DNA of 64,000 bases from Chalara sp. BL73 (taxonomy: Eukaryota; Ascomycota; Leotiomycetes; Helotiales): assembly GCA_918026815.1 (NCBI GenBank), contig CAKJVC010000075.1:124001-188000 (forward strand), given 5' to 3'. Positions 1-64,000 of the stretch are shown here, piece after piece; the stretch's first letter is position 1; each line of letters begins with the position of its first letter. The position numbers and the translations under genes are program-made. A model generated the notes under the pieces. The model saw only the letters and a program-made list of their open reading frames with translations. It did no database searches and was not told where the DNA came from.

Positions 1-1
1 C

Positions 2-1070
2 CAGTATGAGAATCACCGAACGGAAGATCATCACGAGATGTCAATCACACAAAAGTTGTTTGTACTGAGTTTCATCGCAAATTACTTGCCAATTCTACTT
101 ACGGCATTCGTCTACGTTCCTTTCGGTAGCATGTTAGTTCCCCAACTACGGGCTCCCCTTTCACATTTACTAGGTGAGAATGTCGCCCGACAAACTAGCA
201 AATTGTCATTTCATAGCGATCCTGATAGGCTACGCAACGAAGTTATTGCATTGACGGTAACTGGACAACTTTCAGACATGTTTGAGGAAATGGTGCTTCC
301 ATATATGACTATTAAGCTAAGGTCGTGGTACCGAGCCTATCGGTCCTATACTTCCGTCAACCCGTCCTCAGTCTTTACCCCAGATGACCCAACCGAGAGA
401 GCATTTCTCCAAGACGTGCGTAGACAAGCCACTCTCCCTTCATATAACGTACAAGACGATATCTCAGAGATGGTGATTCAATTCGGCTACCTAGCACTGT
501 TCTCCCCCGTCTGGCCGTTGGTATCAATTGGCTTCTTGATCAATAACTGGATAGAATTGCGCTCGGACTTTCTCAAAATCTGTTTCGAGCATCAGAGGCC
601 TCATCCTGTACGAACAGATGGCATCGGGCCATGGATCGAGTCCTTGGACGCCTTGACATGGCTTGGTAGTATCTCCACGGCAGCAATCGTGCATATGTTC
701 GGCACTGAGACAGGGAGTGCGGGTTGGTGGTCGCTACCCATCACGATCTTCTTAAGCGAGCACATCTTTCTCCTCCTGCGGTTCGGAGTGCGTTTCGCGC
801 TACAACGAATAGGCTGACCAGATTCGAAAAGAGAGGAACGAGAGATATGCCCGTCGAAAGCAATACTTAGACGGACTTGAAGCTGCAAATAGGTCGAGCG
901 AAAAGCTTGACGCTGGTGCAGTCGAAAGACGTAAGTCGGTGCGTCTCGCTGATCCGGATTTATTTTGGACCAAACAGGTACAGGACGGTGTGAGTGATAA
1001 GGTGGGAGTTGATCTTATTCGAGCGTTGAAACAGGTTACAGGGTTAGATGGTAGCGCAAAGCAAGACTGA
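2..1070 (+). CDS. Anoctamin (TMEM16/Ist2-like) membrane protein, 3' part, one-base frame break
   Basis: This is the C-terminal part of an anoctamin-family membrane protein; fungal members (Ist2 type) are ER or plasma-membrane proteins linked to ER-PM contacts, and animal members are ion channels or lipid scramblases. The frame is open from base 2, so the gene starts before the window and the ATG at 38 is internal. Family-like stretches are QKLFVLSFIANYLP, the helix LLTAFVYVPFG, DISEMVIQFGYLALFSP and LSEHIFLLLRFGVRFAL. The frame hits TGA at 815-817, but the frame one base later continues from 816 with DQIRKERNERYARRKQYL, the expected cytosolic tail, and ends at TGA 1068-1070. One surplus base near 811-818 explains the break; no intron of usable size with GT-AG ends fits. 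It may be a sequencing error or a real lesion. The family is clear; activity cannot be judged. Confidence 0.8.
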
Positions 1071-1958
1071 TCTGCTGGTTTTGTCAAATGTTATTGGCAT
1101 CGTACTTTCGCATATGGTGTTCTGACAGGAGTTAACACTGAATTGCGCAAGCTGGGTGTATAGCGTCTGTATGGTTGCGTGACTTGGAGAATACTGCTAA
1201 TTACGCAGGGCAAGTAAAGACATTCAGATGCGGTTGTAGAAACCTACATGCCTAATTGCAATTTAATCTACTCAAACCACAGAAGAGATTGATCTTCTTG
1301 ACCCTGTAGCCTAACAACTCTCTTCCTCTCTCTCTCGGGCACAGTAAATCAAGATATTTTGGAATATGGAGCTAACCAAAAGCAATGAGAATGAGGAGAA
1401 AAGGAAGAATAATTTGCATATCATCTCACAAACTCTCAGTTGTGAAGCAACCAAACACCACTAAATGGTTACCAGCAGCCGCTGCCCATCCGTGTCGACA
1501 TAGCTTAACAGTGTAATCTCTAAAACAAAGTGCAGAAAGAGTCGTTAGAGACGCTTACACTGGTAATGCATTCTACTGGGTACCCGGTAGGTAAATCTAC
1601 ATCATTTTGCGGCCACCGACCGTAAATGGAAGTCGTGAATGCAGATGAAGAACTGTAGAAGCTGAAAACAGTATGTGCGAGTCAAATCAGTAATTCAGGT
1701 AGAGTTTCAATCCCCGTACACACGAAACACAGTAACACAAGCATAGTTGGAAATCTGCAGTTTTCATAGTCTTTCAACATTTGTGAAGATGAGCCCGAAG
1801 ATAGAATGTCAGAAAACAAACGAGAGCGGGAAATTGTGTAAGAAGTAGCCTAAACCACTGTTGAGCATAAAGTGCCGAAAATATATTAGCACCTCTCATT
1901 ATATAATACATGCCTTTAAATACAGTGGAGAGTCGCTTTGTTTCGGGTCCTATAGCCT
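1071..1958. other. Intergenic region between convergent genes
   Basis: This stretch lies between the 3' ends of the anoctamin gene and PHB2. I see no ORF with family resemblance and no RNA gene; it should hold both 3' UTRs. Confidence 0.5.
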
Positions 1959-2970
1959 TTACTTTTTGTTCTTGTCCTCGTAGCTTTCCGTCACATTCAA
2001 GCCTAGGCCCTCCGAGTCCAGGTACAGTTTATTTCTTCCACCATTTTCTTGCAAGATCTGTGCAATCGCCCTCGCATTCTCAATTCTCTTCAGATCAACA
2101 TACGATCGGCTCTTCTTGATGGCATCTCCAATAAGCTCGGCAGAGCGGGCTTCTCCCTGGGCGCGGACAACCATAGCTTGCTTCTCCTGGCGGGCTTTGT
2201 CAACGACGAATGCAGCTCTCTGTGCTTCTTGCTGAGCTACTTGCTTCGCCTCGACGGCTGCGGTAAACTCGGGTGAGAAAGCGAGGTGCTATGAATGTTA
2301 GAAAATATCAAACGCGGACTTGGAGAGTCAGTACCGTCAATGAAACATCATCAAGTAGGATGTTAAATCTTGCAGCTCGCTTAGACAAATTGTCCCGTAC
2401 TAATCTGGCAACATTCTCACGCTGTGTAATCAACTGACTAGCATTGAATTGTGCCACCACACTCTTCAAGACCTCATTCACAATGGAAGGAAGAACCCGC
2501 TCATCATAATCTGTGCCTAGTGTTCGGTAAATGGTTGGGAGCGCATCCACTCGTGGCCTGGAGAGCACACGGCAAGTGATGTTGACCATCTGCAAATCCT
2601 TTGTGCCGGTAAGGGAGGCAACGTTGCGTGGCTTCGCTCGAACATCATAATCTATGGGAGTTTCGAACCATGGGATCTTGAAATGTGTGCCTGCATGCTT
2701 GTTGGTCAACGGCTAAGACGAGTGTGAAGTGGAGGTCGTACCTTCGTTGTAGATTTCCTTGCCAACACCACCCACTCTCGTGTACTTGATTGCCCTATGA
2801 CCACCATCGACGTTGAACAGGGCATTATTCGCTACGACGGCAAGTCCACCAAGAAGGAAAAGGCCTGCGACACCCCCAGAAACACCCCTTGGTCCAGGTC
2901 CTCCGCCGCCAGATTGAGCTTTCGCAGCCATTCGCTGTAGCTGCTTCCATGCATCTTGAGGATTCGCCAT
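1959..2970 (-). CDS. PHB2: Prohibitin-2, mitochondrial inner-membrane scaffold subunit
   Basis: PHB2 forms ring complexes with PHB1 in the mitochondrial inner membrane and acts in m-AAA protease regulation and cristae upkeep. Exons on the minus strand are 2742-2970, 2335-2690 and 1959-2288, split by GT-AG introns of 51 and 46 bp; frames join exactly to give 304 residues, a normal length. The start at 2970 ([12 protein letters not shown]) is preferred to the upstream ATG at 3093 because homologs begin here. After a Gly-rich stretch there is one N-terminal membrane helix (about residues 33-53, [17 protein letters not shown]), then the SPFH/PHB domain ([39 protein letters not shown]) and a coiled coil rich in Ala, Glu and Gln ([20 protein letters not shown]). 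It is divergent from the CstF-64 gene, with about 670 bp between starts. Confidence 0.96.
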
Positions 2971-3636
2971 CTTTTTTGGAACGGAAGATGGAGATCTGAG
3001 TGGGTGAGATTGGGAGATATTGGAAGGACGTGTGCGTGTTTGGATGCTATGTTGATTGAAGTTCCGGAAAATGTCTACAACGATGGTTGACAAGGATACC
3101 AGAGCAAACTACCATAAACAGCTTAGCTTGGAATTATCGGCTTTAACTCTCTCATATTCCGTAAACAGCTTAATGCCGACGGAGCCTCCATTTCTTGGAG
3201 TAGCTTGATCTTGGCGTTTTTGTTCATTGTCACTTTCAAACTCGATTTCTCCAACATTCTTACTACTTCCCCCCTTCGTTCTTCACACAGGCTTTATCAA
3301 TCTGCGCAATCACAACCACCCTTGTAGTATTATCACCGTGCTCTGGCATACATCTTTGTCGCAGACCAATATCAAGTCAATTGCAGAGCAATAACCAGGA
3401 GAGAAATCGTGGGGCATATTGAAGTGAAGTGAGCTGCAGCTCCGGCATTAGAATAGCCAGAAATCATTTCACCAAGACTTCTGTGCCTTTTCTCCTTCTC
3501 AATACCAATATCCGTATTATCATCTTTGAGGTGAAGTTGAGAGTGATTCTTTCCTCATTCCTCAGTTTGTTGTGATCTTGCCTGCTTTCTCCCACGTTGC
3601 TGTCGCTCTTGTCTGTGCAGAACCTGTGCATTGAAG
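2971..3636. promoter_or_regulatory. Shared upstream region of PHB2 and CstF-64
   Basis: This region separates the divergent starts of PHB2 (2970) and the CstF-64 gene (3637), so it must carry both promoters and 5' UTRs. Pyrimidine-rich stretches lie just before the CstF-64 start. I cannot name specific factor sites. Confidence 0.55.
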
Positions 3637-4792
3637 ATGTCCATCTCCAACAAACCACCGTCCAAATCGGTCTTTATAGGGAACATCCCCTATGGTACAT
3701 ACTCCCGTCTCCGACTTAACAATATAGAACAAAGGCTTACAGCTCTGCAGGCCTAACCGAAGAACAAATCGTCGACATCTTCAGCAGCGCGGGCAAGGTA
3801 CTGAGTTTTCGGTTGGTCTATGATCGCGAGACGGGCAGGCCAAAAGGCTTTGGATTTGCGGAGTACCCTGATTCCGGTATGTTCTATGTTCTTATTCCCA
3901 GCTTCAGCCTTGCTAGATAGCCCCCCTTACTGACACTTTCTTACACTAGACTCTGCCTCCTCCGCAGTAAGAAACCTCAATGATTACGAAATTATGAATC
4001 GCAAGTTACGCGTGGACTTCTCAAATGATGGGGATGGTGATGATAGCTCGAATAACAATAATGTGAGGGTGATCTTGCGCGGCATCTTTACTTCCCACTG
4101 ACCAGCGTGTGCAACAGACTGCCCAACCAAACTATCAACTTCCTCCACCACCACCCCCAGTGAATGGCGGATATGGCGTCCCTCATCCAGTCGCACAATC
4201 TGCATCTTCACTTCCACCATTACCTGTAGGTCAGGACCTACCAGAAGGACTGTCTTGCCCCGATGCTATTTCTCGCACTCTCCATACTCTACCACCCCGC
4301 CAACTCCTTGATGTCCTGTCCCAGATGAAGACACTCACGTCTACCGACCCCCAAAAAGCAACAGAGCTGCTTCATCAAGCTCCGCAGCTCTCTTACGCGA
4401 TATTTCAAGCTCTGTTACTTATGGGTCTCGTGTCCACTGATGCGCTCGCCTCCGTTGTCGAATCAGCATCCAAGCCAACAGTTCCTCCTCAGTTAGAGCA
4501 TTACGCGCAGGCTGCACCTGGTTCATACCCTCCTGGTTTCCCCCCTCCACCACCACATATGAGCGGGCAGTTGGGTCTTCAAATCGGGACACCTCCAACG
4601 CAGAGCCAGCATCTGTACCCACCCCCACCACCACAACGTGTCCCACAACCCGAGCCTCAGGCACCAGCACCAGTTGATGATAATGCGGCTTTGATCCAGC
4701 AATTGTTATCCATGCCCCAGGATGTCATTGATCAGTTGCCGCCGGCAGAGAGGGCACAGTTGATGGCATTTAGAAGCCAGTACGGACGATAG
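3637..4792 (+). CDS. Cleavage stimulation factor CstF-64/Rna15-like mRNA 3'-end processing factor, one-base frame break
   Basis: CstF-64/Rna15 binds the U/GU-rich element of pre-mRNA in the nuclear cleavage and polyadenylation complex. Inferred exons are 3637-3694, 3751-3877, 3950-4062 and 4106-4792, with GT-AG introns of 56, 72 and 43 bp. The N-terminal RRM has RNP2 VFIGNI and RNP1 KGFGFAEY; a hinge domain follows ([34 protein letters not shown]), then a Pro-rich linker and the conserved C-terminal helical domain ending [18 protein letters not shown]. About 327 residues are expected. The run of three C and four A at 3840-3846 is one base too long: the frame reads DRETGRPK and then shifts, while the next frame resumes at GFGFAEY. 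Since this factor is normally essential, a homopolymer sequence error is more likely than a null allele. Confidence 0.9.
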
Positions 4793-5675
4793 GTTCCCCA
4801 TGATGGGATAGGAACGGGTATCTAGAAATACAAAAGGCGTTGTGGGCTTTGTAACAATATTCCCGGCTTGCAAGGGTTTTGACAAGTTCTTGCGCGTTTT
4901 TCGCGGTCACAGTAGTAGATCTTACATCCAGCTACCCAAATGCACGTCATACTCTCAGCGGCGCTTGCATGTTTCCATCACTAAGACTCAGATGGTTTTC
5001 AAATGATACAAGTCACAATCCTCCTGTTCCTTTATATTTTGCTGCATTATATTATGTATTTTGAAATTGCTTTTGCATAGACTTGGGATTGTTATTGAAT
5101 GATACCTTCTAGATATGTTGATTCAAGAAGTTCAATCCCAGCACGCTTCTCCGCTCACTCAGAAGGCGCGGTAGTTTTCAACCTAGCACAGTATCATCCA
5201 ATTCTGTATCACGTGGTTGTAACCTTATTTGTTACTCCTTGCCATGTAATTCGACCTACTTCTGCGTCTATTAGTTCTCGAAGAAGTTCTTTTTGTCTAT
5301 TTCTGCGTTGAGTCCTATAAGAAGTCCATCAAGGTCTGTTATACCCCAAGTGATGTCGCGAATCACATGCCCGCCTTCAGATGAGTAGTGGAAAAATTGC
5401 CAACACTTGCCCAATTCAAGCCTGATGCCAGCCCCAACACGCCAACAAAGGCGCCAGCGCTTTCAGCTTCACAACTTTCGAGCCATGGCTTGAGCCTGAC
5501 GTTTTTTGGAGGGAAATTAAAAGGTCCCCAGGTGATTTTGTTGCATATCGTCCTTTTTAGCGGAACTTAGCATCTAATTATGCTTTATGGAGATGCAGAT
5601 GAATATCTATAGACGAGCGAAATCGAAGTAATACGCTATAAGATATTGGCATTTTTTTCCCTTGGTTCTACGATA
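4793..5675. other. Intergenic region between convergent genes
   Basis: This stretch lies between the 3' ends of the CstF-64 gene and ADE2. Small open frames occur, but none has recognisable composition or motifs. It presumably holds two 3' UTRs. Confidence 0.45.
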
Positions 5676-7436
5676 CTAATACTCTTTCCACCCTACTTCT
5701 TCTAATCTCTCCGCTTTCTTCAAAACTTCCTCTTTCATACCTTGTGCGTAATCTTCCATCAGACTATGGATTCTATCGTCGCTCGTCCCTAATATCCTGG
5801 CTGCCAGCAATGCTGCATTAACACTATTATCTATTCCTACCGTTGCAACAGGTACTCCTCGCGGCATCTGCACGATGCTATATAGAGAGTCCACTCCGTC
5901 CAATTTGCTACCTTTCACGGGGACTCCAATCACAGGCAACGCTGTCTCGCTCGCCATCATCCCCGGTAAATGCGCAGCACCACCAGCTGCGGCGATGATC
6001 ACCCTGAAGCCGCTCGATGCAGCGCTCTTCGCGAAGAGAGTCATACGTTCGGGTGTTCGATGTGCGGATGTGATGGTGCATTTGTACGGGATCTCGAACT
6101 TGTCAAGCAATGCTAATCCAGGCTTCAGCACCGGGAGATCGGAATCGGAACCCATTGTTACAAGGACCAACTTTTGTGGAGAGGAAATGGAGGTCAGTAC
6201 GCCTGTGGTCCTGGTGCGTGCTGAGCGGATACTATCAACTTGTGAGATGAGGGGGGCGATGGTGGACTCGGCGGCGCTCATTGAAGGTGCTACGAGTGTG
6301 ATATGTCCAATTTTTCGTGCGGGCTTGGACTCTTTGCCGTACATGTGCAGCGCAGCATCAGGCAGCGCGATGGTAGCTTTCATGAGCTCGTTATGTGCGG
6401 TCTTCGTGGCGCCCCCGAGGATGTTAAGCATTATTGTTGCCGGGAATTTGGACGGGATAGTGTTTGCAGAGAATGAGGGCATGATGCCGAGGATGGAAAG
6501 GAGTTGGGATTTATATTGCGACATTGTTGGGCAGGCTTCAATAGTGTAGTGCCCAGAGTTGTGTGGTCGAGGAGCAATCTCGTTGACCACGATGCTATCG
6601 TCGTCCATGAGGAAGAGCTCTACGCCAAATACTCCTTTGCCCCATAGACTACTAACAGCTTTCCGAGCAATATTTTGAGCCTCTTTTTGTAGTACGCGTG
6701 ATATTCCTCGCGCTGGAGCATATACTAATTTGCAGATACTGTCTTCGTGTACTGTTTCCACGGTGGGATATGCGATCGTAGAACTGGTATTCGTGGTGGG
6801 ATCGTCAATGGTCTTGACTACCATCACCGCTAGCTCCTTCTTGAACGTAGCCCATTTCTCGCCATAAAGCGCCCTGCCCTTCAGAGCATCTAGAGCACCC
6901 TTGATATCCGAGGCTGACTTCACGGGGCAGTTCCCTCGCCCATCATAGGCATCTTTCCGTGCCTTTAACATGAATGGGAAACCGTGCTCTTTACCAAACT
7001 GCTCAAGCGCCTCGTTCGTCGAATCCAGCGCTCTAGACAGAGCGGTCGGTACGCCATTCTTCTCCAAATGCCCCTTTTGCAAGTATTTATCCTGTATCGT
7101 CCGTATCGTCCTCCAACTCGGCTGAACCTCCACTCTCTTGATATGCTTTGTCCCATCCTCTCCGATCAGCTCAACACCCTTCTCTGCAATCTCCTCCAAA
7201 ACCTGAGTATCTACATGCTCAATCTCCACTGTAAGCACATCCACTCGCCGCGCAAGCTCTTTGATTTTATCGGAGGCAATGAATGAGCCATTGATGTGGT
7301 CTTGTTTAGCGTTGACCTGCTTTGCAGGAGAGTTCTCGGCGTCGAGGATGATGACCTGGATGCCGAGGGGATTAGCGGCTTCGCAGAGCATCTGACCTAG
7401 TTGGCCGCCCCCAAGAAGACCGACAACTTTCTCCAT
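5676..7436 (-). CDS. ADE2: Phosphoribosylaminoimidazole carboxylase (AIR carboxylase), fused PurK-PurE
   Basis: The enzyme converts AIR to CAIR in de novo purine synthesis in the cytosol. It is a single uninterrupted frame of 586 residues, a normal length for fungal Ade2. The N-terminal PurK-like part begins with the nucleotide-binding loop GLLGGGQLGQML and carries an ATP-grasp fold (about residues 110-300), with FMLKARKDAYDGRGN and VNEIAPRPHNSGHYTIEAC. The C-terminal PurE-like mutase part (about residues 425-575) has VTMGSDSDLPV, the catalytic-loop sequence SAHRTPERM and AAAGGAAHLPGMMAS. The start MEKVVGLLGGG matches the family; an ORF crossing the start in another frame (to 7818) is not an extension. 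Its 3' end faces that of the CstF-64 gene. In yeasts, loss of this enzyme gives red colonies; that is family knowledge. Confidence 0.97.
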   Translation of the reverse strand: MEKVVGLLGGGQLGQMLCEAANPLGIQVIILDAENSPAKQVNAKQDHINGSFIASDKIKELARRVDVLTVEIEHVDTQVLEEIAEKGVELIGEDGTKHIKRVEVQPSWRTIRTIQDKYLQKGHLEKNGVPTALSRALDSTNEALEQFGKEHGFPFMLKARKDAYDGRGNCPVKSASDIKGALDALKGRALYGEKWATFKKELAVMVVKTIDDPTTNTSSTIAYPTVETVHEDSICKLVYAPARGISRVLQKEAQNIARKAVSSLWGKGVFGVELFLMDDDSIVVNEIAPRPHNSGHYTIEACPTMSQYKSQLLSILGIMPSFSANTIPSKFPATIMLNILGGATKTAHNELMKATIALPDAALHMYGKESKPARKIGHITLVAPSMSAAESTIAPLISQVDSIRSARTRTTGVLTSISSPQKLVLVTMGSDSDLPVLKPGLALLDKFEIPYKCTITSAHRTPERMTLFAKSAASSGFRVIIAAAGGAAHLPGMMASETALPVIGVPVKGSKLDGVDSLYSIVQMPRGVPVATVGIDNSVNAALLAARILGTSDDRIHSLMEDYAQGMKEEVLKKAERLEEVGWKEY

Positions 7437-8688
7437 CGTCGCGATTATTATTCAAAAGCTCAGTGTAGAGCTGAGATCCCTTACTAGTCTCGACTCTGGC
7501 TTTTTTTTTTCGGGAGAGGGACTTGGGGATGATCAGTACTGCCACCCCGCCAGCCTCCCCACAATACTCACCGCCTTTGTCAGATTCTCCGAGAGTGCTG
7601 TAAAGTGAGATATAATCTGCCAAGCTACTAGCAAAATCAGAGCGTAGTTCGTAAGGCACTATGTGACAAATCTTAAAAGTTCTTTTGTTTTTAACCCTTT
7701 TCTTTTTCCAGGCATTTCCCCTAGGCTTGCTGGTCTTGAGAGCCGCCTGGGTCCTCAGACGCCTAAACTTCAGGTGCCAATGCGTAACAAAAGGATAAAG
7801 AAAAAGGGTTGCCTGCAAGACTTATTACAAATATAGCTATTATAGAACAGCTATTTAAATCTGTCTATCAGAAAGGATACATAAGAATAGGCAACATACG
7901 AGAAATTATTAAGAGCGATTGGGGTTAGGTCCTTGTGTAAAAGACCAAGCGGCTTATACCAAACCGGAAAGCTCGCTAAAAGCCCTATATATTCTGATAC
8001 CTGTGACATTAAACATGCAAACAGGAATAACTCAACAGCAACCTTGCTGCTCCGAAAACCACGGCAAGTTGAATGATTTGATATTTCTTAGACTGTTAAC
8101 TATAAATTACTGATGAAGACCTGAAAGAGACATGAGACATAAATGGATCCTCTGCTTAGTCGCCACAACTTCGCCGTGCTCTTCGTACCCCATATGTTAT
8201 TAAAGGATCCTTCTCAACCTTCTATTCTCAACTTGTAGAGTCTATTATTCGGATTGGACCCAATTTGAAAGCGCGCTGTTACAGGCTTTTGTTTGCTCTA
8301 TATTCACAGCCCCACACTCTAGCCACTTACACGCCTGTAGATCAACTTCTCTAATTATGATTTGCTTAGAATTTTTGGCCATTTTGTGACACCTGTGGCC
8401 GCTATCCTGCTCCTTGTATGAACGTTGGTCTCACATCCTCCGGAGTACAGTTGCAATTTGTGAATTTGCCGAACACTAAAGGGATGCACGGACTATTCTT
8501 TGTGTTTTCCCGGACATATTATCGGTCCAAAACTATCTACTCATTCTCGTTTTGTGCCACTTTACATGTCCCTCCTCCAGCTCATAACTTTCTTGCCAAA
8601 ATCTTCGGGAATCGCTAGCATACAACAATGGTCTGCATCCGCTGTAACAGTAGTCAAATTTGGTAAAGTTTAATCTCCAAAGGCGGTT
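7437..8688. other. Upstream region of ADE2 and gene-free stretch
   Basis: The proximal part is the ADE2 promoter on the minus strand, with a T-tract at 7501-7510. The rest, up to the hydrolase fragment at 8689, has only short open frames without family resemblance and is moderately AT-rich. I see no RNA gene. Confidence 0.4.
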
Positions 8689-9075
8689 GATATCCTGCAG
8701 GTTTTTGAGGATGCGAGAGCATGCTACAAGGCTTCTCGTGGGCAGCATCCCGGATGTACCAATCTGCAGCTCGCGAGGAGCTTGGAAATACTGGCCACAT
8801 ACAATTCCTATGCGTTCATCGACTGGATCTCGCCGTGGCCGTTACTGATGATTATCGGAAGTGAAGCAGACAAGGGCACAGGGGGTGCAGCAGATACAGG
8901 GTCTTACAGTAGGGCGGCGATTGAGCGCGCTAAGGAGCCGAAGGAACTTTCCGTGATTAAGGGCAAGGAGCATATCGGTTTATATGACGACTCTTCTGAG
9001 AGCATTCCGAAGCTGGTGACTTCATGGGGAGCTTGTTATATATTTAGGGGCTGTTTAGTTCGCTTGAAACTTTGA
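8689..9075 (+). pseudogene. C-terminal fragment of an alpha/beta hydrolase
   Basis: The frame reads ARSLEILATYNSYAFIDWIS, PLLMIIGSEAD, ERAKEPKELSVIKGKEHIGL and YDDSSESIPKLV. This matches the C-terminal third of fungal alpha/beta hydrolases of the dienelactone hydrolase/peptidase S15-like group, with a strand leading to the acid residue and the catalytic His in the loop before IGLYD. No N-terminal half with a nucleophile elbow (GxSxG) is found upstream, where an in-frame stop stands at 8671-8673. After SIPKLV the expected terminal helix is replaced by unrelated residues. It is therefore a truncated relic. It shows little sign of the transition mutations seen in the AT-rich half. Substrate is unknown. 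Confidence 0.6.
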
Positions 9076-9814
9076 TCAGGATCCGTATTGCCATTTTAAA
9101 AAGCACGGATAATATATTTCAGGTGGTGAACCACCTAAACTGCGCTACCTTGACGGCTGGATTCTCTCGTACCCTTGTTCATCTACTAGTTGGCTAACCC
9201 ATTGACCCTATATACATGAGCAACGAGTATGACATCCGAGTTGCCACCTCGGGTCGGGTACACAAGTGTCTCTTTTGCGAGATGCCTGGATTGACGAGTA
9301 CGAGTCTAGGTTTGATGCCGTGCGGAATGAGCTTAACCTGAAGCTCCGTCAGCCTACCAATTTCTTCACCTAGTAACGGAAATGCCTACAATTCTGCAGG
9401 GGTGGCATTTACTTCTGGTCTTTTTGGTAGCTGCGGTTCCGATCGGAACCGATTGTGGGGCGAAACCACCCGTCAGGCTCGATCGAAGTTTAATGAAAGG
9501 CCTATGCACATTTGGGATTGGCCATTCTGGGTATACATCGTCAACCATAATGATGCTTGCTTCATACATCCCTCTCTTGGAGACTCCACGTTCTCCGCAA
9601 CGACAGGGGAATTTCCCGAGAGGGGAAACTCTAAATATCTCCAACTATCGATCACCATTTTCTGGGGAATCCGATCTCTATAAATGGCATCCTCTCGACC
9701 TCTTTTCCCACTCTAGATCGTAGTGGCAGTCATCTCCTTTCTTCCACCGTTTTTATTCCCAGAGGAAACGCACTTCCATCTTCGCAATTCAATATTTTGA
9801 TCAACATATCTACC
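9076..9814. other. Upstream region of the MFS transporter gene
   Basis: This spans from the hydrolase fragment to the transporter start. Overlapping short frames at 9366-9723 exist on both strands, but none shows a domain. CT-rich sequence before 9815 is typical of a fungal promoter and 5' UTR. Confidence 0.4.
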
Positions 9815-11658
9815 ATGCCTAAGGCAGATAATCATAGTCTTAGCCATCACGAGAGCAAGCTCTCATTAAGTGATGGCCCGCCTACGGTCATCCTACAGCA
9901 GCCGCTCAATTTCATGGAACGGGCTCTTAAGCCAAAATCCTATACTCCACGGTATCCAAAGTGGATGGTTGGAGCACCTCTGCTCTGGGCAACATGTTTC
10001 TTTGGATCACTTGGAGATGCCCTCTTTGGTTATGATCAAGGTAAGAGATTTCAAGGAAGGGCTAGATCCCCAGGCTTACAGATAGAGGTATTATGTCCGG
10101 CCTTCTAGTCAACAACGTCTTCATCAGTCGCTTCTATGCAAATCATGGAGGACTCGACGGGACCACCGATAATGTCAACCCATCACTCATCGGCATCACA
10201 GTGGCTTGTCTCCAGCTGTCTGCAGCCATCGGTTCTCTTCTTGCCGGCTACCTTGGCGACGTTATGGGGAGGAAGAGATGTGTCAGGTTCGGTGGTTTCA
10301 TCTATCTTACGATGGCATTCCTTCAAGGTTTTGCGCCGAATCTTGCTTGTTTCATCGCCGGTCGAACAATTCAGGGTCTCGGTGTTGGGTTCCTCTCTAT
10401 GACTGTGCCTGTCATCCAAACCGAGATTGCTGCACCTCACAGAGTGAGTCATTCAGCTCTCTTCGCATTAGTGTAGATCTAATATATCTGCAGCGTGGTC
10501 TCATGGTTGGTGTCGAATACACTTTCTTGATCGGGGGTTATATGCTTTCATGCTGGGTTGACTACGGCTTCAACTTCCTCCTTCCCGATAATACTTCGTG
10601 GCAGGGACCCTACTTTGTTCAAATGGGCTTATCGTTTATCTTATTTTCGATGTCCTTCTTCCTCCCAGAAACCCCTCGCTGGCTCGCACGCAACGGCTTC
10701 ACGCAAGAATCTCTACAGACAGTCGCGGATTTACACTCTAGAGGAAACATCCAGGACAAAGATGTGCAGCATGTCTTCTTTGAGATTCAGGAAGCCGTTC
10801 GCTATGAGGCTACCATGGGTAAAGGGACCTACTTAGTAAGAGCATCAGGCTTCCCATACTCCCACTGCAGCTAAGCCTCGCACAGGAAATGTTCACCAGA
10901 TATCGCAAACGCACCATAGTAGGCATTACCGCTCAAATGTTCGCCCAACTAAACGGCATAAACGTTATCTCCTTCTATCTGCCCTCCTCGCTCGCAGCAG
11001 CCGGTTTCCCCAACCGCAAATCCCTGCTCTTCACCGCCGCTAACGCCGTTATCTACACCGCAGCTACCGTTCCTGTATGGTGGCTCGCCGACCGCTGGGG
11101 CCGGCGCCCTCTCCTGATAACTGGTGGCATTGCCATGGCGGTAGCGCTGAGCATTATGTGTGTTTTCAATGAGGCTAATGGTCTGAGTGCGAATATGAGG
11201 GCGAATGGAATCTATAGCTTTGTGGTAATTTATAATGCGCTGTATGGTGCAACATGGGGCCCGATGCCTTGGTTGCTTCCGGCTGAGATCTTTCCACTGA
11301 GGGTAAGAAGCAAGGGGATGGCTCTTGCGACGTGTTCCAATTGGTATGCTTGCATCGCTGTAGAAGCTCTACTCGAATCATACCGCTAATTGCGTACAGG
11401 CTATTCAACTTCATTATTGGAATGTCGTCACCGGATGCATTCGCTGGTATCGGCGGATACTACTATGTGATCATTGCCGGTTTCTGTCTCTTCTCTGTCG
11501 GTTTGGCTAAGTTCTACTATGTGGAGACTGCGAACCATACACTGGAGGAGATTGCGGTGGCTTTTGGAGATAAAGCTTTCTTGCATGAGGATGACGAAGT
11601 TATTGCTTCCGCGCACTTAGAGAGACGTGTCTCACACGCGAGAAACGAAAAAGCCTAG
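9815..11658 (+). CDS. Major facilitator superfamily sugar transporter
   Basis: A 12-helix sugar porter expected in the plasma membrane. Exons are 9815-10040, 10088-10443, 10494-10835, 10886-11343 and 11400-11658, with four GT-AG introns of 47-56 bp; frames join to 546 residues. Family marks are the helix-1 loop GYDQG followed by IMSGLL, GYLGDVMGRKR between helices 2 and 3, the central PETPRWLARNG, GITAQMFAQLNGINVISFYL in helix 7, ADRWGRRPLL between helices 8 and 9, and PAEIFPLRVRSKGMALATCSNW after helix 10. The start at 9815 gives a polar N-terminal tail. Downstream on the same strand is a Zn2Cys6 regulator and then a polyol dehydrogenase, so pentose, polyol or oligosaccharide uptake is plausible; the substrate cannot be read from sequence. 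Confidence 0.93.
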
Positions 11659-12056
11659 GAAACTGTGTTGAAGAATTGACCCTAAAAATAAAGGCGTGGA
11701 GACGGGAGTCGGTGCGATACCTAGCGTATTCAGCTTTATAGTCGGATCCGATCACTGTTAGTTCGATTATTGTTTTGTATATATATCAAGATAAAGTTTT
11801 CTGAACCTGAAATATTGCTCTGGTATTCTAGTGCAACTAATACCAGGTATCTGAGAAATCACAAATAAGTCGCTGAGAAACAAGCCCAACTCACCCAAAG
11901 CATATGTGTAAAGAGTGCAAGAAGATGTTTGAAGTTGAAGCATTCTTCCTACATCACGTGCCATATACCCCACTCGGGCATTTCGGTAACGCACATATAG
12001 TCGTTAAACCACAACGACATTCCATCCCAGATTGTCTATCAACTCCCGCCAAGACC
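11659..12056. promoter_or_regulatory. Region between the transporter and the Zn2Cys6 regulator
   Basis: About 400 bp holding the 3' UTR of the transporter and the promoter of the regulator. An open frame at 11904-12257 crosses it and enters the first exon of the regulator but is not a separate gene. I see no defined operator. Confidence 0.4.
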
Positions 12057-14646
12057 ATGAATCGAGACACAAGACTTCCTACGCGCGTAAGCAAGGCTTG
12101 CAATAGATGTAAGAAACAGAAGCAAAGGGTGAGTGATATCTTTTACAGCACGAGAGCCGCATTTGACGCTGCCCAGTGTGATCTGGAACGCCCTTGCCGG
12201 CATTGTGTCCATGCTGGGACTGAATGTACAACAGATAATTTACCACCTCCGAAGTAATAATACGTCGGCTTCTGGTTTATTTCAAAAACTGATTCCTGCG
12301 TGCGATTAGAAGACCAAGGCTACGAAAGATTGTCCTTGATGAAGCTCCTACTCCAGAACAGTCCACCAATCCACCGCTCGGACACTCACAAACTTTAGAG
12401 CAATCTCATCTCCCAAGGTTTCGCATGCATGATTCTACTTCGAATTTATTTCGTCAAGCCAGTCCGGTCAATCAGCCTGGCCCTAGCTGGACTTCTCCGA
12501 ACACTTCGAGTGTGAGCGGCGATCACTCTATAACCCCGCAACTGAGAAGAGCAAACTCAAATTTTCTCGAGTTCGAGGCCGACTCCGCACTGGCCATCAC
12601 TAGGAAGGTGTTACCACCTGGCTGGCTCCTTGATTGGAACAGAGGCTGACAAGAAACAGATTTTTAGAACGCAGAGCTCACCAGGGTTTAAGGAACGCGT
12701 CACATCTGCGATTCCTGGTGGTGGCCACCAATCCACGAATGGAGTCAATAGTGCAAGCAGTGCACCTGCTCCGCTGATTCCAGTTTCACAGATCATCGGT
12801 ATGCAATTACCGAACTACGAAGTTTGTAACAAATTATTGGAAACGTATTTCTCTACGGTGCACTGGTTTTCTTTGGTGGTGTATGAGCCCAAGTTTAGGA
12901 GTCGGTATAATGCAATCATCGGTAGTGGTTTAGCTAGTCGGAATGATCACGGATATCTGCTATTGCTCCTCATGGTGTTGGTCATGGGCTGCTGGTATAC
13001 ACCTAAAAGTAGCACCAAAGATCTCGGTCTATCTAGTCAAGACATGGATGCTTTTCGTAAAGACTTACTGAAAACAGTGCAGCGAGACTTTATGGACCTA
13101 ATGGACGAGGACTGCTTAGAGTTTGTTCAACTCTGCGCACTCCTAGGCTCTTTCTATCTCTATCACGGAAAACCACGTTCATCGTTTTCAATATTAGGCG
13201 CAGCTACGAAGACTGCACAGGCGATGGACTTGCATCGAGATTCTGAAGCGAAGTGGGCCTTTGATGACCGGGAAGAGCGAAAACGAGTTTGGTGGACCAT
13301 ATATACATGGGACAGGTCAGTACTACTGCCTTCATTCTTTCACATACCTAACAGAGACATAGATTTGCTACCATAACGTATGGACGACCTCTTGGTATTA
13401 ACGAAAAAGACTGCAACGTACAGATGCCGGCAGAAATCATTGAAAATGTCCATTTTGATACCCGCTTCCAGCCAACGCAGACCTCATTATCATCCTACCA
13501 ATTTCAACTGAATCTGGTATATCGGATCGCCTCTCCACTTTTGGAGGATATATATGGTATGCGCAGCGCCTATGATATGGAGCTCTCCTCAAAGCTGCCA
13601 AGCATTGTGGCAACAGCACACCAAGCGCTACTCAGCTGGCAGAACGACTTGCCGCATCACTTGTCGATCGATCGCCTCAATGATCTCACAACAAACTCGC
13701 CGGTAGAGGAGAAGATGCACAAGCTCCAGGCTTTATCGCTACAATTGACTTACGACAACATTATGATAGTGCTACATCGTCCCATGCTAGCTGGTCAAGG
13801 ACATGCTGGACACTCTGAGACACTGGGGGCAATTTCTCCAGCGTCTCACTCTCCTGAAGATTTCCGAGAAGTTAGCTTTAACCGATGTTTGAGATCAGCA
13901 CTGCGGATATCCAACATTCAACAACGAAAGCCAAACCTATTTACACTGGCTCGGGCAACTCACCTAGTGTCATTCTTAGGCATGAATTTATTCACAGCCT
14001 CGGTTGTCCTGTTTATTTGCGCACTTTCGGACACTCTATCTGATACTGCCCAGGAAGCTAAGCGTGGTCTAAGGAGGACCCTTCAGATGCAAAAGTCGTT
14101 GTCAAACTACGCATCGTTGTCGATGCAGTGTGCCACTATCCTCGAAGACCTTGTACAGCTTATTCTAAAGAAAGAAATGGAGGAAATGCTACAAGAAAAC
14201 ACTGGTGGAGAGGAGGGCATGTCTCCAGAACATGAAGAGCTTCAGATTCGGAGATTGCAAGGCGAGGCTGAAGCATTACATGTAGAGCACCATACCTCAT
14301 ACCCAATTGGAGTTGCTGAAGATTCTATGCAACCTGCTGGCTCTCAATTCAAGCAGAGTCTTCGGACGCTTCAACAAGGTAAGTACCTCTGCTACTTAAT
14401 ATTTAAATTCGTTCTAGATATTGATTACTGGCAGTGTTCCATGATAACAGCATGCTACGGTGCCAAAGTGGTCGAGAGAGTGATCCAACAACTCGTCAAT
14501 GTTACCAAGAATATATGCCAGCTGATACGGGCAACAATCCTGTTGGATTTGGCTCGACCGATCTTGGATTCAATGGCCTTAGTTACACCAGAGTTGAGGA
14601 CCTTGGTCAGTTCTGGCTTTGGAATATGGACGATTTTAATTACTAG
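12057..14646 (+). CDS. Zn2Cys6 transcription factor with Fungal_trans domain
   Basis: A DNA-binding regulator acting in the nucleus. The binuclear zinc cluster spans the first intron: C15-x2-C18-x6-C25-x5-C31-x2-C34-x6-C41 (CNRCKKQKQR, then CDLERPCRHC). Inferred exons are 12057-12128, 12177-12253, 12310 to about 12607-12640, then to 13315, 13363-14378 and 14435-14646. The middle homology (Fungal_trans) region includes HGKPRSSFSILGAATKTAQA, KRVWWTIYTWDR and, after an intron, FATITYGRPLGINEKDC. The end QFWLWNMDDFNY is typical of the family. Between 12607 and 12645 the frame shifts by one: either a 37-nt intron (12608-12644) or a one-base indel, giving about 781-793 residues. It ends 42 bp from the convergent polyol dehydrogenase and follows the sugar transporter, so it may control both; this is inference. 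Confidence 0.88.
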
Positions 14647-14688
14647 ATTCAACTCGTTGTGTGATTTCCATGTATCCCGCCATTGTGA

Positions 14689-15956
14689 TCAAACTTGACC
14701 TGGTACAATTCTTCGAGGACCATAAATGATACTTTTGATCCCACCGTTCTTGCCTGTCTCAACAAACGCTTGCTCAGCAGAATCGAATTCATACGAATTG
14801 GTGATTAGTGGCCCCAGATTTATCCTCTTTGATGCAAGCAACCCGATCGCGAGCGCATAATCTCCCGGCCCATACCGGAAACTCGTCTTGTACAATCCCT
14901 CCTTTGAACATAGTTCTCCCACTGGGAAGGAAATATCTGTAGCTCCAAGGCCAGCTTGAATGAATGTACCACCCTTCTTCAGCGCAAATATACCTGCTGC
15001 GATACAACTCTGCACCCCTGTAGCATCAATAACTACATCTGCACCAGAGGGCAGCCCTGACTCTATCAAGATGTTCTGTGCATTCACTGCTGGCGAAGTG
15101 GGTCTCATATTGTATGTGTGCGTCGCCGCATATTTCAGTGCGAAGTCCAGTCTGGAATCAACGATATCCGTCACCACCACAGCCGAAGCTCCGAATGATT
15201 TCGCCACGGCACCACACAACAAACCGATGGGGCCTGCACCCATAATCAATACATTATTTCCAATGCTAATGTTCGCTAATTTTGTGCAATGTACAGCAAT
15301 GCTAAGGGGCTCTACTAATGCGCCCTCCTCAATAGAGATATGCTCCGGAAGTATGTAGCAAAAGTCTTCCGGCACTGTATAGTATGCTGTGAGCGTGCCA
15401 TCGACAGGAGGCGTAGCTGCAAAACGTATCTCGTCGCAGAGATTATACTTCCCGCTGCGGCAGAAGGTGCATGTTCGACAGGGCACGCCGGGCTCGATGG
15501 CCACTCTGTCTCCAATTTGTAGGCCTTTTATATCGGACCCAAGTCGCACAACTATTCCTGCAGATTCGTGCCCGAGGATAAGCGGCTCTTTGACAGTGAA
15601 AGACCCGATACAGCCGTGTTTCCAGTAATGGACCTGAACAGCGCTATCAGCCCATGCTCTATTTAAAGAGAGTTGAACGCAAGAAAGGGTTCATACATCG
15701 CTTCCGCATATACCTGTGGCTATCACTTGTATGAGTACGTGTTTGGTCGAGGGTAATTGAGGAGTTTTCCTGGTCTCGTAGAAGAATTCTCCTTGTTTTC
15801 TTAGCACGAAGACCTGATTTTGCTTGGTCGATGTTAGCTCCGAGCCTTCGAAGTGATATCTCGACGCACCTCAGAAACATATAGATCTGTACCATGACCG
15901 TTCGTTTTGACTATGGCAGGCGAGAGTTTTTCGGGGGGTATGATTGTGGTAGGCAT
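14689..15956 (-). CDS. Zinc-dependent polyol dehydrogenase (xylitol/L-arabinitol/sorbitol dehydrogenase-like)
   Basis: A medium-chain dehydrogenase expected to oxidise a polyol to a ketose with NAD in the cytosol. Minus-strand exons are 15870-15956, 15697-15813 and 14689-15633, with GT-AG introns of 56 bp (with a GCTAAC branch site) and 63 bp; frames join to 382 residues. Catalytic zinc ligands are C65 (GICGSD), H90 and E91 (GHESAG). The structural-zinc loop has four Cys (CRTCTFCRSGKYNLC), so unlike some yeast xylitol dehydrogenases it keeps the second zinc site. The Rossmann motif GAGPIGLLCG is followed by an acidic residue in VVVTDIVDSR, pointing to NAD rather than NADP. The ORF start within exon 3 (15549) is not the real start. 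Paired with the transporter and regulator, it suggests a catabolic cluster. Confidence 0.92.
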
Positions 15957-16941
15957 CTTACGTTCCCTATTGTGGTCGAATGTATCTTACCTGAAGATAG
16001 AAGTCGGTGAATCAGAAAATTCAAGGCAAGAGTGATTCAATTTAACTATTATCCGACAATGTCCTTAACTTTTATGAACCCAGTGTGTGTGATCCGGTAC
16101 CTGGTACAGTAGGGCTTGGAGATCGGAACCGGCACTAGAAAAAAAAAGGGGGGGGGGGGGGGTGTTCGGAACCGTAACTCGGAACCTGTGTTCGGGCCCC
16201 TTTTTCTTCATCCAGACGACATGCATTTTTTTCAGACCTCAACGATAAATCGGCGATTGATTCAAGTCTATATACAGCGCTTTTAAATGTCTTGGCATGT
16301 CCTCTGAGATCGCATGACTTCTCTACACATTTCAAGTCACCAACCTCTATCACATCAACTTCCAGTTTACGGACGATTCCACCCCCTAACTTTATACCCT
16401 CAGCTTTCAGGTTGCGCCCCTGACCGCCGCCGAATGCTGTCAGAACTCGCTTTCCATGTTACAGCCTTCGACTGATATAGCAAGTAGAATGGAATAATCA
16501 ATCAATCAAGACTTGGTAGTAGCATAAATTTTTTATCATATTTTAAGGCGTCCTACATGGCTGTTTATTTCAGCTTTGCGCAGCTGATGGTGATGCTGCC
16601 TAGCGCCTTGATAGTTGATAAGTCATCCCTGAATGACTCGTCGAACAACATTGTGGCATCAACTGTTGAAACTTTGTGTCAACGGTTAAGTCGAAAATTG
16701 ATCATCATACCAACTACCTTCGTGCAAGCCCAAACAATTATCCAAGGAGAAACATTCATCAAAGCGTAGATAATCCCTGGGTCGCCAATAAGTGTAGAGT
16801 ATTTGCCCTTGGCAGGCCACAAGCACAAACGCCACACTTACAATTGTTTTGCACCTATAAAAAAGTAACCTTTGTCCATGCTATATAACTCATATACAAC
16901 CAGGTAATCCTTCATATTTTGCTGCTTGATATCTAATCGCA
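15957..16941. other. Upstream region of the polyol dehydrogenase; no gene seen
   Basis: It includes the minus-strand promoter of the dehydrogenase and a homopolymer junction at 16139-16162. Short open frames after 16500 have no family resemblance. Confidence 0.4.
16139..16162. repeat. A9-G15 homopolymer junction
   Basis: Nine A are followed directly by fifteen G. It lies between GGAACC-type words, with copies of TCGGAACC nearby (about 16123 and 16180). It could be a natural slippage site or an assembly artefact. Confidence 0.8.
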
Positions 16942-17921
16942 ATGCGGGTAAGTCTACTGGTTTCCTTGGTCTGGTCAAAACTGAGTGTCTTATCTCTTCC
17001 AGAGCCCAACTGATACCTCACTTGAACCCACGGCCACCATCACACATAAGCGCGATCCTATTCCAATTGGTTTTGACCTCTACAGTCCTGCTGTGACGTC
17101 CGATAAGCCAGGCGCCGTCATCGCGTACTATCATGCAGGAGCTACCTACTTGGGCTCTAAGAAGTTCGGATTTCCAGCTTCGTTGCGGGAGGGTTGCGAT
17201 GAGCAAGGATGGACGATTGTTTCCGTGGATTATTGATTACTACTGGGAAGTTTGATTGCTGATATATTGGAGGTTTTGAATGATATTTGGACATAGTAAC
17301 CACGTCAATACTTGGAGGCGTCCTGAGGCTGACTCTGTACACTAAGTGTCCATAACAATCTCAATAGTGAGCTCAAGCGGCGGGCTCTCATCTTAGTCAA
17401 TCTCGAAATGGTATTCGCTAGCAGGGAAAGCGCTGAAGGACACTTAACGTTCTAGTCTGGCCACATGCTCACTCGTCGACCCGCTGGTCTCGTTGCAATG
17501 TATGGTGATGTTTTTGTTGGAGAGTGGTACGGTAAGCCGAATACAACAGACGCTGTCGTTGGTGGTGGACGACTCGGTGGCGTCGAATAGCGTTCGGTTG
17601 AAATAGAGAAGTTCTTTGATGGTAACAGGAACGCCGTCGCAAGCCGGCCTTTCAAGAACAGAATGGAAGTTCATTCAATGTTCTACCACTACCTTATCCG
17701 CAAAGGAGAATATATTTCCCCCCTTGACTTTATTCTCGTGTTACTACTTGGCCTAGTTCTTAAGCGCACTTTCGGTATGGACTCTCTAGAACTTCTCAAA
17801 GAACCTGACCTCTAAGGGCCTTGACAATGAACTTTACTTGCTTGAAGGTAGAGATCATTTCTGGGATCTTGGTGAGGAACAGGATGTCCCCGAGGTCAAA
17901 GCTAAGATTTGGAATTTTTAG
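16942..17921 (+). pseudogene. Decayed alpha/beta hydrolase (fold-3 type) gene
   Basis: A first exon of two codons (ATG CGG) is followed by a good intron (GTAAGT at 16948 to AG at 17002) and the frame SPTDTSLEPTATITH, DPIPIGFDLYSPA, AVIAYYHAGATYLGSKK and GWTIVSVDY. The last part matches the oxyanion-hole region and the strand before it in lipase/esterase-like hydrolases. A deletion or rearrangement then removes the usual RLLPE, and the frame changes with IADILEVLNDIWT still legible near 17250. A stretch from about 17482 reads AGLVAMYGDVFVGEWYGKP, TTDAVVGGGRLGGVE, stop, then KFFDGNRNAVASRPFKNR and VHSMFYHYLIRKGEY, and ends at 17921. The stops and frame changes make it non-functional, and they are not of the transition type seen in the AT-rich half. 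Confidence 0.65.
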
Positions 17922-19075
17922 ACCAGATTGAATTCCATTAGTGAGGCATATGCACGATTTTGTCCTGAGCCATGTTTAAGCAAGCATCTTAGGGCAATAT
18001 TTGTTATTATTTACGCTGGGAACATAGCTCGCGTATTATATTGTTTGTTAGAAGGACTAGGTCCAGTGATCCAAACCTAGTTCTATAGAGAATTTTTAGA
18101 CATGCGACTTAAAAGTACTATTTAAGTTTGTAGAAAAATGTCTGAAAACGGCTATTACACTAGAAACTAGACGGTTTCAAATATCCGCGGCATAATAAAA
18201 AAAGTCACAAATAAGTAGCTAAATCATTTGTGTACTTCCGTAATAAGAGGCGGTCATATTTGTATTCGTCGTAACACAGCTACACGAGCCGGATTCCCGC
18301 CCTGGCTATTCCACTACTGGTCGCCCTTGATAGCAAATGGCAGGACATGGGATGGATATGCCGCCAGTATTGTTGGCGAGGACGACGTTCCAGTGCAGGG
18401 TTGGCCACATAAAATGGCTCAACGCGAAAATTAGCTGGAGTCTAGTTTCCATCATTGTTAAGATCCCTAGAATATATTCGATTGTCACAAACCTGATGAA
18501 CCCGGAGGCTCGTCTTAATCTCCCGAACTGCCCCTATTTAGATGACCTCTTATCCATATAAGTATACGATGTCAATCATTTACGGATATTCCTGAAATAT
18601 CTCGCTTCAATCCTCCTGAGGGCCATTTCCGGAAACAACATTGATCATCTCACGTGATCTCCCCCCTTCAATATATCTTCAAATGGTCGCACATATAGAA
18701 CACAATAATTCTATCGTATTATTTGGAACACATCGGATCGGATTGAACTCGCTTGCACTCGTGACATAGAACTCCCCTAGAAGGCGGAGGCGGCGACTTT
18801 AACCTATCCAGCCTGATCGCCACAAATTAACTGACGGTAACATGGAAGGAAATGTTCAACGACAACATCGGCAACTCTGTGGCTCCTAACATCGACAACG
18901 CCCAACAGAAAACTGCCGAGCTCTAGTTTTACTCGTGATTATCCGTAAATTGAACAAATATGTACCCCAGATCTGCGTCAGCTACTTAAATAGATCAACA
19001 TAAATATAAACACTTGCCGAATCCTCAAAATACGATTCTTGAACCCAAACAATAACCACTAAATCCTCAATCAAA
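17922..19075. other. Gene-free stretch upstream of the secreted protein gene
   Basis: Moderately AT-rich, with short open frames at 18228-18561 that I cannot assign. The last 100 bp hold the likely promoter and 5' UTR of the next gene, with a TATA-like AAATATAAAC near 19002 and a CAA-rich leader before the ATG at 19076. Confidence 0.4.
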
Positions 19076-19831
19076 ATGTTATCCTCCCTTCTCCTACTCG
19101 CCTTTGCAGCTTCCGGGCTTACCCAGGCCCCAGAAGGTTACCGGACAGTATATATCACCTCCGCAGTCGACACAACTTTCCGCATCGTTCCTACCTCGCC
19201 AAAAAACGGCAGCACTGTAGTCGTGTATGTCCTTTACTCGCTTCTTGAGGCTGGCTGGTCTGACAATTGTGGTTTATAGACAAAAAGCGAAGAATGCCAT
19301 CGAACAACAATGGTATATCAAGGCCAACTCAACCAAGATTCAATTGGCAAATACGACGTTGTGCTTGGATGCTGGTCCTAAATGTGCGTTCTTACTCCGA
19401 TCTTTCGTTTGCAACTAGAAAGGGAATTTAGAGGAGGGTGAGCGCACAAAAGAGCGGACGCTAATGTTGTTATGAACAGCGAACTGGAAAGATATGGCCC
19501 CAATATACGTGAAAGAATGCCTCGCGACTGAAGTAGCCCAGAACTGGACGGCATTGGCTGATGGAAGGATCGCGTTGGCTGCATCCTCAAACCCACGTAA
19601 GTCGCCTTTTCTCCATGGTTAGTTATTTGGGTAAAGATGGGGAAGGTCAAGCTAAGTCAAGAAACGAATGCGTGCTGATATTTTGGTCATATAGAGGAAT
19701 GTGTTGATCTTCAGTACATGAGGGCTACGCCTAATAACCCTGTTGGATTGTATACCTGTCAGGGACTCAACAACATAGGAGCAGCGGACAAAGGGATCAA
19801 TTGGCCACTTGCCAATGTTACCACGCCATGA
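19076..19831 (+). CDS. Small secreted protein, possibly ricin-B-lectin-like
   Basis: Exons 19076-19224, 19280-19383, 19480-19596 and 19695-19831 join in frame through three GT-AG introns (55, 96 and 98 bp) to 168 residues. An N-terminal signal peptide is clear (MLSSLLLLAFAASGLTQA), with cleavage likely before PEGYR. The mature part has QQWYIKANSTKIQLANTTLC, LDAGPKSNWKDMAPIYVKEC, QNWTALADGRIALAASSNPQ and ECVDLQYM. Regularly spaced W, Q and C with LD/VD pairs recall one beta-trefoil (ricin B) lectin unit, but this is weak. N-linked sites (NST, NTT, NWT) are present. There are no acidic active-site motifs to suggest an enzyme. Exclusively short exons and secretion fit a host- or substrate-interacting protein; role unknown. 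Confidence 0.75.
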
Positions 19832-20105
19832 CAGAGCTTTCCAAAGTCTTTGGCTAGAAGGATATGCAGCTGGTGGTTCAATAAATTGTCGAGGTAGTAG
19901 ATATGCAAAATGAATTGTATATATGAAAGATAATTCTTCCCTTGCAATGTTGAGTTCGGCGGTCTGAGAATCAAAAGCCAGAATATATTGTGTCACTCAG
20001 GCTTTAATAAAAAAGTAATTCTGTTTCTGTCTAGCCCTTTTCTGCATGTATATCAGTTTGGCGCTGGGTGTTCAAGGAGAACATGCTCCAGCTGACACCT
20101 TGTCA
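19832..20105. other. 3' flank of the secreted protein gene
   Basis: AT-rich sequence with no gene seen; it probably holds the 3' UTR. Confidence 0.35.
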
Positions 20106-20960
20106 GGTGCCGTGATGTCACATGTTAAGGGGCAATGAGGGGGCTCGTAAAGGCTCTGAGACTTGGCATGTATGGGCACGTAGGGAGTTGTCTGGGGTTC
20201 GGAGCGTATAAGTAGAGGACTCGGGACGTATTAGGAAGGGTAGAGATTAGTCTTTGTATCAATATGAGTTGATTTGTGCCACACGACTCCAGCACTTTAC
20301 AATTATTAAGTTTCGTTTCCGGAAAACATATTAAACTTGTTTTAATATAACAACTTAAAACGAACAAAAATTTCGATTCGTAAATTTAAAAACCACAAAA
20401 TTTAAAAGTATAAACATTTATTAATTGTTATAACGAAAAAAACAAGCTACAAACAAAAAAAGAAAAAAGAAAGCAGCGCTTTATATACAGGGGACTAGCT
20501 AGGGGCCAGTGTAAGCGAGCCCTGTGATGTCAGGGGCCGAGCCTCAAGGGGCTTTAGGCGACGTAGGACTATGACACACTGCACTGTTAAGAAACATACT
20601 CGTACTTTATACAACGGTTTTAAGCGGAAAGAAGCGAATGTATTAGTACAGCTTCGAACAGAAAAAATATAACCAAGCGAATATTTTACTGTATTAAACA
20701 GCGGAATTTGACTAATGTGCTTACAGACAAGCAACAAAAAATGTCAAGCTCTTTTTTTTTCAGATGCATGAAATAAAACGCATACCGAACGCAAATGCTA
20801 GCACACACATATACTGGAAAAAGTAACTTTTCTTTCTATTTAGAGAAAAAGGCTTTATTTGACACAGAGAAATAAACACTAAATATAAACGCTGTTCGAA
20901 CAACAATCAAGTTCGCTATTGCTACCAGACGCTTGAATATGAAAATAAAACAAGCAGTCA
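20106..20960. repeat. Small AT-rich repeat relic inside the gene-rich half
   Basis: Two strongly AT-rich pieces (about 20310-20480 and 20600-20960) flank a GC-richer core (about 20490-20580, with GGGGCC, CCTCAAGGGG and CTATGACACA). In the AT-rich pieces TC occurs mostly as TCG, the same bias as in the 28-64 kb half. The core and flanks look like the less-mutated edges of a transposon relic. No coding domain survives, and no terminal repeat pair could be fixed. Confidence 0.4.
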
Positions 20961-21448
20961 ACACTTCACAAACAATAAATCCTATTTTATTCTTTCACTT
21001 CAACTAGCCTTCACACCCTCGTGTTTTTAGCGGGTCTTGCTTCAGTCGCCGACAATATGACATTGAACACTTGGAGGAAATAATCTTCAAGCTCACTTGC
21101 TACTAACCCCACGCGAGACCCCCGTTTGATTAAGGCAGTTATTGGAAGAGACATTTCTGTTTACAACTGGGCGAATAAGGTTCATCATCATCGATTGTTT
21201 TGCGGTGATTTCCGCGATACTAAAAACACAGCCACCACTGGCGTTTTGTAGGCGTTAGCTGTCCCAGCCTCGACATTTTGTCCTAGGTCAAGAAAACCCC
21301 TCCATCTCCCCTTCTTACTTATGGCAGGTCTTACTGTTTGGCACTAGACACTGAACGAAAAGGCTTTCTTTATCCACAGTTAAATATGTAAGTCATTTAC
21401 ATAATCGATATCTAGCCCTATTGATGACATGCTAGGCATCGAATTCCA
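20961..21448. other. Upstream region of the Cys-rich membrane protein
   Basis: No separate gene is seen. A possible short spliced leader for the next gene lies here: a GTAAGT donor at about 21390 and AG acceptors near 21435, but no convincing ATG exon could be fixed. Confidence 0.35.
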
Positions 21449-22231
21449 TTGGACATAGTGTCCCATATTATCCTTCTCACGCTTAGCTGCACGCTTTTTT
21501 GTCCCGTATCACAATCCATAGGCCCAATCGATGGATTAGGGGATGTGGTTACAATCAACGAAGTGGCCGGTTTTACCGATCAACGAGTATGCGTTCAGTA
21601 CTGTCTTTGGAATCCCGGAGGAGACGATGTACGAGCACATATGGGCTGTCCCGCCCCGAATGGCTGGGGCCGTAATGTCTGCTTCTGTCGCAATGGCCTT
21701 GCCACATATGCACACTCTTGGATTACCGACTGTGTCAACTACAGATGTCAATCTAATACTGCAGAGGTTCAAATAGCGGTATCGATGTTTGACAATTATT
21801 GTGCGCCGGGAAGGACAAATGCACCACAAACAAATATTGTAACAACGCCACAGGCAGATTCAAAAGGGAGCAGCAATTTTGGTAGCATCGAGACTGCCAC
21901 CGCTGTATCTACTGTTCCTATCCCGACGCTGGCGGCCCCGCCCCTGTCGCCTACGCATGGATATTCAGGGTCGTCCTCGCCCACGTCTCTGATCACTTCA
22001 CCACCCCCAGTAGGATCGCCTCCAGGAGGGCTGTTGCCACCCGCTACAGGCGATCCGTCTAGTAATAGCAATGGTACCAAAGTGCAGACGGTTGCAATTG
22101 TGATCCCTATCATAGCGGTCCTCGTTGCGGCTGTCGCAATTGCTTATTTCTATTTTCGATGGAAGAAGGCGCGGCTTGCGATGGTGTTGGAGGTTAGGAG
22201 TGAAGTACCTCCACCAGATTATGAGAAATAG
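21449..22231 (+). CDS. Secreted-end Cys-rich (CFEM-like) single-pass membrane protein
   Basis: The frame begins with a hydrophobic leader (LDIVSHIILLTLSCTLF) read from TTG at 21449; no in-frame ATG occurs between it and a stop at 21425-21427. After the leader comes an eight-Cys ectodomain (CVQYC, GC, CFC, DC, YRC, NYC) whose C-x3-C and C-x-C spacing recalls the CFEM fold found only in fungi. A Ser/Thr/Pro-rich linker (about residues 125-205) leads to a transmembrane helix (VAIVIPIIAVLVAAVAIAYF), a basic stop-transfer segment (RWKKAR) and a short tail ending PPPDYEK. This layout is common for fungal cell-wall sensors and surface proteins. The missing ATG means a spliced start, a non-AUG start or a start-loss mutation. 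Confidence 0.65.
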   Translation: MDIVSHIILLTLSCTLFCPVSQSIGPIDGLGDVVTINEVAGFTDQRVCVQYCLWNPGGDDVRAHMGCPAPNGWGRNVCFCRNGLATYAHSWITDCVNYRCQSNTAEVQIAVSMFDNYCAPGRTNAPQTNIVTTPQADSKGSSNFGSIETATAVSTVPIPTLAAPPLSPTHGYSGSSSPTSLITSPPPVGSPPGGLLPPATGDPSSNSNGTKVQTVAIVIPIIAVLVAAVAIAYFYFRWKKARLAMVLEVRSEVPPPDYEK

Positions 22232-23798
22232 TAATAGGGAGGTAGTTACGGATGGGCTGAAGAAGAAACTTGTGTACCAGACTCACCGGTGCTTACCAGA
22301 TGCAGAGCGTATGTCCCGTAACGTACTTTATAAGTGAGTGTCCCATGTATGCGATTTAGTTGTTAACTATAAAACCCGCAATAACCAATTAAATTGCCCC
22401 ACACTTAAGCCTCTCAGCGAGGATATCACGTCTCCGTAAACCATTTGAACCATTTCCTTCAATAGCCCCGTACCATTGAGTCGTATTCAGTCTTTCTCAT
22501 CCTTCCATCCCCAATGAGTGAACCTCTAGCTATATTCATGGCCTTCTCTATGCATGTGGCCTCATCTAAAACGACCATCCTGGCCAGCTGAGGCGACACG
22601 AAGCGTGTCATTGGCAAAGTCCTACTTATAGGTGCTTTAGTCGATCAGTCCAGCCAATATTACTGGCAGTCATACTCAGTCATCTAGACCAAACAAAATG
22701 CGCCCATCAGCTCTTCTTATGTGTCTTATCTACCACAATGCGGCATAAAAGGATCTGAGTTACAGTTCCCCTGCAGTGTACGACCACGTAGTTAGACAAT
22801 GATGTTTCAGCCTTAGGAGCTTCGGGCGTCAAGAGTAGTGAGAAATAAGAAGTTGGGGCTGAAGAACACGCCTCATTTCCGGCTGTACTAATTGGAGACA
22901 TGGCGGCCTCGGCTTTGGTGTCGGTGAGCATGATGGGGCAACAGGCGAGATAAAAAGGGGAGGTTATCTTCTTTTCCTTACCCGTAAATGTTTCCAGTTA
23001 GAAGTTTCTTTCTCCTATAGAACTCTTACTTCCCCATTCTCACGGTTGCTGTCCTTGCAACCGTCCTCTTTTTAAATATGAAATACTTATCAATTTTTTG
23101 TTTTTGGTCCCTTGCGTTTTAGCGTCCAAAGAAAAACAGCAAGCCGCCAGCAGTTATGCATCTGAACTTGTGGTAAATGCCACTACAGGCGCACCTTCAC
23201 TTATTACATTTTCTGCAACCTCCCACTCATTTTCGCCTACGACGGATATCTCGCTCCGCAGTCAGCTTATGAGAAATCAATACAAGCTCCATGAGCGGCA
23301 ACTTCGCCATCCTAGGTGCGCAAGTGCGTGATCTGGAGTGGAAAATGGACGACTGGGGCAGTCCCAAAGAAATGCGAGACAGTGTTGGTAGCAAGGTTGC
23401 GGGGGTTGATAGAATTGGGATCACGGGCACCTAACGGAAGACCCATAGTATCTTCGTAGCCTGCGGTGATTTCTTTGTCGAGTTACTTGTACTTGGTTGA
23501 TTGTCGCGAAGGTGAGTGGAAGTGAGGTGGAGGTTGTGGGGGAAGTCATTGCTGCTCTTGGGGGATGTTAACAAAGTAGGGTGGTATTTGCAGTCTAGGC
23601 GCAGGGCAGCGCATTCTTTCACTGAATTGCGAACTTGGAAAGCGTACGTGAAATGGAACTGACTAGCCAAGGAGTGAATGAGTAGTGTCCTTCTTCCCTC
23701 ACTATTACAATATTATATTGTGTACTATTTTAATACCCTTTAATACCATTTTTTGATTGCCTTCACGCCACGTGCATAATAAAGCCCTATTAATCACC
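22232..23798. other. Gene-free stretch with unassigned short frames
   Basis: A minus-strand frame at 22707-22931 (74 residues, with ATG at 22931) and a plus-strand frame at 23098-23331 are open but have no motif I recognise. Near 23280-23430 some codon-like text (GNFAILGAQVRDLEWKMDDW) suggests a relic, but I cannot place it in a family. Confidence 0.3.
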
Positions 23799-26560
23799 TC
23801 ATAGCAATGGTGCCTGCAGCGGTAGATTCCTGGAACTGGCGCCTACAAATACTTTCTTGGGATAACTGGATATAACCCAATTCTGCGATGCTGTATCCCA
23901 GTTCGAGACATCTCTTCTTGTCAGCTCAAATGTAATTATTCTTGACTCTCCGGCTGACAGCGGAACGTCATTGAAGCCACGGAGGACACGGATTGGGTCG
24001 GATGGGGCACCAAGAGAAAGATACTGTTGCGAGGGTTAGAATGGAATACCGTTATACGTGAAGATGTTACAAGCTTTGGGACTTTGGGAATGTAGACATA
24101 CCAGTTGCGCAATCTCGGTCCCACGGCGGGTACCAGTGTTCTTGATAGTCACAGACACAGTGTAAAGGACATCGTAGAGCTGTCTGTTGCCTCCAGCGCT
24201 ACCTCCAGCTGGGACTCTTGGCTGTGGGCTGGAGTCGAGTGATTTCTCAGGCCAGTTCTGAGGTTGACCTGTGGGAATGGAACCATTCAAAAATGGATAA
24301 ATATAGAGCGGCACCTCGTGAAACCCTGGTGGGAATTGAGCATTGGCTGGATTATAATCGATTGTGCCAAATGTTGGGGCGGCCTTGGTAAATCCAGTAG
24401 TTGGCTCATACGGACCTGGGTTGAGCTTGGTGATCTTGAGATCGGAATAGGCGTACGTTGTGTAAGACAAACCAAACCCAAACTCATATGACGGCGCAAT
24501 GTTGTTGGCATCGAAATAACGGTAGTCGATGAAATTACCCTCCTTAAAGTTCAACTGTGGTGGATCTTCCTCAAAGTGGTAGACAACATCGACTCCCCAG
24601 TCCTCACGCTTTTTGCCCCACGTGAACACGGACTTTGCTTGCGGATTGACGACGCCGTAGAGAACATCGGTGATAGCGTTGCCAGATTCTTGGCCTGGAA
24701 GACCAGCCCAGAGAATCGCGGTGATGTTAGGATGGTTCTTGAAATCCTCGACAATAACAGCGCCAACTGTGTGCAAAACAACAATTGTGTTTGGATGAAT
24801 TGATGCGACATACTCCACAAGCGCATCACCATTACCCCACAAGGTCAAGTTGTTGCGGTCTCCTCCATTGCCATCAACAGTAATGTATCGCTCACCACTA
24901 TTGGCATTGACGAAAACAATTGCTGCTTCGGCACCAGTAACAGCAGCCTTGATGGCCGCGAGGTCATAGTTGTTGCTTACGTTGGTGAAAGCAGTATTGT
25001 CCTTTGCAGCTTGCGCCTTCAGGGCCGTGACTGGCGCGATCAAATATGGGTAGTTGGCCGTTCCACTGCCCCATCCCATGGCAAGGGTGCCAATGTTGCA
25101 GCCTCGATCACCACATGCGTTTGGGCCCCCGGGATTGTCATGAGCATCCTCTCCGATCACGGCAAGACTCTTTGGCTTCTTCAGTGGAAGGACATTTTTA
25201 GTATTCTTTAGCAAGACTGTGGATGCACCTCCAATTTCACGAATGAGTCTAGCATGATCCGCCTGCACATCCACGTGAAAATTTATCTGCTCGAAGCCCT
25301 CTTGGGCCAGTGGATGACGATATCCAAATGTGCTCGAATTCCATGAGTTGAAGTTGACAGGAACTCTGTGAGTATCTCTGCCTACCTTGTAGTAGGCGGA
25401 CATGATTCGCACAACCATGTCGTCTAACCGCCATTGGGGAAGAGTACCATTCAGGACAGCTGCAGTGAGATTGGAGCCCCAGTAAGTATTTCCTGATGCC
25501 AAGCCTTGATCGCCCGCCATGGTTATATCGAGACCTGCCAATGCTGATGCAACGCCAGTATGTTGTGCCCACCAATCAGAAACGACAGCACCTTGGAAGT
25601 CCAATTCGTTCTTAAGAAGGTAGTTGACAGTGTAGCTGTTTTGCGATCCGTAGCTGTTATTTATCTGGTTGTAGGATGACATGATTGCGGCGGCTCCGGC
25701 ACGAACTGCATCAGCGAAAGGCCACAGATATAGCTCGTGCATGGTCTTGTCGTCTAAGTTGGCAGAGTACGCAAACTTGTTCGTGCCTTCATTGTTGGGT
25801 TCTCGGTACCGCTCTTGTTCATTCATGATGAAATGCTTTGCACAAGCAATGACACCCGCATCTTGGATTCCTTTTACGGATTCTGCTATCGCACGACCGG
25901 TCAAGACAGGATCAGGGCTGAAGCCTAGGTTTTGTTAGATTGTTGGTCTTGCTTTGAAATATCCAGTACGAACCTTCCCAGTTGCGTCCTCCAGCAGGAA
26001 CTCTTCCAAGCGGGCCGGCAACAGGGCCGAGTTGCATATCAATTCCCTTTCCGTTCATCTCCTCACCCATTGCTCGTCCGCGATCTTTGATTAGTCGCGT
26101 GCTCCATGTCGCAGCGGCATTTATTCCCGCAGGGAAAGCAGAGTTGAGATCGGCTGTTCAAGATCAGTCTCACGTAGAAAAGTACGAAGAAGATGCACAT
26201 ACCGAATCGAATTCCAAGTGGTGAATCTTGTAAACAGAGTCCTGTGAAATGTTAATTAAGTATTCCGGCGTTGAGAACATTTTGCCACCAACCGCGGAAC
26301 CCCAATCTTGGAATTGAGCCCGTATTACCCACACAAGCCTCGCCTTCCCATCCGACACCAGTCGTCAAATTGATCTTCTCTAAAAGAGTAAGTTGGCTCA
26401 CGAAGGCTTGAGCCTTGGCATAGGCGTCTTGCCAGCCATTGCCACCTCTCATCCAAGGAGAAGGGTATTTTGGTGGCGAGTAGTCACCACTATTTTGCGC
26501 ATTGGCAACAGCCGCCAGCACAGCAACACTGGCCACGGTGGTCGAGCTCGTGAACCACAT
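23799..26560 (-). CDS. Secreted GH3 beta-glucosidase
   Basis: It hydrolyses terminal beta-glucosyl residues, e.g. cellobiose to glucose, outside the cell. Minus-strand exons are 26293-26560, 26203-26241, 25974-26153, 24102-25924 and 23799-24023, with GT-AG introns of 51, 49, 49 and 78 bp; frames join exactly to 844 residues, normal for family 3 enzymes. A signal peptide opens the protein (VASVAVLAAVANAQ). The catalytic (beta/alpha)8 domain has the substrate-pocket text GRNWEGFSPDP, the KHF motif (CAKHFIMNEQE) and the nucleophile Asp279 in GAVVSDWWAQHTG. The second domain has GASTVLLKN and ILWAGLPGQESGNA. The C-terminal fibronectin-III-like domain has TIKNTGTRRGTEIAQL, then YLSLGAPSDPIRVLRGF. 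It is the last host gene before the AT-rich half; transcription runs away from it. Confidence 0.96.
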
Positions 26561-27719
26561 TTTGACAGGTGGCCGAGGTCAATTGATGTACAAGAAGCAG
26601 GAAACAATTGAACGAAGGACGCGAGGTAAGGGAGAGCAAACCCAGCGAGGAATCCTCGGGACTAAATAGTCCGCAGTGGAAAACATGGCCAGCATTCTTT
26701 TTAGGTAAGGATATGCAATATAGTTCAACGCTCGTCCTACGCGAAATTCGACGATGTAGCATTCCAGGGCGGCGAGCTGCACCCAAGCTCCCCGGCAACC
26801 CCTGTCGCTCTGCTCATCATCCCCCAGATCGGACGAGAAACCCTGCACAACAACATTTGGATGCTTGGTACCATATCACCACCCATGAAGAGCTCTGGGG
26901 TCCGGGGTAGAAATGAGCACGAAACTTCCCTGTGTGCAAGCTACCAAAGTGAAAATGCTCTCCGGCGTCCCGTAGGGTGAACAATATCAACCTCATCTGC
27001 CAAGTTAAACTAAATGCCCTACAATCGGACCGACAATTGGACGATAATTGGCATCATTGGTATTACTGCGCCCCTGGCATCGTGTATGTAGAGTGATGGG
27101 CTCTGCAGTCCCTGTGATGCAGTGAAATGCTGTTGTTCGGCATTGTGCACGCATTTCCCCTCACTTTGGCGGGGCTCTGCAGGCCTGTGTAAATAGCAAA
27201 GGTGGGTAAGGAAAGTTGCTGATTTCGATGATGTATCTGCACGTCGGGAAACTGGTAGCCTATGGCATTGCCGCGCTGAATGGAGTTGCGATGGAATGAT
27301 GGCTCGAGAACCAGAAAGACAGCGCGAGAATAGTCACGGATGGGAAATCCGAAGCCAGTGTATATGCTTTGTACCTGCATACGCCCCTCCAAGTAACGTG
27401 GTATCTTAGTCGCTGATGGTTATTATTATTGGTAAGTACTGTAGATGAGTAATGAGTAATGGATCAGTCAGTTGCCAACAACAAGCAAGCACACGGAGGA
27501 AGAACCGTTTGTACGACGGATGTGGCGCCCTGGGGAACCGCCGAGACCGAAGTTGTTCCGATGCCAAGAGAGTGGCTTGCTTGGGATCTCGTGACGTAAG
27601 GTTTATACCGGCCGGCAGTATGCACTGAAGAGGACATACAGTAAGGTCCGGACCAATCGGGCGGGGATAACCTTATTCGTTTTATTAATAAGGTAGCAAA
27701 ATGACAGCAGACGTCATTT
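26561..27719. promoter_or_regulatory. Upstream region of the beta-glucosidase and border of the gene-rich half
   Basis: The first few hundred bases hold the promoter and 5' UTR of the glucosidase on the minus strand. The remainder, to about 27.7 kb, has balanced composition and no gene I can support. Composition then falls sharply toward the AT-rich half. Confidence 0.5.
26895..26907 (+). promoter_or_regulatory. Paired CreA-type sites upstream of the glucosidase
   Basis: Two matches to SYGGRG (CTGGGG at 26895-26900 and CCGGGG at 26902-26907) lie one base apart, about 335-347 bp upstream of the glucosidase ATG. Closely paired sites are the form most often functional for the carbon catabolite repressor CreA/Cre1. 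Function here is inferred. Confidence 0.45.
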
Positions 27720-28119
27720 GGGTGCGGATACGGATACGCCGGGCGTATATCTTACTAAGCACAACCCCTATTTCCCCTTTCGGCACCACCACTTTACAAC
27801 TCCAAGTACTGAACACTTTTTCAATTTATTTAATTCAACTCTCGAATATTACACTTTGCAAAATGAGTTAATTCTACTTTTTTCAATTTATTTATTTGCT
27901 TATTTTAGCTAACATGCTTTTAGATTTAAATCCAGTTTAAGAACTTGCTTAAAAACGAGCTAGCTTTACTTTACTAGTATTTTTACTACTCGTAATTTAT
28001 TTAACAAAAAAAGCTTTGCTTAAAGCGATTCAAGCTTAGTTAAAATCACGTAAATACGCGTTTATTATACGACGAAACACGCGTACGAACTTAAAGCGCT
28101 TAAAAGTTACGTACGTGTG
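27720..28119. other. Transition into the AT-rich half
   Basis: AT content rises across this stretch and no gene is seen. The first 80 bp still hold TCC and CCC words, unlike the saturated elements further on. It directly abuts the 5' LTR of E1. Confidence 0.4.
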
Positions 28120-28469
28120 TGTTACGCGCATCGCTAACAGGCTTGTGCCTTAGGGGCCTGAGGCTCGGTAGACTTGGTTTACACAAAGAAACCCCTGGGG
28201 TAAGATCACGTGATGGATCATGGATCATGCTATGATCCACGATCCATGGATCATAGCGCTTGCAATGATTCAACCCACGAAGGAATCTATATAAGTAAAT
28301 AGCTTTTCTTTAAATAGGAGCTTCGTGCTCAACTTAATATAGTATTTTAACACTATACTGTTATCGGGATTTTACTTTTATATGTAATATACTTACTTTT
28401 TTCCAGACCAACAACTTTCGGACTAAGATTTTTTATTTATATCAGTTGTAAACTGATAAGACTGTAACA
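28120..28469 (+). repeat. E1 5' LTR
   Basis: 350 bp, TGTTAC...GTAACA. The outer part is nearly unmutated (AGGGGCC, ACCCCTGGGG) while the inner end is AT-shifted. It holds CACGTG at about 28208, a strong hairpin at 28213-28247 and a TATATAA box at 28288-28294. Confidence 0.93.
28213..28247. repeat. Inverted repeat (16-bp stem, GCT loop) in the E1 LTR
   Basis: The arms 28213-28228 and 28232-28247 pair at 15 of 16 positions around a GCT loop; both are built from GGATCAT-type words. The copy in the 3' LTR is partly broken by mutation. It lies in U3, upstream of the TATA box. Confidence 0.8.
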
Positions 28470-28510
28470 CTTTAAGCACTTTGTTTTGAAGTACTTGTAT
28501 TACGTACACT

Positions 28511-31500
28511 ATGTCGACAACTAGTTCAACTTTACGTACTTTTAAAAGCTTAGCGCTATTTGAAGCACTACTAATTCTACAGTTTGTTTATATGTTACAG
28601 CAAGTCAAACTACTTAAAGTTCAAGAACTTAAAACTTTTGATAGCAGTCGACAGCACTTTCGTTTATATGTTTCACAATGCGAAATTTATATCCGTATAA
28701 ACCTGCTATTTTTCGGAAGCTAAAAGCAAATAGTTTTGTAAGCAGTATTTTTTTTGACAAAAACCGCTTACGACTAAATTTTCACTTATTTGAAAAACTA
28801 TTTTGCGTATTTACACAACAAAAAAAAAATTAAAACTAACTTTATTTTTAACAGTCATAAAAAATACGTCAGTTAACTTACTTGTATATTCAGAAACACG
28901 AATAAAAAAATAAAAGCGGAACGAAACATTCAAGTATGCAAACAACTTACTAGTATAACGGAGTACACAGAACGTTTTAAGCTGCTAGCAGAAAAAGTAA
29001 ATTGAAACGATAAAGCTTTTACTGCGCTTTACTACAAAAGTCTTAAGAAAAATGTCAAAAATAATATTGTTTAAAAAGAACAGCTAACTAACTTTACTGC
29101 TATAAAAAACAAAGCAATTAAAATCGACACTAAACTGTATAAAAAACGCATAAAAAAAAAAAGACAGTATTTTTTAGAATTCAGCAAAAAGCAATACTTT
29201 TAGAAATCTTGTTATTACTTACTTATAAAACTAGATGCGTTCCAAAGAAAACTTAAACAAAAAACAAACTTATTTAAAAAAGAAATACAGTAACAACGTA
29301 ACAAAAAACTATACTTCGAATATAGCTTTCCGGGACATATAGCTAGCTTTTACCGCTAAAAGCAACTTTAGAAAAACAAAAAACAACTTAACGTAACAAG
29401 CAAAAAAAAATACAACAAAGCACTTAGCAAAGTTCTGGCCGTGCTTAAAGCCAAAAAACCAAAAATGCCAGAAAAAAAACTAGAACAACAACAGATCTAT
29501 ACTTAATATAACGCTACGTGCATCAAGTACGAAATAGAATGCAGTACAGCCTAGAAAAATAAATGCTTAAGTTGTTATTTCGACAAAAATAACGAATAGA
29601 AAAAAACTAGCAAAACTATAAAAAAATTTTTATTTTAAATAAATAAAGCAGCTATCGAATCAGAATCTAACAAAAATTGAAATATAAACTCGGAGCTAAA
29701 CCGGCTTTTAAGAATTTTCAAATCAAAAAAACGGATTTTGTATAAGTTACTATTAAGAGTTAATTAAAATAACTTTAAAGCACTTTTCAAAAGCTATATA
29801 GTTAACAACACTCCAGCAAAAAAAATCACACTTTAGCGTAAACTAGAAATCATTAATAATAAAATCTTTAAAAAAAAAACAAAACTAAAAAAAAAGAAAG
29901 CAAAAAAAAAAGCTAAAAAACGCAGCAAGTAAAAAGCAATGCTTGCGTTAAAATTAGTCGACAAGTCTAAAAAAAACAACGCAGCGCATTACCGATACTT
30001 ACAACATAGAACTTTTTATTAGACTGTATACTACACGAACTACTGCACATACTATTATAACACTAAGCAAACAGAGTAGTACTTAAAGCGAAAGCGAATA
30101 ATATACTTCGAAAATAACGAAAAAAAAAAAACAAAAAAAGAATTTTGCGCTTTCGGAGAAAAAAAACAATTATTCGTTAGAGTCAAGCTAAAAACATACA
30201 ACATAACAGCTATAATAAACTTCGAAGCTACAAGAAACTTCGTATTACTCGATATAATAAAGCATTTCGGAATATTTACACAAGTCAAAACTAACTTATA
30301 CACTTTTACAGTAGCAAACAGCACGAATGCATCGTACCGGAATAAGCTTGTAAATATTGAAATTACGAAGCTTTGAATAAACACCGGCGACTATATAAAG
30401 TAATTACAATTAAACGTTACCCGAATAAAACGGCATAAAATCATTTTAGAAATGCTATAAATTATAAAGCATAATTTAACGATTAACTAGCAAACAAAAC
30501 AGTTCGTTTTTGACAAATGCTAATATGCAGTCAAGTTTAAACTATTGACTATTAAGCTAACCGGAAGCAAAAACAAAAAAGCACGATTAAAAAAACTCGA
30601 CTAAAGCCTAAAAAAAGTTTGCGCTACTTTTAAAAAAAAGCTAAATTACTTAAACAAAGAATTACATACTAAAAAAGTGCTTAAAAAGTATAAAAAGTTC
30701 GAAAAGCTGTTTTCGGAAAAACAAAAACTCGCGGCTTTACCGAAACACAAACTATAAAATTATAAAATACTATTAATTGAAAAAGCAGTGCTTCTTAAAA
30801 AACTAATTTATTTATTATTCGAAAATAACTTGAGAACGCTTAAAAAGTTCATCGATTTAAGCTTAAAAAAAAGAATAATTAAAAAGTCAACATTACTAGC
30901 AAAAAGCTCGGTGTTATTTGTGCTTAAACCGGACAAAACCAAAAAGTTGTGCGTTAACTATCGGAAATTAAACAATATAACAATTAAAAATCGCTATGCA
31001 CTACTAAAAGCAAACGAAATAAAAAATCGCTTGCAAAAAGTCAAAATATTTACACAGTTAAACTTACGAAACGCGTACTATAGCGTGCGAATCAAAAAAA
31101 GCGAAAAATGAAAAACAGCTTTCGGAACTCGGTACAAACATTATAAGTTTACAGCTATGCCGATAAAACTTACAAATGTTTCCGCTACTTTTTAAAAACT
31201 AATTAACAATATTCTTATGCTATTTTTAAACGTTACTTGCATATACTATTTAAATAACATTTTAATTTATTCTAGCCGAAAAAAAAATTACGAAAATAAT
31301 GTTAAAGCAGTACTGTGTACGCTGTATAATACTGACATAAAACTCAAACTATCGAAGTGTCGATTTAAAGTTAAAAAAGTTATATTTTTGAAATATGTAA
31401 TTTCTACAAAAAGAATTAAAATGAATTTAGCAAAAATCAGATTTATCTTAAAATAAAATGCTTTAACATACGTTAAAAACGTACAGTCATTTGTAAAATT

Positions 31501-33550
31501 CGCTAATTTTTATTAAAGATTTATTAAAAAATATTCGGAATTAGTTACTTTATTAACTCGACTTACTCGAAAAAACGTAGTTTTTAAGTAGACAGCAAAA
31601 GCACAAAAAGCGTTCGACAAGTTAAAACAAGCTTTTACTACTGCTTTTATACTTTTTGCTTTCGATGCAGAAAAAAAAATCAAAATAAAAACAAATGCGT
31701 CAAATTACGCTTTAAAAGCTGTGCTTAGCCAACTTAACGCAAAAAAAAAATAGCAACTAACAGTTTATTATTTACGAAAGTTTACATTAGCAAAGCTTAA
31801 CTATAAAATATACGACAAAGAACTACTTGCTATCGTTAATGCGTTCCGCGAATAAAAAAAGTACTTAAAAAAATCCAAATACTAAATACAAGTGCTAACA
31901 AACTATAAAAATCTTATTGCTTTTACTACTACGAAAAAGTTGAACCGACGCTAAATTAAGTAAGCGGAAAAACTCGCTTTATACAACTTCAGAATTTTAT
32001 ATGTTAAAAAAACAGAAAATGCTAAAGCAAATGCGCTTAGCAAGAAACTAAAATATTTCTTTAACAAAACACATGTTTCGCACGCAGTGTTACGACAAAA
32101 AAAAGATTTATTAGTATTTAACAGAAAAAAACTTTTTTTAGCAACAAAAATAAAACACCGAGTAAAAAACTCAGAGTTTATTCAAGCTTATAAAAAGGAT
32201 TTTATAGCTACTAAAGCTTTCAACAAACAAAAGCAAAGATTTACTACAAACAGCTCAAAAATCTTTCGCTACTACGAGAAAATCTATGTTTTATTTACAT
32301 TCAGAACGACTTTTGTAACGAAACAACATAAACTACTCGCTTATGAACATCAAAAAATCGCTAAAACAATAAACAGAATTTTTAGAAAATATTACTTTCC
32401 AGAAATAAAAAAAACAGTTACTAGAATAGTTATCGAATGCGACACGTGTATCCGGAATAAAGCTTTACGCTATGCTTTTTATAAACTAATGCAATCGCCG
32501 ACTACTTCAAATAAACTATAAAAGTCTATCGCATAGAACTTCGTAGTAAAATTACTATTTTCTAAACAGCTAGTTTCGGGGAAATAGTACGATTTAATAT
32601 TTGTTATTGTGGAAAAAACCACTAAATACTGCTACTTAGAGCTATATTTAAAAAGCAGTACAGCAGAAGATTTAGCTTATACATTTCTTAAAGTCGTAGT
32701 TGCGAACTATAAAATTTTTACAAAAATTATATCGGACAAAAACAAGCTTTTTACATTCAAGTTTTAAACAACGCTTACTGCGCTTATAAAAGTCAAAAAA
32801 AAGCTATCGACAAGCTTTTATTTACAAACTAATAAATAAACAAAAAAACTTAATCAAACAATAAAAGCATACTTTAAATGCTATATAAACTACAAACAAA
32901 ACAATTGAGTCGAGCTTTTGCTGTTCGCACAGTTCGCATACAACAGTGCAATTAATAAAACAACAAAAGTATTGCTATTCTATACTAACTATAACTATAA
33001 GCCAAAAGCATACTATAAACTAAACAAAAATAAAGCACATTTACAGCTTGCAATAGTTAAAGTCGAACAATTACAAACACTGCATTTACAGCTAGCTGAA
33101 AACATAAAATTTCTTAACTAAAAATCTGCGAAGTACTACAATCGTAAGTATAGTAAAACACTACACTTTAAAAAAAGGAATAAAGTCTATTTTGTTAAAA
33201 AAAACATTAAAACCAAAAAACCAAGCAACAAACTAAATTACAAAAAGTTAAAACTATTTAAAATCAAACAAGTTGCAAAACTAAATGCATTCGAACTTTA
33301 CTTTTTTAAAACTATAAATATACACTCAGTATTTTTTGTTTTACTTTTTGAACTAGCACTAAAAAAAGCACCGCTAGCTTTACACACGGAAATTGAATTA
33401 ATCAACTTAAAAGCTAAATACGAAATCGAAAAAATTCTAAACTGCAAGTATATCAGAAAAAAACCAAAGTATTTAATTAAGTAAATCAATTACTCGAATT
33501 CAGAAAACACATAAAAACTAAAAAGAAACTTTAACTGTTTTAAAATGCTT
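28511..33550 (+). pseudogene. E1 gag-pol, broken by many stops
   Basis: The gag start is open from ATG 28511 (STTSSTLRTFKSLALFEALL) to 28723. RT is clearest at 30788-31460: VLFVLKPDKTKKLCVNYRKL and NNITIKNRYALLKANEIKNR, then the catalytic box read as YLNNILIY near 31240, where YLDD has become YLNN by G-to-A change. RNase H text follows (about 31600-31950). The integrase zinc domain is legible at 32330-32480 (YEHQKIAKTINRIFRKYYFP, ECDTCIRNKAL), and the core at about 32530-33120. A chromodomain ends the protein (AKYEIEKILNCKYI, KPKYLIK, about 33405-33483). Trp codons often appear as TAA, TAG or TGA. Chromodomains in this family direct integration to H3K9-methylated chromatin (family knowledge). 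Confidence 0.88.
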
Positions 33551-33719
33551 AAAAAGTTCTACTGTTAATATTTAAAAGCTTTAAGTGTAAAGCTCAAAAA
33601 ACGTTTCTAGAAAAAAAAAAGTTATAGTCAGCAAAAAAAGTGCTCGGCAGAACTTTAAGTGTACAAAATGCGTTATGCACATTCTTTAAGAAATTCTCGA
33701 GCTTGGCCTGTATAGCTTT

Positions 33720-34214
33720 TTAAGCTAACCGTTTTTCTTTTTTTAGAGCATCGAACTTATTTAGAAATGCGAAACTACGTCGCAACATTTCTTTTTTACG
33801 AGCGCGAAGAAACTTTTTTTGCGTACGGATCCGTTTAATCCGTGCAGAAATCTTTGCGGCAGCCGCGGCGAGTGCTTCGGCTTTTTCTTCGGCTTTAGCT
33901 TCGTTTTTTTTCAACTTTTTTTTCGCTTTGTTCAAGGACTTCCAGTTTTTAAAAGCAAAACTACTAGCATTACAACTAGAAAAACTACGACGTACACATT
34001 TAGCACAACGAGTTGACTTTTTTGCTTTTATGCATTTTATAGAATGTCGATTCCGAGCATGTTTCTTTTCGCAAGCAGTACACGGAATTATTTTTTCGCC
34101 AGTCAGAATTATTCGTTTTTTTAAATCTTTTTTTTCGATATTTTTTTTTAACGTATTTTTAAAACTAAAGCAATCGGCTGTACGCTTAGTTGTTATAATA
34201 AAAAAAAAAAGCGG
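33720..34214 (-). CDS. E1 antisense ORF: Cys-rich protein with charged helical tail, unknown function
   Basis: Reading the minus strand, the frame is open for 165 codons from just after a TAG at 34215-34217 to a stop at 33720, although the element's pol gene is full of stops. It reads TGEKIIPCTACEKKHARNRH, IKCIKAKKSTRCAKCVRRSF, then KNWKSLNKAKKKLKKNEAKA, an Ala/Lys/Glu-rich helical region and KFLRARKKEMLRRSFAFLNK. The Cys layout is C-x2-C ... C-x8-C-x2-C ... C, suggesting a metal-binding knuckle, followed by a probable coiled coil. No ATG near the TAG could be fixed as start. It begins about 70 bp inside the 3' LTR, pointing inward. Element C has a homologous ORF in the same place (55189-55764). 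I do not know a named family for it. Confidence 0.6.
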   Translation of the reverse strand, partial: PLFFFIITTKRTADCFSFKNTLKKNIEKKDLKKRIILTGEKIIPCTACEKKHARNRHSIKCIKAKKSTRCAKCVRRSFSSCNASSFAFKNWKSLNKAKKKLKKNEAKAEEKAEALAAAAAKISARIKRIRTQKKFLRARKKEMLRRSFAFLNKFDALKKEKRLA

Positions 34215-34285
34215 CTATGCGGCTTTCTACAATATTTTCTTAGTATACTTAAACATATAAACACGCTAGTCTAAGAAAGAAATAG

Positions 34286-34635
34286 TATTACGCGCATCGC
34301 TAACAAGCTTGTGCTTTAAAAGCTTGAAGCTCGGTAAACTTAGTTTACACAAAAAAACTTTTGAAGTAGAATTACGTAATAAATTATAGATTATGCTATA
34401 ATCCACGATTCATAAATTATAACGCTTGCAATAATTTAACTTACGAAAGAATCTATATAAGTAAATAGCTTTTCTTTAAATAAAAGCTTCGTGCTTAACT
34501 TAATATAGTATTTTAACACTATACTGTTATCGGGATTTTACTTTTATATGTGATATACCTACTTCTCCCCAAACCAACAACCCTCGGACCAAGATTTTCT
34601 ATTTATATCAGTTGTAGACTAATAGGACCGTAACA
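34286..34635 (+). repeat. E1 3' LTR
   Basis: 350 bp, same length as the 5' LTR. Here the inner (left) part is mutated (AAAAGC for GGGGCC in the other copy) and the outer right end is nearly intact (CTCCCCAAACCAACAACCCT). Confidence 0.93.
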
Positions 34636-36832
34636 CTTTTATAATTCCTTTATACGATTAGCTAGTTTCTGTGCATTTTTATAATTAAGCTTTTTTAATA
34701 AAGTATTAGCTTTAAGCGTATTTTAGTTTTAGTTCGTTCGAGAATCGATTTCGAATTTAAGCCGGTACGAAACTATTTTAATAAAAAAGTATAAAAAAGT
34801 TATTTGTGCTTTGTTAATTATAAAAAGTAATTCGTTTTAATTGTTTTAATAGTAATTAACAAAAAGTCGAAGCTTTTAATCGATATATTTGTTTATAATT
34901 TTCGTTTGGCCGTTTGTTTGCTTATAGTAAACTGTCGAAAGTTTAATTTTAACTTTAATAATTCTACAAAACTTGTTTCAAAAAAAAAATACAAATTAAA
35001 AACTTTTATTAAAAACTATCGATTTCGAAGTATATTTGAATCGGTATATTTACTAAAAAAAAAAAAGTCGTTACGCTACAAGCGTCGATTTTTTTGTAGC
35101 AAAAAATTGTTATTGTATTTTTTTTTAACCGATTAATAATAACTAAAATAGTATCGAAACTGTGTTTATTTGTAAAAAACTTTTTGAAATTTATACAAAA
35201 ATACTGTATTAAATATACAAGCACCGATAAAAAGTGTAATAAGCTTTGTTGTTTAGTTTAGTTAGTATAAACTGTTTTGCAAGTTTTACAATTAGCAATA
35301 TATCGTTTGCAGTTCGCATTTATACCGACTTAATAGTATTTAAAAACAAGCAACTGATAAGTTTTAGTTTTACTTAAATGTACGCTAAAAAATTAATTAT
35401 GCGTTTTTTAAATAAAGCGAGTATATAAAAAAGTATTTCGAAGTATATACAGCTTTTTTTTGTATAGTAATAATTTGTTTTCGAAGTAATAACTTTTAAG
35501 TAAAATTGCTCGTAAATCAAAAAATAACTTACAGTTAGTTTGTTGTAGTTTAACTACTAGTTTTAAAAAGTTTAAAAAAAATTTCGAAAAAGTTTCGAAA
35601 TTCAATAAAAAAATGTTTATCGCGAAAATGTATAGTTTAGCTAATTCGGCATTAATTTAAAAATCCAGGCGATAAAGTCCGAAAAGTACTTTAAAACGGC
35701 TGTTTTTTTTAGCTTTTTTTTTTAGCTTTTTTTTGTATAGCTACGTTTTGTTTTTTTCGGCTAAAAATATCGGTTTTAAAATTGTTTTTGCTTAACGTAT
35801 ATATAATTTTAAAATTAAAGTCGGAAAAAAACTTTATTTAGCGTATTTGTTTAGCTGTAAGCACTTTAGTAGTTATAAAGTATTTTAATAATTTATAGTC
35901 CGAATAAACGTTAATTTAATTTTAAACTAATATAAACTTAAAACGCTATTTGCGAAACGTTTTTACAATAGCGTATAGCTTTTTGTCGTGGATTTTTTAG
36001 TTTACTTTATAGCTTGTTAAAACGTGTAAATAAAAGCCGATAAAATACTATTAGCTGTTAAAGTACTTTTAAAAAATAATACTAGCAATAACTTTATTCG
36101 ACAAATTCGTTTTTAGCTTTGTAAAAAGTTCGAAGTCGAAATAGTAAATAACTTGTACTGTTAATAAGCTTTTTTGCAAATTTTCGAATATTTAGTTACA
36201 CTTTTTTGACTATATAAATAGTTTTGTAAAGCGTATAATAGTTGTTAGCAGTTTAGCTATTAAGTCGAAGTTGCGTATAAACTGTCGATAAAATCCGTAA
36301 AATCCTAAAAAAAACTTTATACTTGTAACGATAGTAAGTCGAATTTAGTTTCGTAACAGTTTTGTTTTATTAAAGTTTACTTTTAATTTTTCGGTAGTTA
36401 AAATGTATTTTAAATACTTAGTTTTAGTAACGTAAAACTCGCATTTAGCAATATCGGCTTGAAGTTCGGCATTACGAAATTTTTGCAACATTTTTTTAAC
36501 GTGCTCGATATAAATAGTAAAATTTTCGAAATAAATAAAAATATCGTTGAAGTATACTATACAAAAATTATTTAAATATTTTATTAAAACGTCGTTTATG
36601 TATTGCTAATACGTAGCAAGTTTATTAGTAAAACTAAAAAGTAATATTTTATACTTGTAAAATCCGTAGCAAGTTTTAAACGTTGTGTATTTTTCTGAGT
36701 CGAAATTTATTCGAATTCTGTAAAATACTTAACAAATGTCGAGCTTTGTGAATATTTTAGCTTTTAATACTCGGCTTAACAACTTATTAATTCTAAAAAT
36801 AAAATAAAAGTCGTTTCGAGTTAAAGTATTTA
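34636..36832 (-). mobile_element. Element A, 3' part: minus-strand Ty3/gypsy RT, RNase H and probable integrase
   Basis: On the minus strand from 36832 downward the text continues a reverse transcriptase (TLTRNDFYFIFRINKLLSRV, KAKIFTKLDI, then VYFNDIFIY near 36540) and RNase H (about 36250-35850). Lower coordinates probably hold the integrase but are too damaged to divide. It is the downstream half of a gene whose upstream half lies at 63128 and beyond. It stops at the E1 LTR. The 3' LTR of A is not seen, so it was lost or lies outside. Confidence 0.8.
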
Positions 36833-37133
36833 TGTAACAATCGAAGGCATATAAACTCCTGATTACGTGGCAAGGTACGGACCCAAGATGGGGAAAAGCC
36901 TATACGGACCCTTTTCGGGCATGGCACTTATATCCTTTACGGACTTAAGTACAACACGAACTCCGGAAAAATAAAAAAAAGAATATAAAAAGCGCTTTTT
37001 ATGTTTACAAGATTATTTTTTTTTTTATGTTTTTTATATTTTTTGTAGTAAATTTTTTAAAATGCTACTATTAGCTTAAAATACGTACTTTTATATACTT
37101 TTATTTAGTTTGTAATGTTTTAACGTTATTACA
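36833..37133 (+). repeat. Element B 5' LTR
   Basis: 301 bp. The outer left part keeps GGACCCAAGATGGGG and GGACCC words; the right (inner) part is AT-shifted. Confidence 0.9.
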
Positions 37134-40100
37134 TTATATAAAAAACATTAATTCCGCTAAAAACAGCTTAATAAAATATTTTATTTAAAGCACTTTTAAG
37201 TATCGACTTTAATATCGGAAAAAATCCGGTATAAAATAAAAACAAATACTGAAATAACTCGTATAGCCGCAATATTAAAAAACTCGCGAACAACTAGTAA
37301 ACTAAAACTTAGTTTAGTACAAAGCAGCTAGTAAAAATCGTTAAAGTAACGTTAAAAAAAATACTGAAACTTTTAAAAGCTTTTTTACACGCAAAAAAAA
37401 ATTGCGCATAAAAACAAAAAATACAAGCTAAAAACACCGACTGTTTTACAACAACTATTCGACCAGAAATAAAAGTATAGTAAAACAACAACTATAAAAC
37501 TTCGCTTTTTCGAAAAATATAAATATAATATATACGCAAAGCGAAAAACTTAGTTAATTTAGTTTAACTTAATTTACTAAAAAAAAAAAAAAAAAAACTT
37601 TTAAAAAGTTTAAAATTTATACTATAGCTAAATTAAGTAAATTATTAAAAAATATAAATACTAAATACGATTTAAAAATAGCACAATTTAACAAAACTTT
37701 TACAATATTTACTGTTTTAGTAATAAACAATTAAACTTCGAAATTAAATAACGGTTTAATTAAAGTTAATTCGAACTAAAAAAACTTTATACCGCTTTTT
37801 AATAAAAAAAAAAATTTAAACGACAGTAACAACGACTATATACACTGTAAAATTAAAAAAAAAAAAGCAAATTATTGTTTTAAATATACTAAATTTCGAA
37901 CTTAAAAAACTTTATAAAAATCCGAAAACTTTTTCGATTATTTTTAAACTTTTAAAAACATAAAATTTAAAAAAATAAAGCTTAAAAAAATTGTTTTTTT
38001 AAATAATAAAACTAAACTACTTTTTTAGCAGTAAAAAGCTTTTTTAATAAACCGACTTAAATTACACTTAAAATTTTACTTGTTAAAAAAATTAAAAAAA
38101 GCACTTATATAAAACATAACTAAAAATACTGTTAAAAAATACTTAAAATTTCGTTACTTATTTAAAACTCGTAAATTTAAAACAGCAAAAAAAATGCTAA
38201 AACTTTTAGCTTTTTACTATATAACTAAAAACGAAACAAAGCAAACAAAAACAGTATTTTATAAATTAACAATAAAAAAAAAACATACTTTTAAAATTTT
38301 TTTAAAATTTAAAATATGTTTTTTAAGTATTGCAATTAAAAAAAACGTAGCTAAATCGAAATAGTTTTTTTATTTATAGCAAAAAATAACTTTAAAATTT
38401 AAAAAAACAACAAAAACAACAAAACGCAATTAAAAAAAAAGTTTTTAAAAAATAGTTGCACATTTATTTTTAATTAACTAAAAAAATCGTCGAAATACTG
38501 AAATTTTTTTAATTAGTGTTATAAACAAAACTATACTAATTTAGAAAAAATACTAAATTAAAGCAATTAATTTATACAACTTTAAAACTACGACTTTTTT
38601 TTATATATTATATAAAAAGTTTAGCACATTAAACTATTGTTTTTTATTTACAGTTAAAAGTTACAATTTTTTTTTAAAAAAAAAACAAGTACTTTTGTAA
38701 ATATAACAAAAAACAAAATAAACTTAGTATATTTTCGATATAAAAAAACTAAACATTTTTAGTTAAAATGTTTTTTAAACATTATTATAAAAAAAATTGC
38801 TACTAATATAAAAGCAATAATAAATAAAACAACGAAATATAAAAAACAACAATATACTTTAAAATTAAACTTGAAAAAAAATCGGAAAAAAAACGAAAAA
38901 GTTTAAAGCAAAGTTTTTTTTTAAGCTTGCGCAAATGTAATTTGTTAAATTTAAATTTATTTAAATTAATAAGTAATACGCAATTTTTAGTTTTATGTAT
39001 ATTTAGTATAAATAAAATTGAAATAGCTTTTTAATCGTTAGTAAACACAAAAACTACTAAATACTTTTTTATTAATAGTGCGCTAATTAAACACTTTTCG
39101 GACTTTTTTTAAACTAAAATTAAAAAAAAAATTTATTTTGTTTTTATTTGTAGTTACAAAAAGAAAATTATAAATTATGCTTTAAAATATATTCGTTTGC
39201 ATTTTACAATTAATAAACAAAAAATATTTAACTGTTTTTTTGTGCTTTTTAATTTTAAAAACTAAAATATTATTATCGGTATTAAATAAATAAAACGTTT
39301 TAAAATATTATTAAATTTAATTTAGTATAAATTCGTATAGTTTATCGGAACTTTTTCGATTTTATACTAAAACAAAACTATTTTTATACTTTTTTTTAAT
39401 TTAAAAAATATTATTATATTTAATTTTTAAAACGACGTAATTCGAAAAAACGAAACTTTAAATCGAAAGTATTAACGCAGCAAAAAAAAAGCATTTTTAA
39501 ACTTGCTACAATTTGTTTTCGATTTAAAAATTTTAATTTTTCGAAAAAATGTAACAGTTTTAATAATATTAACTACATTAACGGCACTAACTGTATTAAC
39601 AGTATTAATTATTTTTATTTTAAAACGTAAACGTAAACGCTAAAAATTTTTAATACTTTTTTTACAAAACATTAAACTTTTTAATATTTGCGAAATTAGC
39701 GTTAACGCGTTTTACTATTATATAAAACAGAAATTTTTAAAGTTTTTTTAAACTATTTTTTATAAAATTAATAAAAAACGTTTTAAAACTTAAAGTTTAA
39801 ATTACTTACTAAAAAAAAAAACTTTTTATTTTACGAAAATTTTAACACGAAAACTTTAATTAATTAAAAACTGCTAAACAACTTTAAAAAGTTTTTCGAT
39901 ATGTTTTTAAAAATAGCATTTAATTAATTACTTTTATATTGTTTGTATAACTACAAAATTTATTTTCGAATTATTTTTATATCGACAATTTATTTAAAAG
40001 TTGAAAACTATTAAAAAATATATATTAAAAAACTTTAAAAAAAGATTTATTGTTAATAATAATAGCTTTTTTTACTTTTTAATTTTATTCGTAAAAAAGC

Positions 40101-41669
40101 AAAATAAAAGTTTAAAGTTTTGTATTAACTATTGCAAATTAAATACTTTTATTCGAACCGATTTATATTCGATTTCGCAAATAAACGAACTTTTGTCGAA
40201 AGTTAACAAAACTAAATTTTTTACTAAATTCGATATACAACAAACTTTTTACTGAATTAAAATAAATTTAAAATCGGAAAAGTATATTACTTTTCGAACT
40301 AAATATAAAAACTACAAATATAAAATGTTATTATTTAAATTTACTAACGGTTCGATTACTTATTAAAAGTATATAAACAATATACTTATAAATTTCTTTA
40401 ATATTTTTTATATTGTTTACTTAAATGATATTTTAATTTATTTCGAATCGCTAAAAAAACACGAAAAACATGTTAAAAAAATGCTTTAGCAATTGTATAA
40501 AGCGAAACTTTAAACTAATATTAAAAAATACGAATTTAACACTATTAAAACTAAATATTTAAAATATATTTTAACTACTAAAAACTTAAAAGTAAACTTC
40601 GACAAAATAAAATTTTTTCGGACTTAAACTAAACTTTATACAATAACAAGTATAAATTTTTTTTTAAAATTTTGCGGATTTTACTAACAATTTATTAAAA
40701 ATTTTAAAAAAATCGCGAAACTTTTAACTATTTTTATTAAGCTTACTAACCTTTTTAAATAAACTAAAAAATGTAACATAATTTTTAAAAAATTAAAACA
40801 GTATTTTTTTTTTTTTTTAAATATTGCGCTATTTCGACTTCGAACTTTTTATAAAACTAAAAACCGACGCGTTAAATAGTGTAATTGCAAAAATTATATT
40901 TTAATTGTATAACAATATTACTTAATATTCGGTCGGATTTTATTTGTATATACTAGTAAATTATAAAGCTAACTAAAAAATTTATAACAAAAAACTTTTT
41001 GCAATATTCGAAACTTTTAAAAAATAAAAACTAAAGTTTATATTTACTAGCAGCTAAATCGTAGTATATTCGAACTATTATTTTTTAAAGTATTTTATAA
41101 CGACTAAACTTTTAACTGTTAAACAAATACGTTAAATAAAATTTTTATCGGATTTCAATTTTAAAATTATATATATTTTCGGAAAAACTAATTAAAAAGC
41201 AAATATTTTAAACAAAAAAAAACAAAACTTTAAAAAATAAAAAGCAATAAAACAAAACACTAAATTCCGAACGCTGCTAAAATTTAATAAATTGAATTTT
41301 CGAATTAACGCCGAACTAGCACAAATATTCGTAAAATGCAACTAAATGTTTGCTAAATGCAGTTTAATGCAAACTAAATGTAACTTTAATGTTTTAAAAA
41401 TATTAAAAAATAACATTTTAATACTTCGAAACTTTACCGATTTAATAAATTAACTTAAAAACGACAACAAAAAGTCGTTTAAAAAACAACAAAAAAATTT
41501 GACTTTCGAATACATTATAAAAAACGGACTTTTGCTATACTAAAAAAAACTATACGTAAACTGCTATACTTTTTTTTGTACGAACTTAATTCGAAAAATA
41601 TATAATTAACTTTTTACAGTTTATTTAAAAAAAGCTAAAACTTACTAGTTGTTTGCGCGTAAGTACTAC
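37134..41669 (+). pseudogene. Element B gag, protease, RT, RNase H and integrase N-terminus
   Basis: Gag (about 37.2-39.0 kb) is too damaged to read. Protease-like text DIIIGIKWI occurs near 39275. RT is best at 40001-40450: KKYILKNFKKRFIVNN, LKFCINYCKLNTFI and KFFTKFDIQQTFY, then VYLNDILIY near 40420. RNase H follows to about 41200. The integrase zinc domain starts near 41600 (KTY, stop, LFARKYY) and is cut at 41669 by element D; its other half resumes at 53123. Confidence 0.8.
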
Positions 41670-41843
41670 TGTGAGCAGAATAGGGTGGGTGCCTAAAAAG
41701 AAACAATTTCCCAGGTATAAATGTACTTTAGTTTTCTTTTTATAGAATCAATCAAGCAAGAACAAAGTTACTTTCTATTAAAAATAATCTATAAGTCTTC
41801 AGATTAAAGTTACGAAGTCACACACCGGTTTATTTTTATCACA
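41670..41843 (+). repeat. Element D 5' LTR
   Basis: 174 bp. The outer left end keeps AGGGTGGGTGCC and TTTCCCAGG, which are AAAGTAAGTGCT and TTTCTTAAG in the other copy. Confidence 0.9.
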
Positions 41844-44800
41844 TTAGTGACCTACGCAAAAGGCGCGCGCGCATACACACGACGTGTCGCACATTTTAAA
41901 TGAGTTTCTATAGAACTTAAACACTCGTTATTATACGAATGCTTTTTTAACATTTTTTAAAACACGAACAACAAAAAAAAAAAAGTAATATAACTTTAAA
42001 AAAGTTTTTAATAAACAAAAGTACACAAAAAAACAACGATTAACCTTAAAAAAAACGAAACTAAAAAAGCGGAAATAAACTATAAAAGCAAATACGAAAA
42101 AACTTAAAACAAAAAGCCCGAGCTGCAAAACTTACAATTTAAAGTTACTTTAAGTTAAAATAAAATAAAAACGCCGAAAACAAAAACGAAAAAAACATAC
42201 ACAAAAAACAGAATTCTTTAATTACACTTTTTACAAAAAAAAACACATTTCGACAAAAACTTGTTTAAAAATTTACAAAACTGTACAAAACAATAGCAAA
42301 CACAAACTAAGTATTTTTTTCGAGCTTTTTACAGCCGAAAAACTTAATTTTTTAGCAAAAAAAATTAACGGATTTTGCTATTATAGCACTTATTTCTATT
42401 ATAGCTTTTAACTCGGCAATTGCAAGCTTTAAATTTCTTTTTTTTGTTCCGAAATCGAATAGAATACTTATTTTTAATAATTTAAATATAACTAAGTTTT
42501 TAAAAAAATAAAATAAAATAAGTCAAAAATATTGTTTAAATAATAAAAAAAAAAAAAAAAAACTACTTCGATATTACGAATACGTAATAAAAAACAGTAT
42601 TAAAGCAATAAACGAATTTAAAAACTTAACAATAACGTACTAGCAACTTTATAAAACTTTCGTTAAAAAATACTAAATTTATAACGAACAACAAACAATG
42701 TATACTTTTTAATACTTGTACAAATTTGTAGCAAAAGTACGCAAAAAAAAAAATAGAAAAACGTTAGCGTACTGCCGACAATTCGCACTTATTATTAAAA
42801 AGCTGTTTGTTAAAAATGTTTTAACAAAAAGCTAAACTGCAATCGAATTTATAAAAAAACTATTTTTATAAACACAACGAAAAGTGTTATACAAATTTAA
42901 AATAAACTTTACTAACTATACTATGTATAAATACACGAAAATTATAAAATACGTAATAGCAAAAGCACAAATAACAAACAGCTAAAAAAAAACTTTAAGT
43001 AAAAACGCTAAAAAAAATAAAAAACTCGAAAAATTAATTACAAACATTTCAGCACCGATTAAAATACTAAAAGCTGCTAAACCGGAAAATATTGTTAAAA
43101 TTTTTACAAAAACTAAAAAAAATCAAGCTATTATCGATACTTTGTACAACGAACTAGCTAGCTTAAAAATCCAAAATACTATACTTAAAATAAAAAACAA
43201 TAAAAAAACTACTACAACGCCGAAAATATTTGCTAATATCAAAACGGTTATATTCGACACAGTTAAACAATACTTAAAACCGGAATATTAAAAAAGTCAA
43301 TCGGTAAACGTAATAGCAATATAAAAAAAAAAAACAGTAAAATAACTAAAAAAAAAAGTTCGAAAAATGCTATTACTGCTACAACAAAAACACTACTGTT
43401 TTTTATTACAAGTTTTAGCAAAACTGTTCGGTATAAATAAAATATATAGTAAACAAACTTATTTATATAAATACCGATCGAAAAATATGTTTTAAGCTAA
43501 AAAAAAAAAAATTATTTTAGTTACTTTTTTACTAAAAAAACCGTAAGCCGAACAAATAATTTTAAAAATCAAAAGTACAAAACTAAATTTTAATATTAAA
43601 AACTAACAAAACCGAAAAAAAAGTTAAAAAAACTTAACAGAATCCGTTAATATACAACTTTTTGCGATATACTAAAAAAACAGCAATAATAAAAAGCATA
43701 AAAACACGAAAAAAATATAAATCGCTGCAGTCGAAAAACTTTTTAAACAAGTTTAGTTTGTTAAAACTTTAATACAATTTTCAAAAATTTTAAAACAACA
43801 ACTTTTTACAAAAAAAAAAAACTTAATTATTCCGAAAATAATCCGACTTAAAAACTATATTGTATTTACTGTTACTTTTAAGTTTATTAAAATAAAAAAC
43901 AAAAAGCTAACAGTAAAAATTATTTTTAATTTAATTTCGAAAAAAAAAGTGCCGAAAATACAAAAAAAGCAATTTTTGAATTAAATTTTAAAAAAAAAAA
44001 GCTCGCGAAAAATACTTAACACTTTTTTTAATTAAAACATAACGTTAAAAATAAAAAACATTTTAGCAATAAGTTAAACGTTTAATACAGTTATAAAAAG
44101 AAAAACGTTGCTTTTAGCTGTTTCGGTATTAAAAACACACTTTACAACAAAAATCAATACGATTAACTTAAAAAAAGTTCGCTTTTTTCAAGAAAATGTT
44201 TTATAGTTAAAGTTAAAATCAATAAAACGAGCAAACAAATTAAAACACTAATAAATAGCGAAACAAAAGTCAATTTAATAACTCGAAAAACAGCCGAAAA
44301 CAGTAAATTAACTATTTAACAAAAATTAAAAATTTTTATAAAAATAACTAACGGATTAAACTATTAATTTTACGAAATTTGTAAAAACGTAAAAATCGAC
44401 ATTAAAAAAATAATTAATCAAGCTAGTTTTTTTATTACAAAATATAAAAAAAACAAAATACTACTTAAATTACTATTTATTTATAAAACAAAAATAACTT
44501 TTAACTATAATAAAAAAACTAAATGTTAGTTTACGAACTTTAAAAGTTTTAACAATAAAAACATAAAAAAAGTGCAAGTAGCAAATAAAGTAAATAATAT
44601 TACGCTTTTTTATTCCGAATAGCTATTAATAAAAGTAAACGCTGCGAACTTAGTAAAAAAAAGTAAAAACAATAAAAAAAAAAGCGACAATAATAAAACA
44701 GCACAAACTAATAAACGACAATTTTAACTTAAAATTACTTTAAATTAGCAATACCGACTAATAATTAGCAATAATAATAAAAAAGTTAAAGAGTTTTTTT

Positions 44801-45289
44801 TTATAAGTAAAAAAAAAATATTCAAATTTAAAAAAAACAACTAAATTAAACAATAAAGCGAATTAAAAAAACAACGAATAAAAATGTAAACAGTAAAAAT
44901 AAATACTACGTACAAACTTAAAACTTTAAAAACACGGCTATTAAACAAACTTATTTTAAACAACAAAAAGCTCGGAAAACTAAATAACTAACTCGAAAAA
45001 ACAAAAAAAACAAACTTTTTTCAACAAAGCAAAAAACGCTATTCGCGCTATTTTATAAAAAAATTCTCGAATATTGCAGAAAATAAAAAACTTACAAAAA
45101 AAAAATTTAAAAAACTCGTAGTCGAAAAAACTTTTACGATAAAAAAACGCGAAGTATTTTTTAAAATGTTAACTTTAAAAAAAAAAGCTATAGTTTTTAC
45201 TTAGAAAAAAAATAAAAGAATTAACTTAAAAGTAGTTTTTTTCTAGAAAATTAAAACCGTTAAATACAAAGTTTAGCAATTTGCTAATT
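41844..45289 (+). pseudogene. Element D leader, gag and protease region
   Basis: The first 60 bp after the LTR are little mutated (GGCGCGCGCGC). Gag is unreadable. An aspartic-protease-like stretch is legible at about 44220-44560, including TARKTAEN-like and YEICKNVKIDI text. Many in-frame stops. Confidence 0.55.
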
Positions 45290-47900
45290 TTTTTATTTTT
45301 CGAGCATTAATAAGTAAAGTAATCGAAATACTAAAAAAAAAAAAAAAAAAAAGCTTTTTTAAGCGAAAAAAAAGCTCGTATAAAAATCCGTAGTTTTTAG
45401 TAGTTAAAAAACAAAAAAAAAAGTATCGTTTAATTAACGTAGCAATAAAAATAAATAAGCATATTATTAAAAATGCTAACTTGCTTTTTTCGGTAAACGA
45501 ATTTTCAAAAAATTCGTTAAATGTATTATTGCATCGCTAATAAACCTGTTTTTAAGCTATAATTAAATCGTACTAAACGAAAATAGTCGAAATTTTACAG
45601 TATTTATAACGTTTTTAAGTTTATTTCGAATAACTATACTTTTTTAAAGTACTACAAATTTAATAGCTTAATTTGTTCGAATTATTACGCGAATTTTCGA
45701 AAAGTCGATTTTATTAAAAGCATTATTGTTTTTAAACGACATTAAAATTAAAAAACTAACTAGTATATACAATAACGAAAAAATAAAACTAAAAGTCAAA
45801 AAATATGTTTTAAAATACTTGCAATTTATAAATCGAGTTTTTGAAAAACTTAAAAAAGCAAACTTTACAATCGGCTTTAAATTACAGTTTTGCATAAAAA
45901 GCTTAACAGTTGTCGGCTATATAACTAAAACAGAAAAAAAATAGTTCGACAATACTAAAGTTATAAAAATTACAAAAAAAAAAAAAAACGATTTCGACAT
46001 TACAAAAGCTAAAACTTTTATAAAAGTAGTAGTATACTATAAAATTTAAATTATTAGATTTTTATTATTTGCAGAACTAATTTACAAACTATTTAAAAAA
46101 AAAGTAAATTAAAACTAAAAACAAAATTAAATTAACGCGATAAAAAGTTTAAAAACGGCTTTAACTACAATACTATATTTAGTAAAAATAAACTACTTTA
46201 AAAAATCAAAACGCATTGTTTACAAAATCGATGTAAACTTTAATAAATAAAAAGCAACGTTAAAACAAAAAAACTAAAACAAAAAACTATACTTTTTTCG
46301 ATTCGAAAATAAACTTTAAAATAAAACTAAAAAGAATTATAACGTTACAAAACGAAAATGCAAAAAAGTGCTTAAAGCTTTAAAAAAGTTAAAAAACTAG
46401 TTGTATAGTGTTTATTTTATTTTCGAAACAAATATAAATGTTTTAGTAGTTTAATTAAATAAAACAGCAACTAATTTATTAAAAGCATTTGTTACGCAGT
46501 AAATCGCATAAATTAAATTGTTTGATTTTAAAGTACGTTACATATTAAAAAAAAAGCACACAGCAGCAAATAAACTATTACAGCGCTTTAAAACAGCTTT
46601 AAATAACTAAAACGAAAAAGCGAAAATAAATATAAACAAATAAATCGCTACAAAATTAAGTTCGGTTTAAATATATACTGTCGAAATCGGAAATAAATTA
46701 AAACAAAAAGTTTTAAACGAAAATTACAACGAAAAATTTTATGCGATTACGTAGTACTTAACAATACTACAAAAGTTTAAAAATATAAACAAAAAAAATT
46801 TACAACTTTTAAAACAAAAGTACTAAAGTATACAGTATATAACAAAAAACTTTAAAAAACAGCTATAAAACTATATTTTGTACGTTTTGTAATAAATAAC
46901 AAAAAGCAACAAACTTAAACTATTAAAGTATTACACAATAATTTAAATTACAAAAAAGTCGAAAAAATGTATTACTGTTTAAATTTTAAATACTACTAAA
47001 AACACTTTTACAAAAATGTAAAAGCTTATATTAAAAACTGCAAAAAATGCTAATTTAAAAACAGTACACGTTTAAAAAAGCTAATGTTTTTTATATAAAT
47101 ATTAACAACTTAAACTAAAGTCGGTTTAAATGTTGTTTATATACTTTCGGATTTTAGCAAATACTATTTAGTAACTGCGAAATGTAACTTTTTTAGCTAG
47201 TTTAAATTACGACTTTTTATAAAAACAAATTTAAAATCGGTAATAAAATTTTTTTAAAAAAACGTTGTTTATAAATACGAAGTTTTTAAAAAATTAGTTG
47301 TCGATAAAAAGCTAAAAAACAAAAAAATAATTAAAACTTTTTGTAAAATTTACAAAATAAAAAAAGTTCAAATTTCGGCTTACAATATTTAAACAAATAA
47401 AATAATAAAACGAAGTTATTAAAAAATTTCTAAAAAACTTGCTAAAATAAAACAAAAAAATGCAAAAAAATAAACGAAATGCTTAAACGCTGTATTTTTA
47501 ACGAAAAAAACGACAATACACAAATTTACAAAAGTTACATTATTTTATTTCGAATACAAAAAAAAAACAGTTTTTTTTATCGAAATACAATATTTAATAT
47601 AAAGAATTTTAAACTAAAAATTTGTATTAAACCGAGCTAATTTGTTAATCGTTAAAAAACGTTAGCTCGAAACTAGAAATAAAAATATTGCTAAGTTCGC
47701 TTTGCGCAAAAAAAAATATCGTAAAAAAAGCAAAAAATACTTCGATACTATTTATAATTTACAAGTCGAAAAACTTAAACAACGCGATATTGTATTATAT
47801 TACAATTTACAATTCAAAATCAACAAGTTAAATAACAAAAAGCTTTTTTATAAATAATTTAGACTTTATCGAATTGTAAAAACAAACTTAGTTAAAAAAA
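45290..47900 (+). pseudogene. Element D RT, RNase H and integrase
   Basis: RT text runs from LRALISKVIEIL through YRLINVAIKINKHIIKNANL (about 45425-45490) to FLNDIKIKKLTSIYNNEKIK (45726 on), where the catalytic FLDD reads FLND. RNase H follows to about 46650. Integrase text is seen near 46980-47500 (YYLVTAKCNFFSWFELRLF, VVDKKLKNKKIIKTFCKIYK). Stops occur throughout. Confidence 0.8.
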
Positions 47901-50900
47901 AATATTTTTAAAAAAAAAAATATTTTTTAAAAAAAATAAACGAAATACTTTTAAAAAAAACGTTTTTTAAAAATAAACTTAAAAAGTTTATACGCAAAAA
48001 AAAAGTATATTATTTAGTTTAAAAATATAAAAAACTTTCGCAAATTAAAATTAAGCTTTTTTAATTTACCGAAGCCGAAAAAAACGAGTTTATTTTTTAG
48101 TTTGTTATATTCGACAACGATTTTTAATACAAAATTACTTTTTATTTTAAAATTACTTTAAATTGAAATTTGTATAACAAATTAAAAAAAAAAAAAAAAA
48201 AAAAAATAAACAGTAAACTTGTTATAAAACTTTATTTTTTTTTATTGTTCGTTTTAAAACGCTAAATTTTTTTTTTTTTTTTTTATATTTAAAAAAGTTT
48301 TTTATTATTATTATTAAGTTTTGTATTTGCAGTACTATTTTTTTTTAAAAAGTTGCAATATATTTACTTTATTAAAACAGAAATTTGCTTTGTTATTACG
48401 CTTTATGCATTTAATACATAACAATTTACTTTTTTTTTTAGCAAATATATTTACTTTTTACAAACGGTTTTTTTTAATCGAAAAATTGTTAGTTTTAAAT
48501 ACTAACTATTTTTAAATATAAAAAACTTTTACTTTTTAACGCACTTTTTTTTAAACACATTAAAACAACTATTTTGCTATAGCAGTGTTTTACTGTTTTT
48601 TTTATTTTGCTACTAATACGTTTTGTTTATTATTATTTTTTTGTTTATTATATTTTTAGTATTTTTTATTTTTGTTTTGCTTGCAAAACTTATTATTTTA
48701 GTTTTACAGTATAACAAAAATACTTTTTTTATTTTAAAGTTACTTTAAATTAAAACGTTATATTTTTAATTTACAAGCAAAATCCGTAATACGAACTACT
48801 ATATTTAGCGTAATTCGAAAAAAGCTTTAATTTAAAATTACTTTAAGTAAAAATAGCGTCGAACAAACAAAATAAAAGCAAAAAGCTAGCTGTATTAAAA
48901 AAAACTTTAAAAATATTTAATCGATTTTTTCCGGCTAGCTTATTAAATACTTAACTTCGATTATATATTTTAAACAAACGAAAGCTCGGCTAGTTTTAGC
49001 AATTAAACAGCGAATTATTACTTTTTTTAATGCTTAAAACTAAAAAAAAAAAAAAAAAAAAAACTAAAAACGTTTTCGACACAATATTACGTTTAAAGTT
49101 TGCGAAATTTACTACAAAAAATACGAAGCAAAATAATTTACAATTAGCAGCAATTTTTGTTAAAACTGCAAGTATAAAACTTGCTATTATTACTTTTTAA
49201 CAAATTATTTAAAACAAAAATCGTTAAATACAAAAATTACTACGAATAGTAAACGCAAATGTTCGTAAAGCCGAAAATACGCTATACAAAGTTTAAAACG
49301 TAGTTAAACTAGCGATTAAAAAAACTAAACAGTTTAACATTATAGCCGACTTTAACATAAATATAAAAAGTATTAAAAAACACGTTTTTTTATTAAATTT
49401 GTTTAAAAAAACAAATTTTTTTTTATTAAATTTGTTACAAAAAACTGAACAAACGAACGAAAATTAGCTTTAATAAAATATTTTAAAAACTTTTACTAAA
49501 AAGAATTTTTAACTAAAAAAATATTGCTGTTTAATTTTAGTTATATATCGAAAAAATTCAAAAACGTTTGTTTAGTTATTTAAGTTTTAAATCGAAAAAT
49601 TGCAAACCGAAATAAGCACTTTAAAAAACACGTATTAAAAAAAAATGTTAAAACTCGGTTAAAACTTAAAATTAAAAATATAAATAATTTTAAAAAAAAC
49701 GTTAAAACAAACGAACACAATTTGCAAGTTTATTTCGATAATATAGTAAAAGTTATTAAAAAGAAAGTCGTATAATTAAAACTTTTTTATAATAGTTTTA
49801 CGAGTTTGCTTAAACTAAATGTTAAATAAAAACATCGAGTTTTTTTTACTTATAGCAATAAACAAAAAAATATTTCGAGTTTTGCCGAAAACGTTAAAAA
49901 TTATGTTTTAAAAACTAAAAAAAATGCTACAAACTTAAATAGTACACTTTTAAAAATTAACGAACTTTTAACTAAAAATTAATTACTACTTAATAAACAT
50001 TTTTATTTAAAACTTAATTAAACAACAATTTTAGCAGATTTTACAAACTTTATTTTAAAACTATTTTAAGTTAAAAATCAAAACTTTAAGTTTTTGGAAC
50101 TACTAAAAGCTTTCGCGCTTTTATTAAAAAATTTAGTGTTTAAACAGCTAGTTTTTGCAACGGAAATAGTCGATATAAAAGCGCTTTTTTTTATAATGCT
50201 TTTTAGCCGATTAACAATTTTATTTTAAAGTTACTTTAAGTTAAAACAACAAAAAACAATAACTAAAAAGTTTATTAATTCGCTAAATTTAAAGCTACTT
50301 AAATAGTAGCTATTAAAAGCTTTTTTTATTTATAACGAAACGAAAAAAACATAAAACAAACTAATCGAGTCGCTTAGCTTTTAATAATTAAATTTTTTAA
50401 AGTTTTAAAAAATTCGGCTCGAGTTAGTTTAAATATACAAAAAACGACTTTATTGCTTAAATAGTTGCTGCAAAATACTAGAATTTCTGCTGCTAAAATA
50501 AACCGGTAAACTAAGTTTAAAAAAAAAGCGAATTTTAAAAAAAACAATTCGTACAAAGTAAAATTAATATACGTTTGCTGAAAAAGATTTTTAAAATAAA
50601 AATTTTTTGTCGAATAAGCCGAAATTTTAAAGTTAACGTTAAAAAAGTTTTTTAAAGTTATTTAACAATTAAAAATAAATGTTTTTGTTTTAAAAAACTT
50701 AAATACTACAATAAATACATTTTGTAAAAAACATTTTTTAGTTTTTAGTAAAAATATTAGCTTAGTTATGCACAGTACAAACTATAACAATGTAAAAATT
50801 ACAACTAAAGTTTTTCGAAAACAATTTATTACAATTTTAAAAAAAAAAAAAAAAAATTTGTAATGTTTCGATTTTTAAACGTTTATTATGTTTAGTTTAA

Positions 50901-52948
50901 AAAAAATAAAGTTGCAAACGAAATACGTAATCGATCGAACTTTAGCTATTACAATTAGCAACCGAACAATAAAGTTTTTTTAAATTACGATTTTCGCGAA
51001 ATCGAAATATATACGAAACTTAACAAATATTTCGTATTGTTTAAGTTAAATAACAAAAAAAAAGCTTTTATAGTATTTAAAACAGTTGTTTTTTTGAACA
51101 ATTTAAAAAAAAAAGTTAAAAAAAAGCTTTTTAAAAACTTGCGATTTATTAAACATTTTTTTAATGCAATATTCGAAAAAATTCGTTTTTATACGTATTA
51201 TTAAAAACACAAAACATTAAACTTTTTTTTATACTATAAATTTGCAATATATTTGCTCGCATTTTAGTATATTCGACAATATTTAGTTTATTACTTACAC
51301 GCTATTTTAACAAAAAATAATAAAATAACTCGGTTTATATTGTTATTTTTTTTACTAATTTTTTTAATATATAAAAAAAAAAGTAAACTAATTGTAAAAT
51401 TTAATTTATTCGAGTTAAACTACACGAAAATTTCCGAGCGAACGCGAAACTATATTATTATTTCGAAGAAAAAAAACTTAAAAAAACTTAAAAGTATATA
51501 CAAAAATTTATTGCGCTATTGTTAGCAAAATGAAATTTAAATAGTTAAATAATTTTAACTTTAAAAACTTAAAAAACTTTTTAAATGCAACGGTTTATAT
51601 ACAATTTATTATAAAAAAAACTCGCTTTATAGTTAAGTAAAAAAAAAAAAAAACTAAAATAAACGCTTTTTGCAAAACTTGAAATTTCGATATATTTTAG
51701 TTATTAAAAAAAATATAACAAGCTTATAGTCGTTGTTTTTGTAAACTATATAACAGTAATTAAAAATTTTAAAACTAAAAAGTTATAAACTAAAACCGGC
51801 GTATTTTTAAAAAACTTAACAAAAACACACTAAAATTTTACAATGTTAAACTAGCTAAAATACCGTTTAAACAATAAATTGCGAAACTTGCTTTTTAATT
51901 TTTTTGTAGTTGTTGCATTTTGTTTAGTTAACTTTTTGTTTTAAACTTTAATCGAACAGTTATCGTAAAACTACTTAAAAGTTATTAACGTTCGAAATAT
52001 ATTTTTTAAATTAAACTTTAAAAAACTAGTTAAATACTTTTTCGAATAAAAAGCAAAATTTATGTTTTAAGTTGTTAAACTACACGAACGAGCTATAAAA
52101 ATAAAACAAAAAATGTACTTTACTACTTTTTACGCTTTTTTTGCTAAAAACTTTAAAAATAAAAAACTTAAAGCCGATTATGCATTTTTCAACAAAAATA
52201 CACTTTCGAACAAAACTATTTTAAAGTTACTTTAAGTTAAAAAAAGCCCGGCTGCAAAAATAAATAAAAAATTTCAACAAAATACTTTAAAAATAAATAC
52301 TACTGCAAATAAACCGGTTACTTTTTAAAAAAACGAATTTAGCATAAAAACCAAAATCGACAAAACTTTTTTTAAAGTATTCAGCTTTTTAACCGCTTTA
52401 AAAAATAATACATTTAAAACAAACTTAAATATTATAATAAAGTACTTTAGTCGAATTACTTTTAAGCAAATAAAAAAAAAAAAAAAAAAAAAAAATTAAA
52501 AGAATTTAGCTATTTCGAAACTTTCGACTTGCTTACAGCTAAAATCTTTAAAAATTTAATCGTTAGCGCTCGGAATACAAATATTTACATAAAAAAATTA
52601 TTCGACTTGCTTCGAAAATACAATACTAAACAATTAAAAAAAGCTATTGCAGTCTGGAAAAAAAGCGAAGTCTAAAAAAAATTGTATACAAAACTAATAA
52701 ACTACGTAATATAGTATAGTATCGAAAACTTTTTGTATTTACAAGCCGTTGTTTTTCGAAAATTCATTTCGGCAACTTTAAGCGTATTATTTTAAAATAA
52801 CTCCGAATTGAAAACGTTGTAAAATATAAATAACTGCTGCCAGAAAAACAAAAAATGCTTTGTTTTTTACTTCTTTTTTGTATTATAGTATTTCTTTTTT
52901 TTTTTTTTGTACGTTTAAAAGCGAGCTTATATTTATCGAAAAAACAAA
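47901..52948. other. Element D, long unassigned 3' region
   Basis: About 5 kb between integrase and the 3' LTR. A plus-strand stretch near 49240-49370 reads VNANVRKAENTLYKV, stop, NVVKLAIKKTKQFNIIADFN, weakly like an endonuclease, and 51340-51525 is open (61 codons), but I cannot assign either. Several copies of an AAAGTTACTTTAAGTTAAAA word lie here. It could hold extra ORFs of a large element or an older nested insert. Confidence 0.4.
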
Positions 52949-53122
52949 TATAAGCAGAATAAAGTAAGTGCTTGAAAAGAAACAATTTCTTAAGTATAAA
53001 TGTACTTTAGTTTTTTTTTTATAGAATTAATCAAGCAAAAACGAAGTTACTTTTTATTAAAAATGATTTATAAGTCCTTAGATCGAAGTTACGAAGTCAC
53101 ACACCGGTTTATTCCTATCACA
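52949..53122 (+). repeat. Element D 3' LTR
   Basis: 174 bp. The inner left part is mutated; the outer right end is nearly intact (TTACGAAGTCACACACCGGT). Confidence 0.9.
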
Positions 53123-53618
53123 CTACTAAGTCGGAATAAATATAAACTGTAAAAAATATGTGCAAAATTGTTAAGTTTACAAAAGATTTTATTAAAACTA
53201 AACAAAACAACGAAGATTTTTTTATTTATTACTAGTACTTTTGTACTTTATACAGTATTTATATATAAATTTTAAAGATTTCTTTAAAAACAAGTATAAA
53301 TATAATTGTATTTTAGTGTTTATCGACTAATTCGGAAAAAATTTAGTAACTATTTCGTACTATTAAAACATTAATGCCCGAAAACTAGCTACTTTATTTA
53401 TTTAATAAATTTATCGATTTAAACACACTTTGGAGTTTATTGTATTTAACAAAAAACTACAGTTTGTATTATTATTCTGGAAAAAAGTCTGTAAAATAAT
53501 CGGCGTAAAAATTAAACTTTTAACGGCGTACTACAAGCAAACGAATAGCTAAACCGAAATTATAAACAAATATATCGACTTTCGATTTAAGCTTTTTGTT
53601 AATTACTATTAAAACAAT
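53123..53618 (+). pseudogene. Element B integrase core, first part
   Basis: It continues the integrase after D: GININCKKYVQNC, then FIDQFGKNLVTI-like text, ARKLATLFI, FKHTLEFIVFNKKLQFVLLF and KVCKIIGVKIKLLTAYYKQT, ending at FVNYY before the TRIM insertion. This is the DDE core of a gypsy integrase with the usual AYHPQT-type motif. Confidence 0.8.
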
Positions 53619-53680
53619 TGTCATGCTAAAAGTGACCACTTATTACAATTTGATTAATGCACCTTATATCCTATGTGACA
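53619..53680. repeat. TRIM left terminal direct repeat
   Basis: 62 bp, identical to 53943-54004. Confidence 0.95.
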
Positions 53681-53942
53681 CACCCCCCAGAGGCAATGCT
53701 GAGTAATCACATTGTCTCTGAAGAACCGGCGAGTATGTCACGTGCGCATCACGTGACCTATGATCTTTGTAGAAAGATTTTATCACGTGACCTGTTTTTC
53801 GTAGTCTATTGCTATAAGATCACGTGTGAGACTTCTGGCTCACGTGATCTAAGCGAGACTAGCGCGCACTTCATAGAATTTGGCGAAAAAACGCGCGGAG
53901 TGTGGTCGAGATTTTCACCACTGCGCTAACCGAGCTCATAAC

Positions 53943-54004
53943 TGTCATGCTAAAAGTGACCACTTATTACAATTTGATTAATGCACCTTATATCCTATGT
54001 GACA
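53943..54004. repeat. TRIM right terminal direct repeat
   Basis: 62 bp, identical to 53619-53680, followed by the second ACAAT. Confidence 0.95.
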
Positions 54005-54638
54005 ACAATTAAAGTAAACTAATTTTTATAATAAACAAAGTTTAAATAACTTTTTTTTATACTTTTATCGGAATAACTTCGTATTAGCTTAAGTATAAAA
54101 TAAAGCTTAAAAACAATTAAAATTAAAAAACTTTAAAAAGTACTACTTTATTAAAAAAGCTGAATTATGTAAACGTTCGAAACTTAGCCGAACGTATAAA
54201 AAATGCTTGAAAAACCGTACAAAAAAATATAAAAAAAGTTTAAAAACGTATAATAACGCAAGTAAACAAACATTAAAAACTTATCGATTTTAAAGTAAAT
54301 AAAAAGATTTATTTATCGACAAAAAACCTAAAAAGCTTTCGACTAAACAAAAAGCTAGCTAACTAGTATAAAAAACTTTTTCGGATTTTCGAACAAATAA
54401 AACATTTGTATAAGTTAAAACTGCTATTAAGTTCGAAAATTCACGATATTTTTGTACTAAAGTTTTTAATAAAAAATCCGAACAATTTTTTACTAAAACA
54501 AAAAAATTCTAAGTTTAGTAAACAAGTTATAGCTAAACAAAAAAAATAAAAAGTAAAAAAAATTGTAGCAGTACGCAAATTTCGTAATTTATTGAAATAC
54601 TAAGTAAGTTAAGTAAAACACGATTTAAATACTATTTA
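54005..54638 (+). pseudogene. Element B integrase C-terminus and start of chromodomain
   Basis: The frame carries KIHDIFVLKFLIKNPNNFLL (FHPSLL-type motif of gypsy integrases) near 54430, then VKKIVAVRKFRNLLKY with RIP-type stops, the start of a chromodomain. It breaks at 54638 where element C is inserted and resumes at 61283. Confidence 0.8.
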
Positions 54639-55099
54639 TGTAACGTACGGGGTAGCCTTAGGCCTAGGTAGCTGGGCTTAAAGCTCGTTGGTTGGTATAG
54701 TATGTATAAAATAGACTAGACACTGCTTTTCACTAAAGAGTGAAACGTTACAAGTATAACAAAGACTGTATTGCTAAACTATAATAAAGTTTGAGCACGA
54801 AGCTTTTAAGCTATAAAACTACGACTACTTATATACTATAGTTAAGTTGGAGTTTTTGTTTTTTTTTGAAGTTTCTGGATTTTAGTAAAGTTTTTAAACT
54901 TTTCCAGACTTTATTACGTGACATAGTCGCGGTTTCCAGAAGTTAATAAGCCGTTTGCTTTTTTATTTACTTAAAGTCCTAAAATACTGGCTGTTTCCGA
55001 AACTTACGTTTTTGAGATTTTTATTAGTCTTAGAACGCTGAAGCGTTTTAAAGCTTTTTTTTTAAAGTTTTAACGAGTTCCAGAATTCGGTTCGTGACA
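54639..55099 (-). repeat. Element C 3' LTR
   Basis: 461 bp. The outer left part is little mutated (ACGGGGTAGCCTTAGGCCT); the inner part is mutated. Confidence 0.95.
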
Positions 55100-55188
55100 T
55101 TATTTTTCTTTCGCTTTAGCGTGCTTTCACGTTTAAATACAAGTAAAAAAATCTCGCGCAAAAAGCATAGCTTTCTTTTTTTTTTATT

Positions 55189-55764
55189 ATGCTATTTCAG
55201 CGCACGAGCAAAGTTAAAAATCGTAGTAAAAGTTTGTTTAAAAAAAAAATTTGCAAAAAATTTAAATTAGCTGATTTTATCGAGTTTGTCGGCGAAGAAA
55301 TGTTTTCGTGTACTCGGTGTAAAAAAAAGAATTTAAAATGTGTTGCTGATTTAAAAAAAAAGCGTTCGGCGAAGTGTTCAGAATGTATACAAGTAAAGTG
55401 TTTTTGCGACGTAGAAATTCTTTTAGCAAACAAGTAAGATTTCTAAGTACTCCGCTCGGCCGACTGAATAGCTATCGACTGTCAGCTCGAAAAGCTAAAC
55501 GAAAAAAAGAAAGCTGCTATAGCCAAAATTTTTCGCCTGAAGAAACAAAAAGCATTCGTTAAAAATCGTCGAAAAGAAATAGCTTGTCGTAGTTTTCGCT
55601 ATTTGAAAAAATTGAATGCTGTCGAAAAAAAAAAAAAAAAAGAAATTAAAGCAAAAAAAAACGAAAAGCAGAAGCAAGCCGCTGCTGCTAGCGTCGTTTT
55701 TGCTGCTAGCGAATTTTATAACGATTTTTTAGCGAAATTTTTTAGTTTTTCAAACTTTTTTTAA
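55189..55764 (+). pseudogene. Element C antisense ORF: Cys-rich protein with charged helical tail
   Basis: Opposite to the element's own coding strand, the frame from ATG 55189 reads ADFIEFVGEEMFSCTRCKKK, NLKCVADLKKKRSAKCSECI and QVKCFCDVE, is interrupted by three stops (55435, 55444 and 55465), then continues in the same frame with EKLNEKKKAAIAKIFRLKKQ, NRRKEIACRSFRYLKKLNAV, a poly-Lys run and QKQAAAASVVFAASEF to a stop at 55762. It matches the E1 ORF at 33720-34214 in Cys spacing, tail motif (RRKE..xRSF..L..L) and position between pol and the 3' LTR. Function unknown. Confidence 0.6.
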
Positions 55765-55861
55765 GCAAATTAAAATTTTGTTAATAAAACTTTGCTAACA
55801 ATTCAAAGCAATTAAAGTTGTTTTTAAATTTTTATGTGTTTTTTGAATATAAGTAGTTTTT

Positions 55862-58800
55862 TTATTTAACGAAGTATTTAACTTGTGTTTTAACGTACTT
55901 GCAGTTTAGAATTTGTTTTACTTTATACTCGGCGTTTAAGTTAGCTAAAAGAATTTCGGTTTTTAGTGCTAGTAAAACGTTTAGTAATGCTTTTTCGAGC
56001 AAAAATACGTGAAATACTAAATAGATATTTATGTTTTTAAACAAATTCAATTTGTAGTTTAAAGTTTTTTTGACTTTTTTGATTTTGTATAGTTTTAGTT
56101 TTTTGTAGTTTAGTTTGTTATTTAGTTTTTTAGTGTTAATGTTTTTTTTAAACAAATAAACTTTTTTTTTTTTTTCGAAAGTAAGCTTTTAACTACGTTT
56201 TTTGTTGTAATAGTAAACGTTTCTTTTTGCTACAAACTGCAGGTTTTCTACTAGTTTTTTGTGCAGTTTTTTAATATTTTAAACTTTAACGCGAGCATGT
56301 TTATTGTCGATATCCGTAATTTTTAGTTTTTTGTATACTATTAGCTTGTAGCTACAGTTAGCAAAAAATAGTAAAACTAGTGTCGTTTTTGTAGTCGAAT
56401 TGTTGTATGCGAATTGTGCAAGTAACAATAGTTAAACTTAATTGTTTTGTTTGTAGTTAATATAGTATTTTAAGTATATTTTTACTATTTGGTTTATTTT
56501 TTCGGTTTAGCTATTTGTTTGTAAGTAAAAAAACGTAAACAGTTTTTTTTTAGCGTTTAACTGCGCTATAAAACTTGTTTAAAACTTAAATGTAAAAAGT
56601 TTGTTTTTGTTTAATATAATTTTTTTTAGTAATTTATGCGAAACGATTACTTTTTTAAAAAAAGTGTATATAAAGTTTTTTGCTGTACTTAACTCGTAGT
56701 ATAAAACGAGTATTACATATTTTGTTAGTTTTTTTACTATAACTAGAATAAAATCGTATTTTACTTTTATTATTAGATTTTTAAACTTCGAAAATTTAAC
56801 AATAAAGTTTTAAAATATTGATTTTTATAGTGTAAGTAATATCGAAATTGTTTGCATTTGCTTATAAAAAGCTCGGCGTAAAGCTTTGTTTTTAATGCAA
56901 GTATTACAACCGCTAATTATTGTTTTTACTATAGTTTTTAGTTTTAAACACTAAAAAGTTTTCGCGATTTTTTTATACGTTTTTTTGATTTTTTAGTGTT
57001 TGTATATAAAAAAACTATATTGTTTTTTAACGAAGCTTTTTTTGATTTTTTTAAGTATATACAGCTTTTTTGTTTTTTTTTGTTAAAAAATCTCGTTATT
57101 TTTTTTATTTTTTTTGAAAGTTTTTTTTAGTATTCGTTGTACGCTTAAATCTCGTTTAGCGCTATTTTTAAAGCGTGCTAACTATAGCTCGGTAAAGTTA
57201 TGTTTTACTGTTACTGCAATTTTTTTTATATTTAAAACAAAGTTTTTATTTTCGAGCTTTTTAAACAAAGCTGTTTTTTAGTATACTTTAAAGTTTTTGT
57301 ATTTTGGTTTTCTGCTAAGCGCGTTAGTTTTTGCGTTGTTTGTTTCGCTAACGTGCTTAATAATTAAGTCGAATTTTGCTAGTTTTTTAGTTTATTTAGC
57401 TAACTTTCAGTTGTTTAAAACTTTAATAATAGTAAAAATTCGAAAATTTATATAATCGGTATAAATAGTAACTGTGAATTTTGCTTTTTGTAAATAGATA
57501 CACTAGTGCTTTAGCGCTTTTACGATTGCGAGCAGTTTTTTTTTATAAATGTTATAGTTTTGTTTTGTTAACGATATTGTTTTTAAAAAGTAAACAACGA
57601 AATGTAGTTTGTTGTTGTCGTTTTTTTAAAAGTAAACTGCTTTTATTGTTGTATTTAAAACATTAATTTCAATTATGCTTTTTTTATTTTTGTTATAGTG
57701 TTAAAAAATTAGTTTTTTAGCGAACTTGTTTTTGATTTTTTTTAAAAACTGTTTTTTGATTTATTTTTTATTTAAAAAAAACGTTTTTTTTTGTTAGTTG
57801 CGTTAAGAAATAAACAAGTTTTAAGTATTTTTTAATAAATTGTCGGCAAAAGTTAACGAATTCCAGAAATAACTGCACGTTTTTAACGTTGCGTAGTAAT
57901 TTTTATTTTTAAATATTTTTGATTTTAATAAAATTTATAGCGAAATACTTTATTTCGACAATGTATTTCAAAAAATTTACTTTAATAACACTAAACTTGC
58001 ATTTCGATAATTTTAAGCAAAAGTTTACTTTCGCGAATTTTTTTATAATTTGTTTTATATGCTTTTTGTGTTTTTTCGGCTTTTTTAAAAAAATTAAAAT
58101 ATTGTCGAAATAGTATACAACTGTTTTTTATAAAAAAATTTTTAAAATGTTTTCGTTTTGTTTTTAGCAAATTGCGAAAACATTAGTTAAGTCGAAAAGC
58201 ATAATCGTGTATTTTTATAGTTTCGAAAGTAATATAAAAGCCGTTTTTTATTCGTAGCTTTTTTTAATTCGTATTAAAGCGAACGAGCTTTTTTAGTCGA
58301 GTTTAGTAAATATTTTTGTTTTAGCTAAACTGTTTTATAAATACTAGCTACTAAGTACAAAGTATACGTTTTTTATTGTAACGTTGTTTAAGCTACAATA
58401 ATTTACGCAAAGTTTTTTTTTAGGGTTTTTTTTGTTTTTTTTTTTTTTGCGTGTTAACAGTATATTCGATACTGCTAGTAATTTAGATTTTTTAATTTTT
58501 TTTTTTTTGCTAATTCTTTTATATATTTTTTAAGCGTTTTTAAAGTTTGTAAATTGTATAGTTTTAGTTTTTTAAAAAGTAGCTTTTTTTTTTTTTTTAA
58601 ATTAATTTCGTGATTTTACAGTTAGTGTTTTAGCAAAGCACGTATATTTTGTAAGTTTTTAAACAACTGTAAAAAATTTTTGTATAATACAAGTATTTAG
58701 TCGAATGCATTTTTTGTGTTTCGCTATACCGAACTTTTAGGTTTTTAAAGTTCTAGCTTAAAAAAAGCAGCGCTAACTTTTTTTTTGCTATGCGTATTTT

Positions 58801-60821
58801 GCGAGTTACTTTTTGTATAAATGCATTTGTTAAACTGAATACTATCGTTTATTTAGTTTATATTTAAGTTGTGCTTTTTAACTTAAAAAGTTTCGAAAAT
58901 AATATTATACTTTTTAATTAGTATAACGTTTAATATTATTTTTTTAATGTGCTTTTTTAGTATAACTATTTTTATAAACAAAGTTTTTTTTTTAACTTAT
59001 TTATTTGTGCCGACGTTTTTTTTATTTATTGCTATTACTTAATACAGTTTTTTTTTGTATATAGTTTTAATAGCTTTTTTCCGAACATACTTTATATTAA
59101 TATACGTGTTTATTGTTTCGGTGTTAATTATAACTTTAATGCTTTTGTTTTTAAGTTTTACTTTTTTTTTAAATTAGTATAGTTTTAACGTAGTTGCTGT
59201 TTGTTTTAGTTTTTGTTTTCGAATAACATTGCTGTATATAGCGTTTAGCTATATTTTGTAATCGAGCTTTTTTTTTATTAGCTTATAAAGTTTATTTTTT
59301 TTTAAATAGCTGAGTTTTCGTTTTTTGTTTTTTGCAAACATTTTGTAGTTAAAGTTTTTAGTTATTTTACACTAAAAACAGCGTTTTTTTTGTTTAACTA
59401 TTATTTTTTAAGTGTTACTTTTTTTTAAGTGCTGTTTTAATTTTAAAAACTTTTTTTTAGTTGTATATTTTTCGATAGTTTTTTTATTTGCTAGCTTAAA
59501 CGCTACACAGCGTTTATTTTTATATATAACTTCGGCTTTTATGCCGAAAAGTTTTGTGTTTATACTTTTTTTTTGCGGTTTTTTTTAGTAATCGGCTTTT
59601 TTTATATTTGTTAGAAAAAACTATACTTTAACTTTTTTTTTAAATAAAACTAATTTCTATTTTTTACTAATTTCCGGATGTAGTTTTAGTACTAGCGCTA
59701 AGTTTATAGTTTTCGAAATAAAAAAACCGAGCTCCGAAAGCTGTATTGCTATTTTTATGTTTTCGAGTTTTTTTTCAAAAAACTTATAAAAAATTCTTCG
59801 TGCTTTATGTTTTTTTACACGTTTTTTTACGCAAGTTTTTTTAATTTAAATAGCATTAGCTTGTTTTTTACTGTTGTTTTTTTTGTAAAACGAAGCTATA
59901 TGCTTTTTTTTGCCGCAAGTATAGTACAGCTTGTTTTTTTTTTTATACTGTATTTTTTTTTTAAATATAGACTTTTTTTTTTTTGTAGCGTTTAGCTTTA
60001 TAAGCTTTAATTAACGGTTTAGCTTTTTTTTCGAGTTACGCTTTTTTTTTTCGTTTTTATAATACCGGCGTTTTTTTATAAATTTTTGGTTTTTATAAAA
60101 GTTACTAATTTTGTTATTTATTAACACGAATATTTCGATTAAAAATTTTATGTTTATAAAGTTATTTATTCGAGCAAATTTAGCTTAAACATAAATTTTA
60201 AGTTTTTTTATATAATAGCTAATTAAAGCTTGCGCGTTCCAGCCGGTTTAAACAGTATGTTTTTTAAATTCTGTAGTATAAACAATAGTCGTTTTTGTTT
60301 GCTGTAAACTATATAAATATTGCTCGGCGGTTTTTTTTTTATTTATGTTTTTAAACATTGCTTTAATTGTTTTTTTGAATTTCGACTATTTTTTTAACGT
60401 TATTTTAGTAGCTGCTATGCATTTGTCGATGTTTTCGTTATACTGAAAATAGTTTTTTAAAAGCGGCATAACTTATTTAGCTGCATTTTCTTTAAAGTAA
60501 AAAACAGCAAACAAACAGTAAGCTTTTTTATAAAAAAACTTGTCGTTATTGAATTTCTAATAAATTTTTATTTAAAAAAAAAAAGTTTCGAAATTTTTTT
60601 TATTTTTATAGTACTTGTTCGGCAGAAAAACTTTTAAAGTTTTTAAAACTTCGACTTTAATAAATTCGACGTTAAAAAGTTCGATGTTTTCGTTTTTGTC
60701 AGTAACAGTAATGTTTAAAGTAACTATTACTTTTTTTGTTTTTTGTTTAGCTGTGCTAGCGAAAAAACTTTTCGTGTTAAGTGCTATATTGTTTAATTAC
60801 TTTAAAATTTAGTACTTAAAA
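55862..60821 (-). pseudogene. Element C gag-pol, broken by many stops
   Basis: On the minus strand: gag (from about 60.8 kb) with a zinc knuckle near 59920 (YYTCGKKKHIASFYKK, first Cys lost); protease near 59150-58900 (KVIINTETINTYINIKYVRK); RT near 58440-58100 (LCVNYCSLNNVTIKN, KTKIFTKLD); RNase H and integrase to about 56.2 kb; and a chromodomain-like end at 55862-55950 (AEYKVKQILNCKYV, VKYFVK). An uninterrupted 97-codon frame closes the gene at 55862-56155. Confidence 0.85.
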
Positions 60822-61282
60822 TGTAACGTACGAAATAGCTTTAAGTTTAAATAGCTAAGTTTAAAGCTTGTTAGTTAGTATAGTATATATAAAATAGACT
60901 AAATACTGCTTTTTACTAAAAAGTAAAACGTTACAAGTATAACAAAAACTGTATTGCTAAACTATAATAAAGTTTAAGCACGAAACTTTTAAGCTATAAA
61001 ACTACAACTACTTATATATTATAGTTAAACTAAAGTTTTTGTTTTTTTTTAAAGTTTCTGGATTTTAGTAAAGTCCTTAAACTTTTCCAGACTTTATTAC
61101 GTGACATAGTCGCGGTTTCCAGAAGTTAATAAACTGTTTGCTTTTTTACTTATTTAAAGTCTTAAAACACTGGCTGTTCCCGGGACTCACGTCCCTGGGA
61201 TTCCTATTGGTCCTGGGACGCTGGAGCGTCCTGGGGCTCTTTTCCTAGGGCCTCAGCGGGTCCCAGGATTCGGTTCGTGACA
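60822..61282 (-). repeat. Element C 5' LTR
   Basis: 461 bp. The outer right end is almost unmutated (GGGACTCACGTCCCTGGGAT), the inner left part is mutated. Confidence 0.95.
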
Positions 61283-62467
61283 ATTTAGTATTTTGCATTA
61301 AATTTTATAAAAGCTTTTTACAAGTTAAAAATTTTTTACTTAGTATATTTATTAAAGCCGAAATTACTTTGAAACTTGTTCGTTTAAATAAAAACATAAA
61401 AAAAAAAAAAAAATATATAAATTACTTAATAAATAACAAAATAGCAAATATAAATACCGATAAAATTATTGTATTAACTTTTTAAATAAAAAAAAGTAGC
61501 AAATTAAAACTAAAGTTTAATACCGGATTTTTTTTAAACAATATACTACGCTTTTTTTTTACGGCTTTATAAAAAAGATTTTTATTTTTATCGGAATTAT
61601 AATTATTTTTAATAATATTATTATTCGGCAAAAACAAAACTTTTTTTACAGTAGCATTTTTAATTCGAACTATTTTTTTTTTTTTACGTTTACGTTTGCG
61701 AAACTTTAAAACAAAAACATTCGAAAAGCGAAAACCGAAAACTTTAATTTTTTTTCGCGAATCAACAAAACTTTTTGCGGTATTTTAGAGTACAATTTAA
61801 ACTAAAACTAAAAAAAATAAAAAACGACTTATATTTAAAAGTTTAATATTCGCAGTTATTGCTGCATTAATAAAGCGAAGCTTTTTTATTATTGTACTCG
61901 AAATTTTTATTTAAGTTTTAAACGTTTCGAAAATAGCAATTATAACAATACAGTTCAGAATTTAAGCAGCAGCAATACAAATAAAGCCGAGTTTAGCATT
62001 AACAAATTAACTGTATTTATTATTAATATAAGCAAAAATTTAAAATGCTAAATATTAATTGTTAAAGCTAAATATAAAACAATTCAGGAATTTACCGAAT
62101 AATATTTAGCATTTTGTGCAATACAATAGTTATACTTTTTCGAATTCGTTTTTGCAAAGTAGTATTTATAAAAAACGCTTTTTTTAACCGAATTTTTATT
62201 TTTATTATATGCGCTGTTTTTTTTACGTTTCGTAACGCGAAAGCAACACAAGCATTAAACGCGATACGTTTTTAAAAAAACACCGGAAAAAATAGAAAGT
62301 AGTATTGTTGATTTACAAACGTGTATTAACAAAAAGTAAAACGCAAATCGCGGAAAGCTGTAAAAACTTATAATGTAAATATTAAACTGAAAGTATAACA
62401 AGTAAAAATCAAATATACTAAAAAAAAAAAAAAAAAAAAAAAAAAAACTATTTACTATAGTTGTAAA

Positions 62468-62508
<41 letters not shown>

Positions 62509-62826
62509 AAAACAGCTATTTTATATTTAAAGTTTCGACGGCAGTAATTCAAAATTACTGATTTAAAATTATTGATTTGCAACTAAACGACAACAAAAAA
62601 AAAAGCACAATCGAAACATACTTAAACGCGTTGTTATAACAAAATTAAAAAAAGTAAACAGTAAATAAAGCAGTTTTAAAGCACGTTGCTATTAACTAAA
62701 ACAAAAAAAATCAAAAAAACTTACGCGTAATCGAGCTAATTATACTTTACGATACTTATACGAACTTTTTTAAAACACTAATTTTAACAAAAGTTTAAAA
62801 ACAAGCTTTTTTCCAAAAAAAAGTAA
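61283..62826 (+). pseudogene. Element B chromodomain tail and 3' non-coding region
   Basis: After C the B frame resumes with FCIKFYKSFLQVKNFL and IKAEITLKLVRLNK (61290-61400), matching the segment after chromodomains in gypsy elements. The rest, to the 3' LTR, has no clear coding and contains two long A-tracts. Confidence 0.65.
62419..62506 (+). repeat. Two long A-tracts in the 3' region of B
   Basis: Runs of about 29 A (from about 62419) and about 37 A (from about 62470) are separated by some 20 bp (CTATTTACTATAGTTG). They may descend from G/A-rich tracts turned to A by the local mutation process, or be slippage products. Confidence 0.7.
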
Positions 62827-63127
62827 TGTAACAATCGAAAGTATATAAATTTTTAATTACGTAGCAAAGTACGAACTTAAAATAGAAAAAAGTTTATACG
62901 GACTTTTTTCGGACATAGCATTTATATCTTTTACGAACTTAAGTACAATACAGACTCCGGAAAAATAGAGAAAAAGATATAAAAAGCGCTTTTTATATTT
63001 ACAAGATTATTTTTTTCTTTATGTTTTTTATATTCTTCGTAGTAGACCTTTTAGAATGCTACTATTAGCCTAAGATACGTACTCCTATATACCTTTACTC
63101 AGCCTGTAGTGTTCTAGCGTCGTTACA
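62827..63127 (+). repeat. Element B 3' LTR
   Basis: 301 bp. Inner left part mutated; outer right end little mutated (CCTTTACTCAGCCTGTAGTG). Confidence 0.9.
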
Positions 63128-64000
63128 ATTTAGCTTTTTGTAATCGATACAAAAACGCAAACTGTCGTTAAGTTTTTTAACAAATAAAACAAAAAACGCG
63201 AAAAAGCTTTTACTATAAACAATAAACTTTTTGTTTAAGTGCTTTAATAAATACTTTTTTACTGTTTTTAGCTTTTCAGCAGATTGTCGATATAAAAAAA
63301 AAAAGTAACTAAACAGAAAAGCTTTCAATTAGATTTTGTAGTTATATAAGCGATAAAAAAGTAGCGTATTCGAAACTATTTTAAAAAATACGTTTTAAAA
63401 CAAATTATATAATTTAAGTAGTTTAAAGCAAATTAGCTGTTCGGTTTCTATATTTTTAGCGGCTTTTAATTTTTTAATAAATCGGTTTATTTTATACAAG
63501 CTAGTTTAAAAAAACTTAGTGTTACTAGATTTTATGTTGTAGTATAACGCGCTAACGCTGATTTAACAAATATCGACTATTTTAAAAAATTTAGAAATTT
63601 GTAATTTAGCTTTTTTTTAAAGTCGAAAAGTATTTATGTAAAATGCGAAAAAAGTTCGAAGTTTAGTACTTCGAATAAAAGCTATAAAAATAGAATTTCG
63701 CGATTTTTGCATTTTTCGCATTTTTCGCATTTAATTTATTTTTAAAACTTGATTTTTTCGGTTTGCATTTATTTAGTAATTGTTATAAGTATTAACTAGC
63801 TTTTTAGATTTATAAAAAATTATTAGTTTTTTAAACTATATTAAAGTCGAAAAATATTTAAAAAGCTATATAAGCCAATTTTTTGCCGAGTTTAATTTAA
63901 TTTTAAAATAGCTTAACTACTTATTATCGATAATAGCGTTTTGATTTTTTAAGTTTAAAATCACAAAAAAACAATTGTATATTTGCCGACTATTAAAAGT
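63128..64000 (-). mobile_element. Element A, 5' part: upstream RT and pre-RT region
   Basis: On the minus strand the text KKYLLKHLNKKFIVYSKSFF and LRFCIDYKKLN (63270-63140) is the N-terminal part of a gypsy RT, ending at the B insertion. Coordinates above 63330 are probably protease/gag but too damaged to read, and the element runs off the window. Confidence 0.75.

Follow-up and report, generated by a model that had tools for sequence, protein, structure and literature searches.

Repeats in the 64,000-nucleotide stretch of DNA analysed here (the window) have decayed by C-to-T transitions in which the base before the C decides: a 5' pyrimidine raises the odds of change about tenfold irrespective of the 3' base, and CpG is the least mutated and is spared in young copies. 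Fungal C-to-T mutation of repeats usually selects by the base after the C. The decay is likely to represent RIP-like mutation with an altered target preference, acting, as we infer, through a RID-family enzyme. The features of the window are as follows (Y, pyrimidine; R, purine; H, any base except G; W, A or T).

1..27817, no strand: gene-rich undecayed half, the internal control (GC, trinucleotides, edge in 100-bp bins)
27818..28118, no strand: 300 decayed bp flanking the E1 LTR, from leakage or as an older remnant (bin counts)
28119..64000, no strand: decayed repeat block reaching the window end (YCH depleted, RCH and NCG retained)
28119..28473, + strand: E1 5' LTR (blastn, 85% to 34285-34639)
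28474..34284, + strand: E1 interior, Ty3/gypsy-like retrotransposon remnant (Pfam matches of open pieces)
34285..34639, + strand: E1 3' LTR (blastn partner of 28119..28473)
36776..37138, + strand: outer pair A, left LTR (78% to 62770-63132)
41658..41846, + strand: nested pair C, left repeat (84% to 52937-53125)
52937..53125, + strand: nested pair C, right repeat (partner of 41658..41846)
53619..54004, + strand: undecayed small LTR element, TRIM-like, within the block (LTRs and target duplication)
54580..55150, + strand: nested pair D, left LTR (80% to 60770-61331)
60770..61331, + strand: nested pair D, right LTR (partner of 54580..55150)
62770..63132, + strand: outer pair A, right LTR (partner of 36776..37138)

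The GC content of the block (28119..64000) is 0.232, compared with 0.467 in positions 1-28000. When flanking bases are held fixed, the proportion of C among C plus T (28120-64000, both strands) is.060 for TCA,.068 for CCA,.035 for TCT and.045 for CCT, with.147 for TCC and.223 for CCC; it is.330 for ACA,.347 for GCA,.381 for ACT and.348 for GCT, and it reaches.454 for TCG and.447 for CCG. All 16 trinucleotide classes of the control (1-28000) lie within.368-.590, with no split between YCH and RCH. These counts agree with the original prediction that ACA and GCA are kept, that TCA and CCA are lost, and that CpA is not the driver: RCA is nowhere near as depleted as YCA, and CpA is no better a target than CpT. 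The count previously given for 37681-37800, 25 C or G with none in YCH context, proved exact (17 RCH, 6 YCG, 2 RCG).

The decay sets in at about 27818, some 300 bp ahead of the E1 LTR as judged in 100-bp bins; C accounts for 18/37 of C plus T at YCH just before this edge, and then for 6/48, 4/55 and 2/36 in three successive bins. Open pieces of the E1 interior match RVT_1 below the Pfam cut-off (E 0.0074 and 0.00065) and Integrase_H2C2 above it (E 4.2e-11), and this order of reverse transcriptase before integrase is presumably the Ty3/gypsy arrangement. The TRIM-like element has two identical 62-bp LTRs and a 5-bp target duplication, ACAAT, and is undecayed (C of C plus T: YCH 59/144, RCH 65/140). 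This 386-bp element is of no use as a gauge of a RIP length threshold, being the sole full copy.

The two LTRs of E1 differ over their whole length (355 bp) by 53 transitions and 0 transversions, and 51 of the changes are at YC. Within the first 185 bp, where about 34 transitions had been claimed, about 32 at YC and two at AC or GC, a recount gives 36, 34 and 2, again with 0 transversions. Transitions and transversions number 59 and 24 in pair A, 26 and 4 in pair C, and 84 and 31 in pair D, with YC shares of 40/54, 23/25 and 55/74, respectively; the YC trend expected of the other pairs is therefore present in A, C and D, but most AC/GC changes are in A and D and not, as had been thought, in C.

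The comparison was extended to 21 LTR pairs from many contigs, 19 of them with differences, which belong to two LTR families (E1 and D). (Four of the 21, C14 of the E1 family and C132, C100 and C126 of the D family, lack the whole-element spacing of 6.2 kb and were paired by nearness.) Over this set C-to-T change is seen at 602/1176 YCH, 106/1095 RCH, 25/186 YCG and 4/248 RCG sites, and the YCH rate exceeds the RCH rate in 19/19 differing pairs. The claim that TCG and CCG are largely kept holds for the block, but YCG is not untouchable. With identical flanks the odds ratios for a 5' pyrimidine are 9.4 in NCA, 9.3 in NCT, 15.9 in NCC and 11.5 in NCG. CpA is not favoured over CpT (YCA 159/343 vs YCT 196/360), and among purine-preceded sites RCA, at 25/297, is level with RC[CT], at 60/624 (p 0.63). 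Counted as distinct sites in the E1 LTR, YCH has been mutated at least once in 79/79, and RCH never in 31/55. Young pairs carry up to 57 transitions per ~350 bp with 0 transversions, and 10/11 E1-family pairs have no transversion at all; C-to-T and G-to-A changes are both present and run in strand-biased patches (209 switches vs 246 +/- 10 across 2000 shuffles). Older pairs have more changes of every kind; RC sites are mutated as well, more so in these older pairs and most of all in transversion-rich ones. The preference in young copies is YCW >= YCC > YCG >> RCN.

Multi-copy alignments, from which identical copies were removed beforehand and one D segment with 3 copies was left out, include older copies and give a weaker contrast (YCH.32-.62, YCG.32, RCH.08-.21, RCG.16); two contexts in the D LTR alignment run contrary to the rule, ACA at 106/254 and CCG at 27/29, the latter at one site. 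Decayed DNA transposons (DDE_1) carry the same YC pattern, which excludes the editing of cDNA; the earlier argument against single-stranded cDNA editing, that both strands are hit, is borne out as well. The 20 DNA-transposon stretches examined were chosen for stop codons among the matches listed (of 155) and are not random; six non-identical pairs of at least 90% identity were used, after exclusion of pairs that were 99.9% identical or closer and of those aligned over <300 bases. One of these pairs, L093/L094, is weak (YCH 18/69, RCH 14/93, RCG 4/7). The genome was sampled through searches and small stretches. No decay was found in single-copy DNA in 20/20 sampled 3-kb stretches, taken at round coordinates on large contigs as a sample rather than the whole genome, nor was there a decayed 500-bp bin among them, so that repeats are the targets, as proposed. 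Intact, apparently identical transposon copies (equal scores, open frames) and two identical D repeat pairs are present, and the process is therefore not acting on everything now.

As for the enzyme, three genes and no more match the PF00145 and TIGR00675 profiles. Two are intact RID/Masc1-family genes (RID_A and RID_B), both of which match PF00145 and retain the PCQ and EQT motifs, and there is one DNMT5-like gene. RID_B has a long branch (1.98) and reads GNVYPS where most of 52 aligned rows read GNAVPP; no feature of the motifs in either protein convincingly accounts for the YC preference. Of the homologues that had been suggested as a check, RID is thus represented twice, but no DIM-2 or Masc2 type is found among the matches to the two methyltransferase profiles, and two BAH matches are found elsewhere, on other contigs. 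The presence of two intact RID-family genes makes the proposed altered specificity of a methyltransferase or deaminase plausible. Features of RIP in its broad sense are found together here, namely transitions on both strands with few transversions, restriction to repeats in the DNA sampled, effects on LTR elements and DNA transposons alike, and a RID/Masc1-family gene; CpA preference, which marks RIP in the narrow sense, is not found. In the proposed mechanism, transposon copies would be recognised as repeats, probably before meiosis, and C would be converted to T on both strands in patches biased to one of them. The target is read chiefly from the base 5' of the C, a pyrimidine there giving about tenfold odds, and the 3' base acts independently, with T about equal to A, C similar or lower (two counting methods differ) and G lowest. 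The process may depend on a RID/Masc1-family enzyme that has come to read its targets more by the -1 base, the more conserved RID_A being a likelier candidate than the divergent RID_B.

A slow mitotic decay, in which a methyltransferase acts on YC in silent repeats and the resulting 5-methylcytosine is lost by deamination from one generation to the next, is an unlikely alternative. A dim2-dependent mitotic C-to-T process is described for Zymoseptoria, at CpA (excerpts of PMC8016269), and the older pairs here are richer in changes of all kinds. However, the profile searches gave no DIM-2, the many transitions of young pairs without a transversion look more like a burst, and CpG, the usual 5-methylcytosine site, is spared in those pairs. 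APOBEC enzymes favour a 5' pyrimidine, and the strand runs would fit single-stranded intermediates; attack on repeats by a DNA cytosine deaminase of this kind during copying or repair is nonetheless improbable, as APOBEC_N (PF08210), the one family searched, has no match at E <= 1, the decay of DNA transposons makes cDNA unnecessary, and restriction to repeats would require an extra targeting step. C-to-T change at YC is also the signature of UV light, but UV damage at dipyrimidines in heterochromatin is highly improbable given that cytosines followed but not preceded by a pyrimidine are not preferentially mutated (the RCA and RC[CT] counts above), that the block has a sharp edge, and that it holds an undecayed insert.

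When the gene-rich half is mutated in silico at the pair-derived rates, the context profile of the decayed interior is reproduced with r 0.94; GpC is over-protected (3.18 vs 2.46 observed) and CpC over-depleted (0.28 vs 0.48 observed). Classical CpA models leave CpA at 0.17 or 0.01 of expectation, compared with 0.69 observed. Ordinary CpA-type RIP, with the 5' effect an artefact of composition or multiple hits, can practically be dismissed: the block is RIP-positive by standard indices (TpA/ApT 1.48, substrate 0.60), but YCA and RCA diverge at identical flanks (159/343 vs 25/297), CpA does not exceed CpT, and the fit of the CpA models to the block is poor (r 0.72 and 0.73). A composition artefact is ruled out by the identical-flank counts together with the simulation. 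Simulated on ordinary sequence, the YC rule by itself gives 1.37 for TpA/ApT and 0.66 for the substrate index, values that pass the thresholds of 0.89 and 1.03 (as quoted from PMC12550465), so the indices are blind to the difference between CpA and YC.

RIP-like mutation with altered preference resembles the classical process (the Neurospora crassa RID pathway; Zymoseptoria tritici) in both-strand C-to-T change in repeats, near-pure transitions in young copies and a RID-family gene; it differs in that CpA is targeted there, with 240/242 at CpA reported from Z. tritici crosses (excerpts of PMC10294615), whereas here CpA has no edge over CpT. CpT-type or mixed CpA/CpT RIP is described in Botrytis, Sclerotinia and Magnaporthe (portions of PMC4352252; Sclerotiniaceae, PMC8959702), and a 5'-base effect, with depletion of GpC and less so of TpC, has been mentioned with reference to Clutterbuck 2011. 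Botrytis and Sclerotinia are, like the present case, Leotiomycetes with RID/Masc1 genes in which CpT is as good as CpA. In contrast to those two and Magnaporthe, GpC is here enriched (2.35 of expectation), TC and CC are mutated equally, and young copies keep their CpG; the figures published for those fungi count dinucleotides. In Microbotryum a TpCpG mutation bias, with a Masc2-type enzyme suspected (passages of PMC4352252 and PMC2621366), is likewise a rule on trinucleotides in which a pyrimidine precedes the C, but CpG, least mutated here, is the target there, and the type of enzyme suspected is the one not found by our profiles. No YCH rule was found in the literature searched, in which Clutterbuck 2011, the likeliest place for earlier 5'-base data, is represented through citations.

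RID/Masc1 proteins are described as having no demonstrated enzyme activity as of 2021 (excerpts of PMC8016269). What determines the RIP target would become testable, through enzyme or domain swaps, in a natural system whose rule departs as sharply as this one, with about tenfold odds by the -1 base and CpA not favoured. A broader reading, offered tentatively and at somewhat short of an even chance, is that in this lineage a RID-family enzyme takes its cue from the base preceding the C and not from the one after, so that RIP target choice evolves in kind as well as degree; CpT/CpA signals of relatives may then be shadows of 5' rules that dinucleotide counts miss, and surveys by CpA indices may have mixed several target rules. 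One survey that concludes in favour of a shared CpA preference (in the part cited, PMC12543289) could be redone with trinucleotides in alignments. Protein matches suggest a helotialean-like host, and the best named match of RID_A is in Calycina marina (63%). An ADE2-like gene has its best named matches in Phialocephala subalpina and Calycina marina, at 73% each.

Cytosine decay directed by a 5' pyrimidine is real and strong, and it is present wherever the repeats of this genome were sampled. The original prediction held that within the decayed block at 28-64 kb the preceding base governs C-to-T change (YCH to YTH; Y = C/T, R = A/G, H = A/C/T, W = A/T, both strands), and trinucleotide counts agree. 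GC content is 0.232 in 28120-64000 vs. 0.467 in the gene-rich half (1-28000). With flanks fixed, C/(C+T) in the block is.06 for TCA,.07 for CCA,.035 for TCT, and.045 for CCT; it is.33 for ACA,.35 for GCA,.38 for ACT,.35 for GCT, and about.45 for both TCG and CCG. The gene-rich half has no such split (YCA.58, RCA.52, YCT.45, RCT.47). The finer counts also stand: the first 185 bp of the E1 LTR pair (28119-28473/34285-34639) contain 36 transitions, 34 at YC, within two of the predicted numbers, and 37681-37800 contains, as predicted, 25 C or G with none in YCH context. The left edge of the block is sharp, since the C share of C+T at YCH falls from 18/37 to 6/48, 4/55, and 2/36 (100-bp bins, 300 bp before the E1 LTR). 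These decayed 300 bp may be leakage, as PMC7296669 states for Neurospora RIP, or an older remnant.

Searches of the assembly containing the window (58.66 Mb, 199 contigs) gave at least 40 matches to the E1 LTR (best 40 of 146 candidates scored) and at least 41 to the D LTR (40 of 137 candidates scored). As before/after records, 21 repeat pairs were built (E1 family, 11; D family, 8; window pairs A and C), with 17 outside the window. (The pairs on contigs C14, C132, C100, and C126 are without whole-element spacing, and the C100 and C126 copies are identical.) The YCH rate exceeds the RCH rate in 19 of 19 differing pairs. Changed sites over all 21 pairs are YCH 602/1176, RCH 106/1095, YCG 25/186, and RCG 4/248; for E1-family pairs alone, they are 371/791, 30/587, 4/120, and 1/140, with no transversions in 10 of 11 pairs and 14 in the remaining one, C14. 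Every one of the 79 distinct YCH sites in the E1 LTR shows a change in some element; for RCH, 31 of 55 sites show none. A 5' C and a 5' T act alike (CCH 144/329, TCH 248/541).

Doubt over mutated flanks is removed by counting only sites whose two neighbours are equal in both copies. This gives YCA 159/343 vs. RCA 25/297 (odds ratio 9.4), YCT 196/360 vs. RCT 58/510 (9.3), YCC 37/167 vs. RCC 2/114 (15.9), and YCG 16/166 vs. RCG 2/217 (11.5), so the 5' effect is about tenfold irrespective of the 3' base. Among 3' bases, A and T are similar and G is lowest; CpA is not the driver, as predicted, given that YCA changes about as often as YCT and RCA only rarely. Where 3' C ranks is uncertain: YCC changes at.46 when flanks are inferred (162/354) but at.22 when they must be identical, a filter that loses YCC sites whose 3' C, a target too, has mutated. 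The predicted description is right, refined to YCW >= YCC > YCG >> RCN in young copies. In the older window pairs A (36776-37138/62770-63132) and D (54580-55150/60770-61331), RCH changes are commoner (13/45 and 19/88), alongside 24 and 31 transversions, a pattern that a slower and less selective process on top of the YC-directed one would give.

Multi-copy alignments, which take in older copies and interior pieces, give the same context order as the pairs with weaker contrast. The E1 LTR (30 copies) has YCH 721/2471, RCH 170/1664, YCG 36/357, and RCG 9/359; the D LTR (29 copies) has 879/1695, 242/1523, 72/144, and 32/312, where ACA (106/254) and, at one site, CCG (27/29) break the rule. Alignments with interiors give YCH.32-.62, YCG.32, RCH.08-.21, and RCG.16, and the YCH rate depends little on the bases at -4 to -2 and +2 to +4 (.42 to.60). 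CpG is thus strongly spared in the young pairs and partly spared in old copies.

The rule has also been run in silico, with 16 context rates from the 21 pairs applied to window 1-28000 until GC matched that of 36776-53125 (0.20). The simulated NCN profile agrees with the observed one at r 0.94, giving (observed in brackets) GpC 3.18 (2.46), TpC 0.36 (0.49), CpC 0.28 (0.48), CpG 2.62 (3.07), and CpA 0.84 (0.69); it is imperfect in over-protecting GpC and over-depleting CC and TC. Pooling the 5' base lowers r to 0.81 (GpC 1.14). With CpA as the only target, the model gets no lower than GC 0.28 (r 0.73), and the classical order CpA>T>G>C, with unfitted weights, reaches r 0.72 with CpA 0.17. By its defining test, CpA-type RIP in the narrow sense does not describe this decay. 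By itself the YC rule gives TpA/ApT 1.37 and a substrate index of 0.66, values that pass for classical RIP.

Editing of cDNA, against which the original prediction had argued, is excluded because DNA transposons, which make no cDNA, carry the pattern too. Twenty DDE_1 transposase stretches with stop codons, hand-picked from the matches listed, include six non-identical pairs at least 90% alike, which have copies in common and are not independent. L095/L101 has YCH 42/76 and RCH 3/89 (46 transitions, no transversions); L104/L105 has 13/34 and 8/87, L104/L107 16/32 and 9/87, L105/L107 13/31 and 5/88, L093/L110 22/65 and 8/89, and the weakest pair, L093/L094, 18/69 and 14/93 (RCG 4/7). Among the matches listed, contigs C22, C24, C27, C80, C92, and C98 have many open-frame DDE_1 matches of equal score, which would suit recent copies spared by the decay; some of these contigs, rich in such matches, may be young or accessory. 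Four further equal-score matches (C7:549230, C10:49846, C33:105405, C90:60488) carry two TAG stops in common, which would fit multiplication of a copy mutated beforehand.

Decay is absent from 20 of 20 sampled 3-kb stretches taken from large contigs. The E1 and D loci are decayed: across 60 of them with their flanks (about 199 kb, the window's own two included), C/(C+T) is.22 and.14 for YCA vs..40 and.36 for RCA. One element inside the block is undecayed:

53619-54004: TRIM-like LTR element, 386 bp, with two identical 62-bp LTRs (53619-53680, 53943-54004) and a 5-bp target duplication, ACAAT

It keeps its YCH sites (YCH 59/144 vs. RCH 65/140) and is the sole full copy in the genome, with three LTR-sized matches elsewhere (87-89%). 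Young insertions therefore look normal, and location alone is insufficient for decay. Within copies, mutated YCH sites cluster by strand: strand switches number 209 vs. 246 +/- 10 when shuffled (both copies, 19 differing pairs), and none of 2000 shuffles is as low. Some copies are close to one-sided: at C168:578k, one LTR is mutated at 18/41 plus-strand and 4/36 minus-strand sites, the other at 2/41 and 14/36; significant strand bias is absent in many other copies. Such runs fit an enzyme that follows a single strand in each event, though by themselves they are weak evidence.

Effects of the 5' base have precedents. Magnaporthe prefers (A/T)pCp(A/T). Microbotryum shows a TpCpG bias (PMC4352252, PMC2621366), and in Sclerotiniaceae GpC and, less so, TpC are depleted (PMC8959702, citing Clutterbuck 2011). 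The present rule is unlike each of these: GpC is enriched, young copies spare CpG, and 5' C is equal to 5' T. CpA accounts for 240/242 RIP mutations in Z. tritici crosses (PMC10294615), and a 2025 survey of 1,239 fungi concludes from k-mer enrichment that a CpA preference is common to RIP-like defences (PMC12543289). CpT has been described before as a major or leading form, in Botrytis, Sclerotinia, and Magnaporthe (PMC4352252), in Neurospora Tad1 (PMC2621366), and, by analysis of alignments, in control species capable of RIP (PMC7882544). That evidence consists of dinucleotide counts; RIPCAL is by its own statement not designed for detecting trinucleotide bias (PMC2621366). The YCH rule was not found in the literature searched, which mostly lacks subscription journals.

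Searches with PF00145 (E <= 0.001) and TIGR00675 (E <= 10) find three cytosine-methyltransferase genes. One carries a PF00145 part with an SNF2 domain after it, the DNMT5 build. The others belong to the RID/Masc1 family:

Contig C164: RID_A, the more conserved, 802 aa, open frame once short introns are removed
Contig C79 (L001): RID_B, divergent, 697 aa, open frame once short introns are removed

Of the RID and DIM-2 homologs sought, only the former were thus recovered; the two profiles give no DIM-2 candidate (two BAH matches lie on other contigs, and a decayed relic may escape the search), and a profile search of the genome gives no APOBEC_N match. Any link from RID_A, RID_B, or the DNMT5-like gene to the mutations would be an inference. 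The decay works like RIP and is filed as RIP-like, a candidate short of proven RIP, with RID dependence and timing still putative.

The catalytic parts of RID_A and RID_B are 42% identical over 318 residues, with PCQ and EQT kept in both. A quick tree of 52 chosen rows makes RID_A sister to Calycina marina (support 95), inside a large helotialean clade to which Monilinia fructigena DID88_005494, called RID in PMC8959702 (Table 4), also belongs. RID_B, on a branch of 1.98, groups with second paralogues from Hyphodiscus, Xylogone, Rhynchosporium, Cadophora, and others (support 93), a placement that is tentative given the long branches; the nearest named relatives are likewise second paralogues from Leotiomycetes. 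This second RID paralogue evolves fast, and it alone among the 52 rows has GNVYPS at motif X, although the gene is otherwise open.
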